Assembly: GCF_002368395.1 (NCBI RefSeq) | Contig: NZ_AP018254.1 | Span: 5,022,001 to 5,086,000 of the forward strand | Reading direction: 5' to 3' | Source: Calothrix sp. NIES-3974 | GTDB taxonomy: Bacteria > Cyanobacteriota > Cyanobacteriia > Cyanobacteriales > Nostocaceae | Length of the DNA: 64,000 nt | Shown here: positions 1 to 64,000 of the stretch, one piece after another | Layout of the letters: every line of letters begins with the position of its first letter | Position numbering within the stretch: position 1 is the stretch's first letter | The notes under the pieces: model-generated | Database searches by the model: none | Seen by the model: only the letters and a program-made list of their open reading frames with translations | Told to the model about the DNA's origin: nothing | Program-made: the position numbers and the translations under genes

Positions 1-1
1 G

Positions 2-1291
2 TCAGAAAATACACCTCTCTACTATCGGGAGGTGTTGGCAGAACCGCCTGAGTACGCACAAACTGCTTGGCAATGGGATTCTCGGTGTTTGCCGCCTTGT
101 TCTAGTCAGGGAATAGAAGTTAACGGTACATTCCATACCTGGTCAGATATACTTTTAACTCTTTTGGACACCCCCACCATTGCTTCTAAGCGCTGGGTTT
201 ACCGTCAATACGACCACCAGGTGCAAAATAACACGGTGATGTTACCGGGGGGTGGGGATGCGGCAGTTATACGGGTTCGTCCTCTGGAAGGTGGTATAAC
301 CACAGGAGGAGTAAGTCATACAAGGGGGGTTGCAGCCACAGTAGATTGTAATTCCCGTTATGTATATTTAGACCCCTACGAAGGTGCGAAGGCTGTGGTT
401 GTAGAAGCAGCACGGAATTTATCCTGCGTGGGAGCGGAACCGATTGCTGTGACTGATAATTTAAATTTTGGCAGTCCGGAAAAACCGATTGGATATTGGC
501 AGTTAGCTAAAGCTTGTGAAGGTTTGGCAGAAGCTTGTCGAGAGATGGAAACTCCGGTAACGGGTGGAAATGTTTCTTTATATAACGAAACCCTTGATTC
601 CCAGGGAAATCCCCAACCGATTTATCCCACACCCGTAGTGGGGATGGTGGGGTTAATTCCTGATTTAGAATATATCTGTGGACAGGGTTGGCAAAACATG
701 GGGGATGTAATTTATTTGCTGGGGGTGTCAGTAAATAAACTTAATGGGGAGACCATGGCCCAACCAACTTTAGGTGGGTCTGAGTATTTAGCTGTGATTC
801 ATCAAACGGTTGCCGGAAAACCTCCCCGCATTGATTTTGACCTGGAACGACGGGTACAGTCAGCCTGTCGGACAGGAATTCGTCAAGGTTGGATTACTAC
901 AGCCCATGATAGTGCTGAGGGTGGTTTGGCTGTGGCCTTGGCAGAGTCATGTATTACTGGAAACTGGGGTGCGGAGATTAATTTACCTGGGTTGGGTAGA
1001 GATGGCAATACTCCTGCGGAGTCACTAGGCGATCGCACTGATGAGGTATTATTTGCTGAGGGGGGAGCAAGAATTATTGTGGCTGTGAAGGAGGAATATC
1101 AAGGGGTGTGGGAGGAGTTTTTAAGTACCAATTTGGCTGGGTTCTGGCAACAATTAGGTCGTGTAACGACTGGGGATAGGGGTTTGCGGATAACTACCGT
1201 TGAGGAGCAAGTGTTGGTAGAGGTTAGTTTAGAGCAAATGAGCGATCGCTTTTTGAATGCCATTGAGCGACGTTTGCAAATTCAATGTTGA
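2..1291 (+). CDS. purL: Phosphoribosylformylglycinamidine synthase PurL, C-terminal part (cut by window edge)
   Basis: The enzyme converts FGAR, ATP and glutamine-derived ammonia to FGAM, the fourth step of purine synthesis, in the cytosol. The reading frame is open from base 2 ([18 protein letters not shown]), so a GTG at 32 is an internal codon and not a start; about the last 430 of some 780 residues are present. Visible features of the family are the glycine-rich [12 protein letters not shown] segment, [12 protein letters not shown]-like [26 protein letters not shown], and the second ATP-grasp-like half with [15 protein letters not shown]. The small single-domain PurL form needs separate PurQ and PurS, which are not in this window. 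No gene follows closely: 400 bases of repeat-rich DNA separate it from agrE. Confidence 0.95.
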
Positions 1292-1693
1292 TTCTGTAGG
1301 AAATAGGGAATAGTCGTCATGTAAGGCTGACACCAGAACTAAGATTTTTTGAGCTTCAATGTAGGTTTATTTTTTACGCTTTTGGCAACTAAAATACCCT
1401 CCAAAGCTTACAAGATATAGAGACGCAATATATCGCATCTTTACGATTTGTTCGTAAGCCCTAATTACCCCCTACTCCCTACTCCCTTTCAAGATACTGG
1501 ACTATTCCCGGTGTAGCAGTAATAAAATAGGCATTGGAACCCTTGAGTGCTGCTGACTAAGCAAGAATCTAGTTGACAGTTAACAGTTAACGGCTAACCC
1601 AAAGTAATCAATGGGGTATGCTGATAAACGAAGCGACTCAAGGGTCAGTTTCAAATCCAGGCTGATGGCATCTCGATGAGTGCGAGTTTTTTT
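1292..1693. other. Intergenic region purL-agrE
   Basis: No gene seen. It holds a weak copy of the AGACG/CGTCT palindromic repeat at about 1418-1441 (core with AT only), a run of TACTCCC-type heptamers near 1470-1490, and the tandem-like ACAGTTAACAGTTAACGG at about 1576. I found no convincing promoter or terminator. Confidence 0.6.
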
Positions 1694-3805
1694 ATGGCTT
1701 CTGATATTCGTTTTTTAATGTGTCCCCCTGACCACTATGATGTGGATTATGTGATTAATCCGTGGATGGAAGGGAATATTCATAAATCCTCCCGTGATCG
1801 CGCAGTGGAACAGTGGCAAAAGTTATACCAGGTGCTGAAAGACCATGCGACTGTTGATTTAGTACCTCCGCAAAAAGGTTGGCCAGATATGGTTTTTACC
1901 GCCAATGCGGGATTGGTATTGGGGACAAATGTGGTTTTAAGTCGTTTTTTACACAAAGAACGACAGGGGGAGGAACCGTATTTCCAGGAATGGTTTGAAC
2001 AAAATGGATTTACGGTCTACAATTTACCCAAGGATTTACCCTTTGAAGGTGCGGGTGATGCCCTACTCGATCGGGCTGGACGTTGGTTATGGGCTGGATA
2101 TGGATTTCGTTCCGAACTCGATTCCCACCCCTACTTAGCGAAATGGTTAGATATTGAAGTTTTGTCGCTGCGGCTAATTGATGAGCGATTCTACCATCTC
2201 GATACCTGTTTTTGTCCCTTAGCAAATGGCTATTTGATTTATTACCCCGGTGCGTTTGACTCCTATTCTAACCGCTTAATTGAAATGCGTGTCCCACCGG
2301 AAAAACGGATTGCGATCGCTGAAGCAGATGCGGTCAATTTTGCTTGTAATGCGGTCAATATTGAAGAAATCGTGGTGATGAATAAGGCATCAGACGATTT
2401 GCGAGCAAAATTAAATGCCGTCGGTTTTCAAGTGATTGAAACACCCCTAACGGAGTTCCTCAAGGCTGGAGGTGCGGCTAAGTGTCTAACGCTACGTGTC
2501 ACCGAACCAATTGATGAACAGGTACATGCCAGTGTCTACGTAGAAAGTCGGGTAATCCAAATGCGAGGACACCTACTAGACGCAGGTATAATTAATCGAG
2601 CTTTAGATTTAATTGTTGACAATGGTGGTAGTTTCCAAGTCCTGAATTTTAATTTAGGGGAACAACGTCAGAGTACCTCTACAGCTGAGGTGAGAGTTTC
2701 TGCACCATCTCACCAAGTGATGGAGGAAATTATTTCCCATCTGATTGATTTAGGTGCGGTAGACTTACCAGAAGATGAACGGGATGCCAAATTAGAACCC
2801 GTGACCAAAGATGGGGTTGCACCGGATGATTTCTACGTGACGACGATTTATCCTACCGAAGTTAGAATTAACGGTGTGTGGGTCAAAGTCGAAAATCAAC
2901 GCATGGATGGAGCGATCGCCATTAAACAAACCCCTGATGGCATTACTGCCCGTTGTAAGTTATTACGGGATTTGGAAATTGGCGAACAGGTAGTGGTAGA
3001 CGTGTTAGGAATTCGCACAATCCGGAAACCCGAATCCCGCGAGAAACGTAACTCCGAAGAATTTAGCTTTATGTCAGCTGGTGTTTCTAGCGAACGTCGA
3101 GTCGAATTGATTGTGGAACAGGTTGCCTGGGAACTCCGTAAAATTCGGGATGCAGGTGGTAAAGTAATTGTCTCGGCTGGTCCAGTGGTTATCCATACCG
3201 GTGGGGGTGAACATCTAGCGAGACTAATTCGAGAAGGATACGTTCAAGCTTTACTAGGTGGAAATGCGATCGCTGTTCACGATATGGAACAGTCAATAAT
3301 GGGAACATCCCTGGGTGTGGACATGAAGCGGGGTGTTGCCGTTCGTGGAGGACACCGACACCACCTGAAGGTAATTAACACCATTCGCCGTTATGGTAGC
3401 ATCGCCCAAGCGGTGGAAGCAGGGGTAATTACCAGTGGGATCATGTATGAATGTGTAAAAAATCATGTCCCCTTCGTCCTAGCTGGTTCAATTCGCGATG
3501 ATGGTCCCTTACCCGACACCCAAATGGATTTAATTAAAGCCCAAACCGAATACGCCCAACATATTCGCGGTGCAGAAATGATACTTATGCTATCCAGTAT
3601 GTTGCATTCCATTGGTGTTGGTAATATGACCCCAGCAGGAGTGAAAATGGTTTGCGTGGACATCAATCCTGCCGTTGTCACCAAATTAAGCGACAGAGGT
3701 TCCGTCGAATCAGTTGGGGTTGTTACTGATGTAGGATTGTTCTTAAGTTTACTGACTCAACAGTTAGATAAACTGACAAGTCCTTACCTGGAAAAAACTA
3801 ATTGA
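1694..3805 (+). CDS. agrE: Arginine dihydrolase / ornithine cyclodeaminase-type bifunctional enzyme (AgrE/ArgZ)
   Basis: The N-terminal domain (about residues 1-280) has the amidinotransferase fold that hydrolyses arginine to ornithine, CO2 and two ammonia. The C-terminal part (about 285-703) is the LOR/SDH-like region that in Anabaena AgrE turns ornithine into proline. An ATG lies 18 bases upstream at 1676, but with the start at 1694 the key residues fall exactly on the published numbering: Asn22 (VINPWM), Asn71 (FTANAG), His168 (YHLDTC) and Cys264 (AAKCLTL). The protein is then 703 residues, the family length. Dinucleotide-binding glycine patterns (VIHTGGGEHLARLIREGY and MYECVKNHVPFVLAGSIRDD) are present in the C-terminal half. 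It probably supports turnover of arginine stored in cyanophycin. No clear ribosome binding site precedes either ATG. Confidence 0.95.
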   Translation: MASDIRFLMCPPDHYDVDYVINPWMEGNIHKSSRDRAVEQWQKLYQVLKDHATVDLVPPQKGWPDMVFTANAGLVLGTNVVLSRFLHKERQGEEPYFQEWFEQNGFTVYNLPKDLPFEGAGDALLDRAGRWLWAGYGFRSELDSHPYLAKWLDIEVLSLRLIDERFYHLDTCFCPLANGYLIYYPGAFDSYSNRLIEMRVPPEKRIAIAEADAVNFACNAVNIEEIVVMNKASDDLRAKLNAVGFQVIETPLTEFLKAGGAAKCLTLRVTEPIDEQVHASVYVESRVIQMRGHLLDAGIINRALDLIVDNGGSFQVLNFNLGEQRQSTSTAEVRVSAPSHQVMEEIISHLIDLGAVDLPEDERDAKLEPVTKDGVAPDDFYVTTIYPTEVRINGVWVKVENQRMDGAIAIKQTPDGITARCKLLRDLEIGEQVVVDVLGIRTIRKPESREKRNSEEFSFMSAGVSSERRVELIVEQVAWELRKIRDAGGKVIVSAGPVVIHTGGGEHLARLIREGYVQALLGGNAIAVHDMEQSIMGTSLGVDMKRGVAVRGGHRHHLKVINTIRRYGSIAQAVEAGVITSGIMYECVKNHVPFVLAGSIRDDGPLPDTQMDLIKAQTEYAQHIRGAEMILMLSSMLHSIGVGNMTPAGVKMVCVDINPAVVTKLSDRGSVESVGVVTDVGLFLSLLTQQLDKLTSPYLEKTN

Positions 3806-4120
3806 TTTTAAGCTTTAAGTGTCGCTAACCAAGCATCGAAATCAGCCATGCTGTTAAAATCAAGCAGCGCTTCCCCCAGATTTTCCAACTGTTCCAGGGA
3901 GAGAGATTCCACTTGCGATCGCACTTCTTGGGGTAATTCTCCCAGCTTTTTGGTTAATAGACGCAAAACCAGGGATTTTTCTCATTCTTCTCTTCCTTCT
4001 TCCCTTCCCTCTTCCTTAATCTCCTGATATACCCGTGTTTCCTTGAGGGTAATTCCCAACATCTGTTCTACCTCCCGTTGACTTTTATTTTCAAACTTGT
4101 ACACCATGATGGTTGTCAGT
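3806..4120 (-). pseudogene. Duplicated 3' fragment of the DUF2887/DUF4351 gene (copy A)
   Basis: This stretch repeats, nearly base for base, the last 330 bases of the neighbouring intact gene (4122-4452). It covers the charged EEGR repeat region and the DUF4351 tail, read on the minus strand. The copy is 12 bases shorter, which is one EEGR repeat unit fewer, and the glycine codon before EKSL has become TGA, so the frame is broken. It has no N-terminal nuclease-like part. It abuts the agrE stop codon directly, and the repeat may start within it. Confidence 0.9.
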
Positions 4121-4127
4121 CTTGATT

Positions 4128-4994
4128 TTAAGCTTTGAGTGCAGCTAACCAAGCATCGAAATCAGCCATGCTGCTAAAATCAAGCAGCGCTTCCCCCAGA
4201 TTTTCCAATTGTTCCAGGGAGAGAGATTCAACTTGCGATCGCACTTCTTGGGGTAATTCTCCCAGCTTTTTGGTTAATTGACGCAAAACCAGGGATTTTT
4301 CCCCTTCTTCTCTTCCTTCTTCTCTTCCTTCTTCCCTTCCCTCTTCCTTAATCTCCTGATATACCCGTGTTTCCTTGAGGGTAATTCCCAACATCTGTTC
4401 TACCTCCCGTTGACTTTTATTTTCAAACTTGTACACCATGATGGTTGTCAGTAATTCTATTATGGCGCGATTTTCGGGTGCTGGTGCTTCCTGTTGAGTC
4501 CTGGTCAGTAAATACCTTGCTTCTTCTGTTGCTTGTTCATCTTCGATGGTGGTTAACACCATTAATGCTACCCATAGAGGTAAAGAGCGAATATCACCTA
4601 ACTCGTCTAGATAAATGCGAGTGACTTGGGGACTGTTGAGTTGACTTTGGTAGGGAAGAATATCACTTTGCTCCAAACTGCGGGATGGATAGATGATGAC
4701 TATGTGCAGATTACTAAATCTCTCCCGATTGCGGTAGAAATATAACCAGGATTCGGCAAATACTCTTTCATAGAGTCTTTCATCCTTTTGAAACTGTACC
4801 TCACAGAAATAAACAACTCCGGGATTTTCAGTTTCCGGAGGTAAAAATACGCCATCAATTTCAAATTTTGGTTCTTTAACTGCTACGGAATCAAAGCGAT
4901 ATTTGTCTGCGTTGTCTGGGGGATTTGTCAGTAGTTCAAACAGTAAACTGGGGGATTGCTGGAATAGTTGATAAAAGATTGAGTCTCGACGCAT
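4128..4994 (-). CDS. Rpn-like DUF2887 / DUF4351 protein (PD-(D/E)XK nuclease-related)
   Basis: The 288-residue protein belongs to the cyanobacterial family annotated as Rpn-type recombination-promoting nuclease/putative transposase. Residues 1-200 form the DUF2887 part, with the restriction-endonuclease-like FEIDGVFLPP followed by VVYFCEVQFQKDE, where an Asp and a Glu-x-Gln stand in the positions of the PD-(D/E)XK core. A tandem (EEGR)n stretch near residue 220 and a C-terminal DUF4351 tail with LTKKLGELPQEV follow. These genes occur in large, mobile paralogous families. Here the 3' end is repeated on both sides (3806-4120 and 5024-5079), showing local duplication. Biological role is unproven; nuclease activity is inferred from the fold. 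Confidence 0.85.
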   Translation of the reverse strand: MRRDSIFYQLFQQSPSLLFELLTNPPDNADKYRFDSVAVKEPKFEIDGVFLPPETENPGVVYFCEVQFQKDERLYERVFAESWLYFYRNRERFSNLHIVIIYPSRSLEQSDILPYQSQLNSPQVTRIYLDELGDIRSLPLWVALMVLTTIEDEQATEEARYLLTRTQQEAPAPENRAIIELLTTIMVYKFENKSQREVEQMLGITLKETRVYQEIKEEGREEGREEGREEGEKSLVLRQLTKKLGELPQEVRSQVESLSLEQLENLGEALLDFSSMADFDAWLAALKA

Positions 4995-5023
4995 TTCAGG
5001 ATTGTATGGGAAGATTGCACCTT

Positions 5024-5079
5024 CTTGATTTTAAGTTTTGAGTGTCGCTAACCAAGTGTCTAAATCAGCCATGCTGTTA
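5024..5079 (-). pseudogene. Third, very short copy of the DUF4351 gene 3' end (copy C)
   Basis: About 56 bases match the last codons of the intact gene and its stop (the CTTGATTTTAAG start and the AACCAAG...TCAGCCATGCTGTTA stretch), then the match ends abruptly at GATGCGG. It lies upstream of the intact gene, so the terminal segment occurs three times in the same orientation within 1.3 kb. Confidence 0.85.
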
Positions 5080-5562
5080 GATGCGGTAATTACAGCGATC
5101 GCTGATTACAGCAGAACCAATGAAAGTGGTTTTTCCCCACCCCCTACTCACTCTATTGACAAAGGAGTAGCCAATAAATCTCAGAGGATGTTCGTCAAGT
5201 ATTAATTATCACTATTTTGACTATTATCCTGACTCTGGACAGGGGGTTATAAAGCTGATTTTTCCTTCGAGAGTAAGGATGCGACATGTCGCGTCTCTCC
5301 CTATTGCCGTACAGACGCGACATGTCGCGTCTCTTTCCATTCCCAAAAACGATAATTCAAGTATTAAAAATAACTTTTTAAACAACCTTAAAAATTCAGT
5401 TAGATTTCTGAGAGATAACCTTTGCTTAACCAAAAAGGGATAAGGTTTAGTAATTATCAAAAATTTGTGAAAATCACCAGTGATTATTTAATGATTATTT
5501 AATTATTTTCTCCGAATCTTGATATCTGGAATCTCTCGCAAATCCTACACACGAATATCCCC
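5080..5562. other. Intergenic region before the MgtC gene
   Basis: Apart from the dispersed repeat at 5184-5377 there is a TACTCAC-type heptamer patch near 5145 and AT-rich DNA. An open frame of 78 codons on the minus strand (5224-5460) runs through the palindromes and is not credible as a gene. Confidence 0.6.
5184..5377. repeat. Dispersed repeat of about 160-190 bp, copy 1 (carries two palindromes)
   Basis: The segment from GAGGATGTTCGTCAAG to GATAATTCAAGTATTAAAA recurs at 56212-56370 with few mismatches. Copy 1 holds two AGACGCGACATGTCGCGTCT-type palindromes (5278-5297 and 5313-5332) where copy 2 holds one. No open frame is shared by both copies. It looks like a non-autonomous mobile element or the relic of one. 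Confidence 0.85.
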
Positions 5563-6264
5563 ATGACTTGGCAAGACTTTGCAATCCGCTTATTTGTGGC
5601 ATTTACCCTTGGTTCAGCCATTGGATTAGAAAGACAATGGCGACAACGTATGGCAGGACTACGAACTAACACCCTAGTCTGTATAGGAGCTTCCCTATTC
5701 GTGATGTTGTCTGCACTTACTCCAGGGGATTCTAGTCCCACCCGTTTAGCTGCTCAAGTAGTTTCTGGGATTGGTTTTTTAGGAGGGGGTGTAATTCTCC
5801 GCGAGGGTCTAACAGTGCGGGGATTAAATACAGCTGCAAGTTTATGGTGTGCAGCTGCTGTCGGTTGTTTATCTGGTTCTGGGTTATTTCCAGAAGCAGT
5901 CATGGGTGCAGCAGCAGTGCTAGTGGCAAATATTCTTTTACGTCCTTTAGGATATCGTATTAATCAGCAACCTCTGCAAGGTACGGAAATCGAATTATGT
6001 TATCGTTGTTCTGTCACTTGTCATGGTAAAGAAGAAGCTAAAGTTCGGGCTTTGTTACTTCAAGCGGTCAGCACCACAAATACCCTGAAATTGCGTTCTC
6101 TCAATAGTGAGGACGTGGAAGATTCAGATAATGTGGAGGTGGAAGCAGATTTATTAACCCAGGAACGGAATGATGAGTTTTTGGAACAAATGGTAAGTCG
6201 TTTAAGTTTAGAACCGGGAATTACGGCTGTTAGTTGGCGGATTATTGAACAGGAATTCGGTTGA
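5563..6264 (+). CDS. MgtC/SapB family membrane protein
   Basis: A 233-residue protein with an N-terminal membrane part of four to five segments (about 1-140) and a soluble ACT-like C-terminus. Diagnostic motifs are GLERQWRQRMAGLRTNTLV, GIGFLGGGVILREG and VRGLNTAASLWCAAAVG. MgtC proteins are linked to growth in low magnesium and modulate membrane ATPases or polyamine transport in some bacteria; the role in cyanobacteria is not established. It stands alone, after a repeat-rich spacer. Length is normal for the long (ACT-bearing) form. Confidence 0.9.
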   Translation: MTWQDFAIRLFVAFTLGSAIGLERQWRQRMAGLRTNTLVCIGASLFVMLSALTPGDSSPTRLAAQVVSGIGFLGGGVILREGLTVRGLNTAASLWCAAAVGCLSGSGLFPEAVMGAAAVLVANILLRPLGYRINQQPLQGTEIELCYRCSVTCHGKEEAKVRALLLQAVSTTNTLKLRSLNSEDVEDSDNVEVEADLLTQERNDEFLEQMVSRLSLEPGITAVSWRIIEQEFG

Positions 6265-6358
6265 TATTGTTTGCATAGAAGTTGATATTGTTTGCATAAA
6301 ATTAAGAGTATGTTTTAAAAGTCGATTTTAATACTTAACAAGCTTGTTTTTTGGGAGT

Positions 6359-6383
6359 AGAAACGACCGGTCGGGTCGTCTCT
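6359..6383. repeat. Palindromic dispersed repeat (GACGACC core)
   Basis: Imperfect inverted repeat with the outer CGTCTCT arm. It lies with a second, imperfect member at 6406-6425 (AGACGCAAAATGTCGTGTCT), both in the gap between the convergent MgtC and kinase genes, where they could act as transcription barriers. Confidence 0.7.
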
Positions 6384-6457
6384 AAAGGGAGTAGGGAATC
6401 GGGAGAGACGCAAAATGTCGTGTCTGTTTAAAACGACAAATATACCATTTGAGCAAT

Positions 6458-8569
6458 TTATCCAATTCTGCTCCTAGTTTTTTTCGCTGGGATTGATGGA
6501 GATGGGGATTCAACCACGGGAATTGTAAAATGGAACTTACTACCTTTGTTTTTACCCCGTGATTCTGCCCAAATTTCTCCACCCCAACCTTTGACAATTT
6601 GTCGGCAAATTGCCAAACCAATACCTGTTCCCCCTGCTGTCCGCCGAAGCGCCCCTTCTTCTTGGTAAAATCGATCAAATACGACTTCTAAACGGTTAGG
6701 TTCAATACCTCGACCTGTATCGGCAATGATGACTTCGATGGTTTGGGAGTCGCGGTTTTGGGCTGTAATCGTAATTTTGCCATTACTGGGTGTGAATTTG
6801 CAGGCATTATCAACGATTTTCGCGATAACTTCCACTAACCAATCCCCGTCAGCGCGAACCAGGGGGAAAGTTTCATCAATGCGACTAGTGATTTGCGGTA
6901 GTTCTTCCTGAGCAAATCTTGCACGGACTCGACTCAAGGCCAAATCGACACATTCCTGTAATATCAACACTTCCGGATGCCATTCAATTCTACCGCTTTC
7001 CAGGTTAGAAAGGGTAAGAAAATCCTGAACGAGTTTGCGCATCCGTTCCGAGTCCTCCAAGGCTGTGCTTAACATGACTTGGCGTAATTCTAAAGGCATA
7101 TCCGGTTCGCTGGCTAAACTTTCCAGACAAACTTGAATAGTCGATAGGGGAGTGCGCAATTCGTGACCAGTGATAGCAATTAGGTTGCTACGGGTACGGT
7201 CAAGAGCTTCTAATTGCTGGTTTAAATCCTCCAGGTTAGCAAAGGATTCGGCTTGAATCAAAGCCACACCAACTTGGGTTGCGATCGCATTCACAATATC
7301 GATTTCCCCTGTTTGCCAAATGTGGGGGGAATTTCCACAATAGTGTAGTTCTATTATCCCCAATAACCGCCCCTGAAATAACAATGGTTCAATCAACCAG
7401 GAACGAATCCCTAATTTTTCGATGATTTTCCAGATGGTCGGTGAAGTTGTCACCCGACTGTCGTTCATGGTGTCAGCAATACAGATTCCCTGACTTTGAC
7501 AAACTACTTCTTGAAACAGAGGATTATTATGTAGTTGCCATTTCTCTCCCAGTACCGATGGAACCCCACTCCCTAAAAACTCATGCTCAATCACGATTTC
7601 GCTGTCATTACCCTGGGCACGGTAAATTAAACAACGACAAGCCCCTAAGTGTTCTCCCAACTGCTGTGTGGCAATTTTTAATACATCCTGGGGATTGAGC
7701 GATCGCCTAATTGCATTACTAATGGAATTAATTAATTGCTCTTTCCTTGCTTGTCCCGCAATCGAACGGTAAGCTTTGTGCAGTTTATATTGGCTCGCTT
7801 GTAAATAGGTGACTAAACGCTGGACAAAGGGGTCTGTATCGATATCACAAGCGTATTCTCCCCCATTCCAGTTAACATCGCCTATTCCCCTGGTAATGCC
7901 AATCCCTAACCGGTCTCTCACCTCTTGTACTTTGGTAGCTAACTCTGGACGATAAACTAAAACCCGCTTCAGCAACAAATCCGCAGCCGTTAAGCTCACA
8001 CCCCGCTCCGATGTCCAAATACCCTCAAAACGTCGTGCTGTATCCATATCCAACCCCGGATTTAATTCCGTTTTTCGGGAAGATGATTGTGACTTTGGAT
8101 ACTCTATACACACTAAACAGGTAGCGTAATTCTGGGCAATTACAACCAAATGCCACTCATGACATAGGGCATCATCCGCCTCAAAAGCTACTTTTTCATA
8201 GAAATCAGAACTGTTAGCAAAGTCTGTCTCCGGGGCAGACAAAACGTATATTTGATTACTAATCTGTGCCAGACGTTCATACCGATGTGCCTCTTGACGG
8301 TAAAACCTTTCCCGTTGAAAACTCGCAATCACAAGGGGTGCGTCAAGTGTTGCCGCAAGAACCTGGTCTTCCATCGCATGGGAAAGTGCTGTTAAGGAGG
8401 CTTTAAAATAAAGCTGGGGTCGCAGGTAGGGTAATTTTGCTAACAATTCACTCAGCACCGAAGTCGAAATGCTCATGAATAATCTTGATAAAGCCCAATC
8501 CGGACTAAGATATGACTGTTGCATTTTCCAACTTACAACGACTTCGCGTTGAATGGGAGATAGTTGCAA
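6458..8569 (-). CDS. DICT-domain GAF sensor histidine kinase
   Basis: A 703-residue soluble kinase of a cyanobacterial two-component system. The order is a DICT sensory domain (about 30-200, with LVIASFQRERFYRQEAHRYERL), a GAF domain (about 290-445), HisKA with the phospho-acceptor in ITGHELRTPLSTIQ (His near residue 471), and HATPase_c (about 565-690, with DNACKFTPSNG, GRGIEPN and GGTGIGLAICRQIV). No membrane segment is seen. DICT domains are found with diguanylate cyclases and light- or redox-linked kinases, so an environmental cue read by DICT plus GAF is likely. No response regulator gene is adjacent. A start at Met16 is also possible. Confidence 0.9.
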   Translation of the reverse strand: MQLSPIQREVVVSWKMQQSYLSPDWALSRLFMSISTSVLSELLAKLPYLRPQLYFKASLTALSHAMEDQVLAATLDAPLVIASFQRERFYRQEAHRYERLAQISNQIYVLSAPETDFANSSDFYEKVAFEADDALCHEWHLVVIAQNYATCLVCIEYPKSQSSSRKTELNPGLDMDTARRFEGIWTSERGVSLTAADLLLKRVLVYRPELATKVQEVRDRLGIGITRGIGDVNWNGGEYACDIDTDPFVQRLVTYLQASQYKLHKAYRSIAGQARKEQLINSISNAIRRSLNPQDVLKIATQQLGEHLGACRCLIYRAQGNDSEIVIEHEFLGSGVPSVLGEKWQLHNNPLFQEVVCQSQGICIADTMNDSRVTTSPTIWKIIEKLGIRSWLIEPLLFQGRLLGIIELHYCGNSPHIWQTGEIDIVNAIATQVGVALIQAESFANLEDLNQQLEALDRTRSNLIAITGHELRTPLSTIQVCLESLASEPDMPLELRQVMLSTALEDSERMRKLVQDFLTLSNLESGRIEWHPEVLILQECVDLALSRVRARFAQEELPQITSRIDETFPLVRADGDWLVEVIAKIVDNACKFTPSNGKITITAQNRDSQTIEVIIADTGRGIEPNRLEVVFDRFYQEEGALRRTAGGTGIGLAICRQIVKGWGGEIWAESRGKNKGSKFHFTIPVVESPSPSIPAKKTRSRIG

Positions 8570-8693
8570 TCTGTTTACATTACTTTATGATTAACGGGTA
8601 ACGGTGGATGGAAATGGAAGTGTTTGAATCCCCTTGGGTAATCAGGGTCTGCGGAAAAAGTATTTTTCTGTGAGGATAGGGAATAGGGAGTCG

Positions 8694-8721
8694 GTACAGA
8701 CGCGACATGTCGCGTCTGTAC
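8694..8721. repeat. Perfect 28-base palindromic dispersed repeat
   Basis: Every base pairs with its mirror. The outer arm is GTACAGACG and the core is CGACATGTCG, a family member with copies elsewhere in the window. Confidence 0.85.
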
Positions 8722-8835
8722 AGGTCTTCACTATTTTTCAGCAAGCCCTAAATATGTATCAATATTTTCGTGAAATGGTATCATCACGGATACAACCAAG
8801 CAAAAAATAACTCATTCCCACTCCCTACTCCCCTG

Positions 8836-8858
8836 GAGACGACCCGGTGGGTCGTCTC
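8836..8858. repeat. Palindromic dispersed repeat (GACGACCC arm)
   Basis: Arms GAGACGACCC and GGGTCGTCTC enclose a three-base GGT centre. Confidence 0.8.
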
Positions 8859-8914
8859 TACTCCCCACTCCCTATTTGTCAGCGAGAGAGTTGGTCAAAA
8901 TGTAGGATTTATAT

Positions 8915-10087
8915 TTACTGTGAACTCCTGTCAGACTGGGGAAAAGTGGGGTAAATTTTAGAGTTTTCATCCACGTGGGGTTTAATATAAATATCTCTGC
9001 TGGGATTAGGAATTTCGATATTTTCTTCTTGGTAACGTTGATGTAACTTCTTAATAAATAAATGTTTAGCCAGTCGTCGGTCTAAGAATTCATTAATCCG
9101 TAGGAAAACTGTAAAATTGATGCTCGAATCAGCAAATGTATGATAGCGCATAAAAGGCTCTTTTTCTGTAATTTCCGGAGCGACTTCCGCCATCACTTGC
9201 TTGGCGACTTCGACTGTGATTTGCTCGACATGCTCCAAATTACTATTATAACCTACCCCAACATCAACCTGTAAAATAACATCCTTCACAGGTAAATGGC
9301 AGTTGGTAAAGATGACGGAAGATAATTTAGAATTAGGAATAATAGTTATGTAATTAGACACATCTTTAATGGTGGTTGTACGCCAATTTATATCAATCAC
9401 ATAACCTTCTTGACCAGTTTCTAGTTTGACATAATCTCCAGTTTTAAATTGTTGGGATAAAATTAAATATAGTCCTGCAAATAAATTAGAAAGGGTGTCT
9501 TGTACAGCTAAAGCAATTGCTAAACCACCAACCCCTAAAGTCGTCAGAATCGGTGTAATTTTGACTCCAACGGTTTGCAGGATAATGAGAATACCAAAAA
9601 TAAAAACCGTGACACGGGTCAAATTGGAGATAATGGAAGCGGAAATAATCTGAGTCCTTTGACCAATTAATGTCACAAAGTCGCTGGTCAGTCTCGCCAC
9701 AAAAATAGTTAGGGAAAAAAGAAAAGCAACAACCAAAATTGTGTGCAGGCTATGATAAATATCATCCGGTATTTCTGCAACGGTTGAAGCAATAAAGCAA
9801 CCAGCGATGGAAAACCAAATAAATGTAATATTATTAAATGCGTGTAATAATATTTCCTTGATAGTGAGATATTTTTGGTCATTCAGAGCAATATTAACTT
9901 GCTCATTATTTTCAGCTTGAGTATTATCTGGTGTATCGCTTTGATTAATCTGTTGATTTTCTGGATTGTCTATAAATTCGTTAGGAAGAGATTCAATATA
10001 TTTATCGATAATATATTTCTCCACCACAAAACCAGTAATTATTCCCAGTAAAATAATCGCAATCGGAACTAACCATTGTTGCATCAT
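8915..10087 (-). CDS. MscS-family mechanosensitive ion channel
   Basis: A 390-residue inner-membrane channel. There is one N-terminal membrane segment (about 5-23), an Asn/Gln-rich polar linker (about 40-75), three more segments (about 90-185), then the pore-lining helix and beta domain. The signature is GVGGLAIALAVQDTLSNLFAG followed by FKTGDYVKL and YVIDINWRTTTIKD, with IIPNSKL; this is the MscS core. Family members open under membrane tension and release solutes upon hypo-osmotic shock; the exact ion preference cannot be read here. It is a single gene, with long spacers on both sides. Confidence 0.9.
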   Translation of the reverse strand: MMQQWLVPIAIILLGIITGFVVEKYIIDKYIESLPNEFIDNPENQQINQSDTPDNTQAENNEQVNIALNDQKYLTIKEILLHAFNNITFIWFSIAGCFIASTVAEIPDDIYHSLHTILVVAFLFSLTIFVARLTSDFVTLIGQRTQIISASIISNLTRVTVFIFGILIILQTVGVKITPILTTLGVGGLAIALAVQDTLSNLFAGLYLILSQQFKTGDYVKLETGQEGYVIDINWRTTTIKDVSNYITIIPNSKLSSVIFTNCHLPVKDVILQVDVGVGYNSNLEHVEQITVEVAKQVMAEVAPEITEKEPFMRYHTFADSSINFTVFLRINEFLDRRLAKHLFIKKLHQRYQEENIEIPNPSRDIYIKPHVDENSKIYPTFPQSDRSSQ

Positions 10088-10717
10088 AGCTATCCTGATT
10101 ATAAGTGGTCAGTGAGTTGTAAATCGTGAGTAGTAGAGACGACCCGACGGGTCATCTCTAAAATCATAGTTTTGAGATGCATTCTAATCAAATATACCTA
10201 TGATTTATCCATCATAGTTAGTGTGGTGGACTACGAATTGATTATCAATAGGTCTAAAGAATAATAGAAATATTTTAATATTGAAACTGTAGCATTTATA
10301 TGGATAAATTGATGTTATCTAAAATGCTTGACCTCAAAATATTTTAGAGATACAGCAATACTATTTAAGTCGCGAAACATCCCATGTCGTTGGCTGATGA
10401 CTGGTGACTGTTAACAACCCCACATCTCCCGCATTTATCACAAAACCCTAAAACCCACAGGGAATAGGGAGTAGGGAGTAGTCAGAAAATCAATCCGTTA
10501 CTCAAGGCTTACAACTTACTCGTGAGAAATCCAGGATCTAAGATTTCACAAATCTCGCTCGGACTGCTGTATGAAGTGAACAAATTATTGATGAGAAGTT
10601 GGGTTGCAGATAATTTGACTGTAAAAACTGGAATTGAAAGGGTTAAATCAAAATGTTTCCTGTTTCCAACCCAAACTAAAAGAATTTGTTCACAAAACCT
10701 CAATAAACCTAAATAAA
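10088..10717. other. Intergenic region with repeats
   Basis: No gene supported. It contains a palindromic repeat at 10134-10160 (TAGAGACGACCC arms, one mismatch) and a copy at about 10471-10535 of a 60-base repeat (GGGAGTAG...GAAAATCAA...TACTCAAGGCTTA...GTGAGAAAT) that recurs at 19361-19440 and 42637-42693. The small open frames here overlap on both strands and lack family features. Confidence 0.6.
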
Positions 10718-11569
10718 TTATTTGGGAATTACACAACGAATTCCACTTTTTTTACCCTTGACATCACCGCGATAGCGAGGAATGACGTGGATACTCGCGT
10801 GCATCACATGTTGTCCTGCAACCCGATTGATATTCATACCAATGTTAAAGCCATCTGCTTGCCATTCCTGTGTTAGTATTTCTTGGACTTTATTCACCAT
10901 TAACCAACAAGCCGCTTGTTCTTTTGTTGGTAATTCAAAATAATTTTGCACATGGCGTTTAGGTATAACTAAAACATGTCCCCTACTAACTGGATATGCA
11001 TCGAGGATGGCATAGGCGGTTGCTGATTCTGTAACAATAGTCAGGTTTGTATGGGGACGGCAAAATATACATTGATTATGAGAATGGCGCTGGTAATTAT
11101 AGTGGGTGTATTCGTAAATTTCGTAATAATTCGGTTCTAATTTAATCGATTTAAACGGTAGTTTGACGATACACTGATAGGTTGGTTTTTGATGAATATA
11201 ATGTTGCCGAAATCCCTCTTTTTTGATATCTCTCCTGACTACAAAATATGCCTTCCCACCAGGTTTCAATAAGTAGGATACATCCATTAAAACTTGGGAT
11301 TGTTCCTCTGGCAACAAGACGTTTAATACATATATACAAATAATCGTATCAAATTTAGTTTGTGGCTTTTCCGGAAAATAATAGCGGTCATAGCCTGTAA
11401 TTTTCAAGCCTTTTTTTTGTAATAGTTTGACATCATTGCCGAAACCACAACCAAAGTCCAAAATCTCCCCCTGTAGCAGATTTTGTTGCCACAAAAATTG
11501 TACCGGCAATGATAAATATACCCTTTCCTTGGCTGTCAGGTGACTGTAAATGTTTTTTGGTGTTTTCAT
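10718..11569 (-). CDS. SAM methyltransferase fused to a HIT-family domain (nucleophile missing)
   Basis: Residues 1-150 are a class I methyltransferase with motif I ILDFGCGFGND, an acidic GYDRYY and the FDTIICIYVLNVL strand. Residues about 165-283 form a HIT (histidine triad) nucleotide-binding domain, opening with CIFC and containing SRGHVLVIPKRHVQNYFEL. In the triad HxHxH the middle His is the catalytic nucleophile of HINT and FHIT; here the segment is VMHASIHVIPRY, so that position is Ser (codon AGT). The domain may therefore bind but not hydrolyse nucleotides. This two-domain architecture is known in cyanobacteria; substrate and purpose are unknown. Its stop is 34 bases from the next upstream gene's stop side, and it could share a transcript with the downstream-facing genes only weakly. 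Confidence 0.88.
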   Translation of the reverse strand: MKTPKNIYSHLTAKERVYLSLPVQFLWQQNLLQGEILDFGCGFGNDVKLLQKKGLKITGYDRYYFPEKPQTKFDTIICIYVLNVLLPEEQSQVLMDVSYLLKPGGKAYFVVRRDIKKEGFRQHYIHQKPTYQCIVKLPFKSIKLEPNYYEIYEYTHYNYQRHSHNQCIFCRPHTNLTIVTESATAYAILDAYPVSRGHVLVIPKRHVQNYFELPTKEQAACWLMVNKVQEILTQEWQADGFNIGMNINRVAGQHVMHASIHVIPRYRGDVKGKKSGIRCVIPK

Positions 11570-11603
11570 GAATCTATCTATCGACTTGCTGTCGGTAGCT
11601 GAT

Positions 11604-14600
11604 TCAAGATAACCTACGATTTGCTAAACTGGCGACAATTGTCACCAGTTCGGCGGCTTCTACTGGTTTAGGGATGTGTAATTGATAACCCGATTGTAAA
11701 ATACGCATTCGGTCTTCTAACTGACTATAGGCGGTTAATGCGGCAGCCGGAACCTGTCCACCATTCTGGGGTGATAAATTACGGATTTTACGGATGAGCG
11801 AGTAGCCATCTTCTTCTGGCATCCCAATGTCGCTAATTAATACGTCGGGGGGTGATTCCTGTACCAATGTCAATGCTTCGACCACCGATGAGGCTGTGGT
11901 GACGATCGCGTCGTAGTTTTGTAAAATTGCGGCGACAAATTCTCTGGTGTCAACTTCATCCTCAACCACCAAAACATGAATCCCCTCTAAACTAGGGATG
12001 GATAGGGATAATGGGGCTGATGGTTGGGGTAATTCGCAAAAATGTAAGTGGGCTTGTTCTTGTTTTTGCTGACGACGGGCGAGAAGGGGTAAACTAACTG
12101 TAAAACAAGCCCCTGCACCTTCACCAGCACTGTCTACTTCCACCGTTCCCCCGTGAAGTTCCACCAGGTGACGGACGATTGCCAATCCTAAACCCATCCC
12201 TCCATGATGACGGGTGCTGGAACTGTCGGCTTGACGAAATCGGTCGAAGACGTAAGGGATAAATTCTGGACTGATGCCAATTCCTGTATCACGGACTTGT
12301 ATTTGCACACTGCTAGGAGAACCCTCTGGAGTATCTAGTTCCTTTGCACTTAATATAATTTCGACGCATCCCCCCATTGGGGTAAATTTAATTGCATTGG
12401 TAAGTAAGTTCCAGGTAACTTGTTGCAAGCGATCGCTATCACCGATAATGACGAAGGCAGCTGGATTGGTGTCGTCGATTCGCAGTTTCAGGTCAATTTC
12501 TTTGGCCTCTGCTGCTAGACGCACCGTATCAACGGCTGTTTGTACAATGGGAATCAGGTTACAAATATCGGTTTTGAGGCGAAGTTTACCGCGAATAATC
12601 CGGGAAATATCCAACAGGTCTTCAATGAGTTGTTTTTGAACCCTTGCATTACGTTCAATAATGGCTAATCCCTGGGTTTGCTTTTGTAGATCAATTTGGG
12701 GACGGGATAGCAGTAACTGTGACCATCCCAATATGGCATTCAATGGCGATCGCAATTCGTGGGAAATCACGGCTAAAAATTCGTCTTTCATCCGATTCGC
12801 TGCTTGCAACTGCTCGGTCTGGCTTTGCAATGATTCCACTAAATGGGTCCGTTCTAAAGCGATCGCAATTTGGTCACAAACTGCTTGCATCATCCCCAGT
12901 TCGTTTTGGCTAAAGCGATGACGTTGCCGACTACCAAATCCCAAGGTTCCCATTAAGCGTCCCTGAACTAACAATGGGTAACTGGCAAAGGCATTCACTC
13001 CCAACCGACGAATACCGGCGGTACGTGGTTCCTCTGATTGCAGTACATCTTCTAAGGCCATTTGACTGTGTTCTTGCGCAACTAGACCACAAATCCCCTC
13101 ACCCACCTTTAAGGTCTCCACCGTAGCAATTAGTTCCGGTTCCACCCCTGTGTAGGATGCTAACTGCAATTGTTGCTCTGCTTCCCGAAATAAATAATTG
13201 ACGTAGATGTCTAACCCTATTTGCTCTGATAACTTGGCAAATACCGAGTCCAATAAGTCCGATGGATGCTGATTCGAGAGCAAATCACTGGCGGTGGAAA
13301 ACAGTAACTGTAACCGCTTATACCCCAACGATAAACCTTTTTCCGCCTGTTTGAGTTGACTGATATCCTGGTAAATCATTACTCCCGTAGCCTGATGACC
13401 ATACATGGCTGGTAGGGTATCCCCATATATCAACAGGGAACGAATACCCGCCGTTGTATGCCAGTCCATTTGATAGCCATCGAGCTTATGTCCCCGTGCT
13501 AATAGTACCCCTGGCATTTTTTCATCGGGAATCCGGTTGCCCTGACCATCGGTACAGTAAAATATGGTATGGTATTCCGCTGCCGGTCTACCCAGGGGAA
13601 ATTTACCTCCAGCTAATCCATCGGCTGCTCGGTTGGCAAAAGTCACCTTCGCCGTACCTGGTTCCACTAGCAATAGGGGTGTGGGCATTAAATTCAATAA
13701 TTCTTCCTGCCATTGATGTTGATTGCGCAGGGTCATTTCTACCTGTTTACTGGCGGTAATGTCGTGGTGGAATGCAAGTATTTGTCCCAGTTGCCCATTC
13801 TCGTTGAGAATGGGCACAAATTTGATGTGATGGGTAAATTCCTCTCCCTGGGGATTAATGATTTTTGCTTCTGTTGTTTGCAAATCGCCAGTTTGTTGGG
13901 CACGAATTAAAGCATTTAAATAGGTATCCGTCACCTCTGAACTAAAAATCTCCTCATCGGTATGACCAATTAGTTCACTACGGCTTTTCCCTGTCACCCG
14001 CAATCCTTCTTGGTTGACAAATTGCCAACGTCGTTGGGCATCATAAATCACAAATACATCGGGAATATGTTCTACCGCTAACCAAAATTTTTGCTCCACT
14101 TGACGTAGGGTCGCTTCTACCTGCTTACGCTCGTGACGGGCAGCTTTTTGCTGACTTAAATCTAAAACAAATGCGACTAATTCCTCACGGCTTTCACCGA
14201 TAAATGTATACCCGACTAAAACGGGTACACGACTACCATCTGGGCGAAAATACTCTTTTTCATAGGGTTTACAAACTCCCGTCATGGTCGCTTCCTGAAT
14301 CTTTTGCCGATCCAAGTCTGCATATTCAGGTGGTGTAATTTGCTGCCAGGAAATGCGCCCCGAAAACACATCCCCACGGGAATACCCTAACACCTTCAAG
14401 CATTCATCGTTAACTTTGCGAATATTCCCTTGTAAATCTGTCACTACAATGCCGATGACATTGGCTTCAAATAAACCCCGTAGTTTCGCTTCATTATTTT
14501 TCAGAGCGGTATAGGCGCGATCGCATTGACGACGTAAATATTCTACACTGGCTGCACTTTGCCAAATTAAAATTGTAAAGGTGACTATTAATAAAATAGC

Positions 14601-15485
14601 AAATAAAGCTAGAGCATATCCCGGATCATAAACACCAGCTCGGTGTCCCTGTAAAATCACCCAACCTAATAACAGGGGAATCACAACTGCCATCCCTAGC
14701 AAGCGTCGCGCTAACCAGCCACTATAGCTGTTACTGGTAACTAACCGCATCAATCCATATTCATAACTGCTGGCTAATATCCCTGCACATAAAGCCGCAA
14801 ATCCAAATGCGGTCAAAACAGACATTGTTTGCGCAAAAAACCTGATTTCTACGGCGTAGGCATATCCCACTACCGCTTGCAGCGCAATTACTAGAGCTAT
14901 TAAGGCCAAAACCTGGGCATACCAATAACTACGTTTCGTTTTCGGAAAGCTTAAAAACATTAATGCCCTTCCCACTAAGGTAAAACCCAGGGACGCACTC
15001 CACCCTAAACTGGTCATATACTGAAGGGAAGTTCGCCAAGGTGGGGGATATAGGTGATGAATTCCAGAAATGTCCCCTAACAAGACTTCAATTAAGGTGA
15101 CTATTCCCAACACATTCACCATCAAAGCCAATCCATAGGCTATATTTCGCCGCAGTTTATCTGGTGGTTTGGCCTTATTCCTAAATTTACCTCGCCTTAG
15201 TAAGCACAGGGATAACCCTGCCATAATCAAGCATAATGCCGTACCTATATTCATGACTGGTTGTACACTCAAAAAGCCGATACTGAGAGTTTGCAACTGG
15301 AAACACCAACTCAACAGCACCACACCACCAACAAAAATCGCAAATAAACTTGCTGTTGTTACTATGTGTTTTGGCCAAGTCAATTCTGGAGAATATTGAT
15401 CACCAAAATAGAGCAATTTGTGCAAGCGCACACGTTTAATATTTAACATTTCAGCCTGATTAGCGCATTTATACCAGCGCAACAA
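11604..15485 (-). CDS. Membrane-bound multi-PAS/GAF hybrid histidine kinase with receiver
   Basis: A 1293-residue hybrid sensor. An N-terminal membrane region of about eight segments (residues 35-315) is followed by three PAS domains (about 335-450, 465-585, 590-715; e.g. GIVVTDLQGNIRKVNDECLK, then FVIYDAQRRWQFVNQEGLRV). Then come a GAF domain (about 730-880), HisKA with AVISHELRSPLNAILGWS, HATPase_c (NLLTNAIKFTPMGG, DTGIGISPEFIPYVFDRF, GMGLGLAIVRHLVE), and a C-terminal receiver (VLVVEDEVDTREF, with the phospho-Asp in VLISDIGMPEEDGY). A start at Met13 is possible. The many sensors and the internal receiver suggest integration of several cues with phosphotransfer to a separate protein. No partner is adjacent. 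The downstream HIT fusion begins 34 bases after its stop, so the two may be cotranscribed. Confidence 0.9.
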   Translation of the reverse strand: MLRWYKCANQAEMLNIKRVRLHKLLYFGDQYSPELTWPKHIVTTASLFAIFVGGVVLLSWCFQLQTLSIGFLSVQPVMNIGTALCLIMAGLSLCLLRRGKFRNKAKPPDKLRRNIAYGLALMVNVLGIVTLIEVLLGDISGIHHLYPPPWRTSLQYMTSLGWSASLGFTLVGRALMFLSFPKTKRSYWYAQVLALIALVIALQAVVGYAYAVEIRFFAQTMSVLTAFGFAALCAGILASSYEYGLMRLVTSNSYSGWLARRLLGMAVVIPLLLGWVILQGHRAGVYDPGYALALFAILLIVTFTILIWQSAASVEYLRRQCDRAYTALKNNEAKLRGLFEANVIGIVVTDLQGNIRKVNDECLKVLGYSRGDVFSGRISWQQITPPEYADLDRQKIQEATMTGVCKPYEKEYFRPDGSRVPVLVGYTFIGESREELVAFVLDLSQQKAARHERKQVEATLRQVEQKFWLAVEHIPDVFVIYDAQRRWQFVNQEGLRVTGKSRSELIGHTDEEIFSSEVTDTYLNALIRAQQTGDLQTTEAKIINPQGEEFTHHIKFVPILNENGQLGQILAFHHDITASKQVEMTLRNQHQWQEELLNLMPTPLLLVEPGTAKVTFANRAADGLAGGKFPLGRPAAEYHTIFYCTDGQGNRIPDEKMPGVLLARGHKLDGYQMDWHTTAGIRSLLIYGDTLPAMYGHQATGVMIYQDISQLKQAEKGLSLGYKRLQLLFSTASDLLSNQHPSDLLDSVFAKLSEQIGLDIYVNYLFREAEQQLQLASYTGVEPELIATVETLKVGEGICGLVAQEHSQMALEDVLQSEEPRTAGIRRLGVNAFASYPLLVQGRLMGTLGFGSRQRHRFSQNELGMMQAVCDQIAIALERTHLVESLQSQTEQLQAANRMKDEFLAVISHELRSPLNAILGWSQLLLSRPQIDLQKQTQGLAIIERNARVQKQLIEDLLDISRIIRGKLRLKTDICNLIPIVQTAVDTVRLAAEAKEIDLKLRIDDTNPAAFVIIGDSDRLQQVTWNLLTNAIKFTPMGGCVEIILSAKELDTPEGSPSSVQIQVRDTGIGISPEFIPYVFDRFRQADSSSTRHHGGMGLGLAIVRHLVELHGGTVEVDSAGEGAGACFTVSLPLLARRQQKQEQAHLHFCELPQPSAPLSLSIPSLEGIHVLVVEDEVDTREFVAAILQNYDAIVTTASSVVEALTLVQESPPDVLISDIGMPEEDGYSLIRKIRNLSPQNGGQVPAAALTAYSQLEDRMRILQSGYQLHIPKPVEAAELVTIVASLANRRLS

Positions 15486-16418
15486 CTAGTTCCACACCAG
15501 TTCATGAGTTGATCTCCTTTCTGAATTACCCACTGACAATCTTTTGATGCCATCATGACCTCGATAGGTAATCTCAAAACCAGATTTATTCACTATGGGT
15601 GTGTAAGTTCTAGGAATTGTCAAAATTTACCGACAATCAAAAAGCTAGATTGAGTAATGGCTTCTCCAATCTAAATTGGATTAATCATTACCCTCGCTTC
15701 TGATGAACCCTGCTGCATGAAAAAAGTGGAAATCGAAGATAGTCTTAGATATTTATTCTACCGTTCAATTTTAATAGAATATATAGTTGAATTAAAATCT
15801 ATCTCTTTATATATTTATACTTATCGATTCCAATTACAAATTAAATTTTTATTTAGTTTCCAGTTAATTGCTTGAGTAATGGTTTGTGTCGTTTCGTCTT
15901 TAACTTTTATCTAGATTTGACTCAAATAAATCTGCTGTAAGATAGATTTACATAAGTTTGTATTCCTGGCTGCAATTAAGCAATTATCAGCAACTAAATT
16001 TTATTAGTGGTAATATAGGATTACTATAGTTGGCACGCAAACATATTTCCCTTTTGGTTTGTTGACTGTTGACTGTTAACGGGTGACAGTTAAAGGTGTG
16101 GCATTGCTACGTCTCTTCAAGCATTACCTACATTTTTCACAAGTGAACGGTAAGCGTTAAGTAATGGATTAATTTTCTTTCTATTCCCTACTCCCTATTA
16201 CCTAGAAGTTGGAGACATTTGTGAGAAATCCGGGATTAGCTATTGGAACAACAAGCTCACCTAATTAGCCGTGCAAAGTGTAATTAATCAAAATACACGT
16301 AGTGGACTAACACAGCTAATACCCTTTTACTTTATAACTGATCAATTTAGGGATGCAGGAGGAGAAAATGATTATACATGCTCCTATCACTCCCTATTCC
16401 CGTCACTGACAGGTCATT
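15486..16418. other. 933-base AT-rich intergenic region
   Basis: No coding frame of note on either strand. The only structure seen is a run of TTGACTGTTGACTGTTAACGG-like short direct repeats near 16060-16085, a TATTCCC/TACTCCC heptamer patch near 16185-16200 and a GTGAGAAATCCGGG motif at about 16221 shared with other spacers in the window. It may hold the promoter of the hybrid kinase at its left end. Confidence 0.5.
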
Positions 16419-17186
16419 TTACAGCAATTTAAACCGCATCAATTGATTTTGTAGGGTTGCTAGCAGGATTTTATTGAGTTCTTTGTCATCTCGATATTGC
16501 AAAATTTGGGTAGGTGGTAAATCAAAGGGAAACCCCCCAGATATTTCCTGACGCTGCATTTGGGCAATCAAAACTTGTTCACTGCGCTTACTTTGCAAGG
16601 CATAACCAATTTCCACACACACATTGGGACTGGGTATCATCTCTAGTCCATCTCCCACCGCAACACTTGTGATTGGTGTCACATCCGCAATAAACAATAA
16701 ACTTTTGCGAATTTTTCTTAACATTGTGCGATTTAAGCGTAGTGGAGATTCCTTGGGTCGCAAAGACTCTAGCAATTCCAGAGGAGTGCGCGATCGCGTA
16801 TTCAATTTTTCTAAACTAGTTTGTAAAGCTTCTCGCAAGGCTTCCGTTGCTTCGGGAAACTCGTTTTGCCAACTCAAAAAAATCGTTGGTTCTAACTGGG
16901 ACAGCAATGACTGCTTCGTAAAATAGATTTCGTGACTAATCAAGTCTATATTGGCAACACAGTACCCACCACTACCCTCAACATAAAACTCAATCGTCTC
17001 CCCTTCCAAATAGCGTCCAAACCAAGTTGAGTTTTTAATCACCTCACTATCTTCTAAAAAATCCGCCCGCAAAGCAGAACGGAGTAAACTTTTTTTACTC
17101 AACCGCATATCCGGAGGACGTTTCTCTAGTTCCGAAATCGGCTCATAATCCTGAATGTACCACGCACGCAGCGCAATGATTGACAT
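16419..17186 (-). CDS. Unknown protein with possible TIR/deoxyribosyltransferase-like C-terminus
   Basis: I do not recognise a named family for the whole 255-residue protein. The first 150 residues are mixed, with a charged start and no membrane segment. The C-terminal part reads SLLFIADVTPI, then PSPNVCVEIGYALQSKRSEQVLI, FPFDLPPTQILQY and a final helical stretch. The order (buried strand ending in AD, then a P-N-V-x-x-E-x-G-Y-A-L segment, then strand, then QY) resembles TIR-like and nucleoside deoxyribosyltransferase-fold proteins, where that Glu is the catalytic residue. This is pattern matching only. No restriction or defence genes lie beside it, and the downstream neighbour is 930 bases away. 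Confidence 0.55.
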   Translation of the reverse strand: MSIIALRAWYIQDYEPISELEKRPPDMRLSKKSLLRSALRADFLEDSEVIKNSTWFGRYLEGETIEFYVEGSGGYCVANIDLISHEIYFTKQSLLSQLEPTIFLSWQNEFPEATEALREALQTSLEKLNTRSRTPLELLESLRPKESPLRLNRTMLRKIRKSLLFIADVTPITSVAVGDGLEMIPSPNVCVEIGYALQSKRSEQVLIAQMQRQEISGGFPFDLPPTQILQYRDDKELNKILLATLQNQLMRFKLL

Positions 17187-17268
17187 AGGGCGCGTTCAAC
17201 TATCTGATTTTTTGATATAACTTGGTTCCAGCTTATACCAAATTGGGGTGAGTGGGGTTATCTTTACT

Positions 17269-17457
17269 GAAAAAAAACAGCAACACCCAAGCACTACTAG
17301 TTCGCGAGTTATTTCCCCTTACTTATCAATTATAGCCAGGGATGTCATCTAGGAATCATTCGCGCCTATGCGGAGGTGAACCAGTGACAGCGCCCCCTGA
17401 TTTCACTAGGTGGGGAAATGTCAGCTTTCGAGTTGGGTGTTGCTGTTTTTTCGGTTT
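17269..17457. ncRNA. Candidate structured RNA or MITE: long inverted repeat closing a 190-base fold
   Basis: AAAAACAGCAACACCCAA at the left (from about 17273) and TTGGGTGTTGCTGTTTTTT at the right (to about 17452) are perfect complements of 17-18 bases. Inside, ATTTCCCC (about 17311) pairs with GGGGAAAT (about 17412). The T-run after the right arm, and an eight-T run after the left arm read on the other strand, make both directions plausible transcripts. The layout (long closing stem, internal loop, inner stem) recalls 6S RNA. However, a 6S identity is not shown, and a miniature transposable element with 24-base ends fits equally well. On the minus strand a TATTAT box lies just upstream (17472-17477). 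Confidence 0.45.
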
Positions 17458-17808
17458 TGCGAGACAGATGATAATATAAACAGCGTCTTTACCTCTTTTT
17501 TGACTAATTGTGCTGTTGGCATCTGCCAGGGAAGCTTTTCTTGTAGCTTCAATTATTAGATTAGCATTCCCCAGGAGACAATTTTATTTTTGCAATTAAA
17601 CTTTACCCAAAATTGAAGATAATTCAGGTAAATATTTTGGCTCAAACCTTTCCAGGCAATCACTTTTCGGATAATAATTTCTTCTTTGCACCTCGATTTT
17701 TTTTCATAGAGTTACGATAGTAATTAATCGATAAATAGTCAACTTTTGTGAAGAAAACAGGGTCAATAACTGCTATCTGCCTTGAGTATTCCATATATAT
17801 ATTCATCA

Positions 17809-17828
17809 AGACGCGACATGTCGCGTCT
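17809..17828. repeat. Perfect 20-base palindromic repeat (CGACATGTCG core)
   Basis: Identical to the palindromes at 5313-5332 and 56305-56324. It lies just downstream of the minus-strand gene at 17858. Confidence 0.85.
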
Positions 17829-17857
17829 CTATTCCCTATTCCCTAAATCCGGGATGG

Positions 17858-18292
17858 CTATTTACTCTTCTCTGCTTCAAAACGGTTTAGTAACTGATAA
17901 CGGATACGTGCTAAATGTACTTGATTATCTACCGGACAATTGGGATAGGGTAATTCATCATTAGGCCAATTCTCTAAATCGTGACAGGGACAAATCGCAG
18001 CTGGAAGACCAACATAGCGAATCGGTACAGGCATAGTACAACGAGCGCAGGAAATCATCTCCCATTCCGTTGATAATAAATCGGCAATCGTTTGATCTGT
18101 ACCCTCGATATAGGCATCACTGTGGGGATGGGCAATAATCTGTTGCCAACAATCTTCAAATTCTTGACTGTAGTGGTCTCCGGTAAAAATTTGTTCAGGG
18201 AGTATTCTTGTTTTACCCTGATTTATGAGGACGTGTTTACCTAACTGAAACCAATGGGCTAGGTATTTCTTGACTTCATTCGGGGATGCCAT
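17858..18292 (-). CDS. Conserved cyanobacterial protein with cysteine-rich centre
   Basis: A 144-residue soluble protein of unknown role. The N-terminal half has a helical KKYLAHWFQLGKHVLI segment. The middle carries CARCTMPVPIRY, then AICPCHDL and YPNCPV, five cysteines and a histidine spaced as in a zinc-binding fold, though no named zinc ribbon is matched. There is no signal peptide or membrane segment. The next gene upstream is cobU, 260 bases away with the same direction; a link is not evident. Confidence 0.7.
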   Translation of the reverse strand: MASPNEVKKYLAHWFQLGKHVLINQGKTRILPEQIFTGDHYSQEFEDCWQQIIAHPHSDAYIEGTDQTIADLLSTEWEMISCARCTMPVPIRYVGLPAAICPCHDLENWPNDELPYPNCPVDNQVHLARIRYQLLNRFEAEKSK

Positions 18293-18553
18293 AATCTTTT
18301 AGGAACCTCTCCACTAGTGACAGAAATTCCTATCACTGTTTTTATGTACATAATCTAATTGTAGATTTTTGTACTAATATTTTCGACGACGAATACTGAA
18401 TAAAAAGTTAAGAATATGGGAGACAGGAGATAAGTAATTAAGTTATTTTTGATTACATATTGGACTTACGCACTCCTGACGAGAAATCAAATGTTTGGAA
18501 TTGCTACGCAAGCAAAATGACGGTGTTTACGTTGTCCTTGCGTACTTCCTAAC

Positions 18554-19117
18554 TTAATCTCCCGATATTCCCTGCTCCCTACTCCCTATTCCCTCACCCA
18601 ATTTTTTCAAGTTGAGCGCATAACCAGCTGTAACCAAGTAAACTTCATCGGCGATCGCAGCTATTCTTCGGGTTAAATTACCTAGGCGATCGCGAAATAG
18701 TCTCCCACTCGCATAAGCTGGTACTACCCCCCATCCCGTCTCTTCGGCGACAAAAATTATCTCTGCTGCTACTACGGTAATGGTTTTTATTAATTCTGCT
18801 ACCGTTGAATTCCACTCTTGTTCGTCGGTTTCTAGTAAATTGGCTACCCAGGTTCCCAAGGAATCAACTAATACACAAGTATTTGCGGGTATTCGGGTTA
18901 ATGCATTTGCAAGGAAAAACGGTTCCTCTCGGGTTTCCCATTCAGGAGGACGACGCTGTTGATGCTGCTGAATCCGGAGATTCCACTCCTGGTCATCGAT
19001 GGATTGGCTGGATGTGGCGATGTAAATAACGGGTTTTTTGCTTGATTTAGCCAGGGTTTCTGACCACTCACTTTTTCCAGAACGCGCTGGTCCAGTAATT
19101 AATATGACTTTATTCAC
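18554..19117 (-). CDS. cobU: Adenosylcobinamide kinase / adenosylcobinamide-phosphate guanylyltransferase
   Basis: CobU phosphorylates adenosylcobinamide and then transfers GMP, giving AdoCbi-GDP for nucleotide-loop assembly of (pseudo)cobalamin. The 187-residue protein has the P-loop ITGPARSGKSEW, IYIATSSQ, RIQQHQQRRPPEWETRE, VLVDSLGTWVANLL (usually DCLTLWVTNLL) and the typical ending EETGWGVVPAYASGRLFRDRLG with AAIADEVYLVTAGYALNLK. The catalytic His of the GMP-accepting step is expected in the RIQQHQQRR segment and is present. It is relevant to the cobalamin-dependent MetH encoded later in the window. Single gene, no other cob gene nearby. Confidence 0.93.
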   Translation of the reverse strand: MNKVILITGPARSGKSEWSETLAKSSKKPVIYIATSSQSIDDQEWNLRIQQHQQRRPPEWETREEPFFLANALTRIPANTCVLVDSLGTWVANLLETDEQEWNSTVAELIKTITVVAAEIIFVAEETGWGVVPAYASGRLFRDRLGNLTRRIAAIADEVYLVTAGYALNLKKLGEGIGSREQGISGD

Positions 19118-19708
19118 GGGTAATCACTGCGTATGTTTAGTCACAAAAATGGTTGAATAGTACGGATTTTTGATGGCGGGTATAGGATTTTTCACTTAAA
19201 TAACTTTTAATAGATAAAATTAGTCTCAATCAGTCAATCAGAAGCAGAAATCGAGAATTTCTCTCTGTTTTTAGTACAAACGCTCAAAACCCGGATTTCT
19301 CACAAATTCCTCAAACTTTCAGTGAGTAGGGAGTACAGACGACCCGACGGGTCGTCTGTACAGGGAGTAGGGAGTAGCAGGAAAATCAACCCACTACTCA
19401 AGGCTTATCACTCCCTTGTGAGAAATGCAGGAAAACAGCATTTTTCTTGGTTCTGGTGACTAATGGTTTCTGAGGACTTGTATCCTTAGTTCACATCGAA
19501 ATAATTTGAATACTGTTTCCTTGATTTTGACTTGGCTGACTACCAAAAAAATACAGCATTCTGCTGATAAATGTTTAATAGTTTAAGTATTGTCAATCGA
19601 TACTTAGCTAATTGTTGCCAAAATCCCCATTTTAAACGGGTATTGCTTTGTATTATAGATACACAGCATGGCCACAATGATTATTTTCATTTGTCAAGAT
19701 ATATTCTT
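19118..19708. other. Intergenic region with repeats
   Basis: No gene. It holds a perfect 29-base palindrome at 19333-19361 (arms GTACAGACGACCC, centre GAC) directly joined to heptamer runs and to a copy (19361-19440) of the 60-base GGGAGTAG...GTGAGAAAT repeat. Confidence 0.6.
19333..19361. repeat. Palindromic dispersed repeat (GACGACCC arms)
   Basis: 13-base arms pair perfectly around a GAC centre. Outer bases GTACAGACG are shared with the 8694 copy although the core is different. Confidence 0.85.
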
Positions 19709-20542
19709 ATGAACACACGCTTAAAGAGAATTGAAGCAACTTTGCACGATTTAGGGAATCGCCAAAACACCGGGATGGAATTATCTATGGCTAGTAACAC
19801 AAATCCGAGTCTCGAAACGGAAACAGTATCATTTCGGATTAGCCCTGCAACTACTGATAATCCGAGAAAAAGCCCCAGTGCTAATAGTAATATTCAACAC
19901 CATGACAGTTCTCAACAGCCAACCCAGGAGGTGAAAGAGGAGAACTCAGGAGTTGCAGCGTTTTCAGTCGAAACTAGCACGATTAAATCACCAAACCTAC
20001 CGAAATTTAAAACACCCAGCTTTAGCAGTCATCATCATGCAGCCAACCCAGCTTTAGCCATGAATATGCTGCAAGAAATTCAGCAAATAGTTAGTAGTTG
20101 GCAGGTAGAATTAAAAACTGTAATTCGCCAAATTCAGGATATTTACATAGAAGGACCGATTGTCAACGGTTGGTTAGAATCCCATCCATCCGCAACTGAT
20201 GTTGAAAAACCACCCACCCCATCAACAGGAACAGCGACCCTGCGTCACGGTGATGTCGATGAATTAATGAATTACGTCGAAGAAATCTGTGCCAAACCCA
20301 AACAACCTGTTCAGAAACCAAAATCTGCCGCAACCGCAGAGTATAAATTATGTGGGTTAGATGCATCCGGAAAAATGTGGACACGTCCCTGTCCCTCGGA
20401 ACAAGTAGCTGGAATTAGTATGGCGATCGCTCGTTATCAGAAATTGCGTCAACTTCTAGGACGTAAGCAGTATTTAGAATTACGTCTCAATCAGCTAGCA
20501 GAAACCCTAGTCATGCTACATGGACATATTCAAGAACAGTAA
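19709..20542 (+). CDS. Conserved cyanobacterial protein of unknown function
   Basis: An upstream in-frame ATG at 19571 would add 46 residues (rich in Cys and His) that look non-coding, so the start MNTRLKRIEATLHD at 19709 is preferred. The 277-residue protein has a low-complexity Ser/Thr/Pro/Asn middle (about 30-110) and a conserved C-terminus. That C-terminus contains YKLCGLDASGKMWTRPCP, and a long charged helix (RYQKLRQLLGRKQYLELRLN and following) that may form a coiled coil. No signal peptide or membrane span. I recognise the tail as recurrent in cyanobacteria but know of no function. Confidence 0.7.
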   Translation: MNTRLKRIEATLHDLGNRQNTGMELSMASNTNPSLETETVSFRISPATTDNPRKSPSANSNIQHHDSSQQPTQEVKEENSGVAAFSVETSTIKSPNLPKFKTPSFSSHHHAANPALAMNMLQEIQQIVSSWQVELKTVIRQIQDIYIEGPIVNGWLESHPSATDVEKPPTPSTGTATLRHGDVDELMNYVEEICAKPKQPVQKPKSAATAEYKLCGLDASGKMWTRPCPSEQVAGISMAIARYQKLRQLLGRKQYLELRLNQLAETLVMLHGHIQEQ

Positions 20543-20740
20543 CATTTTATATTCCCACTTCCCAATCATTTACTTTTTCCGAAGAAACTCGGTTGGTGAG
20601 CGGATAAAACTTGGTATAAATTAGCTACAGGCAACACTATTCTGGATGAAAAATTGTCAATATGAGGGGATAAAAATCTGACAAAGTGAGGTTTTTATCG
20701 ACCTAATAGATGACAATTACCCTCCAAACCAACCTAATTC

Positions 20741-20806
20741 ATAATTACGTAGCTTACTTCCCGCGTAGCGGGTATTACGTACGCGAAGCGTCGCCGCAGG
20801 CTATTA
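20741..20806. repeat. Nostocales-type intergenic repeat (CGCGTAGCGGG...ACGCGAAGCG)
   Basis: A GC-rich patch between AT-rich flanks contains CCCGCGTAGCGGG, TACGTACGCGAAGCGTCGCC and a repeated TATTAC. Such strings are widespread between Nostoc-type genes. The spacer 20543-20863 holds nothing else clear. Confidence 0.65.
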
Positions 20807-20863
20807 CAAATTACTCCTGCTGATTAACTGTAGCAATGAGTGTTTACCACACAGATAATATCC

Positions 20864-21814
20864 ATGTCAAACACGCCTATTTCCGCAATTATTTGTACTC
20901 ACAACCGGGATAAGTACTTAGGTGCAGCAATAGATAGTTTACTGGTACAGGAATTTGCACCAGGATTTGAAATTATCATTGTTGATAATGGTTCCACTGA
21001 TAATACCCGTACAGTCGTGGAAAGTCGGTTAGGGGACAGTAGGCTCAAATATATATTTGAACCTGTTTTAGGGCTATCCGTAGCTCGAAACACGGGTGCA
21101 AAGACAGCCAGTGGAGAAATTCTCGCCTACTTAGACGATGATGCGATCGCAAGTGTGGGGTGGTTACAGGCGTTATATACAGCTTATCAGCAACATCCCA
21201 AATTAGCGATCGCGGGTGGAAAGGTGACTTTAATCTATCCTGAAGGTGTCCAACCTCCTCGGTGGTTATCCACTGGATTAGCTGGAAATTTGGGTGCATA
21301 CGATTTAGGTGATGAATTTGTGAATATTCAAAATCCGGGTTTAACACCACGGGGATTGAATTATTCAATTCGTCGCAGTTTTTTAGAACAAATTGGTGGG
21401 TTTGATCCAAAATTAGGTCGAGTTGGCAAAAATCTGCTTTCAAATGAAGAATTGCAGATGACAGAATTGGCACTTAAAAATGGTTGGCAGGTTGCTTATA
21501 TTCCCGCAGCTTTAGTTGCCCATAATGTGGCTCCAGAACGTTTACATCCTGCTTGGTTCCTCAGTCGTGGCTGGTGGCAAGGTATTAGTGAATGTTACCG
21601 TGAACAGTTGGCAGGACGTGCAGGTATTATTCAATTATCACGGGGTGCAGAAAGATTTTTGCGTGGTATTTATAAAGCTTTACAATATATCTACGACCCG
21701 GCAGAGCGGTTTGATAAATTAGTTTATGCCTATGGTCAAATTGGCTATTTAAATGCTGCCATTCAAGGACTTTTGCAGGGGAGAAATCAAAGTCCAGAAT
21801 ACAGTCAACAGTAG
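20864..21814 (+). CDS. Family 2 glycosyltransferase
   Basis: A GT-A-fold enzyme that transfers a sugar from a nucleotide donor, probably onto an exopolysaccharide intermediate at the cytosolic face. ISAIICTHNRDKYLG and IIIVDNGSTDNT form the nucleotide-binding part, LAYLDDDA is the DxD-type metal motif, and NEELQM stands for the acceptor-side acidic motif. An earlier GTG at 20840 would add 8 residues; the ATG at 20864 (MSNTPISAII) fits the fold start better. The protein has 316 residues. The next gene downstream is another family-2 transferase, and a WcaF-type acetyltransferase follows, suggesting one polysaccharide patch, possibly related to hormogonium (hps) polysaccharide. Confidence 0.88.
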   Translation: MSNTPISAIICTHNRDKYLGAAIDSLLVQEFAPGFEIIIVDNGSTDNTRTVVESRLGDSRLKYIFEPVLGLSVARNTGAKTASGEILAYLDDDAIASVGWLQALYTAYQQHPKLAIAGGKVTLIYPEGVQPPRWLSTGLAGNLGAYDLGDEFVNIQNPGLTPRGLNYSIRRSFLEQIGGFDPKLGRVGKNLLSNEELQMTELALKNGWQVAYIPAALVAHNVAPERLHPAWFLSRGWWQGISECYREQLAGRAGIIQLSRGAERFLRGIYKALQYIYDPAERFDKLVYAYGQIGYLNAAIQGLLQGRNQSPEYSQQ

Positions 21815-22133
21815 TTAGTAAATTGTCAATAATTTGGCTTACCCAAGGTGCAAGATTTAGGCTACTGTTGGCAGAAAAATGCGCCACGAATGAAGTTGAT
21901 TCAAAACTACTAGTTACTAAACTTCCCTTTCAGAACATCTATCTAGAAATTTTACCAACGAGTCCCTATGTATTTTTGAAATAAATCATAGCGAATTCCT
22001 ACTCACCACTCCCTATGCCCTACTCCCGATTTCAATAATAGCGAATTCCTACTCACCACTCCCGATTTAGAAATAAGGGTAATTCAAAAGCTTAAACATA
22101 ATTCACAATTTTATTACCATAAAAATTACACAA
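21815..22133. other. Spacer with tandem duplication
   Basis: A unit beginning ATAGCGAATTCCTACTCACC occurs twice, at 21988 and 22038, 50 bases apart, interleaved with TACTCCC heptamers. No gene. Confidence 0.7.
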
Positions 22134-23075
22134 ATGTCTAATAAATTACCTGTTTCCGTCCTGATTCCCGCTCGCAACGAAGAAGCAAATTTACCAGCTT
22201 GTTTAGCCAGTCTTCAGCGCGCAGATGAAATATTTGTCGTTGATTCCCAATCCAGCGATCGCAGTGTGGAAATATCGGAAAAATACGGTGCAAAAGTTGT
22301 ACAATTTTATTTTAATGGACGTTGGCCTAAAAAGAAAAATTGGTCTTTAGAAAATCTGCCTTTTCGCAATGAATGGGTATTGATTGTAGACTGCGACGAA
22401 CGGATTACACCGGAACTTTGGGACGAAATTGCAGCAGCAATTCAAAACCCTGAATATAATGGTTACTACCTCAACCGTCGCGTTTTCTTCCTCGGTAAAT
22501 GGATTCGTCATGGTGGTAAATACCCCGATTGGAATTTACGTTTGTTCAAACATAAACTCGGTCGCTACGAAAATTTAAATACCGAAGACATTCGCAACAC
22601 AGGTGATAACGAAGTCCATGAACATGTCGTGATTGAAGGTAAAATCGGTTATCTGCAAAATGATATGCTTCATGAAGACTTCCGTGACCTTTACCATTGG
22701 TTAGAACGTCATAACCGCTACTCAAACTGGGAAGCACGGGTTTACTATAATATCCTTACTGGAAAAGACGACAACGGTACTATCGGTGCAAGTTTATTTG
22801 GTGATGCAGTGCAACGCAAACGCTTCCTGAAAAAAATCTGGGTCCGTCTCCCCTTCAAACCCTTTTTACGTTTTGTTTTGTTTTACATCATCCAAGGTGG
22901 TTTCCTCGATGGTAAAGCTGGATATACCTATGGACGTTTGCTCAGTCAATATGAATATCAAATAGGTGTCAAACTTTATGAATTGCGTAACTGCAATGGT
23001 CAATTAAACACCGCTAAATCAAATCCATCCCCAACGGATACACTACTTCCAGAAGCTGGACAAAGCGCAATTTGA
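22134..23075 (+). CDS. Family 2 glycosyltransferase (WaaE/KdtX-like)
   Basis: A 313-residue transferase with VSVLIPARNEEANLPACL, EIFVVDSQSSDRS and a metal-binding VLIVDCDERITPEL. The WIRHGGKYPDWNLRLFKH and NEVHEHVV segments are typical of the family related to lipopolysaccharide core glucosyltransferases. The C-terminus has a hydrophobic FLRFVLFYIIQGGFLDGKAG stretch that probably associates with the membrane. The same-strand acetyltransferase starts 158 bases downstream. The acceptor is unknown; an exopolysaccharide is inferred from the neighbours. Confidence 0.88.
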   Translation: MSNKLPVSVLIPARNEEANLPACLASLQRADEIFVVDSQSSDRSVEISEKYGAKVVQFYFNGRWPKKKNWSLENLPFRNEWVLIVDCDERITPELWDEIAAAIQNPEYNGYYLNRRVFFLGKWIRHGGKYPDWNLRLFKHKLGRYENLNTEDIRNTGDNEVHEHVVIEGKIGYLQNDMLHEDFRDLYHWLERHNRYSNWEARVYYNILTGKDDNGTIGASLFGDAVQRKRFLKKIWVRLPFKPFLRFVLFYIIQGGFLDGKAGYTYGRLLSQYEYQIGVKLYELRNCNGQLNTAKSNPSPTDTLLPEAGQSAI

Positions 23076-23123
23076 TTTTGGATTTTGGATTTTGGATTAT
23101 TCGATTTTGGGTTTTGGATTACC

Positions 23124-23152
23124 GTAGAGACGACCCGTCGGGTCGTCTCTAC
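23124..23152. repeat. Palindromic dispersed repeat inside a GATTTTGG direct-repeat tract
   Basis: Perfect 13-base arms (GTAGAGACGACCC) around GTC. It interrupts a run of repeated GATTTTGGATT units (about 23073-23170): the unit continues after the palindrome, as if the palindrome had been inserted. Confidence 0.85.
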
Positions 23153-23233
23153 TATGGATTTTGGATTATTTTAATTAGGTGTTGCTAACCCGGTTTAATA
23201 TTATCTCTTCTCCTCCACCTCTTCATTGCTTTC

Positions 23234-23842
23234 ATGATTAGTAATTCAGTCAATTTAGAAATTAATCATATTCCCAAATCGGAATCATTTTTTGACCTGA
23301 GCAAATATGACCAATCTTGGTATAACAGAGGTCGTCCTAGCTGGTTTGTACTATTGTGGTGGTTTGTCCAAGCTGTGACTTTTCCCCTGACATTGCATCA
23401 AATGAGTGGTTTACGCTGTGCAATTTTACGCCTATTTGGTGCCAAGATTGGTAAGGGTGTTTTAATTCGTCCTACAGCACGATTTACCTATCCTTGGAAA
23501 ATATCCATTGGTGATTATTCCTGGATTGGTGATAACGTCACCTTTTATAGCCTTGACCAAATTGATATTGCCAGTAATTGTATAATTTCCCAAGAAAGCT
23601 ATCTATGTACAGGTAGCCATGATATTAATGACCCCGCATTTGGTTTAACCACTGCACCAATTAAAATTAATCCTGGTGTTTGGGTTGCAGCAGATTGTTT
23701 TGTTGGTCCGGGTGTGGAAATTGGTGCAAATTCAATCATTGGTGCGCGTAGTAGTGTATTTTGTTCCATTCCTCCCGCTCAAGTTTGTTGGGGAACACCT
23801 TGTCGTCCCCGTTATGCACGTACATACGTAAAGAGTAAGTAG
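23234..23842 (+). CDS. WcaF-type hexapeptide-repeat acetyltransferase
   Basis: A 202-residue left-handed beta-helix acetyltransferase that would acetylate a sugar of an extracellular polysaccharide. The N-terminal part FDLSKYDQSWYNRGRPSW and WWFVQAVTF is typical of the WcaF group. The hexapeptide repeats run from GAKIGKGVLIRPTARFTYPW to GVEIGANSIIGARSSV, and the CTGSHDINDPAFGL segment carries the active-site His. A related gene in Nostoc punctiforme serves hormogonium polysaccharide, which makes that a reasonable guess for this cluster. Confidence 0.85.
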   Translation: MISNSVNLEINHIPKSESFFDLSKYDQSWYNRGRPSWFVLLWWFVQAVTFPLTLHQMSGLRCAILRLFGAKIGKGVLIRPTARFTYPWKISIGDYSWIGDNVTFYSLDQIDIASNCIISQESYLCTGSHDINDPAFGLTTAPIKINPGVWVAADCFVGPGVEIGANSIIGARSSVFCSIPPAQVCWGTPCRPRYARTYVKSK

Positions 23843-24051
23843 TAGCCATCATCTAGGTGTAAGCGTCGCGTTTTGTAGACTAGTCTTATGGTATAGAATT
23901 GTGTACACCAAAAGGGATGAAAGTGGTTTTTCCTACTCCCTCTGCATCCAGCGAGGTGAGTGGGGAAAATTGTTTTGGCGATCGCACAATAATCCCCCAT
24001 GTTAAAATTTTACAGGTTTTCAAAGGATTGCTATATCTGTCGCCAATAACC

Positions 24052-24585
24052 ATGCAGATACCAAAAATTATCACCAAACGCCTCATCCTCAGAGGTTTTC
24101 AGGATGAAGATTTAGACGCATATGCCCAAATGTCTGCTGATAGGGAAACTATGCGTTACATCGGTACAGGAAATACTTTATCACGCTCTGAATCTTGGCG
24201 AAATATGGCAATGATGCTAGGACACTGGTCTCTGCGTGGTTATGGTATGTGGGCGGTAGAATTGAAGCAAGATGGTAGAATGATAGGACGGGTTGGTTGC
24301 TGGTATCCTGATGGTTGGATTGGTTTGGAAATTGGCTGGACGATCAATCGTGAATTTTGGCGACGGGGATACGCAACTGAGGCTGCTAATGCTTCCTTGG
24401 AGTATGCTTTTGCGGAATTGCAAGTAGAGGAAATTATCAGCTTGATTCATCCTGCAAATATGGCTTCCCGTCGAGTAGCGGAGAAAATCGGTGAGCAACT
24501 TGTGGGTCAAACTCAAATAATGGGTGAGGAGGCTTTAATTTATCGCCTTCGTCGAGATGAGTGGAAAGCGATCAAGGGTAGTTAG
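24052..24585 (+). CDS. GNAT-family N-acetyltransferase (RimJ/RimL type)
   Basis: A 177-residue acetyl-CoA-dependent transferase starting ITKRLILRGFQDEDLDAY, with GYGMWAVELK, GLEIGWTINREFWRRGYATE (the acetyl-CoA loop region) and NMASRRVAEKIG. An open frame extends 51 codons upstream to 23899, but that part is repeat-like and lacks the fold, so the ATG at 24052 is chosen. The substrate is unknown: amino group of a ribosomal protein or a small molecule. It lies on the same strand as the polysaccharide genes but 210 bases away. Confidence 0.85.
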   Translation: MQIPKIITKRLILRGFQDEDLDAYAQMSADRETMRYIGTGNTLSRSESWRNMAMMLGHWSLRGYGMWAVELKQDGRMIGRVGCWYPDGWIGLEIGWTINREFWRRGYATEAANASLEYAFAELQVEEIISLIHPANMASRRVAEKIGEQLVGQTQIMGEEALIYRLRRDEWKAIKGS

Positions 24586-24730
24586 AGGTGGAAATCAAAT
24601 ATCTGTGTGGGGGGGTAAACATGACACTTTATACTTGAAAGCCAGTATAGACAAAATACTAACCGTCACACAAGTATGGTCAAATAGGGTGAAAGTTCGC
24701 GACACTACAAGCAGCGCTTAACTGTCCTCT

Positions 24731-24765
24731 GCCCTGCTGCACATGTTGTAGGGCACTTTTGTATT
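24731..24765. terminator. Probable terminator between convergent genes
   Basis: GCCCTGC pairs with GTAGGGC (one mismatch) around a ten-base loop and is followed by ACTTTTGTATT. It sits between the convergent GNAT and DUF4870 genes. The 301-base gap also has AGTATAGACAAAATACT, a small hairpin, near 24643; nothing else is seen. Confidence 0.5.
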
Positions 24766-24886
24766 CTACAATTGGAAAAAAATCGGTCTGAAATTTTGCC
24801 AAAATCACAGGAGATTACAGAGTGGCAAAAATTACATGTTTTGACTCCATTTCCAGGGGATAATTTTAAATTAAAGAGATGGAGTA

Positions 24887-25228
24887 TTATAGAATACGAA
24901 GGATAAATGGGTAACGGAATGGTTTTTCAGAATTGGTTAGCACCTTAAATAGAGCAAGAAACGTTAATGTCCATTGTAAAATAATCCAAGGGAAGATTAA
25001 TGGAGTGAGCGCTCCCCAGGAAATCGAGATCAAGAAAGCAATGACAGCGCCACAAACCCAGACATTTAAATAGAAATTGATCGCTTCTTTGGCATTTCCT
25101 CGCACAACCGGGTCTTTAGCAATGAATAACACTGCAATCGGGATGAATACAGGGATAATGAGAGAGCTAACAAACATTGCTCCATGACAGATTGCTGATA
25201 GCAATTTGCGCTCATCGCTAGCGTACAT
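24887..25228 (-). CDS. DUF4870 small membrane protein
   Basis: A 113-residue integral membrane protein of unknown function with three hydrophobic segments (about 18-35, 52-72, 80-100). The family pattern DERKLLSAICHGAMF at the start and DPVVRGNAKEAINFYLNVWV in the middle is clear. The gene is divergent from prfC, with about 136 bases between the starts. Confidence 0.85.
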   Translation of the reverse strand: MYASDERKLLSAICHGAMFVSSLIIPVFIPIAVLFIAKDPVVRGNAKEAINFYLNVWVCGAVIAFLISISWGALTPLIFPWIILQWTLTFLALFKVLTNSEKPFRYPFILRIL

Positions 25229-25364
25229 TTACTTCTCCTAAAATCAAATAGGGATTTTTATTCCATTAAAGAAACTATCATATTCTGAGTTGTCTTAAGA
25301 TTAAAAATCTCCCCGATTTAGGACAAAATTAAGTTAATTTAGGTAAAATCAAGCAACTACATTT

Positions 25365-26996
25365 ATGTCAACTGAACTAGAGAAAGAACTTTTAGATGCT
25401 GTTGAGCAACGGCGCAATTTTGCTATTATTTCTCACCCGGACGCAGGTAAAACAACCCTAACGGAAAAGTTATTATTGTATGGAGGGGCGATTCACGAAG
25501 CAGGAGCAGTGAAGGCTCGACGAGCTCAACGTAAGGCGACTTCGGATTGGATGGAGATGGAGCAGCAACGGGGTATTTCCATCACCTCAACGGTGTTACA
25601 ATTCAATTACCGTGATTGTCAAATTAATTTGTTAGATACACCTGGACACCAGGATTTCAGTGAGGATACCTACAGAACTTTGGCCGCGGCGGATAATGCG
25701 GTGATGTTAATTGACGTAGCGAAGGGTTTGGAACCGCAGACTCGCAAGTTGTTTGAGGTTTGTAAACTGCGGGGTCTGCCTATTTTTACCTTTGTGAACA
25801 AGCTTGACCGTCCCGGACGGGAACCCTTGGAATTGCTGGATGAGATTGAACAGGAATTGGGATTACAAACCTATGCGGTAAATTGGCCCATTGGGATGGG
25901 AGACCGGTTTAAGGGGTTGTATGACCGCAAAGCCCAACAAATCCATCTATTTGAGCGCAGTGCGCACGGAAGTCGGGAAGCGGTGGATACGGTGGTGGAT
26001 CTAGGAGACCCACGGATTGAGGAGTTGCTAGAGAAGGATTTGTATTACCAGCTTAAAAATGATTTGGAGCTACTTGAGGGTGTGGGATCAGAACTGGATT
26101 TAGATATGGTGCATCGAGGAAAAATGACTCCGGTGTTTTTTGGTAGTGCCATGACTAATTTTGGGGTAGAATTGTTTTTACGTTATTTTTTGGATTTAGC
26201 CCTGAAACCAGTAGCCTATCGGAGTACGATGGGGGAAATGCCTCCAAGTTATCCGGAATTTTCCGGTTTTGTGTTTAAATTGCAGGCCAACATGGATCCG
26301 AAACATCGCGATCGCGTGGCGTTTATTCGGGTGTGTACGGGACGGTTTGAAAAGGATATGACGGTTAGTCATGCTCGTACCGGAAAAACTGTGCGTTTAT
26401 CCCGACCGCAAAAGCTATTTGCTCAGGAGCGGGAATCGATTGATTATGCTTACCCTGGTGATGTAATTGGTTTAAATAATCCTGGTGTTTTTGCGATTGG
26501 CGATACCATCTACACTGGGCAAAAATTAGAATATGAGGGTATTCCCTCCTTCTCCCCGGAATTGTTTGCAACTTTACGCAATTCCAATCCCTCTAAGTTC
26601 AAGCAGTTTCAAAAAGGTGTTTCCGAACTGCGGGAAGAAGGTGCGGTACAAATTATGTACTCCACCGACGAGTCGAAACGAGAACCGATTTTAGCTGCGG
26701 TGGGACAATTACAGTTTGAAGTTGTCCAATTTCGTTTACAAAATGAGTATGGAGTGGAAACCGTACTTGACATGTTACCCTACAGTGTGGCGCGCTGGGT
26801 GGAAGGTGGTTGGGAAGCTTTAGCCAAGTTGGGGCGTTTATTCAACACTACCACCGTCAAGGATAGTATGGGTAGACCAGTCCTGTTGTTCCGCAACGAA
26901 TGGAATTGTCAGCAACTGCAATCAGACCACCCCGAGATTAAATTATCGGCGATCGCTCCTGTGGTTTCGGGTATGCCGGTGGGGGATAATTCCTAA
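25365..26996 (+). CDS. prfC: Peptide chain release factor 3
   Basis: RF3 is a translational GTPase that removes RF1/RF2 from the ribosome after peptide release. The 543-residue protein shows all G motifs: G1 [14 protein letters not shown]2 region [12 protein letters not shown]3 [15 protein letters not shown]4 [12 protein letters not shown], and RF3-specific features such as [20 protein letters not shown]. Domains II (about 300-390) and III (about 400-530) follow with [20 protein letters not shown]. Normal length, start [13 protein letters not shown]. The downstream gene begins 93 bases later on the same strand. Confidence 0.96.
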
Positions 26997-27089
26997 AATC
27001 GCAGGGAGTTGGGAGTATTGATGGATGTGGAGGGAAATAACTGATTTTTCATTTATCAGCCCTATCCCCGGATCAGGAGTGCAATTTTT

Positions 27090-29273
27090 ATGTCTTCGCA
27101 GTCAGATTATACTTTAGAAGCCGGATTAAATGCCCTCAAGGGGGGGGACAATCAAACTGCGAAAACAATACTGGAATTTGTCGCCCAAAATTCCCCCTCA
27201 CCCTGGATGTCTGTACAAGCACAAATCGGGTTGGTGGTTGCTTGTGCGCGGTTGGGGGAAATTGACCATGCGATCGCCCTTTGTGAGCTATTGCTTGCTA
27301 GTAATCGCACGGAGGTGAAAGCTTGGGCTGTGGGAGTACGTAGAATTTTACAAACCCGTCAATCCCTAAATCAACAACCAACTGGGTTTGTCCCCATAGA
27401 TTCTCCCCCCGAATCCTTTGATGTCCCAGAATTAGCAGTTCCCCCCAGTCCTCAACCAACGGGCACAAATCAAGTTAGTAAAAATATAAACTCAGAAAAA
27501 GAATCTCATCCAGCAGATATACCGAAACAAACCGGAATTGCCTGGCGAAATGCAGGTCGGGCGAAAACCTGGCAAACCTCCACCAAGTCCCCACAGTCCC
27601 AACTTTGGTATCTGTGGGGTTTGGAGGTGTTGACACTGGTGGCAATAGTATTTCTGTTGCAGAAAATGGTGGATGGCATCCTCAAGGGGATAAATTATCT
27701 ATTAGTCATCTCACCTTGGCTAGAACCAATTCAGTTATTTTATGCCGACCCCCGTTGGTTAGTGGTGACAGTAGTATTGATTTTGACCATAGCTACTCCC
27801 TGGTTACTGGATATTTTCCTTTCATTGTGGTACGGAACCCAAACACTTCAGCTAGAAACCTTACAAACAGCCAGTCCCGAATCTGTCCGCATCATCCAAC
27901 GCTACATCCAACCCCAAAAAATCTCCCCACCCAAACTGTGGAAAATCCCCACGACAGCACCATTAATATTTACCTATGGCCATCTCCCCCGCACCACCCG
28001 GATTGTCATCAGCCAAGGCTTATTGGATACCTTAGCTGATGGGGAAATTGCTGTACTCGTTGCCAGTAAACTCCTCCCCAAGGGTTATTGGGATATGGCG
28101 GTGGTGTCATTCACCTTAACCCTCACCCTACCGATGTATCAACTATATCTAGGTTTAGCCAACTGGAGCGACAAAACGATTCAACCAATATTTAAATCCG
28201 CGATCGCTGCCCTCAGTAGCCTGGTATATTTGATTTGGTGCTTATTCACAGGCACAACCATCTGGTTAAACCGGGTGAGACTGGAGTATGGGGACGCGAT
28301 CGCCATCAACACAACAGGCAATCCGAATGCCCTGATTCGTGCCTTACTCAAAATCGCCATTGGTATCGCTCATCACATCAATACCCAGGGTTGTACCCCA
28401 GGACAACTGGAAAGCCTAAATATTGCGGCTCCCGTCAGCTTTCAACAAAGTATCACCATTGGCAGTCTCGCACCGCAAATATCCTGGGAATCAATCCTGA
28501 TGTGGGATTATCTCCACCCCTACCGACACTGGTTCACCATTAATAATACCCATCCTCTCCTGGGCTGTCGTATCCAAACTATCGCCAAAATCGCCCGTAA
28601 TCTTCGTCTCGACCCAGAATTAGAGATTACATCCCCACCATTACCCAAAATCAGTACCCAACAATTCCTGCTGCAAATAGCCCCCTTCTGTCTGGGTATT
28701 CCCTTTGGACTATTAATGGCAGGTTTATTTGGCGCAGCTTGGCAAATTGCCTTTGCTTTAAAAATTATTAACCTCAAATGGATCTATGACAACTGGAATT
28801 TTGTCACCGGCTGTATCCTCATCGGTTTTTCCCTGGGAACACTGATCCGAATTGAAAAAATGTTCCCCGATATCAAACCCAACTCACTCCAAACCCATGA
28901 ACATATCGCCACCATCCTTACAAATCCCACCTCCCTACCTATACAACCCACCCATATTCAGTTGCAAGGAAAACTTCTCGGACGTGCAGGTTGCGCCAAT
29001 AATCTGGGACAAGACCTGATACTCAACACCCAAAATACCCTGATTAAATTGCACCATATCCCCAGACCCGGATATCCCCTATCCATCCAAACCTTTATCG
29101 GTCGTCAGGTGACAGTGGTTGGCTGGTTACGTCGCGGTGCTACCCCCTGGATCGACATCCAATCCATCCACACCCAAAGCCGACAAATTCCCAATATCCA
29201 CCCGATTTGGTCATACATGATTGCCTTTAGTAGTGCCGTTTGGGGGGCGGTCATTTTGCTGCGGGGTTATTAA
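27090..29273 (+). CDS. M48-type membrane protein with lost zinc motif
   Basis: A 727-residue membrane protein. A TPR-like N-terminus (about 5-90) and a Pro-rich linker precede membrane segments near 175-195 and 215-240. The middle resembles HtpX/Ste24 peptidases: FTYGHLPRTTRIVISQGLLD, then LADGEIAVLVASKLLPKGYW where active members have HExxH, and later RLEYGDAIAINTTGNPNALI in the place of the third zinc ligand. Neither His of HExxH is present, so it is probably not a peptidase. More membrane segments (about 555-600) and a soluble tail that could be OB-like (IQLQGKLLGRAGC, QTFIGRQVTVVGWLRRG) follow. Similar catalytically altered proteins occur in other cyanobacteria. A good ribosome site is not visible. 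Confidence 0.75.
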   Translation: MSSQSDYTLEAGLNALKGGDNQTAKTILEFVAQNSPSPWMSVQAQIGLVVACARLGEIDHAIALCELLLASNRTEVKAWAVGVRRILQTRQSLNQQPTGFVPIDSPPESFDVPELAVPPSPQPTGTNQVSKNINSEKESHPADIPKQTGIAWRNAGRAKTWQTSTKSPQSQLWYLWGLEVLTLVAIVFLLQKMVDGILKGINYLLVISPWLEPIQLFYADPRWLVVTVVLILTIATPWLLDIFLSLWYGTQTLQLETLQTASPESVRIIQRYIQPQKISPPKLWKIPTTAPLIFTYGHLPRTTRIVISQGLLDTLADGEIAVLVASKLLPKGYWDMAVVSFTLTLTLPMYQLYLGLANWSDKTIQPIFKSAIAALSSLVYLIWCLFTGTTIWLNRVRLEYGDAIAINTTGNPNALIRALLKIAIGIAHHINTQGCTPGQLESLNIAAPVSFQQSITIGSLAPQISWESILMWDYLHPYRHWFTINNTHPLLGCRIQTIAKIARNLRLDPELEITSPPLPKISTQQFLLQIAPFCLGIPFGLLMAGLFGAAWQIAFALKIINLKWIYDNWNFVTGCILIGFSLGTLIRIEKMFPDIKPNSLQTHEHIATILTNPTSLPIQPTHIQLQGKLLGRAGCANNLGQDLILNTQNTLIKLHHIPRPGYPLSIQTFIGRQVTVVGWLRRGATPWIDIQSIHTQSRQIPNIHPIWSYMIAFSSAVWGAVILLRGY

Positions 29274-29682
29274 TTTTTGGCGATCGCAGGCAAATGGGAC
29301 TAGAAAATGACCAATTTCATGGTACTATGCTAAAAGTGCGATCGCAAAAAATGTGAAAATAGAGCTAGCTACGTAGAAAATACCGTGGTAATGTAAGAAA
29401 TGGTGTTAAATTCTTGTGAAGCTGGCCATCAGTTTAATTTCAAAAAGCGTTTAATTCGCTGTAAAATTCAAGGTTCATAGAATTAAGATGTTATTTATTG
29501 GCGTGGTGCGCTTCTGAATTATCAAAGCTTCATTCTGGGGAAAACTATATTGTTTCAATTGACCGTTTGGAGTGTAAACGATTGGTAAGTAGGGTGATTT
29601 GTTGTCATCACGGTGACAAATCATCTACATCCGATTGGAAAACTTTTGTATCCCATTGATTTTTAGCCTGGAGGTATACTAG
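29274..29682. promoter_or_regulatory. Long leader region of the RNA-binding protein gene
   Basis: 409 bases without a gene. Near the 3' end GATTTGT (29596-29602) and ACAAATC (29616-29622) form a short hairpin and GGAGG (29670-29674) gives a strong ribosome site eight bases from the ATG. Cyanobacterial rbp genes often have long cold-responsive leaders, so a regulatory 5' UTR is likely but not shown. Two HIP1-related sites lie at its left end. Confidence 0.45.
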
Positions 29683-30171
29683 ATGTCTGTCCGCCTTTAC
29701 ATAGGCAATTTGCCCAAAGAAGAAGTTGATCGTCAAGAACTACAGTCGGTGTTTGCCGAAGAAGGCGATACCGTCACAACCAAGCTAATTAAAGACCGCA
29801 AAACAGGTAAATGTCGTGGTTTCGGGTTCATCACCGTCAACAACGACGAACAGGCTGACCAAATTATTGAAAAATATAATGGTCAGATGTTTAAAGAATT
29901 ACCAATCAAAATCGAAAAAGCCCTCCCCCGTACCAAGGGAGAAGAAGGTGACGAACAAACCGCAAAATCAAGCGGAAACACAGCAGCAACTCCAACAGCA
30001 AAAGAAGGTGGTAGCCAAAAAAGTAAGAAAAAATCCCGACGTGGTGGTGCAAAAGAGAGCAGTTCCTCCACTCCTGCTAATAATGATACAGATGCCATCC
30101 GTCCTGACCCACGCTGGGCTTCGGAATTGGAAAAACTTAAACAAATGTTGGCAGCGCAAACAAGCAACTAA
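29683..30171 (+). CDS. RRM-type RNA-binding protein
   Basis: A 162-residue protein with one RNA-recognition motif (residues 1-82): RNP2 is LYIGNL and RNP1 is CRGFGFITV. Binding of single-stranded RNA, often cold-induced or involved in mRNA localisation, is the family role. The tail is not the Gly-rich kind but Ser/Lys/Arg/Gln-rich (SQKSKKKSRRGGAKES), ending in a conserved RPDPRWASELEKLKQMLA helix. A strong GGAGG site decides the start. It is followed by a perfect AT hairpin. Confidence 0.92.
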   Translation: MSVRLYIGNLPKEEVDRQELQSVFAEEGDTVTTKLIKDRKTGKCRGFGFITVNNDEQADQIIEKYNGQMFKELPIKIEKALPRTKGEEGDEQTAKSSGNTAATPTAKEGGSQKSKKKSRRGGAKESSSSTPANNDTDAIRPDPRWASELEKLKQMLAAQTSN

Positions 30172-30184
30172 CCACCATCTTCTT

Positions 30185-30230
30185 CAATTAAAAATTAAAA
30201 GTCAGATATTTGATTTTTAATTTTTAATTG
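30185..30230 (+). terminator. AT-rich hairpin after the RNA-binding protein gene
   Basis: CAATTAAAAATTAAAA and its exact complement TTTTAATTTTTAATTG form a 16-bp stem with a 14-base loop, 14 bases after the stop codon. The stem is all AT except one pair, and the 3' arm supplies the T-rich tract, as in many cyanobacterial terminators. Confidence 0.7.
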
Positions 30231-30896
30231 TTTAATATTTCAACCTATTTCTGCGTAATTTACTCCCAGGGTACTTACAGTTATGTGTGTGAGTGCAGCG
30301 TTGGTGATGGCTTGGCAACCATTACCAGAACTAAGTTCGCCCGTTTTTATTCAACGTGCGAACTAGTTTGTGGTTTTAATTTTATGCAATGCATTTGTAC
30401 TGATGAACCAACACAGTGTCAGTCCATTAAAGTGAACTATAAGTAAAACATAATAAATAGCGAGAGTAATTAATTAATATCAATAATATAGCAATCCAGA
30501 AGCATTTGTGAGAAAACACTTAAATAAAAATCCTCATTTTACAAGCATTCTAGCCTTGAACTATTCTCATGTATCATTTAGGACTGCTATATAGCAATCT
30601 GATTTAAGTAGTGAACAATATTGGTTTTAGCTGTACCCTACGGGAAGTCTTCTCGTAGAGAAGTTGTGCTATGCGTGTCTACGTCTATGGCTGTTTCCCG
30701 TCAACCATTAACAGTCAACAACCCTACACGTAAGATTTTACAAATCCCGCTCGGACTGCGATAGTTTAATCAGCGATCGCAATCTCCCTTCCAATCTCAA
30801 GTAGGTTAGGTGGAACCCAGTGAAACCCAACAAGCAAGTAAACCCCCAACAACCATCAATCTATACTACCCACAAATATCAAAATCAAACAAAAAT
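30231..30896. other. Intergenic region with Nostocales-type repeat
   Basis: No credible gene. About 30631-30692 (CTGTACCCTACGGGAAGTCT to CTATGGCTG) is a repeat typical of Nostoc-type spacers, with inverted pieces such as TCTCGTAGAGA. A HIP1 site is at about 30773. Confidence 0.55.
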
Positions 30897-30925
30897 GTAG
30901 AGACGTAGCAACGCTACGTCTCTAC
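30876..30925 (-). terminator. Palindromic repeat serving as terminator of the giant phosphatase gene
   Basis: The 29-base repeat at 30897-30925 has perfect 13-base arms (GTAGAGACGTAGC) around AAC. Read on the minus strand, the hairpin is followed directly by ATTTTTGTTTGATTTT, a good terminator tail, 28 bases after the stop of the 2190-residue gene. Confidence 0.7.
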
Positions 30926-30953
30926 GTGTATCACGGGTTGTTAATAACGATGA

Positions 30954-33900
30954 TTACACGGTTAAATTCACCTTCATAATCACATCGTTGTAATCCCGGT
31001 CTCCACCTAGGGGTAAATCTTCAAATCCCCAGGTGTTATCCCCAAGTAAACGAATGTGGTCTACTTGGTTGGGGTTTGCACCGAGGAAGGAGAAGTATAC
31101 TTTCGGGTCGTTGTTGGGGTTATTATCTAGTAGTGCTTCCGGTCTTCCGTTGGCGATAATAAAGGGTGCTAGGAGAGTTCCTCCGGTGAGGGTGGTGGTA
31201 AATTTAGCTGTGCTTTGGTTGCTGACGGTTAAATCAATGGGGATGCGTTGATTAATTGCTGCTTGGGTATATCCGGTTTGTCCGGGGAGAATATCAGCAA
31301 TTCCGTCTCCGTTGGTATCAATTCCCCCGTTGGTGTCGGCAATGCGGTAGAATCCGACAAAGTTGTTAAAAGCAGCTTCTCGATACAGGGTAAATTCGGC
31401 GGTGACGTTACCTGTAATACCCCGTAAATCCATGAGTTCTGCTTGGTTTCCTCCTTGGAGATTGCTACCTAAAGCAGGGGTTTGATTGGTAGCTTGGATT
31501 CTGACTTCTAAGTCTTTGAAGTCCGTGGAATTACCAGTACCATCTTCCCAGGAGAGGGTAAAGGTATCATTCCCTGTATCGGTAATTCTCTGGGTGGTTT
31601 GGGAGGAAATTAAAACGTTGGAGAGGGGAGTTTTCTTGGCGATCGCACTGTCAAGTGTACCGTCTTTAATCAGTAGGAAGCGTAGGTTGTCTCCGGGGTT
31701 GAATGTTAGTAAGCGGGTGAGGTTCTGGGGATTAAATCCGTTGGGATTGTTACCGATGATGGAAAATACGGTTCTGGCTCGTTGCAGTGCGGCTTCGGTG
31801 TATCCCGCTTGACCAGGAGCGATACCGTTAATTGTCCCCTGGGCATCATCGACCGTAAATACACTCAGTTCGTTGACTAAATTACTACTGCGTCCCAGGA
31901 GGGATACTTGGAGTTGGGGTTGGGTTCCAGAAATGGTAAAGATATCATTACTACCACGGTTGAGTTTGGGTGGGGTGGAGATGACGGGGATAACTGGATC
32001 AACTTCAAATTTGCTGACGATTTGGGGTTGTCGGTTAATGACGCTACTAGGGTTGGTTTGCAGTTGTTGACGGGTGTAGGGGTCGATACCGTAGGTGGTG
32101 ACGGTGAGTTTTTGGGTAACGGGGTCAATGTCGAACTCTGTCCAACCGTAGGTGTGGGTGGCAATGTAGTCCCCTTCTAGGAGTCTAGCCTTAATTAAAC
32201 CGTTGGCTGGTTCTAGATTACGGTTTAAACCGATGGGGTCGTACCCTAAAGCTGCAAGTTGTTGGTTGACCAGGTTCTTGATAAAGTCGTCTTTGTCGTT
32301 GATGTCGTCGTCTGCATCGTTTGCGACGGGGAGGGTGTCGTAGAAGGCTTTTTGTTGGGGGGTAAGTAAACCTGCTGCTAGTGCTAGTTGTGCGACGGTT
32401 GGTCCAAAGGGTGCATCAAAGGCCACCGCACCTGTGGTAATCTCAAAGGCGTTGGTGGCAATTTGGGTTTGACCGGGTGCGGTTTGGTAGGTGAGGTTGT
32501 TGACGACTGTTCCGTGAATGTCTGCTGCAACGAAGACGACGTTCTTGATTTTGTTGTCGTTGATAAATTTCAGGATTTCTGTCCTTTCTGCTGCATACCC
32601 TTCAAAGCGGTCGGAAGCTGCTACCACACCCAGATTCTGGATGGGTTCGGGTACCATGATGAATTTCCAGGTAATCCCGTTTTTTTCCGCTTGCAGTAAA
32701 TCCCGTTTCAGGTCTTCTAGTTGGGGTCTTCCCAACATGGTACGATTGGGATTGAAGGATGCGGCTAGGAAGTTAGCAACCTCTCTGGGGTCGGTGGGGT
32801 TGGCTACGTCCTTTAATCCTGGGTCACGGAAGGAGCGTGCATCGAGGATAAAGGTGGCGGCATCACTACCAAAGGTATTATAACGGTAAAGTTGCCGTTC
32901 GCCGTCGGTGCGTGGGTCTCCAGTTTGTCCGTAGAAGCGGTCTTGCAGGGGGTTGTATTCCTGGAAGGCTTGTAAACCGTTTTCGTAGAGGGGAGAATCG
33001 TTTACGAATCCGGAAGTTGCACCAAAGAGGTTTTGTTTGGCTGCTGGTGCATTCGTTAAATCTTCTCCTCCCTGAAAATCGTTCACGACTTCGTGGTCGT
33101 CGATGGTTGCGAGGATGGAGGTTTTTGACCGTAAATCCCCCCAGGTGTTTTGGGCAAATCTGAGGCCATATACTTCTGCGTGTTTGAGGCGGAAGTCATC
33201 TAGGGTTGTGGCTTGGGCTTTTTCACTACCGTCGAGATTTCTGAGTCCTGGTGAGGGATAATCGCTGTAAATTGTGTCACCATGCAGGACGAATAATTCT
33301 AAACTACGTTCATCGGCATTGGCGATCGCTGGGTAAGGTCCTAGTTCTCCTCGCCAATCCCCGGATACACCGAATCGAAAACCGGCTTTGGTTCCCAGGG
33401 GGGCGGATGTCTTGAATTGTCCCGTGGCCGTATTCCCCATCGGGTCAATGGCTCGGTAATAATACTGGGTGTTGGGGGTTAAGCCGGTGACATTGACTTT
33501 GACTGGTTGTAGGGGATTGGTGGCATTTGCTGTCACCCGACCGACGATGGTACTAAAGTTGGGGTCGGTCGCATATTCAAAGGTGACGTTACCAAGATTA
33601 CTGGTTCTTGTCCAGAGAACGGTGGATGTTTGGGTGGTATCACCACTGGCGATCGCATTGGGGAAGGGGGGTGTAGATTTGGTTACTGGTAGCTCTTTGG
33701 GTAGTTCTAGGAGTCCTAGTTTATTGGGTACATTAGTACTGAAATCGTTATCATTGATGAGGGCTAGGGTATTGGGTGCTACCAGGGCTAATCCTTCCAG
33801 TTTTTCCACACCGGTGTAACCGAATTTGGCTGCGTTGGCAATTAGGTTTTTGCTAACGGGTCGGATATTGGCTGCGGTGAGTTCTGCTTCTGTGAGTTGT

Positions 33901-36900
33901 TCAATGGTTTTACCAGCAGGGAGGGTAAAGTTGGCTGGGTTGTTGATATTGGTAGCTTGTGCCAGGTCGATGAGGTAAATTAGTTTGTTGGAGGCGGTGG
34001 TGGATAAGTCATCCCGTTCAACGACGGCAAATTTACCATTGCCAAGGGATACCGCATCTCCGATTTTATCAGTTTTGGCGTTACCTGTACCAGAAATGTC
34101 ATCCAACAAGTATAAATATTCCCCTGTCACCTGTTTTGTGGTGATATCAAATTCGAGAATGCGTAAATTGCGGGAATTGCGGGAGACGGTATCACCGGTG
34201 TTATCCGGGTTATCAATGGCACTTTGGATGAAGGCGTAAAGTTTATTACCTTCTAGGGCGACGGCTTCAAAACCGCGATTAGCGCGACGTTGGGCGTAAA
34301 CTGCTGGGAGGATGGGTGTGCCGAAGTTTGTACCGCCGTTTTGGCTGGCATCGGTGGGAGTACCGAGGGGGATGAATCGGTCAATTAATTTACCCGCGCT
34401 GTTGAAATGGTAAATCGCTGGACGGTATTCATCCACCATCCAGAAATCGCCATTTTCTGCAACCACAATTCCTTCTAAATCTGCACCGAGGGGGTCGTTG
34501 TTGAGGACATTACCGTTGGGGTCTACACCAATTTCATCGGTGTAAGCGGTATTTTGACTCCCGATTTGCAGGTTGGGTAAACCGGTTAGGGGGGTAGTTC
34601 CATCGGGACGGAAGAGTTTGGTACGGTTGGTGATGGTGATTTCCCCGGTGGAACGATTGAGTTCAAAACTAATTACTTCTGGTTGGAAGGAGGGTAATAG
34701 GAATGGTCTTCTTCCTTGGGATGGTTCTCCGTTGGGTCCGCGGTCGGTATGGGTGACAAATTGGAGATTTCCGTTTGCAGCAATTCCCCGGAAGTATAGA
34801 CCGGAGAAACCACCGAGGAAAATATCTTCTCCGGTGGAGGTGGTTCCCAGTTTGGGGAGGTTGGTGAAGGTGTAGTTGGTTAATTGGGGTTGGGGGGAGA
34901 AATCCAGTTGAGCGATAATGGGGTCGTGGTCACTTGCTCTTTGATTGGTTTCCACAAATTCCGAGTTGACATGGACGATATCAAATTTTGCGTTTTCCGC
35001 TAAACTTGCACTGACGAGGATATGGTCGAGGGATTGGGAATTACCTTGGAAGTTGAAGGTGTAGCGTTCGTTTTCAGGTAGAGTTTCCGTCAAGTTGGTC
35101 AAACTAGAACCGAGAACGGTTTTGATGGGGGAGACAAACTCAAACTCGTTCAAATCTCCCAGGACGACAACTTTTGCTCGCACATCCGTCGCTAAAATCC
35201 CATCCACATAGTCCTTTATCACCTGTGCTTGCGCTCGACGTTTGTCCACACTACCATTAACGGTGGGGTCTTCCTGACGTGCTTCAAAGGGTTGTTGTAC
35301 ACCTAAAATTGGAGCGCTACCACCCTTAGAAGAGAAGTGATTATTCACGATGGTGACTTCTTCCCCATTAAAGATAAATTTACCAGCCAAAGGTAGACGA
35401 CTGGCAAAGAAAGGATGATTACTATCCGTTTGTTGAGCAGTGGGGTTGGTAATCGCAGTCAGGGAACCAGAGACAAAACTAACACGTGCTGGATTATAAA
35501 GAAAAGCAGTACGGATATTGCCACCCGGTTCACCACCATTGGTATTATTACCAATAAAAGGATTGTCGATAAATTGATAACGAGGACCACCAGCAGCTGC
35601 AATCGCATCTACTAATCTTTGTAGGGTTTGGTCTGCTGCTATCACCCCATCGCTTGTAGAACCACTATTATCCTGAATTTCCTGCAAACCGATGATATCC
35701 GGTGCTTTTAAATTATTCACAATTTGATTCGCGATCGCATCAAATCTTCCGTCTGCGATATCTTTATCTGCGTCATTATCATTGGGGTCAAGATTCAAGA
35801 CGTTATAGCTAGCAACGGTGAGTTTATCAGCACTTCCGGTTAAAGTGGTGGTTTTCGGTTGAATCGTTGCAGGGGTGACAGTAAAAGCTTGGGTGGGATA
35901 AATCTCAAAGTTACCAAAACTATAACCAACTACCCCGGTGACATCTCCCAATCTAGCACCCACATTGACTTGGGGAAAGGTAAATCCGGGTAAAATTCCC
36001 GTATCCTGTTGAATTTGTACCCTTTCTGGATTAAAGTCATTCGGACTGATATTTAACGTCCCCCGTTGACTAATCCCCGTCGCACCCCTACCATTATCCA
36101 CAACCGTAAAGATTTCTCCAAACCGGTTTGTCCCAGCAACTGCGATCGCATCCTTTGCTGTCACCAACATCCCTTCCAAGGACTCAAAGAAATCAATCCC
36201 ATCCGTATTGGGGTCAAAGCTGGTAAAAGCATCATCATCAATATTTGCAGTGGGAGGAATTCTTCCACCACTACCAATAATTGTCGCAGCAGGAAGGGGA
36301 TTTCCACTGGATCTGACGGTAATAGTGGGACTTCCCCCAATTTGGGTCGTAGATAAATTACCAGTAGCAACACCACCAGGGAAAAATTCACTCACCCGAC
36401 CACGAACTTGGACATCATCACCAACTCTGACGGTGGGAGCAGAACTGGTAAATACAAAAATTCCATCGGAAGTCGCATTATTTCCATCTCCCGTCCGGTC
36501 TTGGAGATAAAAACCGTTACTATCCACTGCTGTCACAATCCCGGTGGTAGTCACCAATTGATTCACCAAGGGGGAAGTATGACCAGCACCCTGGATTTGA
36601 TAAATTGGGGTGATTACATCATCGTTATCGATAATGGTGATATTTTGGGAAGTGGTAGTTCCCAGGGTCAGACCAGCAGAGGGATTGGTAATGGAAATGG
36701 TAGCAGTTTCCGTCCCTTCCACCTCCGAATCATCAACTATGGTCAAAGTCGCAGTACCCGTAGTTTGACCACTAGGAATCGTAATCCGAGTATTGCTGAG
36801 GGTATAATCACCAGCAGTAATACCACCTCCCGTCACCGTTAAATCAACAGTTTGCTCAGAAGAGACAGCAGTGGATGCGATCGCGGTGATTGTAATTACG

Positions 36901-37526
36901 GTTCGCTCTGCTTCTGTTCCGGAATTAGGGTCAACCGATAGATTCACACTTGGGTTAGTTGTCGCTGCTGTAATACCGGTAAAAGTGACGTTATCAAATC
37001 TCAGAGTACCATTGGGACTATAGATAGAAGTGGGTGTTGTTGCTCGATAGTTACCAAGACTCGGATCGAAAGCTGCAACCACCCGAAAAGCAGCGTTAGG
37101 ATTATTATTTAATTCCCTTACGGAACTAAAATCGACATTACGGTTAAACCATGCATCACCTTGATTTGCCGTAAATGTCTGGAAATCAACAAAGTTTGTC
37201 CCATCGGTCGAATATTGAACAACAACAGTATTTGCAGAAGTGTTGCTGTGACGAATATCAAAGTTAAAAATAATGCTTTCAAATCCAACTGTACTAACTC
37301 GAAACTCCACCCCCTCAGTTCTATCTCCCGTACCGAGGTTTGGGTAACTAGTTGTATTCCAACCGGAGTTATCATTCGTTCCTGTCGGGAAACCTGCTGC
37401 AAAAGTTGCAGTAGTTCCCAGTAAATTTGCTGTTCCCGTACCAATAGCAGGATTAGTAGTACCTGTATTGGTCGCGTTATCTGGTGTGGGGGAATTAAAA
37501 TTCCATTGTGTAATATTGGTAGACAT
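30954..37526 (-). CDS. Giant secreted multidomain nuclease/phytase-like/PhoD protein with DUF4114 end
   Basis: A 2190-residue protein without an N-terminal signal peptide, predicted to be exported by the neighbouring type I system. Domains in order (approximate): beta-rich N-terminus 1-185; Calx-beta 190-300 (FRVSTVGF.., TGTATLTIVDDSEVEGTETA); OB-like extracellular nuclease part 305-450; endonuclease/exonuclease/phosphatase 568-885 with complete active-site motifs (ASYNVLN, IGLQEIQ, LGDLNEFEF, ASDHDPI); phytase-like esterase domain 890-1275 (DLEGIVVAENGDFWMVDEYR); PhoD-type phosphodiesterase 1285-1835 (IASGDTTQTSTVLWTR, HGDTIYSDYP, IDDHEVVNDF, ADIHGT). The last 340 residues end in a DUF4114 module (GFEDLPLGGDRDYNDVIMKV) shared with the next gene. 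Together these could degrade DNA/RNA, phytate-like esters and phosphodiesters outside the cell. Phosphate control is expected but no clear PHO box was found. Confidence 0.88.
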   Translation of the reverse strand: MSTNITQWNFNSPTPDNATNTGTTNPAIGTGTANLLGTTATFAAGFPTGTNDNSGWNTTSYPNLGTGDRTEGVEFRVSTVGFESIIFNFDIRHSNTSANTVVVQYSTDGTNFVDFQTFTANQGDAWFNRNVDFSSVRELNNNPNAAFRVVAAFDPSLGNYRATTPTSIYSPNGTLRFDNVTFTGITAATTNPSVNLSVDPNSGTEAERTVITITAIASTAVSSEQTVDLTVTGGGITAGDYTLSNTRITIPSGQTTGTATLTIVDDSEVEGTETATISITNPSAGLTLGTTTSQNITIIDNDDVITPIYQIQGAGHTSPLVNQLVTTTGIVTAVDSNGFYLQDRTGDGNNATSDGIFVFTSSAPTVRVGDDVQVRGRVSEFFPGGVATGNLSTTQIGGSPTITVRSSGNPLPAATIIGSGGRIPPTANIDDDAFTSFDPNTDGIDFFESLEGMLVTAKDAIAVAGTNRFGEIFTVVDNGRGATGISQRGTLNISPNDFNPERVQIQQDTGILPGFTFPQVNVGARLGDVTGVVGYSFGNFEIYPTQAFTVTPATIQPKTTTLTGSADKLTVASYNVLNLDPNDNDADKDIADGRFDAIANQIVNNLKAPDIIGLQEIQDNSGSTSDGVIAADQTLQRLVDAIAAAGGPRYQFIDNPFIGNNTNGGEPGGNIRTAFLYNPARVSFVSGSLTAITNPTAQQTDSNHPFFASRLPLAGKFIFNGEEVTIVNNHFSSKGGSAPILGVQQPFEARQEDPTVNGSVDKRRAQAQVIKDYVDGILATDVRAKVVVLGDLNEFEFVSPIKTVLGSSLTNLTETLPENERYTFNFQGNSQSLDHILVSASLAENAKFDIVHVNSEFVETNQRASDHDPIIAQLDFSPQPQLTNYTFTNLPKLGTTSTGEDIFLGGFSGLYFRGIAANGNLQFVTHTDRGPNGEPSQGRRPFLLPSFQPEVISFELNRSTGEITITNRTKLFRPDGTTPLTGLPNLQIGSQNTAYTDEIGVDPNGNVLNNDPLGADLEGIVVAENGDFWMVDEYRPAIYHFNSAGKLIDRFIPLGTPTDASQNGGTNFGTPILPAVYAQRRANRGFEAVALEGNKLYAFIQSAIDNPDNTGDTVSRNSRNLRILEFDITTKQVTGEYLYLLDDISGTGNAKTDKIGDAVSLGNGKFAVVERDDLSTTASNKLIYLIDLAQATNINNPANFTLPAGKTIEQLTEAELTAANIRPVSKNLIANAAKFGYTGVEKLEGLALVAPNTLALINDNDFSTNVPNKLGLLELPKELPVTKSTPPFPNAIASGDTTQTSTVLWTRTSNLGNVTFEYATDPNFSTIVGRVTANATNPLQPVKVNVTGLTPNTQYYYRAIDPMGNTATGQFKTSAPLGTKAGFRFGVSGDWRGELGPYPAIANADERSLELFVLHGDTIYSDYPSPGLRNLDGSEKAQATTLDDFRLKHAEVYGLRFAQNTWGDLRSKTSILATIDDHEVVNDFQGGEDLTNAPAAKQNLFGATSGFVNDSPLYENGLQAFQEYNPLQDRFYGQTGDPRTDGERQLYRYNTFGSDAATFILDARSFRDPGLKDVANPTDPREVANFLAASFNPNRTMLGRPQLEDLKRDLLQAEKNGITWKFIMVPEPIQNLGVVAASDRFEGYAAERTEILKFINDNKIKNVVFVAADIHGTVVNNLTYQTAPGQTQIATNAFEITTGAVAFDAPFGPTVAQLALAAGLLTPQQKAFYDTLPVANDADDDINDKDDFIKNLVNQQLAALGYDPIGLNRNLEPANGLIKARLLEGDYIATHTYGWTEFDIDPVTQKLTVTTYGIDPYTRQQLQTNPSSVINRQPQIVSKFEVDPVIPVISTPPKLNRGSNDIFTISGTQPQLQVSLLGRSSNLVNELSVFTVDDAQGTINGIAPGQAGYTEAALQRARTVFSIIGNNPNGFNPQNLTRLLTFNPGDNLRFLLIKDGTLDSAIAKKTPLSNVLISSQTTQRITDTGNDTFTLSWEDGTGNSTDFKDLEVRIQATNQTPALGSNLQGGNQAELMDLRGITGNVTAEFTLYREAAFNNFVGFYRIADTNGGIDTNGDGIADILPGQTGYTQAAINQRIPIDLTVSNQSTAKFTTTLTGGTLLAPFIIANGRPEALLDNNPNNDPKVYFSFLGANPNQVDHIRLLGDNTWGFEDLPLGGDRDYNDVIMKVNLTV

Positions 37527-37760
37527 AATAATTAATAGTCAATTTTGATTGGTGAGAAAAAGGTACGTAGTTGCGCTAGTCTAGGACAACCCTGCGGGTA
37601 TAGCGCCTTGATATTAAAGTTTTTTTCGAGGCTAAAGGCTAAAGCTATTTGCGGTCAAGTAACAGTACAACAAATGCAATATCTCCTACTGATAATGGCA
37701 TAGAAATAATTCTCCTAATTGATGAATTTTTTTGGTTTTTAAAAACCTAGAATACAGAAA

Positions 37761-37890
37761 ATGGCGTTGCTGAATTTGGACATGAATTATCAAATCATCG
37801 TATTTTGTAGAGACGTGGCAATGCGATGTCTCTACATAACGTAAAATTGACAATTCATACAATTAGTATTTGTATCTAACAACGTCCATA
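37761..37890. mobile_element. MITE-like element, copy 1
   Basis: It opens with ATGGCGTTGCTGAATTTGG and closes with an imperfect inverted copy (AACAACGTCCAT). Inside is a palindromic repeat at 37807-37835. A second copy lies at 47687-47840: the openings share GTTRCTGAATTTGGRCATGA (R = A or G) and both contain a GTAGAGACG palindrome. No protein is encoded, so it would be non-autonomous. Confidence 0.65.
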
Positions 37891-37941
37891 AAATGACACA
37901 AATTAACAAATACAACCAATGAATTATCAACAAACATCAAC

Positions 37942-37966
37942 AAAAATAGGGGTATAAAAACCCCCA
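37942..37966 (-). terminator. Terminator of the 5'-nucleotidase gene
   Basis: On the minus strand GGGG, a short loop and CCCC are followed by TATTTTTG, 23 bases after the stop codon at 37989. The stem is short but the T-tract is clear. Confidence 0.6.
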
Positions 37967-37988
37967 TACACATACAAATCAAACCCAA

Positions 37989-40900
37989 CTACACAACCGG
38001 AGCCAGATTCACTTTGATAATAATATCGTTGTAATCTCTGTCTCCACCATTGGGTAAATCTTCAAAACCAAAGGTGTTATCACCCAACAAACGTAAATGG
38101 TCTACTTGGTTGGGATTTGCACCGAGGAATGGGAAATAAACCTTCGGATCATTATTGGGATTACTATCTGTTAATTGCTCTAAAGTACCGTTGACAACGA
38201 TAAAGGGAGCAATAATTGAACCCGCATTTACCCTCGCGTTGACAGTTGATGTTGCTTGGTTTGCGACTTCTAATTTGATGGGTTGATTGTTTGCACCGCG
38301 CACCAAATTATTTAAAGCTGCATCGATATAGGAGCGGCTATTATTGGGATTGACACCACCAACTAAACCATCCGCATTATCAATCCGGTAGAAATAAACT
38401 TGGTTGTTAAATGCAGCTTCTCTGTACATGGAGAAAGTTGCATCTACTTGACCAGTAATACCTCGTAAATCAATAACTTCCCCTTGAGTTCCATTTTGCA
38501 AACTAGTTCCCAACGCAGGGGTTTTATTGGTTGTCCCCACCTTGATATTAAACCCTTCTACATTGATATCCCAACCATTATTAGTGATATTAGAAATAAA
38601 ATTATTCCTGGTGGAGAAAATAATTTCCTTGGATTTTCCAGCTTTAATATCGTCAGCAGTACCGTCTTTAATCACAGCAAAACCAATTTGACTACCCAGA
38701 CCAAATTCCAAAATCCTGGGATTATCCCCTGCTCTAAAACCATTTGGTTGATTACTGATAATGGAAGAAATCACCCGAGCTTTTCCACTTTCTAAGAGTT
38801 GCTTCAAATCAGGATTACCATTACCATCAAACTCAAATACCACCAACTCACTCACACGGGAATTGGGATTTACCGTATTCACAGTAAATTGTAAATTGGT
38901 AGCGCGACCTGTGATTCCGACCACACCGGGAGTAGAACCGGGTTGAACTTTACCAACAAAACCTGCAAAAACACTATCGGAACGGAAAGCTAAATTCTGA
39001 ATCCTGGTATCCTGTGCAGCAGGAACATCTGCAACCTTAAAGGCTTTTTCCGGAGTGTTAAAATTCGCTAACAAATACTCCGCAAAAGCATCCTGTTCCG
39101 TTCCCGAACGCGCAAAATTAGCTTTTCCTGGGTCAAACTTACTGGGGTCAACAGCACCATCAATCCTACCATTGCGGTTGCGGTCTGTGTCGGTTTCCCC
39201 AATTAAATCAACCCGATTGGCAAAGCTAGGATTAGCTGTGACAAAATCTGCAAAGGGATAACCATCACCACCATTAGCAAGGAAACCGAGGGTGACAATG
39301 CGAATTCCCCGATTCGGATCTCCCTGGACTTGACCCTTTTCAACCAAAGCTTCCTTAACACTACCATCCGGATTCAAAATTGCCGCACTTTGAATCCGTT
39401 GTCCAACAGGTTTACTTGCATCAAAACTGAAGGAAACACCACCTATTTGGGGGAATTGACCAGGAGTCGCACCAGGTCTGGTTCCTGCAACACCGTGTTC
39501 TAGCACCTGTTTTAACTGTGCTGCTGTGAGGGTAATTAGGGTTAGGTCGTTATTAAACCGCAGCGCATTTTCCGTATCCAGTTGTGAAATACCACCATCC
39601 GGTTTCCCTGATAACTCGCTTCCTTCCGGGGGAAGTTTTTGTGCTTCAGTTCCACCTGGGGGAGCAATAATTCGCCCAATGTTATCGCGGATACCACCAC
39701 CATTTTTCAAGGACACAACTACGGTGGGGTCTAAACGACGTGCATAATCCAGGTTCGCATCCGCAGTTAAATTACCCAGATTTGTTTCCTCTGTCCGGAC
39801 ACTACCACGGTCTCCATTCAGGAAAACATTGGTAATACCAAAAACATTACTATCTTTCCGTCTAATTACTTCCCGCACAGCATCGGTAATGGCTTTGATT
39901 TCTGGGTCTACCAAATTTTGCGCATTCAAAGCTGCAACCCCTGCTGCATCCGTGGCATAGGCTCCACTGATGTTTTTATCGATACTTGCGGGAATAATCC
40001 GACCCTGGTTATCAAAATCGACAACTAAACGACCAACGTATTTATAATTACCATCCGTATTGACGACGGCGACATCTTCCCCGGTGGCAGATTTGAGTAA
40101 GATGGGATACACACCTTGAGGGGTATCTCCATCTCGCAACCGGTCTGTTTCATCCACCAAGCGAGAGTGGGAACCACCGGCGACGATAATATCTACACCC
40201 TTAAGTTTTCCTGCTAGCTGCTTCTCAATGTCGATTTGTTGCATGTGAGCTAGGAGGATAACTTTATTGATACCAGTGGCAGTCAGGGCATCTACGGATT
40301 TTTGAATTTCTGCCGCTAAAGCATCGATATCGTTCGGGTCGGGAGGAAGAACTCCAACATTGCCCGGGGAAGATATTCTCCGCAGAGTAGGGGTAGTAGC
40401 ACCAACTACACCAATTTTCTCGCCGTTGACGGTAATTACGGTACTCTTGGCAATTTTACCGGGGATATCGCTAGCTTCCTGACCATCAGCAGTCACCAGG
40501 GGTGCAAGGTTTGCATCGGGAGCAAAATTCAGGTTAGCGCTAAGGTAGGGGAATTTTGCACCGGGATACGCACCACTAGGAGCAAGGATGTCTCTGACTA
40601 AACCAGTACCCTGGTCAAATTCATGATTACCAAAGGCGATCGCTTGGAAACCCAGTTCATTTTGAATGATAATGTCTGCTCTTCCCTGTCCTTCTCTTCC
40701 AAGTAGAGGTCTCAGGGATGGGTCTGCTGCTGCATTGAGGAATAATCCGGGAATATAGGCATCACCGGAGGATAAAATCAAGGTATTGGGGAAATCTATC
40801 TGACCATTCCCATCCGCGTCCTGGTTTTTTAAAGCATTCAAGACTGCGCTGAAGCGGGGTGCGTCATCCAATGCAGGAACACCAGCTTCCTGGTCAGATG

Positions 40901-42506
40901 CGTGTAACAGTTGTAGGGTGAAATTGGGTGCTTCAACTTCGTAAATAGTCGCAGTATTACTAACTTCGTTAGAAACCACTATTAAGGGTTTCCCATTAGG
41001 ACTTTCAATTGCAGGAATGAATTTTAACCCTTCTGGACTAATATCACCTTCAGTGCGAATGTACTGAACAAATTGGGGTGCTTCCGGTTTACTTAGGTCG
41101 TAGACCATTACCCCCCCCGTTCTTTCTAAACCAATGAAAGCGTAGGGTTTACCACTAACATAACCGACGGTGACAGCTTCTGGTTCCGGACCTTTGTTGT
41201 CGGAGCGAGTATCGAAGGTTCCTGGATCACCATTGCTATTGAAGATGGTGGGGACAAGTCGAGCGGTGATTTGCTCAAGTTGATCACCACTGTCAAAAAC
41301 TAGCTTACCCTGGTCATCCCAAACGGAAAAGGAACGAGCGCCAAAGGCGTATAATTTATCATAGTCCCCATCCCCGTCAGTATCACCGAGGGTATTGGTA
41401 ATTAGCAAGCGACCCAGGTTGGCATTGTTTTTTAACTGTGTAGCATTGGGGAAAGCGGTCGGGTCAAGAACAACACTATTATTCCCAATTCTCACCTCTT
41501 CGTTAAAGATTCGACCTTCAGTGTTATTGGGAGCAGGTAGAACATTATCAGCAGAAGGACGTAAACGCGCATCTCCTTCATTTGCTGTCACGTAGTAGGT
41601 TTTTCCCCCTACCCGGAAGGACGCAACCGCATCGGGTTGGTACATCCCGAAAATCGGCCAGTTTTGAATATTGATGCGACCACCACCAGTACCATTAACA
41701 CTCCTGTCACTTGCATCTAGACCATTTCCTGGTAAGCTATGGTCTTTGAATCCTAAAGGTAAAATATCGGTAATGATACCGTTGTCTAAATCTAGAACTG
41801 CAAAAGCATTATTTTCTTGCAGAGTCACAAAGGCTTTTTTCCCATCGGGAGATACAGCTATATATTCCGGTTCAAAATCTTGAGCTGCTGTGGAAGGAGT
41901 ACCGTTCGCTAATCTACCAAAGATTTTCACTCCTTTTTGTCTTAACAGCGCTTCCTGTCCATTAAAAGCGCGAAAATCCGCTGTTTTTACCTTGCTTTGG
42001 TCTAAAGCGGTGATATCACCGGAAACATCAATAATACTAATGGAACCTTCCGGGTCAAATGTATAATCTTCACTTGGTTCCCCTTCATTAGCCACCAATA
42101 CCTTTGTTCCATCGGGGGTAAAGGTGAGCATATCCGGTAAAGCACCCACTGTCACCTGAGCAAGGGATCTGGGATTATTAATATCAACTGTGGCATCAAA
42201 AAATACCACTTTACCAGGTTCTGTGAAATTATTGGCTGAAACTGCGACAGCGACAACACTGTTTTGTGTTCCTTTACCTTTTCTAACTGCAACACTTTGG
42301 ATTCCTCCACCGAAGCTAGAAAGGTCAACGTTACCAATTTTGACGGGATTATTGGGGTTGGAAAGATCAACTATTTGCAGTACGGGTTTTCCAGCGACTT
42401 CTCCGGTTAAAAATAGACGTTTGGTTTTGGGGTCAAAGTCTGAGATTTCCGCACCATCTAATTTAATTGTGCCAGCAAATTTCAGTAGTTCTGTTTGATT
42501 GGTCAT
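37989..42506 (-). CDS. Giant secreted choice-of-anchor I / 5'-nucleotidase protein with DUF4114 end
   Basis: A 1505-residue protein starting MTNQTELLKFAGTI with no signal peptide. Residues 1-525 form the choice-of-anchor I beta-propeller-like region (DMLTFTPDGTKVLVANEGEP, SIIDVSGDI, AVSPDGKKAFVTLQENNAF). Residues 528-1190 are a calcineurin-type metallophosphatase plus 5'-nucleotidase C-domain (LSSGDAYIPG, AFGNHEFDQG, SLKNGGGIRDN, LTAAQLKQVLEHGV, GFLANGGDGYPF). The first metal motif reads HASDQEAG, so the usual DxH is DxE, and GGSHSR replaces GGHSH; this occurs in other members of the subgroup as I recall. Residues about 1195-1505 match the end of the 2190-residue neighbour, including GFEDLPNGGDRDYNDIIIKV. 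It would release phosphate and nucleosides from nucleotides outside the cell or at the outer membrane. Confidence 0.9.
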   Translation of the reverse strand: MTNQTELLKFAGTIKLDGAEISDFDPKTKRLFLTGEVAGKPVLQIVDLSNPNNPVKIGNVDLSSFGGGIQSVAVRKGKGTQNSVVAVAVSANNFTEPGKVVFFDATVDINNPRSLAQVTVGALPDMLTFTPDGTKVLVANEGEPSEDYTFDPEGSISIIDVSGDITALDQSKVKTADFRAFNGQEALLRQKGVKIFGRLANGTPSTAAQDFEPEYIAVSPDGKKAFVTLQENNAFAVLDLDNGIITDILPLGFKDHSLPGNGLDASDRSVNGTGGGRINIQNWPIFGMYQPDAVASFRVGGKTYYVTANEGDARLRPSADNVLPAPNNTEGRIFNEEVRIGNNSVVLDPTAFPNATQLKNNANLGRLLITNTLGDTDGDGDYDKLYAFGARSFSVWDDQGKLVFDSGDQLEQITARLVPTIFNSNGDPGTFDTRSDNKGPEPEAVTVGYVSGKPYAFIGLERTGGVMVYDLSKPEAPQFVQYIRTEGDISPEGLKFIPAIESPNGKPLIVVSNEVSNTATIYEVEAPNFTLQLLHASDQEAGVPALDDAPRFSAVLNALKNQDADGNGQIDFPNTLILSSGDAYIPGLFLNAAADPSLRPLLGREGQGRADIIIQNELGFQAIAFGNHEFDQGTGLVRDILAPSGAYPGAKFPYLSANLNFAPDANLAPLVTADGQEASDIPGKIAKSTVITVNGEKIGVVGATTPTLRRISSPGNVGVLPPDPNDIDALAAEIQKSVDALTATGINKVILLAHMQQIDIEKQLAGKLKGVDIIVAGGSHSRLVDETDRLRDGDTPQGVYPILLKSATGEDVAVVNTDGNYKYVGRLVVDFDNQGRIIPASIDKNISGAYATDAAGVAALNAQNLVDPEIKAITDAVREVIRRKDSNVFGITNVFLNGDRGSVRTEETNLGNLTADANLDYARRLDPTVVVSLKNGGGIRDNIGRIIAPPGGTEAQKLPPEGSELSGKPDGGISQLDTENALRFNNDLTLITLTAAQLKQVLEHGVAGTRPGATPGQFPQIGGVSFSFDASKPVGQRIQSAAILNPDGSVKEALVEKGQVQGDPNRGIRIVTLGFLANGGDGYPFADFVTANPSFANRVDLIGETDTDRNRNGRIDGAVDPSKFDPGKANFARSGTEQDAFAEYLLANFNTPEKAFKVADVPAAQDTRIQNLAFRSDSVFAGFVGKVQPGSTPGVVGITGRATNLQFTVNTVNPNSRVSELVVFEFDGNGNPDLKQLLESGKARVISSIISNQPNGFRAGDNPRILEFGLGSQIGFAVIKDGTADDIKAGKSKEIIFSTRNNFISNITNNGWDINVEGFNIKVGTTNKTPALGTSLQNGTQGEVIDLRGITGQVDATFSMYREAAFNNQVYFYRIDNADGLVGGVNPNNSRSYIDAALNNLVRGANNQPIKLEVANQATSTVNARVNAGSIIAPFIVVNGTLEQLTDSNPNNDPKVYFPFLGANPNQVDHLRLLGDNTFGFEDLPNGGDRDYNDIIIKVNLAPVV

Positions 42507-43482
42507 AATTGTTTTTTACTGTTAATTGGAACAGTTAGGTTTAATTACTCTGAGTGTTGGGTGAAACTTGCTGCAACCGAAAACAAAATCAAATACCATC
42601 AACCGTCGATTTTTCAGGAACCTCTCTGAATTTAAAGGGAGTAGTGGAAAATCAATCCATTACTCAACACTTATCAAGAGAAGGAGAAATCCATAAATAT
42701 TAGCTTTGGAACAGGAAGTCGAAAATAACTTGATTTGTCACTCCCCATAGACTCCATACTTATGATGGAATTCACAACTATGATTTCAAATCATGATTGA
42801 ATGGTAATGATTTTGTACACAGAATCGAGAATATTTGACTTTGGGGAAGGATTAATCCAGAAAGTAATTAGAGTGTGTTTTGGTTCAGGAAAAAGACAAA
42901 ATATTCAATGAAAATGATTGAATATTAATTCTATTTGATGACAAGCCTATTCTCGGTCAAGGATGAATGAAATCAATCATACATATACAACTGTTGATTT
43001 TAGCTGGATTAACCTGGAAAATATTGTGCTTTAATTATCCAAGAAATTCCGCATTATTACCTTATGGTAGCTAAATTAAGGAGTGACTATCAAATGATTA
43101 AGAACAGCGATAATTATACAAGATTTCTGTAATCTGATGGATAAGGATTGACTTTGGTAGGTAGAGGGTTATTTTTACTCTGGAAACCGGAAATTATCAA
43201 TTGATATTTCAGTCAGTCAATCAACTGTAACATCCTCATTTGTTTGAAGGTGGGAACTTCTATTTTGAGAATAGTAATCTGTACCCAAAAATTTTGTTTA
43301 AAACCCCACTTCTATGAAAATTATGGGATTATGGAGAGATAGGAATAAGAAGGTGAAACAAATTATTTTAATCTTTAGTGTGCATATAATTAAAATAAAA
43401 TTTATATATTAATAACCTTTTCATAACCTTGTATTGGTATGTTTACTGAGACGAAAGCAAACAAAATAACCCCAAAAATTGT
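42507..43482. promoter_or_regulatory. Divergent intergenic region between cargo genes and secretion genes
   Basis: 976 bases, very AT-rich, with no gene. It must contain promoters for the 5'-nucleotidase gene (left) and the isomerase/exporter genes (right). A partial GGGAGTAG...GAGAAAT repeat is at 42637-42693. Possible weak PHO-box-like strings are AACAGTTAGGTTTAATTA near 42530 and ATTAACC at 43009. Neither shows the expected tandem CTTAACCT-type repeats, so phosphate regulation is not supported by sequence alone. Confidence 0.4.
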
Positions 43483-44274
43483 ATGTTTCCTATGCTGCAA
43501 GTGGGTGATAATCGACTAACATCAGAGCAATTGATCCAGTCTTTGGTAAAATATCAAATGATGCCGCAGTTGCTGGGGGAGTTGATTATTGACAACGTGA
43601 TCGCAGAAATAAAATTAACTCCCACGGAAGCAAAATCAGCCTGTGAGCAGTTAGCAGCAAGATATCAGTTAACTTCACCAGAACAGCGTCGGTTTTGGTT
43701 ACAAAAGAATGGTTTAACCTCAGAACAATTGGATGAAATTGCCATTCGTCAATGTAAAATAGAGAAATTTAAACAAATCAATTGGGGAGGAGATTTAGAT
43801 TCCTATTTTCGCCAACGTAAACCCCAGTTGGATAGAGTAATCTATTCTTTGTTACGTACAAATGATATTGGGATTGCGCAAGAATTATATTTTCGGATTA
43901 GTGAGGGGGAGCAGTCCTTTGCAGAATTAGTTCGGGAATATTCCCAAGGTTCGGAAGTAGAGACAGATGGTGTAATCGGTCCTGTGGAATTGCAGTCAAT
44001 TCATCCAGTAATTGCCAAAATTTTGTCGAGTGTCCAACCACAACAGCTTGTACCACCAACTCAGGTGGGTGAATGGATTGTTTTAATGAGATTAGAAAAA
44101 ATTATTAGTGCAAAATTAGATGAGATGACGCGTCAACGTTTAATTAATGAACGCTTTCATGAGTGGTTACAAGCACAAATTCAAGCTCAGAAATGGCAAA
44201 TTGGGTATGGGGAAGAGGAGATAACAGACGGGATAAGAAAAGTTGAATGCGGTCGAGAAATGGTTTTACAATAG
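43483..44274 (+). CDS. PpiC/SurA-type peptidyl-prolyl isomerase linked to type I secretion
   Basis: A 263-residue protein with a SurA-like helical N-terminus (LIQSLVKYQMMPQLLGELII, about 1-120) and a parvulin-type rotamase domain (about 125-215: AQELYFRISEGEQSFAELVR, EYSQGSEVETDGVIGPVEL, QLVPPTQVGEWIVLMRLEK). No signal peptide is seen, so it probably acts in the cytosol, keeping the cargo export-competent. It stands 330 bases upstream of the exporter gene and in the same direction, an arrangement common in cyanobacterial type I systems. The second Met (43492) is an equally good start; no ribosome site is visible. Confidence 0.85.
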   Translation: MFPMLQVGDNRLTSEQLIQSLVKYQMMPQLLGELIIDNVIAEIKLTPTEAKSACEQLAARYQLTSPEQRRFWLQKNGLTSEQLDEIAIRQCKIEKFKQINWGGDLDSYFRQRKPQLDRVIYSLLRTNDIGIAQELYFRISEGEQSFAELVREYSQGSEVETDGVIGPVELQSIHPVIAKILSSVQPQQLVPPTQVGEWIVLMRLEKIISAKLDEMTRQRLINERFHEWLQAQIQAQKWQIGYGEEEITDGIRKVECGREMVLQ

Positions 44275-44603
44275 GATTTTTATTTGGAAGAAATGCTGGT
44301 TTATGAAATGATAATAATCAGGATGAATACGATATTTTTAGTGTTTTGATTTTGATATTTCGTAGTTGATTTAATTTTTAAAAACCAAAATAAATACAGA
44401 CATATAATTCTCGGTATCTACATTCTTACTCCCAAAAAAATAATATATCACGAACACTTGTAGATAATACCATACAAACTCAATTTATACAGAATGATTA
44501 TCCGTATAAAACCGGGTAAAACCTGTTCCACAATATTTATTCTTAAATCGGATTTAGATATATCTAAAAACCATTTTATCTTTAATCCAAAATCCCAAAT
44601 CGA
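44275..44603. other. AT-rich spacer isomerase-exporter
   Basis: 329 bases of AT-rich DNA without a gene or clear hairpin. It may hold a separate promoter for the exporter. Confidence 0.5.
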
Positions 44604-47600
44604 ATGACTTACCTCAAAAATAACTTGCAAACATTTATTGCTTCCCTACCCGGTTTTGAGCAAATACCAGGGGAAGTATTGACGAGATTATTGACAACGA
44701 TTCAAGCAGGACGCTTCCGAATCGGTCAGAAAATTATTGGTCAGGAAACAATTCCCGACCGAGTAGGAATAATTTATACCGGGAAAGTACGGTTAATTGG
44801 CTATGACCCCCGTACCCAAATGCCAACTACCTTAAAATTACTAGAAACAGGGGATTTTTTAGGGGAAATTAGTTTACTGCGTCAAACACCCTGTGAAACC
44901 GCGATCGCATCTACGGAAGTGACAATTTTAACGATTGCTGCGGCGGATTTTTTGAGTTTAATGGCGAGTTTTCCAGCTTTTGCTCAAGCACGTCAAAGTC
45001 AAGTGCATATGGCGGAAGTGTTTGAAGTTGTGGGGTTACAGTTGGATGCTTTGGCTAATGGAGGAGCGAATCTACGGGAAATTACGGAAAAAGCTGCCAC
45101 GAATGCCACGATTATCAATTTACCTCCCGGTAAACTGGGTGTGGAGGAATTAGAAAGGGAAAAACTTTGGTTTGTCAGTGGTGGTGTTGTCAATCAGAAT
45201 CCCCGTGGTTCCCGTTTAGATTTAAATAAATTGGGGATGATTGAGGTGACGGGGAAGAATTCTGCACGGTTGCTAGGATTAGATCCGGAGGATGTATCTT
45301 GTTTACAGGGTTACGTAGATACAAATACCCAATCTCCCCTACCTTCTCAAGAAATCCTCACCAGTTCCCCATCTCCGGAAGAGGAATTAGAAATCCCCTA
45401 CGTCGAGGAAACAGAACCCCTATTCTCTTCCTCACCTCAGCAGTACAAACCAGATAATCAACGAGTTAAGTATCCATTTGTTCGGGGTCGGGGGGAAGTG
45501 AATGGGACAGCAGCTTGTTGGCAGATGTTATGTCAGTATTTACACATTCCCTTCCGTCGAGATGTGGTGAAACGGGTATTAACAGAGCAGTTTCGCCGAC
45601 AGGAATCTATTTCTTTTCAAGTTTGTGCCTATTTAGGTGAATTAATCGGGTTTAAATCCCAATTAGTAGATTTACTTACCCAAAATGTCACACGTATCCC
45701 CACACCCGCATTGATGCGTTACCAAGGGGAATATGCAGTTATTTATGAAGCTAGCGATCGCGTGATGGTTTTAGGTGTACCGTCCCAGGGAATAAAGCGG
45801 TTTTCACCGGGTAAGTTGATTGCAGAGTTAGAAGCGGTAAGGGAGAATTCGAGTCCCCAGTTGCAAGTTTTGTTGTTGAGTGCGACCCAGGAAACACCCC
45901 AACAGCGTTTTGGTTTAAGTTGGTTTTTACCCTATATATCCCGTTATCGTCGGGTATTGATTGAAGTCTTTTTGGCTTCATTTTTTGTGCAATTAGCGGC
46001 TTTAGTGAATCCGTTGGTGATTCAGTTAATTATTGATAAGGTTATTGTCCAAAATAGTATTAGTACCCTGAATGTATTGGGGGCTTTATTATTAGTGGTT
46101 GGTTTTTTTGAGGCGATTTTAGGCGCTCTCCGCACCTATCTATTTGTGGATACAACTAACCGCATGGATATGGGGTTAGGTTCACAAATTATTGACCATC
46201 TATTACGTTTACCACTACGCTATTTTGAACGACGACCTGTAGGAGAATTAGCTACTAGAATTAACGAATTAGAAAATATTCGTCAATTTCTCACGGGAAC
46301 AGCCTTGACAGTAGGATTAGATGCGGTATTTTCCGTAGTATATATTATTGTCATGCTCTTTTATAGCTGGCAATTAACTTTAGTTGGTTTAGCGACAATT
46401 CCCGTATTCCTATTAATTACCTTTATTGCATCCCCCATTATTCGTAAACAACTACGCCACAAAGCCGAACGCAACGCCGAAACCCAATCCTATCTAGTAG
46501 AGGTAATGTCGGGAATTCAAACCGTCAAAGCCCAAAATATCGAATTGCGATCGCGTTTTACATGGCAAGAAAAATATGCTCGCTATGTCGCTGCGGGTTT
46601 TGATAATGTGATTACTTCCACTTGGGCTAGTGCTACTAGTAATTTTCTGAATAAATTAAGCAGTTTGCTAGTGTTATGGGCGGGAGCTTATTTAGTTTTA
46701 CAAGGGGAATTAACCCTAGGAGAATTAATCGCCTTTCGGATTATTTCCAGCTACGTCACCAGTCCTATATTACGATTAGCTCAACTGTGGCAGAGTTTCC
46801 AAGAAACAGCTTTATCTTTAGAACGATTAAGTGATATTGTCGATACCCCAGAAGAAGGAGAGCAAGACCGAGGAAATATTCCTCTCCCAGCAATTCAAGG
46901 AGCAGTTAAATTTGAAAATATATCCTTCCGCTTTGCAAGCACAGGTCCTCTACAATTAGCCAACGTCAACATTGAAATTCCCCCAGGAAAATTTGTGGGA
47001 ATCGTTGGACAAAGTGGTTCCGGAAAAAGCACCTTAATGAAACTATTATTAAGATTATACGCACCCGAATCCGGACGCATTTTAATCGATGATTATGATA
47101 TTGCCAAAGTCGAACTTTATTCCCTACGACGACAATTAGGAGTAGTCCCCCAAGATAGTTTACTATTCGACGGCACTGTCCAGGAAAATATGGCCCTTAC
47201 CAACCCCGACGCAACCAGCGAAGAAATCATCCAAGCAGCTAAAATCGCAGCAGCTCACGACTTTATCATGAACCTACCTAATGGCTATAATACCCGCGTC
47301 GGAGAAAAAGGAGCAGGACTATCCGGAGGACAAAGACAACGGATTGCGATCGCGCGTTCAGTCTTGCAAAAACCGAAATTACTCGTTTTAGATGAAGCTA
47401 CCAGTGCTTTAGATTACCCAACGGAACGGCAGGTTTGTATCAATTTAGCCAATGCGTTTCGGGGAAATACAGTATTTTTTATTACCCATAGATTAAATAC
47501 AGTTAGTCATGCAGACATCATTTTAGTCATGGATGGAGGAAGATTAATAGAACAAGGAAATCACCAGGAATTAATGGCGAAAAAAGGTCATTATTTTTAT

Positions 47601-47630
47601 CTTTATAATCAGCAGGAAGTGAATTTGTAA
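44604..47630 (+). CDS. Type I secretion ABC exporter with cNMP-binding and degenerate C39-like domains
   Basis: A 1008-residue inner-membrane half-transporter of the HlyB type. Order: a cyclic-nucleotide-binding-like domain (about 10-145; GDFLGEISLLRQTPCETAIAS), a linker, a C39-like domain (about 285-430), six membrane helices (about 445-725) and the ATPase (about 768-1008). The ATPase has Walker A GQSGSGKSTLMK, signature LSGGQRQRIAIARS, Walker B LLVLDEATSAL and the switch His in FFITHRLNT. In the C39 domain the catalytic Cys position (NGTAACWQML, usually DCGAACL) is Gly, and the usual His of the GHFVVL strand is Glu (GEYAVIYEA). It therefore cannot cleave a leader and should act as a cargo-docking domain as in HlyB. 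The HlyD gene follows. Confidence 0.93.
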   Translation: MTYLKNNLQTFIASLPGFEQIPGEVLTRLLTTIQAGRFRIGQKIIGQETIPDRVGIIYTGKVRLIGYDPRTQMPTTLKLLETGDFLGEISLLRQTPCETAIASTEVTILTIAAADFLSLMASFPAFAQARQSQVHMAEVFEVVGLQLDALANGGANLREITEKAATNATIINLPPGKLGVEELEREKLWFVSGGVVNQNPRGSRLDLNKLGMIEVTGKNSARLLGLDPEDVSCLQGYVDTNTQSPLPSQEILTSSPSPEEELEIPYVEETEPLFSSSPQQYKPDNQRVKYPFVRGRGEVNGTAACWQMLCQYLHIPFRRDVVKRVLTEQFRRQESISFQVCAYLGELIGFKSQLVDLLTQNVTRIPTPALMRYQGEYAVIYEASDRVMVLGVPSQGIKRFSPGKLIAELEAVRENSSPQLQVLLLSATQETPQQRFGLSWFLPYISRYRRVLIEVFLASFFVQLAALVNPLVIQLIIDKVIVQNSISTLNVLGALLLVVGFFEAILGALRTYLFVDTTNRMDMGLGSQIIDHLLRLPLRYFERRPVGELATRINELENIRQFLTGTALTVGLDAVFSVVYIIVMLFYSWQLTLVGLATIPVFLLITFIASPIIRKQLRHKAERNAETQSYLVEVMSGIQTVKAQNIELRSRFTWQEKYARYVAAGFDNVITSTWASATSNFLNKLSSLLVLWAGAYLVLQGELTLGELIAFRIISSYVTSPILRLAQLWQSFQETALSLERLSDIVDTPEEGEQDRGNIPLPAIQGAVKFENISFRFASTGPLQLANVNIEIPPGKFVGIVGQSGSGKSTLMKLLLRLYAPESGRILIDDYDIAKVELYSLRRQLGVVPQDSLLFDGTVQENMALTNPDATSEEIIQAAKIAAAHDFIMNLPNGYNTRVGEKGAGLSGGQRQRIAIARSVLQKPKLLVLDEATSALDYPTERQVCINLANAFRGNTVFFITHRLNTVSHADIILVMDGGRLIEQGNHQELMAKKGHYFYLYNQQEVNL

Positions 47631-47686
47631 ATATGCTAGAGACAACCCGTCGAGTCGTCTGTACGGAAATATTAGTAATTGCAAAA

Positions 47687-47840
47687 ATGGTGTTACTGAA
47701 TTTGGGCATGAATTATAATTATTTACATTTGAATTTTGTATTAAAACCAAAATCATTAATCATTATCGTAGAGACGTAGCACCGCTACGTCTCTACAATA
47801 GGTCAAATTTTCAATTTATATTTTTATTCAGCAGCGCTAA
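47687..47840. mobile_element. MITE-like element, copy 2
   Basis: Opens with ATGGTGTTACTGAATTTGGG and closes with TTCAGCAGCGCT, an inverted match to the GCGTTGCTGAA end of the family. It includes the palindrome at 47768-47796 (GTAGAGACGTAGC arms around ACC). It lies between the exporter and HlyD genes, so the operon carries it as a spacer. Another imperfect palindrome is at 47638-47662. Confidence 0.65.
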
Positions 47841-47887
47841 AAAATCATCCTACTCCTGTATGCTGTATTCTACTCAAGGAAAATCCC

Positions 47888-49465
47888 ATGTCTACTAACC
47901 ACACTAACGGTCATAACGGTAACGGAAAATATCATCAATCAAACCTACAAGATGCGCGATTACTGTTAGCGGAAAAACCCGTACCCAAACAACTAAAACC
48001 AGACTTAAAATCCTATCAATTACAACAATCCTCATCAGTCATACTACGTCAATCCCCCATATGGTCACGTGCCATTATGTTAACATTAATGGGATTAGCT
48101 AGTTTTGGTGTAATTTGGGCTAGTATTGCTAAGATTGAACAGGTAGTACCTGCAACAGGACAACTAAAACCTGAAGCAGCAGTCAAAGAAGTTCAAGCAC
48201 CCGTAGGTGGAGTTGTCAAACAAGTCTTAGTAAAAGATGGACAACAGGTGAAAGTAGGAGATTTATTATTAGTTTTTGACACAGAAGCGAACAAGTCAGA
48301 ATTAACAGCTTTAGAAAAAATTCGTAATAGCATCATCCAGGAAAATCAAATTTATCGGACTTTGATTAACTCCGGTGACAATCCAGCAAGTTTATCCCTG
48401 TTAAGCAATAATCTAAATCCCGAAATCGCCAACCTTTTTAAAAACCGCTCTGCTCTCCTAAGAGAAATAGAAACCCTACAGACAGAATTAAATAATAACA
48501 CCGATAATAATAACCTCAATAACCAAGAACAACAGCGTTTACAAGCAGCACAAACAGAACTGACATCTCGTACCAATGCAGCACGCTTAGAAATTGCTCA
48601 AATTAAACAACAAGCCAATCAAAACCAAATCAAAATCCAAGATGCACGCCAAAATTTGATTCTAGAACAGCAAATTCTCACCAAACTAGAAAACTTAGCC
48701 AAAGAAGGCGCGATCGCGCAACTCCAGTATCTCAAACAAAAGCAAACAGTACAAACCCTGAAATCCCAAATTTCCCAACTAGAACAGGAACAACAACGTC
48801 TCAAATACGATGTAGACCAGGGAACAGAAGAATTAACCAACACCGTTGCAAGTTCCCAAAAAAATATCCTGGAAAAAATTGCTGCAAATAAACAACGCAT
48901 TGCCGAAATCGACAGTCAACTATCCCGTATTCTCCTAGAAAATGATAAAAAACTTGCGGAAATCAACAGTAAAATTGACCAAACTAAACTCAACGTCAAA
49001 TATCAGGAATTACGCGCACCAGTCGCAGGGACAATTTTTGATTTACAAGCAAAAACACCAGGTTTTGTTGCCAACCCTAGCGAAAAAATCTTGAAAATTG
49101 TCCCCAATGATAACCTGATTGCCGAAATATTTATCACCAATCGAGACATTGGATTTGTCCAGGAAGGAATGAAAGTAGATGTGAGAATTGAATCCTTTCC
49201 CTTCAGTGAGTTTGGTGATATTAAGGGTGAAGTTAAATGGATTGGTTCCGATGCCTTACCTCCCGACCCTACCCATCAATTTTATCGTTTTCCTGCCAAA
49301 GTTCGCCTCAATCAACAAAAATTAGCAGTCAAAGGTAGAGATATATCTCTACAATCAGGGATGTCCATTAGTGCAAATATTAAAGTTAGGGAAGAACGCA
49401 CAGTTTTGAGTCTATTTACGGAAATGTTTACCAACCAAATAGAAAACCTCAAGCAAGTTCGTTAA
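47888..49465 (+). CDS. HlyD-family membrane fusion protein of type I secretion
   Basis: A 525-residue periplasmic adaptor. A polar cytoplasmic start rich in Asn/His (1-55) is followed by one membrane anchor (about 58-80, AIMLTLMGLASFGVIWASIA), the first lipoyl half (VKEVQAPVGGVVKQVLVKDG), a long coiled coil (about 150-375, rich in Gln/Asn/Glu), the second lipoyl half (YQELRAPVAGTIFDLQAKTPG) and a beta-barrel domain (MKVDVRIESFPFSEFGDIKG). It would link the ABC exporter to a TolC-type outer membrane channel, which is not in this window. A short TTTTTCCGAAAAA hairpin (49480-49496) follows the stop. Confidence 0.93.
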   Translation: MSTNHTNGHNGNGKYHQSNLQDARLLLAEKPVPKQLKPDLKSYQLQQSSSVILRQSPIWSRAIMLTLMGLASFGVIWASIAKIEQVVPATGQLKPEAAVKEVQAPVGGVVKQVLVKDGQQVKVGDLLLVFDTEANKSELTALEKIRNSIIQENQIYRTLINSGDNPASLSLLSNNLNPEIANLFKNRSALLREIETLQTELNNNTDNNNLNNQEQQRLQAAQTELTSRTNAARLEIAQIKQQANQNQIKIQDARQNLILEQQILTKLENLAKEGAIAQLQYLKQKQTVQTLKSQISQLEQEQQRLKYDVDQGTEELTNTVASSQKNILEKIAANKQRIAEIDSQLSRILLENDKKLAEINSKIDQTKLNVKYQELRAPVAGTIFDLQAKTPGFVANPSEKILKIVPNDNLIAEIFITNRDIGFVQEGMKVDVRIESFPFSEFGDIKGEVKWIGSDALPPDPTHQFYRFPAKVRLNQQKLAVKGRDISLQSGMSISANIKVREERTVLSLFTEMFTNQIENLKQVR

Positions 49466-49679
49466 TTGTGATTATTTTTGATTTTTCCGAAAAATCTACG
49501 TTGTGTCAATCCTGTTAGATTGAATCATCTCGCCATTTATTTACACCCACCTGGGGATGGGCGATATCTGACGATAAGTCTTACGACTATGTGCTGTCGT
49601 GAGTAAAAGTTTGCTATCCTAGTAGCAATCAAAAGTTTAAGGAAGTAATATTACAATAAATATATAAATTATAGAAAGC

Positions 49680-49973
49680 ATGAAGAAAAACTTGAACTTG
49701 AAAATGCGCCAGTTTCCCCTTAGAGACATCCAAAATCCCCACAGCGATGCTCTAAAACAAGCAACAACCGAACCGATCATCATTACCAGCGAATCACAAT
49801 CTAGTTACGTAATTATGTCAGTAGAAAATTACGAGCAATTAATGAATCGAATTACCCAATTAGAAGATTTAATTTTAGGACAACAAGCACAAATGGCTTT
49901 GGCTACATCTAAAATGGTAGGCTCAGAAATTTTCACCGCAGAACTCGAACGTTTAGCAGCACTTGATGACTAA
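49680..49973 (+). CDS. Phd/YefM-family antitoxin
   Basis: A 97-residue antitoxin (89 if the start is Met9, MRQFPLRDI at 49704, which matches the usual family start). The Phd fold is shown by FPLRDIQNPHSDALKQATTE, PIIITSESQSSYVIMSVENY and EQLMNRITQLEDL. It would neutralise the toxin encoded by the overlapping next gene and repress the pair's promoter through its N-terminal domain. Confidence 0.88.
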   Translation: MKKNLNLKMRQFPLRDIQNPHSDALKQATTEPIIITSESQSSYVIMSVENYEQLMNRITQLEDLILGQQAQMALATSKMVGSEIFTAELERLAALDD

Positions 49974-50244
49974 TTTACAGTATGGCGAAATGAGACGGTT
50001 TAGAAAAAGTTTACAGCCGAAAATTGCTGCTCAAATCGCCAAAAAAGTCATGTCGCTCAATATTGACCCCCTACACCCAGACTATAAAGAATTAACTGGT
50101 TATCCTGGATACTATCGCGTAGATTCGGGAGAATATCGCATTGTTTACCGCTTTGATGCAGATGCAGATTTAGTTGAAGTGATTTTAGTTGGTAAGCGTA
50201 ACGACGACGAAGTATACAAACAACTCAAACGTTTACTGGGATAA
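49966..50244 (+). CDS. RelE/ParE-family toxin
   Basis: A 92-residue basic toxin starting MTNLQYGEMRRF; its ATG overlaps the antitoxin stop by eight bases (ATGACTAA), showing translational coupling. The signature is DYKELTGYPGYYRVDSGEYR, then IVYRFDADADLVEVILVGKR and DDEVYKQLKR. RelE-like members cut mRNA on the ribosome, ParE-like ones poison gyrase; which applies here is not clear from sequence. Confidence 0.9.
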   Translation: MTNLQYGEMRRFRKSLQPKIAAQIAKKVMSLNIDPLHPDYKELTGYPGYYRVDSGEYRIVYRFDADADLVEVILVGKRNDDEVYKQLKRLLG

Positions 50245-50460
50245 GGATTTGCTGTTGTGATGCTCCTTGGGAGCGCTTTTTGGTATTGGTGGTGTGCGAT
50301 CGCTGACTTGTCGGTTCGCGTTTATCATTTCGATTATTTGTAATAGTTGTTGCTGTTGTTGTCCTATCTTAACTTCCTGATTGGTTCGTTCTCAAGGAAA
50401 AATAAAAATAGTACACTTCCCAATCTTCCCCATTTCCCCGAAATTGGCGAAAATATTACA

Positions 50461-50496
50461 TAGTGTGGAACACCCATCCGGTGTCACACCACACTA
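50461..50496 (+). promoter_or_regulatory. Hairpin in the metH leader
   Basis: TAGTGTGG (50461-50468) and CCACACTA (50489-50496) form an 8-bp stem; inside, ACACC (50470-50474) pairs with GGTGT (50480-50484) around CATCC. The hairpin ends 16 bases before GGAG (50513-50516) and 24 bases before the start codon, where it could control translation or be a DNA operator. It has no match to a cobalamin or SAM riboswitch that I can see. Confidence 0.6.
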
Positions 50497-50520
50497 TTTA
50501 ACTTAAATTGCTGGAGACCT

Positions 50521-53500
50521 ATGACACAATCATTCCTAGAACGGCTCCATAGTCCGGAACATCCGGTAATTGTGTTCGATGGAGCGATGGGAACGAATTT
50601 ACAATCGCAAAACCTGACTGCAAAGGACTTTGGTGGTGCAGAATACGAAGGTTGTAATGAGTACCTTGTTCACACGAACCCGGAAGCCGTTGCGAAAGTC
50701 CACCGTGATTTTTTGGCTGCGGGTGCGGATGTCATCGAAACCGATACCTTCGGAGGAACGGAGTTTGTGTTGGCAGAATATAATCTGCAAGACCAAGCTT
50801 ACTACCTCAACAAAACTGCCGCAGAATTAGCAAAACGCTGTGCTGCCGAATTTTCCACACCGGAAAAACCCCGCTTTGTGGCTGGTTCGATGGGACCGGG
50901 GACAAAGTTACCCACCCTCGGTCATATTGATTATGATACCCTAGAAACGAACTTTGCCAACCAATCGGCAGCCCTTTGGGATGGGGGTGTGGATTTATTC
51001 ATTATTGAAACCTGTCAGGATGTGCTGCAAATTAAAGCCGCACTCAATGGGGTAGAAAAAACCTTTGCTGCTAAAGGTGGAAGACGACCCATTATGGTTT
51101 CAGTAACAATGGAAACAATGGGAACCATGTTGGTGGGGACGGAAATTAATGCGGTGGTGACAATTCTCGAACCTTACAAAATCGATATTTTAGGTTTGAA
51201 TTGTGCCACTGGTCCAGACTTGATGAAACCGCACATCAAGTATCTATCCGAACATTCTCCCTTCGTCGTTTCCTGTATTCCCAATGCGGGTTTACCGGAA
51301 AATGTCGGTGGACAAGCCCATTACCGTTTGACACCGATGGAATTACGGATGGCGTTGATGCATTTTGTCGAAGACTTAGGTGTCCAAGTGATTGGGGGTT
51401 GCTGTGGGACACGTCCGGGACATATTGCTCAACTGGCTGAAATCGCCAAGGAACTGAAGCCAAAACAACGTCAACCAAGGTTAGAACCAGCAGCAGCATC
51501 GATTTACAGCACACAAAATTATACCCAGGATAATTCCTTCCTGATTGTCGGTGAGAGATTAAACGCCAGTGGTTCTAAAAAATGCCGAGATATGCTCAAC
51601 GCTGAGGATTGGGACGGTTTAGTCTCCCTCGCAAGAGCGCAGGTCAAGGAAGGAGCGCACATTCTCGATGTGAACGTCGATTACGTCGGTCGGGATGGGG
51701 AACGGGATATGCGGGAGTTGGTTTCCCGAATTGTGAATAATGTCACCTTACCCCTAATGCTGGACTCGACGGAATGGCAAAAAATGGAGGCTGGGTTAAA
51801 GGTCGCTGGTGGTAAATGTATCCTCAACTCCACCAACTATGAAGATGGAGAAGAACGCTTTTTCAAAGTCTTGGAACTAGCGAAAAAATACGGAGCCGGG
51901 GTAGTAATTGGCACTATCGACGAAGACGGAATGGCCCGGACAGCCGAGAAAAAATTTGCGATCGCCCAACGTGCCTATCGAGATGCTCTGGAATACGGCA
52001 TCCCTGCCCATGAGATTTTTTTTGATACCCTTGCCCTACCTATTTCTACGGGGATTGAGGAAGACCGGGAAAATGGCAAGGCAACCATTGAAGCAATTCG
52101 CCGAATTAAGGAAGAGTTGCCCGGCTGTCACTTTATGTTGGGTGTATCAAATATTTCCTTTGGTTTGAATCCAGCCGCGCGTCAGGTGTTAAATTCCATG
52201 TTCCTCCACGAAGCAATGCAAGCAGGAATGGATGGAGCAATTGTCAGCGCTGCCAAGATTTTACCCCTAGCGAAAATAGAAGAGAAGCATCAGCAGGTGT
52301 GTCGAGATTTGATTTACGATCGACGCAGATTTGAGGGTGATGTTTGCGTTTACGACCCCTTGGGTGAGCTAACAACCCTGTTTGAAGGGGTGACAACGAA
52401 GAAAGATAAGGGTGTTGACAATAGTTTACCAATTGAGGAACGCTTAAAGCAGCATATTATTGACGGGGAAAGAATTGGTTTGGAGGATACTTTACGGGAA
52501 GCCTTAACTAAGTATCCAGCTTTAGATATCGTCAATATCTATTTGCTAGATGGGATGAAGGTGGTAGGAGATTTGTTCGGTTCTGGACAAATGCAATTAC
52601 CTTTCGTTTTACAATCAGCCGAAACCATGAAAGCTGCGGTGGCTTTTCTTGAACCCCATATGGAAAAATCGGCAACCGGTGAAAGCAATGCTAAGGGTAA
52701 ATTTATCATTGCGACCGTCAAGGGAGATGTTCACGACATTGGTAAAAACCTGGTGGATATCATCTTAACTAATAACGGCTATCAGGTGATAAATTTGGGG
52801 ATTAAACAACCTGTAGAAAACATCATTGAAGCCTACGAAAAGCACAAAGCCGATTGTATTGCCATGAGTGGTTTATTGGTTAAATCCACCGCCTTCATGA
52901 AGGAAAACTTAGAGGTATTTAACCAAAAAGGTATTACCGTACCCGTGATTTTAGGAGGTGCAGCTTTAACACCCAAATTTGTCTATGAAGATTGTCAAAA
53001 CACCTATAAAGGTAAAGTTATCTATGGCAAAGATGCCTTTTCTGACCTCCACTTCATGGATAAATTAATGCTAGCTAAAGCCAATAATGCCTGGGATGAT
53101 TTTCATGGCTTTTCCGGTGAATTCGCTGCCGAAAATGATGTGGTATTCCGGGATGTGGATGCAGAAAAAATTGCCGCTAAAGCAGCTAAGAAAAAGTCAG
53201 ATGCATCCTCAGAAATTGACACCCGTCGTTCCGAAGCCGTTGATATCAACATTGAACGTCCTCAACCTCCCTTTTGGGGAACCACCTTCCTACAACCAAA
53301 TGACATTCCCTGGTCGGAAATATTTTGGCATTTAGACCTGCAAGCTCTCATTGCTGGACAATGGCAATTTAGAAAACCTAAAGACCAAACCAAAGAAGAA
53401 TATCAGGAATTTCTCCAAGCCAAAGTTTATCCAATTCTTGATAGTTGGAAAACCAGAATTGTTGAAGAAAACCTACTCCATCCCCAGGTAATTTACGGTT

Positions 53501-54060
53501 ATTTCCCCTGTAATGCTGAAGGAAATACTTTATATGTGTATCACCCTGAAAATCATCAACAACAGGTAGCCACCTTTGAATTTCCCCGTCAAGGTTCCGG
53601 AAGAAGACTGTGCATTGCTGATTTCTTTGCACCCAAAGACACAGGTATCATCGATGTCTTCCCCATGCAAGCCGTCACCGTCGGCGAAATTGCCACCGAA
53701 TTCGCCCAAAAATTATACGCAGATAATGCTTACACTGATTATCTGTATTTTCACGGTATGGCAGTACAAATGGCAGAAGCATTAGCCGAGTGGACACACG
53801 CCAGAATCCGCAGGGAATTGGGCTTTGGCGACCAGGAACCCGACAATATTCGCGATGTCCTAGCACAGCGCTACCAAGGTTCCCGGTATAGTTTTGGCTA
53901 CCCTGCTTGTCCGAATATCCAAGACCAGTATAAACAACTGGAATTATTAGGAGTTGAACGGATGAACATGTATATGGATGAAAGCGAGCAATTATATCCG
54001 GAACAAAGTACAACCGCAATTATTTGTTATCACCCGGTAGCTAAATATTTCAGCGCTTAA
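50521..54060 (+). CDS. metH: Cobalamin-dependent methionine synthase
   Basis: MetH moves a methyl group from methyltetrahydrofolate through cobalamin to homocysteine. All four modules are present in 1179 residues: homocysteine-binding 1-325 ([10 protein letters not shown]; zinc Cys in GLNCATGPD and [11 protein letters not shown]), pterin-binding about 340-600 ([35 protein letters not shown]), cobalamin cap and binding about 640-870 (lower-ligand His in [27 protein letters not shown]) and reactivation domain about 900-1179 ([14 protein letters not shown]-type [14 protein letters not shown]). Start is set by GGAG four bases upstream. Followed by a good terminator. cobU in the same window belongs to cobalamin synthesis. 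Confidence 0.97.
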
Positions 54061-54078
54061 TTTTTAGTTGCTTCTACT

Positions 54079-54110
54079 CCCCTCTCGATATCCTCTAGAG
54101 GGGGTTTTTT
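54079..54110 (+). terminator. Rho-independent terminator of metH
   Basis: CCCCTCT (54079-54085) pairs with AGAGGGG (54097-54103) and is followed by GTTTTTT, 19 bases after the stop codon. Confidence 0.88.
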
Positions 54111-54215
54111 ATATAGTTTAGTACACTTAGCTTGAAATTACCTATAATTAAAGTGTTACCACATAACCAATAAAAACTACTTGATTTAAATATAATTGTC
54201 AGGGAAATACAATCT

Positions 54216-54530
54216 ATGAATATAGCCCCTAGTGAAGAAAAAATGTGGCAAAAGATACCTAATAAAAACCACAAGTATCAGATGACAGATGATGAGATTA
54301 ATGCCAAGTATGAGCGTGGAGAGAAAAGAATACTTACAGAGATAAATCGCGAAAAGCTACCTAATTTTGCCCAAGCTCTGAAAAATCCTGAATATATGGA
54401 TGTTAACCCTATGCAGAATGATAAATCAATTAGTTCGATTCAGATTGGTTTAGAAGAAGTTGAAATCGGTTTAAAGTTTAATATTGATGCCAATAAAGGG
54501 CTATACTTGTATAAGTATCCACATAAATAA
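54216..54530 (+). CDS. Small ORF resembling a truncated DUF262 N-terminus
   Basis: A 104-residue ORF. The part DDEINAKYERGEKRILTEIN, REKLPNFAQALKNPEYMDVN resembles the beginning of DUF262 (ParB-fold, GmrSD-like) proteins, in which it continues with a PFYQRRxRW motif. Here it reads NPMQNDKSISS and then stops resembling that family; the remaining 35 residues (IQIGLEEVEIGLKFNIDANK) may be foreign. So it could be a decayed gene or a small protein in its own right. No partner gene is present. Assignment rests on memory of the family start. Confidence 0.45.
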   Translation: MNIAPSEEKMWQKIPNKNHKYQMTDDEINAKYERGEKRILTEINREKLPNFAQALKNPEYMDVNPMQNDKSISSIQIGLEEVEIGLKFNIDANKGLYLYKYPHK

Positions 54531-54920
54531 TCTCATTCTTTCATCACTATTTACCTCATCAATTTTGGTTTTTGTTAATAGGTAAAAATAAAGGGCTTCT
54601 GTTTCAGGATTCAGATGGTCGATAGAAAAATTAAAGGTGAGAAAAAGGGATAGGGTAACTAGCAAAATTTGTTGGATATTTTTTGTCAGCTTCATGTTGA
54701 TGTTTTCACTTTTATATTGTTCATTGAATCCTTTCCTATAGATAAAACCGGATATTTATAAACAATTATGTAAATCATCAATTTCTGCTAACAAAAATAT
54801 TATTTTATAGATACTTATACCTATTCTTTGTGAAGCTGCTCACGAATTCTACCCTCCTCGAATTTCGGTGAGGAAAGGTTCGTAGTTGCACTTTTATTAT
54901 TTAATTTGGAAATTCCTGAT
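54531..54920. other. AT-rich intergenic region
   Basis: Nothing convincing. A minus-strand 64-codon frame (54501-54695) begins with a hydrophobic signal-like segment but overlaps the end of the preceding ORF and has no recognisable family. Confidence 0.5.
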
Positions 54921-55532
54921 TTACTGCTTGATTGTGATTCCTTCAATCAAAGATTGGGTGACAAAGGTTGCTAATTCATCCACCGCGATCGCATTACTCA
55001 CCGGTATCTGCTGATCCATCAATAGGGTCGCTAAACCATGAACAATAGACCACACTGTCCATGTCAGTTTTTTCGGGTCAGTCATCTTGATTAATCCAGC
55101 AGCTTGACCCGCAACAATCGCATCGTAGGGTACTTGTAATGTCTGCATGGCTACTTGGTATAAACTGGGAAACCGCTCCTCCGCACAAGTTATATAAACT
55201 CCAAACATAATTCGGTAGTGGGAACGATGTGTTATTGCATACTTCACATAGGCAATTCCCGTTGCCTGGAGTTGGGTAATTGGTTGGGATGGATATGCCT
55301 GTAAAGCCGCTTCTAACTCCCCTTTCAAGGCTTCAAATCCTTCTTGGGCTACAGCTGCAACCAATGCATCCTTATCGGGAAAATGCCGATAGGGAGCAGT
55401 ATGGGATACACCCACCCGTCGCGCTACCTCCCGTAATGACAGGCTTTCGATGTCTTTTGCGGCGATTATCTCTAATGCTGCGTCAATTAAAGCACGACGC
55501 AAATCTCCGTGGTGATAATTTGATTTTGACAC
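54921..55532 (-). CDS. TetR/AcrR-family transcriptional regulator
   Basis: A 203-residue repressor. The N-terminal helix-turn-helix (about 10-55) reads RRALIDAALEIIAAKDIESL, SLREVARRVGVSHTAPYRHF. The C-terminal ligand-binding part (about 80-200; HRSHYRIMFGVYITCAEERF) fits the WHG/TetR_C_33 group. It is divergent from the remnant ORF and the ABM-type gene. The inverted repeat TAATACT...AGTATTA, which lies between them over the -35 of the rightward promoter, is the likely operator. Confidence 0.9.
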   Translation of the reverse strand: MSKSNYHHGDLRRALIDAALEIIAAKDIESLSLREVARRVGVSHTAPYRHFPDKDALVAAVAQEGFEALKGELEAALQAYPSQPITQLQATGIAYVKYAITHRSHYRIMFGVYITCAEERFPSLYQVAMQTLQVPYDAIVAGQAAGLIKMTDPKKLTWTVWSIVHGLATLLMDQQIPVSNAIAVDELATFVTQSLIEGITIKQ

Positions 55533-55559
55533 ATTAAATTCCCATCTTTGCCTTTTTGA

Positions 55560-55592
55560 TAATACTTTACATTTTACATGTTGACAGTATTA
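55560..55592. promoter_or_regulatory. Candidate TetR operator
   Basis: TAATACT (55560-55566) and AGTATTA (55586-55592) are exact complements 19 bases apart. The right arm overlaps the -35 hexamer of the rightward promoter, so binding would block it. Confidence 0.45.
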
Positions 55593-55609
55593 ACTATTGG
55601 GTTTAAGAT
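55581..55609 (+). promoter_or_regulatory. Sigma-70-type promoter toward the remnant ORF and ABM gene
   Basis: A perfect TTGACA (55581-55586), a 17-base spacer and TAAGAT (55604-55609). A second TTGACA lies at 55614. The transcript would run into GGAGG (55633-55637) and the remnant ORF. Confidence 0.65.
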
Positions 55610-55643
55610 AATGTTGACATCATAAACATATTGGAGGTTAAAG

Positions 55644-55718
55644 ATGTCGAGAAGATATACGAATGAAGATATACGACAGATTTTGCAGCAGGCAGAACTA
55701 TTATATGTAGAGACGTAA
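55644..55718 (+). pseudogene. Gene start cut short by a palindromic repeat
   Basis: An ATG with a strong GGAGG site six bases upstream opens MSRRYTNEDIRQILQQAELL and ends after 24 codons at a TAA that lies inside a GTAGAGACG-type palindrome (55707-55734). A well-placed promoter and ribosome site for such a short frame suggest a longer gene that lost its body, or a leader peptide. The sequence start recalls small cyanobacterial proteins but I cannot name it. Confidence 0.55.
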
Positions 55719-55764
55719 TATATTACCTCTCTAGAGATATCAGAACAATAAATAGGAAAAAAAG

Positions 55765-56166
55765 ATGGTATTTATATCTGTGACGAGATTACGCCTACGT
55801 GCGTGGCGATTTTTGCCGGCATTTTTATGGTTATCCTTTGCCAGTGAACGTCAAGCGAAACAAGCATTAGGAAATATAAAAACTAAGTTAGTTGCTGATG
55901 CTAATTTCACCTTTTGGACATTAACAATGTGGGAAAATGAAGCTGCAATGCGTGCATTTATGACAACAGGTTCCCACCGTCAAGCAATGCCGAAATTAGT
56001 GGAATGGTGTGATGAAGCAACGGTGGTACACTGGGAACAGGAAAGGGAGGAATTTCCGACTATGGCAGAAGCCTATCAGCGAATGCAAAAACAGGGACGT
56101 TGGTCAAAATTAAATCATCCATCCGTAGCTCATCAAAATCGAGAAATTGCCATGCCTAAAAGTTAG
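55765..56166 (+). CDS. DUF3291/ABM-like alpha-beta barrel protein
   Basis: A 133-residue protein starting FISVTRLRLRAWRFLPAFLW, with FTFWTLTMWENEAAMRAFMT and AMPKLVEWCDEATVVHW. This is the pattern of dimeric alpha-beta barrel proteins related to antibiotic-biosynthesis monooxygenases (DUF3291 group). Function is unknown; some relatives are heme or small-molecule enzymes. It lies divergent from the TetR gene, 46 bases after the remnant ORF, and probably belongs to the TetR-controlled unit. Confidence 0.75.
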   Translation: MVFISVTRLRLRAWRFLPAFLWLSFASERQAKQALGNIKTKLVADANFTFWTLTMWENEAAMRAFMTTGSHRQAMPKLVEWCDEATVVHWEQEREEFPTMAEAYQRMQKQGRWSKLNHPSVAHQNREIAMPKS

Positions 56167-56211
56167 AAGACAGGAGATAGATGTAAAGACTTTTTTGTGA
56201 ACCCTAACTAG

Positions 56212-56370
56212 GAGGATGTTTGTCAAGTATTAATTATCACTATTTTGATTATCGTCCTGACTCTGGACATGGGGTTATAAAGCTGATTTTTCCTTCGAGA
56301 GTACAGACGCGACATGTCGCGTCTCTTCCTGCTCCCAAAAACGATAATTCAAGTATGAAAAATGACTTTT
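56212..56370. repeat. Dispersed repeat of about 160 bp, copy 2 (one palindrome)
   Basis: Matches 5184-5377 from GAGGATGTTTGTCAAG to ACGATAATTCAAGTATGAAA with scattered substitutions. It contains a single AGACGCGACATGTCGCGTCT palindrome at 56305-56324. Confidence 0.85.
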
Positions 56371-56374
56371 TCCT

Positions 56375-57013
56375 CTAAGACACAGAGGGGTCGTCGGTTC
56401 TTTTTAAATCGCGGAGGATACGTTCCAGACGTTGAGCTTTGTCAAGTTGATTTTGGGATTTATAGATACTGATTACCTTTTCTAGAGATGCGATCGCTTC
56501 TTGTTGTTTTCCCTGTTCCCATTGAACTTGAGCAAGGTTAGCTAAGGCTTGGGCATATTCGGGGTTAATTTTTAAGGCTTGATTAAAGGCATCGGTGGCT
56601 TCTTGCCAGCGATATTGACTAGCGTACACTTCTCCGGTAGCATTGTAGGCAAGGGCATAGCGGGAATTGAGTTTAATTGCTTGTTGGTAGGCTGCGATTG
56701 CTTCCGTGGGCTTGTCTTGACGGAATAATACGTTCCCTAATTGAAAGTATCCAAAGGCATCCTGGGGAAACTTCTTGATGAATAGACGGGACTGTTCTTC
56801 TGCTGTTGATAAATTGCGATCGCGTAGTAACTGGTTAACTGTTTGAATCAAAAATAAACGCTCTTGTTGCTGTGATTCGGAAAGTCTGGCGATTTTTTCC
56901 ACTTGATTTATACTTGCAACCGCAGACAGTGATGGCAGTGTGATACTAATTACATTTCCAACGGCAAAAGAAAACATTGAGGCGAAAATGAGAGAAAAAG
57001 GTTTTGCCAGCAC
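56375..57013 (-). CDS. Secreted or membrane-anchored TPR protein
   Basis: A 212-residue protein with an N-terminal hydrophobic segment (about 5-35, FSLIFASMFSFAVGNVISIT) acting as signal peptide or anchor. Three to four tetratricopeptide repeats follow (about 75-200: AFGYFQLGNVLFRQDKPTEA, ALAYNATGEVYASQYRWQEA, AQALANLAQVQWEQGKQQEA). TPRs mediate protein contacts; the partner is unknown. Single gene. Confidence 0.85.
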   Translation of the reverse strand: MLAKPFSLIFASMFSFAVGNVISITLPSLSAVASINQVEKIARLSESQQQERLFLIQTVNQLLRDRNLSTAEEQSRLFIKKFPQDAFGYFQLGNVLFRQDKPTEAIAAYQQAIKLNSRYALAYNATGEVYASQYRWQEATDAFNQALKINPEYAQALANLAQVQWEQGKQQEAIASLEKVISIYKSQNQLDKAQRLERILRDLKRTDDPSVS

Positions 57014-57263
57014 AATAACACTCCTGATATTACCTGGTGTTTAATCCATTGTTAACACCATAGTTTTCCTCAAACTAGATATCTTGGATACTTGCTTGTG
57101 ACAGATTTGGAAAATGTTCCATAGTGTCCGGGTACTAGGTCTTGGGGAGCAAGAATACAGGACACAGGAGGATATTTTCCTTATTCTGATGAATAACTGG
57201 GGAACGCGATTTATCGAGTAACGGGGGTAACTGAGGATAGTCAGTTAAACATTATTTAACATA

Positions 57264-58220
57264 TTACCCATTTTTCGCCAAATATCCATTCAAGTCGAGG
57301 AGGACATTTTTTTCGTATTCCCGTAGGTCATGGTCTTTAACGAAACTAGCTGCATTGATAAATTCTTCTCTTGTTCCTTTCACGGTTTCTAAAAATTGTC
57401 GCCAATAACGAATTTCAGTGTGGAGTATACCTTGGGAATCGAAGAAGTAGCTACTATTGACGTGACGATAGCCAAAACTGCGGGGTGCAAGTCGGGTGAC
57501 GATATCGCGGTGATTAATCATCCGAAAAGTGCGATCGCGAAATTTTTGGTTATAATTATCGGCAAATTGTTGGTTGCCAACCCTGGGACTACCAAAGCTG
57601 TATATACCTTGAATTAGGTCTTGGTAACGACTTGGTAAGCGGACTGCGGTCATTTTGGCTAGGGAACCACCTAAGCTGTGACCTGTAAGAAAAATTGCTT
57701 GGTTGTTGTAGTTAAATAAACCGATTTGGGTAGCAATATCAGCCCAAATATCCTCCAGTGCTTGATGAAAACCAGCATGAACATGACCTCCGTATCCTGG
57801 TTTCATCAAAATATTACTGTTGTTCATCCAGTCTCGCAGGTTTCCCGGTTCGGTTCCGCGAAAGGCTATCACCATGACTTTTTCGTTCCCAGCTATGTAT
57901 GCTTGGGTATTGCGTCGATTGAAAAAATGGAAATTGGGGAGATTCCATTCGCTAATTCTAGTTTTAATTGTTTCTGGTTCTAAATAAGCAAGCTGGGATG
58001 CTTTCACCAACAGTAAAGCATTGTGGGGATTGTAACCATTTGTCTTCAGTTCAAAACCCATCAAGGGATTGGCAATTTCTATTTCACCCCTTGATAGTAG
58101 GTCTGTTTCTAAAAAGTGCTGCCATGTTTGCCAATGGATGGGTTTTGGCTGTCCTTTGAAGAAATAACTGGTCATGGCTGTTTCCTGGATATTTGCTAGG
58201 GCTGGTAATTTAAATATCAA
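57264..58220 (-). CDS. Class 3 lipase family protein
   Basis: An alpha/beta-hydrolase of 318 residues (303 if it starts at Met16, MTSYFFKGQ). The nucleophile Ser is in FLTGHSLGGSLAKM. KVMVIAFRGTEPGNLRDWMN gives the oxyanion region, GSPRVGNQQFADNYN and MINHRDIVTRLAP supply the catalytic Asp region, and YRHVNSSYFF contains the probable catalytic His. No signal peptide is convincing. Its start is 11 bases from the pdxA stop, so the pair is probably one transcript, although no functional link is obvious. Confidence 0.9.
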   Translation of the reverse strand: MIFKLPALANIQETAMTSYFFKGQPKPIHWQTWQHFLETDLLSRGEIEIANPLMGFELKTNGYNPHNALLLVKASQLAYLEPETIKTRISEWNLPNFHFFNRRNTQAYIAGNEKVMVIAFRGTEPGNLRDWMNNSNILMKPGYGGHVHAGFHQALEDIWADIATQIGLFNYNNQAIFLTGHSLGGSLAKMTAVRLPSRYQDLIQGIYSFGSPRVGNQQFADNYNQKFRDRTFRMINHRDIVTRLAPRSFGYRHVNSSYFFDSQGILHTEIRYWRQFLETVKGTREEFINAASFVKDHDLREYEKNVLLDLNGYLAKNG

Positions 58221-58231
58221 GGAAATGGGAA

Positions 58232-59290
58232 TTAATTCCGGATATTTGCTCGCTGTCTAGCTAGAATTTGCGCTAATTCAATGGCTGCACCCATACTAGT
58301 AGCATCGGCCACACCTTTCCCGGCGATGTTAAATGCAGTACCGTGGTCAGGGGAAGTGCGGATAAATGGCAGACCAATGGAAGTATTAACAGCGCGGTCA
58401 AAGGCCATTAATTTCACGGGTATTAAACCTTGGTCGTGGTACAAAGCTAAATAGGCATCGGGGATATTTTCTAGATTCACCCGTGTCCCAAACCAGGCTA
58501 AACCGGGATTTACCCACATGGTGTCTGGGGGAACCGGACCATCTAAACGCAGCTGGGGGTACTTTTGTTGAGCGGTTTCTAACCAGGGTATTAACCATTC
58601 AATTTCTTCCGTTCCCAAATGTCCCTTTTCACCACTGTGGGGATTTAATCCCGCGATCGCAATGTGGGGATGTTCAATACCAAAGTCCTGTTGCAAACAT
58701 TCCACCAGTAGGTCGAGTTTTTGCGTCATTAATTCTTTGGTTAGGGTCTGGGGAACCGCTTGCAGGGGTATGTGGGTGGTTGCTAGTAATGCTCGCAATG
58801 TCCACCCAGTGTGGGGTGAACGGGCTACAAATAACATTCCCACCCGTTGACAACCGGATTTTTCTGCCAGTAATTCGGTTTGCCCAGGATAATTATAACC
58901 TGCCGCTTGCCACGCAGATTTGGCAATCGGCGCAGTCACAATCGCCGCAAATTCCCCTGCGAGCGATCGCGCGATCGCATTTTCTAAGTAGGCAAAACTG
59001 ATTGCTCCGGTGGCAGCATTTTCCTGTCCTAATTCCACTGCTGATTCGTATACTTGAACTGATTCAACTTCTAATATCTTCAGTTTTTCCGGATGGATCA
59101 GGTCGGTTTTACGCACACTTTCGGATAAAGTATCGTAGGTTTGCATCAGCAATTTCTGACTACCAATAATGGTAATTTTCTCTAATTCTTCTAATTCCAA
59201 CTTAGCCAGGGCTTTGAGAATTACTTCTCCCCCAATTCCAGCCGGGTCTCCTAAAGTTATGGCTATTTGTGGCTGATGCTTACTCAGCAT
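58232..59290 (-). CDS. pdxA: 4-hydroxythreonine-4-phosphate dehydrogenase
   Basis: PdxA oxidises 4-phosphohydroxy-L-threonine in the DXP-dependent pathway to pyridoxal 5'-phosphate. The 352-residue protein shows [35 protein letters not shown] (with the TE substrate segment), [18 protein letters not shown] (a metal-binding His), [17 protein letters not shown] (second metal His) and [17 protein letters not shown] (third). All expected ligands are present and length is normal. Confidence 0.96.
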
Positions 59291-59782
59291 ATTTAGTCCA
59301 CCTTTACACCAAAAAATAAATCAGTATTTCTAATTATTACCATCGAGAAAATCCTTTGGTTTTACTTATCCATCAGCATATCAGTTATCTACTATCATCT
59401 CAATAGATTTTTGACGATGATTTGGGTAAACAACAACTTTTAAAATCATTTGCATCAAAAATACTTATTTGAGTTACGTCAATATAGAAAATTCATATGG
59501 TATAAATAAGTTATGCTGAAAGATTAATTTGAAACATCTGTCTGTTATTTTGAAAACCAATGGAAAATTTAAAGATTACCGCCATTTAGTATTCATCGCT
59601 ATTGGATTATATCTTCGCTAAATGATAAATTTAGCTGAAGATGTATTTTCGCAGCGACACTCCTATCCTTCAGGAGATGGGAACCCTATTCAGGAGACTT
59701 TCGTGCGTTACCAGAAACCAGGGAAAGATAGGGCAAAAACTAAAGATAATAGCTGAATCAAGTTTTTAAAAACCAATTTACT

Positions 59783-59820
59783 TACGTGCCTGTCAGGTGT
59801 AGCCTGTAAACAGGGACGTA
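59783..59820 (+). promoter_or_regulatory. Hairpin in the bicA leader
   Basis: TACGT-G-CCTGT pairs with ACAGG-G-ACGTA: ten pairs interrupted by one G-G mismatch, loop of 16 bases. Confidence 0.5.
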
Positions 59821-59891
59821 TAGATTCTGAGTCTCTATTTAGGATTAATTCCACTTAGATAATTCTCGTTTTAACCACTACGAGTATCTTC

Positions 59892-59916
59892 CGGAACTAA
59901 AGACAGGCTAGTTCCG
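59892..59916 (+). promoter_or_regulatory. Second hairpin in the bicA leader
   Basis: CGGAACTA and TAGTTCCG form an 8-bp perfect stem around AAGACAGGC, about 110 bases before the start codon. Confidence 0.5.
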
Positions 59917-60025
59917 AAAAAGTTCCAGAATCACAAAAAATATTTTTGCGACTTGAACTCGGCTTTTAATATTACTGTACTATCCCGTTTCCCTGACTTT
60001 AAATTCCTTTCTTTACCATTACCCT

Positions 60026-61762
60026 ATGGCAATTACAAATCATATCCATTTTCGCAATCTTCAAGGCGACATTTTTGGCGGAGTGACAGCTGCCATTGTT
60101 TCCTTACCCCTAGCTTTAGCCTTCGGGGTTGCATCCGGAGCAGGACCAGTTGCAGGTCTTTATGGAGCAGTTTGTGTCGGTTTTTTTGCTGCTTTATTTG
60201 GTGGAACTCCGACTCTAATTTCTGAACCAACCGGACCCATGACGGTGGTAATGACAACAATTATTGCTTCCCTAACTGCTAGAGCAGATAGTCCAGAACA
60301 GGGTTTAGCAATGGCTTTTACCGTGGTCATGCTGGCGGGTATATTCCAAATTATATTCGGCATTTTTAAGCTAGGTAAATACATTACCCTAATGCCCTAC
60401 AGTGTCATTTCTGGATTCATGTCAGGAATTGGCGTAATTCTGATTATCCTCCAGATTGCTCCATTATTAGGACAAGCAAGTCCCAAGGGGGGGGTATTAG
60501 GAATTGTCCAGAATTTACCCCAAATTCTAACTAACATTGATTTTCCAGAATTAACCCTAGGTTTACTCACACTGGCAATAATTTTCTTCATGCCGAAGAA
60601 AATTAAAAAAATTGTCCCTCCCCAATTAGTCGCTTTGATTGTGGGTACAGTGGTTTCCCTAACAGTGTTCAGCAATGCCGATATCCGTACCATTGGTAGC
60701 CTAGGTGAAATTCCCGTCGGATTACCAACCCTACGTACACCCACATTTACACCTGAACTGATGACTGTCATGTTGGTAGATGGGGTGATGCTGGGTATGT
60801 TGGGGTGTATTGATACCCTGTTAACGGCAGTGATTGCGGATAGTTTGACTAGAACAGAGCATAAATCCGATAAAGAGTTAATCGGTCAAGGGATTGCTAA
60901 CTTGGTTTCCGGTATCTGCGGGGGTTTACCCGGTGCAGGTGCAACAATGGGTACGGTGGTAAACATTCAAACGGGAGCCAAAACCGCAGTATCTGGTTTA
61001 ACTAGGGCATTGATTTTGTTAGTGGTGGTATTAGGTGCAGCACGTTTGACCCAACCAATTCCGATGGCTGTACTTGCAGGGATTGCCCTCAAAGTCGGTA
61101 TTGATATTTTAGACTGGAGTTTTTTAAAGCGATCGCACAAAGTTTCCCTCAAAGGCTCAATCATCATGTACGGTGTATTGTTGCTGACGGTATTTGTGGA
61201 TCTAATTGTGGCGGTTGGTGTCGGTGTATTTATTGCTAATATCCTTACCATCGAACGTTTATCGAACATGCACGCGGAAACGGTGAAAACTATTACCGAT
61301 GCAGATGATGCCATTGTTCTCAACCAGGAAGAAAAGCTCCTGTTTGAGCGAGCAAAGGGGAAAGTGGTGTTGTTTTACCTCAGTGGACCGATGATTTTTG
61401 GTGTATCCAAAGCCATTTCCCGCGAACATGCAGCAATGGTAGATTCAGAGGTATTAATTTTGGATTTAAGCGATGTGCCAATGTTGGGTGTAACCGCATC
61501 CTTAGCAATTGAAAATGCCATCAAAGATGCTTGTGACCAAGGTCGTCACGTTCTGATTGTCGGTGCTGCGGGTAAAGTCAAACGTCGTTTAGAAAAATTT
61601 GGAGTCTTCCAGCAAATCCCTCCCCACCATTTATTTACAGAACGTGTGGATGCACTTCGTCAAGCTTTAGCTTTAGTGGAAACACCCGTGGTGGATGCTA
61701 ATAACGTGGGGGTGGATTTACTCGACCGTCCCGGTAATTTAGGTTATCAAGCTTCTAGTTGA
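60026..61762 (+). CDS. bicA: SulP-family transporter, BicA-like bicarbonate carrier
   Basis: A 578-residue inner-membrane SulP protein with about 14 membrane segments (to about residue 410) and a cytosolic STAS domain (about 440-550; KVVLFYLSGPMIFGVSKAIS, LILDLSDVPMLGVTASLAIE). BicA members take up bicarbonate with sodium for the CO2-concentrating mechanism; other cyanobacterial SulP proteins move sulfate. The start NLQGDIFGGVTAAIVSLPLA, EPTGPMTVVMTTIIAS and GLPGAGATMGTVVNIQTGAK closely follow the BicA type. The long structured upstream region suggests regulation, as in other inducible bicarbonate systems. Sulfate transport cannot be excluded by sequence reading alone. Confidence 0.85.
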   Translation: MAITNHIHFRNLQGDIFGGVTAAIVSLPLALAFGVASGAGPVAGLYGAVCVGFFAALFGGTPTLISEPTGPMTVVMTTIIASLTARADSPEQGLAMAFTVVMLAGIFQIIFGIFKLGKYITLMPYSVISGFMSGIGVILIILQIAPLLGQASPKGGVLGIVQNLPQILTNIDFPELTLGLLTLAIIFFMPKKIKKIVPPQLVALIVGTVVSLTVFSNADIRTIGSLGEIPVGLPTLRTPTFTPELMTVMLVDGVMLGMLGCIDTLLTAVIADSLTRTEHKSDKELIGQGIANLVSGICGGLPGAGATMGTVVNIQTGAKTAVSGLTRALILLVVVLGAARLTQPIPMAVLAGIALKVGIDILDWSFLKRSHKVSLKGSIIMYGVLLLTVFVDLIVAVGVGVFIANILTIERLSNMHAETVKTITDADDAIVLNQEEKLLFERAKGKVVLFYLSGPMIFGVSKAISREHAAMVDSEVLILDLSDVPMLGVTASLAIENAIKDACDQGRHVLIVGAAGKVKRRLEKFGVFQQIPPHHLFTERVDALRQALALVETPVVDANNVGVDLLDRPGNLGYQASS

Positions 61763-61782
61763 AGTGAATATATAAGCATCCC

Positions 61783-61820
61783 AGAAGTTGGGTTTTAATT
61801 ACCCTTAAAACCTGACTTCT
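61783..61820 (+). terminator. Hairpin after bicA
   Basis: AGAAGT-TG-GGTTTTAA pairs with TTAAAACC-TG-ACTTCT around TTACCC: 14 pairs with a two-base internal mismatch, 20 bases after the stop. There is no pure T-run, so termination is likely but not certain. Confidence 0.55.
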
Positions 61821-61976
61821 CACATTTACTTTCAACGTCTATAAACTGAGCTTCTCGTTGCAATGGTTAATTGTTAGAGGTCAACTGTAGACTGTCAAGC
61901 GTTAACAAACCAATAGGGAAATATATCAGCATGGGAAGTCTAAATGAAAAATTGAGCTTTCTCAGGTAATCTGGTT

Positions 61977-63659
61977 ATACCAATTTAATATGAAGACCCA
62001 TAGAAAGAACCCCACCCTAACCCTCCCCGTAATCCTATCCATTACCCGGATCTTTCTTAACAAAAAGTAAAAATACTTAAAAGAAGACGAAAGGCTTGAT
62101 AGGTATAGTTTTGAGAGAGGAAAGATAGGGTGTAAAAAATGGAAAAATGGGCAGCAAGGGAATTGAAGCACTTGGATTTGGGAGATAAACGGCGAAACAA
62201 GCGTTTGATAAAGATGGTAGAAGATTTAGCAGCACAACCAACATCGAGTGTACCTCAAGCATGTGGGAGCGTAGCAGCGACAACAGCAGCATATGATTTG
62301 TGGAGTTCGCCGTATATAAAACCATCAGATATAAGCAATGGACATATCAAAAGTACAATCGAAAGGGCAAAAGAACACGAGATAGTATTAGCAATACAAG
62401 ACACAACAAATATGGATGTAACAAGTCATCCAGCAACAGAAGGAATTGGATATCTAGACCAGAGAAAAAGTTTAGGATTAAAAGTACATTCAACGTTATT
62501 ATCAAGCATAAAAGGAGTTCCACTGGGAGTAATAGACCAACAAGTATGGTCAAGAAATATCGAAGATTTAGGAATAGCAAAAACACGTAGAAAAAGACAA
62601 ACAGAAGAAAAAGAAAGCCAAAGATGGTTGGAAGGGCTAGAGAGAACAAATAAATTACTACCAGAAAAGATAAAAATCATAACAGTAGCAGACTCAGAAG
62701 CAGATATATTTGATTTATTTAATCAGGAAAGACCAGAAAATAGCCACTTACTAATCAGAGGAACTCATAATAGAAAAGTTAGCCATACAGCGAATTATCT
62801 ACATGAGGCGATCAGGTCAAGTCCAACTCAGGGAGAAGTAGAAGTCAAGGTAAGAAGAAATCCAGAAAGACCAGAAAGGATAGCAAAACTAACAATTAGA
62901 TACGAAACAGTTGAAATAGAAGTACCAAAAAATAAGCTCGGGCGTTCGCTTTGTAAACCAGTAAAACTACAGGTGATATTAGCAGAAGAAAAGAGTCCAC
63001 CATCGGAGATAAAACCAATCAGTTGGTTATTGTTAACGACATTGGAAATTAATAGCCTTGAAGATGCGGTAAAATGTGTTGAATGGTATACATATCGTTG
63101 GTTAATCGAGCGTTATCACTATACATTGAAAAGCGGTTGTCGAATCGAGGAATTACAACTGGAGACAGGAAAACGCCTATCAATGGCATTAGCGACATAT
63201 TCGATTGTGGCATGGCGATTATTATGGTTAACTTACCAAGCAAGGGATAATCCAGAACAAAGTTGTGAAACGGTTTTAACTACAGTTGAATGGCAATCTT
63301 TATGTGTAAGTGTGAACAAAAACCCAATTCCACCAGATCAGCCACCAACATTAAGAGAAGCTGTACGAATGATTGCTCGACTAGGTGGTTTTCTGGGTCG
63401 TAAAGGTGATGGGGAACCTGGAGTCAAGACGATTTGGAGAGGGTTACGACGATTGCACGATATCGCCGTAACTTGGAAGCTAGCCCATCAAATCTAAATG
63501 CATACTTTCTGAGTTTTGTCTAATCTTAATGCTTAATCCCTCTACTGAAATCATTTCTATAATCGCTTTTCAGACTTTGTTAAGAAAGATGTGACTAATG
63601 GATAGCTATAGGTGAAGGAGTAGGTTCAAATTATGTGCAACTTTACATTAAATTGGTAT
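61977..63659 (+). mobile_element. IS4-family insertion sequence (IS50-like), complete
   Basis: Ends are ATACCAATTTAATATGAAG on the left and the inverted ATACCAATTTAATGTAAAG on the right. Subterminal inverted segments (CTATCCATTA followed by ATCTTTCTTAACAAA) also match at about 62032-62067 and 63572-63610. One transposase gene fills the interior. I could not see a target-site duplication next to these ends; GGTTA-type bases extend the inverted repeat outward on both sides, so the exact boundaries may be a few bases further out. Confidence 0.75.
62139..63497 (+). CDS. IS4-family transposase
   Basis: A 452-residue DDE transposase of the IS50/Tn5 type. The N-terminal binding domain has KWAARELKHLDLGDKRRNKR, SVPQACGSVAATTAAYDLW. 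The catalytic Asp are in VLAIQDTTNMDVT and ITVADSEADIF, and the catalytic Glu is in the YREK-like TYRWLIERYHYTLKSGCRIE. Codon use is strongly A-ending (AGA, ATA, ACA), unlike the neighbouring bicA, which points to recent arrival. The frame is intact, so the element may be active. Confidence 0.93.
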   Translation: MEKWAARELKHLDLGDKRRNKRLIKMVEDLAAQPTSSVPQACGSVAATTAAYDLWSSPYIKPSDISNGHIKSTIERAKEHEIVLAIQDTTNMDVTSHPATEGIGYLDQRKSLGLKVHSTLLSSIKGVPLGVIDQQVWSRNIEDLGIAKTRRKRQTEEKESQRWLEGLERTNKLLPEKIKIITVADSEADIFDLFNQERPENSHLLIRGTHNRKVSHTANYLHEAIRSSPTQGEVEVKVRRNPERPERIAKLTIRYETVEIEVPKNKLGRSLCKPVKLQVILAEEKSPPSEIKPISWLLLTTLEINSLEDAVKCVEWYTYRWLIERYHYTLKSGCRIEELQLETGKRLSMALATYSIVAWRLLWLTYQARDNPEQSCETVLTTVEWQSLCVSVNKNPIPPDQPPTLREAVRMIARLGGFLGRKGDGEPGVKTIWRGLRRLHDIAVTWKLAHQI

Positions 63660-63665
63660 TAACCC

Positions 63666-63790
63666 AAGTTGCTAGTTATAAAAGAATGTCGATTTTTAAG
63701 TACAAAATCTAAAATTTTCGTGTCTAAAAATACAGGAAAGCGGATATTATGTATCATATCTATACATTTAGAGGCACTAACTAGCAACTT
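63666..63790. repeat. 125-base element with 13-base inverted ends
   Basis: AAGTTGCTAGTTA (63666-63678) and TAACTAGCAACTT (63778-63790) are perfect complements 99 bases apart. The interior is AT-rich and non-coding. It starts seven bases from the IS4 element end, which could mean a nested or composite insertion. Confidence 0.6.
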
Positions 63791-64000
63791 ACGTTATTAG
63801 GGATTTAGTAATGCTAAATTCCTAAATTTTTTTGAGGTATATGATAAAATCCAATAAGGTTAAGTTAAAGATAACTGTAGGTTGGATTGAGGTTTTGCAT
63901 AGACTGTTGATTTTGTGGAAATTTACCCATAAGTTCACACAGTTTTTATGATGATCTCGTCCCGATGCTCCCCGTGGGGACGCATTCCACGAGGGCTACT
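63791..64000. other. Right-edge intergenic sequence
   Basis: AT-rich sequence ending in a GC-rich patch (GATGCTCCCCGTGGGGACGC, from about 63962) with an internal CCCCGTGGGG palindrome, typical of repeats in Nostoc-type spacers. No gene is seen before the window ends. Confidence 0.5.

Follow-up and report, generated by a model that had tools for sequence, protein, structure and literature searches.

The window analysed here, a stretch of 64,000 nucleotides from Calothrix sp. NIES-3974 (contig NZ_AP018254.1), holds a five-gene locus in which two genes for giant proteins, P0001 and P0002, lie divergent from genes for a PpiC-type isomerase (P0003), a HlyB-type exporter (P0004), and a HlyD-type adaptor (P0005) (Table 1). 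This is exactly the layout of the initial annotation, and no open reading frame (ORF) of at least 80 aa is confined to the gaps between the five genes. All five are kept in a second genome of the genus (G139, locus L035), and in Dulcicalothrix desertica PCC 7102 (L168) the exporter is divergent from two giants that end in the tail described below, with their order swapped, so that the arrangement is unlikely to be due to chance.

Table 1. Features of the locus (positions in the window).
Feature	Position	Strand	Description
P0001 cargo giant, 2190 aa	30954..37526	-	Calx-beta, ExeM/NucH-type endonuclease, phytase-like propeller, PhoD, tandem DUF4114 tail
P0001 C-terminal tail, 320 aa	30957..31916	-	Two DUF4114 units, up to stop codon
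P0001 PhoD_N + PhoD phosphatase region	32415..33653	-	Residues 1292-1704; PF09423 E=4.6e-45; PDB 2yeq E=1.2e-23
P0001 phytase-like propeller PF13449	33741..34817	-	Residues 904-1262; E=1.3e-51
P0001 ExeM/NucH-like endonuclease region	34902..36548	-	Residues 327-875; PDB 9sf9 E=1.5e-98, whole domain
P0002 cargo giant, 1505 aa	37989..42506	-	Choice-of-anchor I, metallophosphoesterase/5'-nucleotidase, DUF4114 tail
P0002 C-terminal tail	37992..38948	-	49% identity to P0001 tail
P0002 5'-nucleotidase-like region	39252..40727	-	Residues 594-1085; PDB 2z1a E=2.4e-40, 5h7w E=2.3e-37; PF02872
P0002 choice-of-anchor I domain	40935..42455	-	Residues 18-524; PF22494 E=2.3e-140
Divergent intergenic region	42507..43482	.	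Best three-box Pho-like match in window; function candidate only
P0003 PpiC-type peptidyl-prolyl isomerase (rotamase)	43483..44274	+	PF00639 E=4.4e-8
P0004 HlyB-type exporter	44604..47630	+	TIGR01846 above cut-off; PDB HlyB 7sgr E=6e-171
P0005 HlyD-type periplasmic adaptor	47888..49465	+	TIGR01843 above cut-off

The hydrolases named in the initial annotation (nuclease, phytase-like, PhoD, and 5'-nucleotidase) are borne out by Pfam, which places Exo_endo_phos, Phytase-like, PhoD_N/PhoD, and DUF4114 in P0001, and choice-of-anchor I, 5'-nucleotidase C, and DUF4114 in P0002. That description is extended here by the C-terminal tail common to both giants, by the choice-of-anchor domain, and, in the exporter, by a cNMP-like domain and a degenerate C39 domain. 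The curated ExeM/NucH model NF033681 gives P0001 210.7 bits, under its cut-off of 300. The PhoD region scores 154.7 with PF09423 (gathering score 27) and 98.4 with the PhoD equivalog NF058638, for which 1000 is required, and P0001 has an Asp at a position that is Cys in B. subtilis PhoD. A capacity to break down phytate-like esters, also proposed earlier, keeps its PF13449 match, which is not a demonstrated phytase. P0002 passes the PF02872 threshold, and its PDB alignments begin at residue 594 or 607, leaving the first metal motif outside the alignment. The reported absence of N-terminal signals agrees with the first 60 residues of both giants, in which no hydrophobic stretch was found (maximum 12-residue Kyte-Doolittle mean 1.31 in P0001 and 1.13 in P0002), and their combined 3695 residues contain no cysteine. 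Neither giant contains an RTX nonapeptide (GGxGxDxUx) or a PF00353 match, so that an RTX route is ruled out for both. PF00353 matches are present elsewhere in the genome.

Exporter, adaptor and outer-membrane channel

The assignments of an isomerase, a HlyB-like exporter, and a HlyD adaptor stand, as P0003 is a PpiC protein by Pfam, P0004 scores 760 with TIGR01846 (cut-off 725.55), and P0005 scores 221.9 with TIGR01843 (cut-off 208.65). The PpiC isomerase is possibly a cytoplasmic chaperone of the cargo. Contrary to the initial claim, the system is not self-contained: no outer-membrane channel gene lies within the locus, two TolC-like (OEP) genes are found elsewhere in the genome, and five other HlyB-like genes score at least 536 bits, one of them exceeding the TIGR01846 cut-off. 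Most relatives of the exporter, moreover, have other genes as neighbours.

P0004 is composed of an N-terminal cNMP-like domain and a degenerate C39-like domain, together with ABC membrane and ATPase domains. With positions placed by alignment to the C39 structure 7n87, a weak match (E=0.32), the catalytic Cys (position 301) is absent from all 81 exporters compared (S 46, T 16, A 12, G 5, I 1, E 1), the His (376) is retained in 1/81, and the Asp (392) is replaced throughout (V 73, I 7, A 1). A processing, bacteriocin-type exporter is thus disfavoured. The C39-like domain of HlyB likewise has no catalytic Cys. The cNMP-like, C39, and ABC architecture is shared with HetC of Nostoc PCC 7120, in which, unlike here, the C39 Cys and His are active (PMC10986499). 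Hemolysin-type (HlyB/HlyD/TolC) RTX secretion resembles the Calothrix system in its exporter and adaptor, its degenerate C39-like domain, and its large, Cys-free cargo encoded nearby with no evident N-terminal signal, but the Calothrix cargo carries a tandem DUF4114 tail in place of RTX repeats and its exporter an N-terminal cNMP-like domain. Exporters with C39-like domains correlate with RTX cargo, according to a review (PMC8277102).

The DUF4114 tail and its linkage to related exporters

Both giants terminate in a common tail of about 320 aa made of DUF4114 units. Since DUF4114 by itself is found in 88/99 genomes of the family and is too loose a marker, a dedicated 319-position profile was built for the tail. 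All 124 uncut tail ORFs stop 0-7 residues past this profile (118 distinct tails; a 125th is truncated by the end of its locus), although these ORFs and the locus counts below are not independent, because they come from two overlapping locus sets that share 6 tail sequences and include close relatives. A lone copy at the terminus is not the rule everywhere: in more distant genomes some giant frames carry several tail copies, e.g., a frame of 6432 codons in G007 with three copies listed. The bodies ahead of it vary between proteins and include adhesin-type ones (DUF4347, cadherin).

Linkage was counted from at least 148 exporter and at least 150 DUF4114 matches listed, with a 45% identity cut for exporters that was set after viewing the list. 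Among these listed matches, DUF4114 lies within 20 kb of 21/87 exporters of at least 45% identity, upstream in 20, against an expectation of about 0.8%, and within 20 kb of 3/61 more distant exporter paralogues (Fisher p=0.0015). With the tail profile, a tail is present in 23/80 neighbourhoods of related exporters; in the reverse search, the exporter is present at 20/80 tail loci and absent from the fetched flanks of the other 60. Because the sequence retrieved around the 80 exporters lies mostly upstream of them, only the count from listed matches informs on upstream versus downstream placement. Of these neighbourhoods, 22 hold tailed cargo within 13 kb, 16 hold proteins ending like RTX cargo, 33 hold neither class, and 9 offer too little upstream sequence, a distribution at odds with an exporter family dedicated to phosphorus cargo. 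In the neighbourhood comparison called for by the initial annotation, tailed cargo recurs near the exporter far more often than expected; the nuclease and 5'-nucleotidase giants together beside it were found only in its own genus and Dulcicalothrix (domain search, flanks of 160 loci).

ORFs of at least 300 aa ending in D[FI][FVI] in the exporter neighbourhoods contain RTX nonapeptides in 24/25 cases, the exception being a tail protein, and such nonapeptides occur in 12/125 tail ORFs. Median cysteine content is 0% both for tail proteins (none in 66/121) and for RTX proteins (none in 52/58), against 0.60% for 542 other ORFs. On the exporter tree, tailed versus RTX cargo requires 3 changes, compared with a mean of 12.5 and a minimum of 8 in 300 shuffles; the classes therefore separate on the tree, a test that leaves plain inheritance of the neighbourhood possible.

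Phosphorus-related domains and regulation

Certain phosphorus domains are enriched in tail proteins near the exporter. Among 27 linked proteins (of 29 linked tail ORFs, two fragments truncated at locus edges having been left out), EEP occurs in 9, phytase-like in 10, and GDPD in 7, compared with 5, 10, and 4, respectively, among 65 tail ORFs of exporter-less loci (uncorrected Fisher p 0.004, 0.029, and 0.013). PF02333 phytase and 5'-nucleotidase domains were not significantly enriched in this 27 versus 65 comparison (p 0.17 and 0.41). The contrast set comprises 28 ORFs from L116-L151 and 37 further ones, with one of its loci (L172) on the same contig as the exporter-linked L141. Phosphorus domains are also carried by an exporter-less locus, L115.

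A comparable pairing is the phoA-nucH operon of the Pho regulon in Synechocystis PCC 6803, in which an alkaline phosphatase gene adjoins that of an extracellular nuclease, a likeness by gene description (PMC1906773). Pho boxes are reported there, whereas they are matched only weakly in Calothrix, and that paper does not contain the terms secretion, HlyD, or ABC transporter (PMC1906773). In this window, the three-box Pho-like site with the best score (43102, - strand) is a weak match. It sits within a stretch that is conserved in the congener, and an alternative reading of that stretch is a leader ORF of 12 codons with a Shine-Dalgarno sequence. The two-box pattern shows no genome-wide excess (434 versus 567 in a reversed control), and the attempt to prove phosphate control from tandem SphR (Pho) boxes failed.

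Candidate export route and competing explanations

To our knowledge, little is known of how giant enzymes pass two membranes in cyanobacteria. The tail linkage, the alternation with RTX cargo, the enriched domains, and the lost C39 Cys make it a well supported reading of the sequence data that a phosphorus kit leaves by type I export, as first proposed, shorn of the claim that the system is self-contained. It is, in our judgement, probable that this type I locus exports two phosphate-freeing giants and that their DUF4114 tail is an export module replacing RTX repeats. The hemolysin-type locus would secrete both P0001 and P0002, whose C-terminal tails of about 320 aa would remain unfolded in the calcium-poor cytosol and deliver the giants to the exporter at its degenerate C39-like domain. 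Passage would proceed C-terminus first via HlyB, HlyD, and a TolC-like channel whose gene lies outside the locus, and the tail would fold on calcium outside, taking the role that RTX repeats have in ordinary cargo. Once outside the cell, the giants together might degrade nucleic acids, phosphodiesters, and nucleotides to phosphate and so serve in phosphorus scavenging.

We lean slightly toward a broader reading, in which the tandem tail is a distinct, portable type I export module of cyanobacteria that replaces RTX, the exporter family being split into RTX- and DUF4114-carrying branches and giant proteins being assignable by their last 320 residues. Phosphorus hydrolases, adhesins, and oxidases would be among those assigned to this route. 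Were the tail an address, a whole class of secreted proteins could be predicted from a single sequence feature, the reach of exporters with C39-like domains would extend beyond RTX cargo, and the exit of multidomain phosphorus-scavenging enzymes from the cell would be explained; as a portable tag, the tail might be usable for protein export from phototrophs.

The main rival to a calcium-folding export module is that the tail acts as a calcium-dependent, lectin-like anchor in the sheath or exopolysaccharide, with the export signal elsewhere or in the last residues only. The terminal position of the tail is not decisive by itself, since mannose-binding lectins may also end at the DUF4114 motif. 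An anchor role is possible because of the kinship between the tail family and calcium lectins: DUF4114 has been connected with mannose-binding lectins, BclA among them, and mutating the putative DUF4114 calcium site of PilY1.1 is reported to alter motility (PMC9109919). Solved structures, searched with a profile of the tail, gave one unconvincing match (E 0.72), and Foldseek gave none at E<=0.001, its alignments to single lectin domains of BC2L-A (probability 0.96, target TM 0.54, E 0.047) and BclA (probability 0.92, target TM 0.53, E 0.082) pointing the same way, as do the adhesin-type bodies that bear the tail. PilY1.1, as described there, shares the DUF4114 family and a proposed calcium site with the present tails but carries its DUF4114 N-terminally, (PMC9109919), whereas the exporter-linked cargo here has the units in tandem at its very C-terminus. 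An anchor alone does not predict placement upstream of the exporter or alternation with RTX on the exporter tree, and we regard it as rather unlikely to be the whole account; anchoring and export roles of the tail are mutually compatible.

That the exporter instead serves another substrate, such as a peptide, while the giants leave through other HlyB-like systems or otherwise, appears improbable. C39 transporters do accompany HlyD and rotamase (SurA) genes in cyanobacterial bacteriocin clusters (PMC3140520), and the further strong HlyB-like genes of the genome offer other exits, but the loss of the catalytic Cys, unlike HetC with its active protease (PMC10986499), and the recurrence of tailed or RTX cargo upstream of the exporter oppose it. 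A chance neighbourhood of large secreted enzymes and an unrelated ABC exporter would fit the restriction of the full pair plus exporter to the Calothrix genus and Dulcicalothrix among the loci fetched, yet we consider it very improbable in view of the tail-exporter linkage, which recurs in the listed matches, the profile search, and the reverse search alike.

Two giant proteins and their shared tail

The five-gene locus proposed by the initial annotation was borne out, with all five genes at the coordinates it gave, and the nuclease, phytase-like, PhoD and 5'-nucleotidase domains that it had read in the two giants were recovered by domain profiles. P0001, the larger giant, matches an ExeM/NucH-like endonuclease (solved relative 9sf9, 1.5e-98), a phytase-like propeller and PhoD (2yeq, 1.2e-23), and P0002, the smaller, matches choice-of-anchor I and a 5'-nucleotidase region (2z1a, 2.4e-40). 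The PhoD activity of P0001 is not assured, because an Asp stands opposite a Cys that serves as a metal ligand in Bacillus subtilis PhoD. Both giants are free of cysteine and of RTX nonapeptides, and neither begins with a hydrophobic stretch.

Coordinates of features in the window
Feature	Position	Strand	Remark
P0001	30954-37526	-	2190 aa
P0001 N-terminal module swap	37501-37701	-	congener G139 (same genus) opens P0001 with a different N-terminal domain; 11 opening codons of this other start, with their ribosome site, persist as a relic upstream of the window gene at 37701, then stop
Short inverted repeats	37527-37988		intergenic; GTAGAGAC...GTCTCTAC type
P0002	37989-42506	-	1505 aa
12-codon ORF	43078-43133	+	with Shine-Dalgarno sequence
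PpiC gene	43483-44274	+	
HlyB-type exporter	44604-47630	+	
Short inverted repeats	47631-47887		intergenic; same type
HlyD gene	47888-49465	+	
Phd/YefM-ParE type toxin-antitoxin pair	49680-50244	+	immediately downstream of HlyD gene
Tn5-family transposase gene	62139-63497	+	

Absent from the initial annotation was a common C-terminal tail of ~320 aa, 49% identical between the giants and reaching the last residue, which in P0001 consists of two DUF4114 units; elsewhere in the genome, DUF4114 was found only in one 274-codon frame. Residues 133-2190 of P0001 reach 92% in the alignment with the congener. In the two sets of relatives, exporter neighbourhoods and tail loci, the tail ORFs that are not cut number 124 and represent 118 distinct tails, of which 6 are common to both sets; all 124 carry one tail each and end 0-7 residues past its profile. 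In some distant genomes, the order-level search found giant frames with tandem copies inside, where the tail thus does not form one terminal unit. One tailed protein (L116, 1520-10963) has RHS repeats and a von Willebrand type D domain, and the tail is therefore also borne by RHS-type bodies.

The tail in the neighbourhood of the exporter

The nearest solved protein to the exporter is E. coli HlyB (7sgr, 6e-171). The exporter's N-terminal part was found in 98/99 family and 110/120 order genomes, and DUF4114 in 88/99 and 95/120, respectively. Among the matches listed, DUF4114 lies within 20 kb of at least 21 of the 87 exporters with ≥45% identity (at least 20 of these upstream) and of at least 3 of the 61 remaining; about 0.8% would be expected. 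When 80 exporter neighbourhoods were taken, mainly on the upstream side (≥12 kb in 66/80), the tail profile was found in 23, with 29 tail ORFs in total. In the reverse search, with 24 aligned tails as query, the exporter was present in 20 of the best 80 of 355 loci. The tail occurs in 45/120 order genomes and in none of the ten that lack the exporter, a co-occurrence (Fisher p=0.013) that is weak because the exporter is near-universal in the order. In at least 10 of the 45, among the matches listed, the tail lies within 15 kb of an exporter, at least nine times upstream, across at least six families.

Probable RTX-type and tailed cargo of one exporter

Other lineages of this exporter have, in the upstream slot, proteins that end in D-[FI]-hydrophobic. 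RTX nonapeptides occur in 24/25 ORFs with this terminus versus 12/125 tail ORFs, and the sole such ORF without them is a tail protein. On a quick exporter tree of 80 rows, of which 38 were labelled (22 tail, 16 RTX-type), the two classes require 3 changes, whereas 300 shuffles averaged 12.5 and never fell below 8; clustering against all other loci is weaker (14 changes, equally low in 2/300 shuffles), and part of the clustering could be explained by inherited neighbourhoods alone. In cysteine content, tail proteins resemble RTX proteins (medians 0% for both) and not the 542 other ORFs (0.60%). At five RTX-type loci (L036, L040, L096, L108, L112), the PpiC domain lies within a larger protein of 690-715 aa and not on a separate small gene.

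Alignment to a C39 peptidase structure, a weak match (E=0.32), places S, T, A, G, I or E at the catalytic Cys position of the exporter's C39-like domain and V, I or A at the Asp position in 81 exporters, with His retained at its position in 1/81. Position 98 in the cNMP-like domain, at which one would expect an Arg that binds phosphate, is a conserved Glu in 81/81. A review ties the C39-like domains of such exporters to RTX cargo (PMC8277102), whereas the cargo at the present locus is RTX-free, which is its unusual point.

The AlphaFold2 model of the tail (68 sequences, mean pLDDT 93.8, pTM 0.91) found no Foldseek match in the PDB at E<=0.001; the top probabilities among the 50 matches listed, with weak E-values, belong to the calcium lectins BC2L-A (0.96) and BclA (0.92). 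DUF4114 has already been related to such lectins in a study that reports changed motility on mutation of a putative calcium site (PMC9109919). A calcium-folding tail fits an RTX-like role in export; a tail acting as a lectin anchor is the live alternative. A literature search covering few subscription papers found no statement of DUF4114 as a type I export module; the parts were known already, and their combination is new.

Phosphorus cargo and the intergenic spacer

Exporter-linked tail proteins exceed those of exporter-less loci in EEP nuclease (9/27 versus 5/65; Fisher p=0.004, uncorrected throughout), GDPD (7/27 versus 4/65; 0.013) and phytase-like domains (10/27 versus 10/65; 0.029), with no significant difference for PF02333 phytase (6/27 versus 6/65; 0.17) or 5'-nucleotidase (3/27 versus 4/65; 0.41); PhoD occurs in 1/27 linked proteins, and RTX in 1/27 and 9/65. 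By these counts, proximity to the exporter favours phosphorus cargo, yet such cargo is also found without one (for example L115, L166 and L193). One giant divergent from an exporter (L042) joins nuclease, phytase-like, PF02333 phytase and GDPD domains to the tail, and Dulcicalothrix desertica PCC 7102 (L168) has two tailed giants that diverge from the exporter and stand in the opposite order to those here, one with choice-of-anchor, nuclease and phytase-like domains and the other with choice-of-anchor and 5'-nucleotidase. Support from outside comes from Synechocystis, in which phoA-nucH is a Pho operon (PMC1906773), and possibly from Nodularia, where phosphate limitation induces genes for a phytase-like phosphatase, a metallophosphoesterase and DUF4114 that are neighbours by locus number (PMC9846622).

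The 12-codon ORF and its stop are conserved in the congener, the surrounding spacer being otherwise less so, and the ORF overlaps a weak Pho-like match on the opposite strand; across the genome, the two-box Pho pattern does not exceed its reversed control (434 versus 567). The element is a candidate leader peptide or a candidate binding site.
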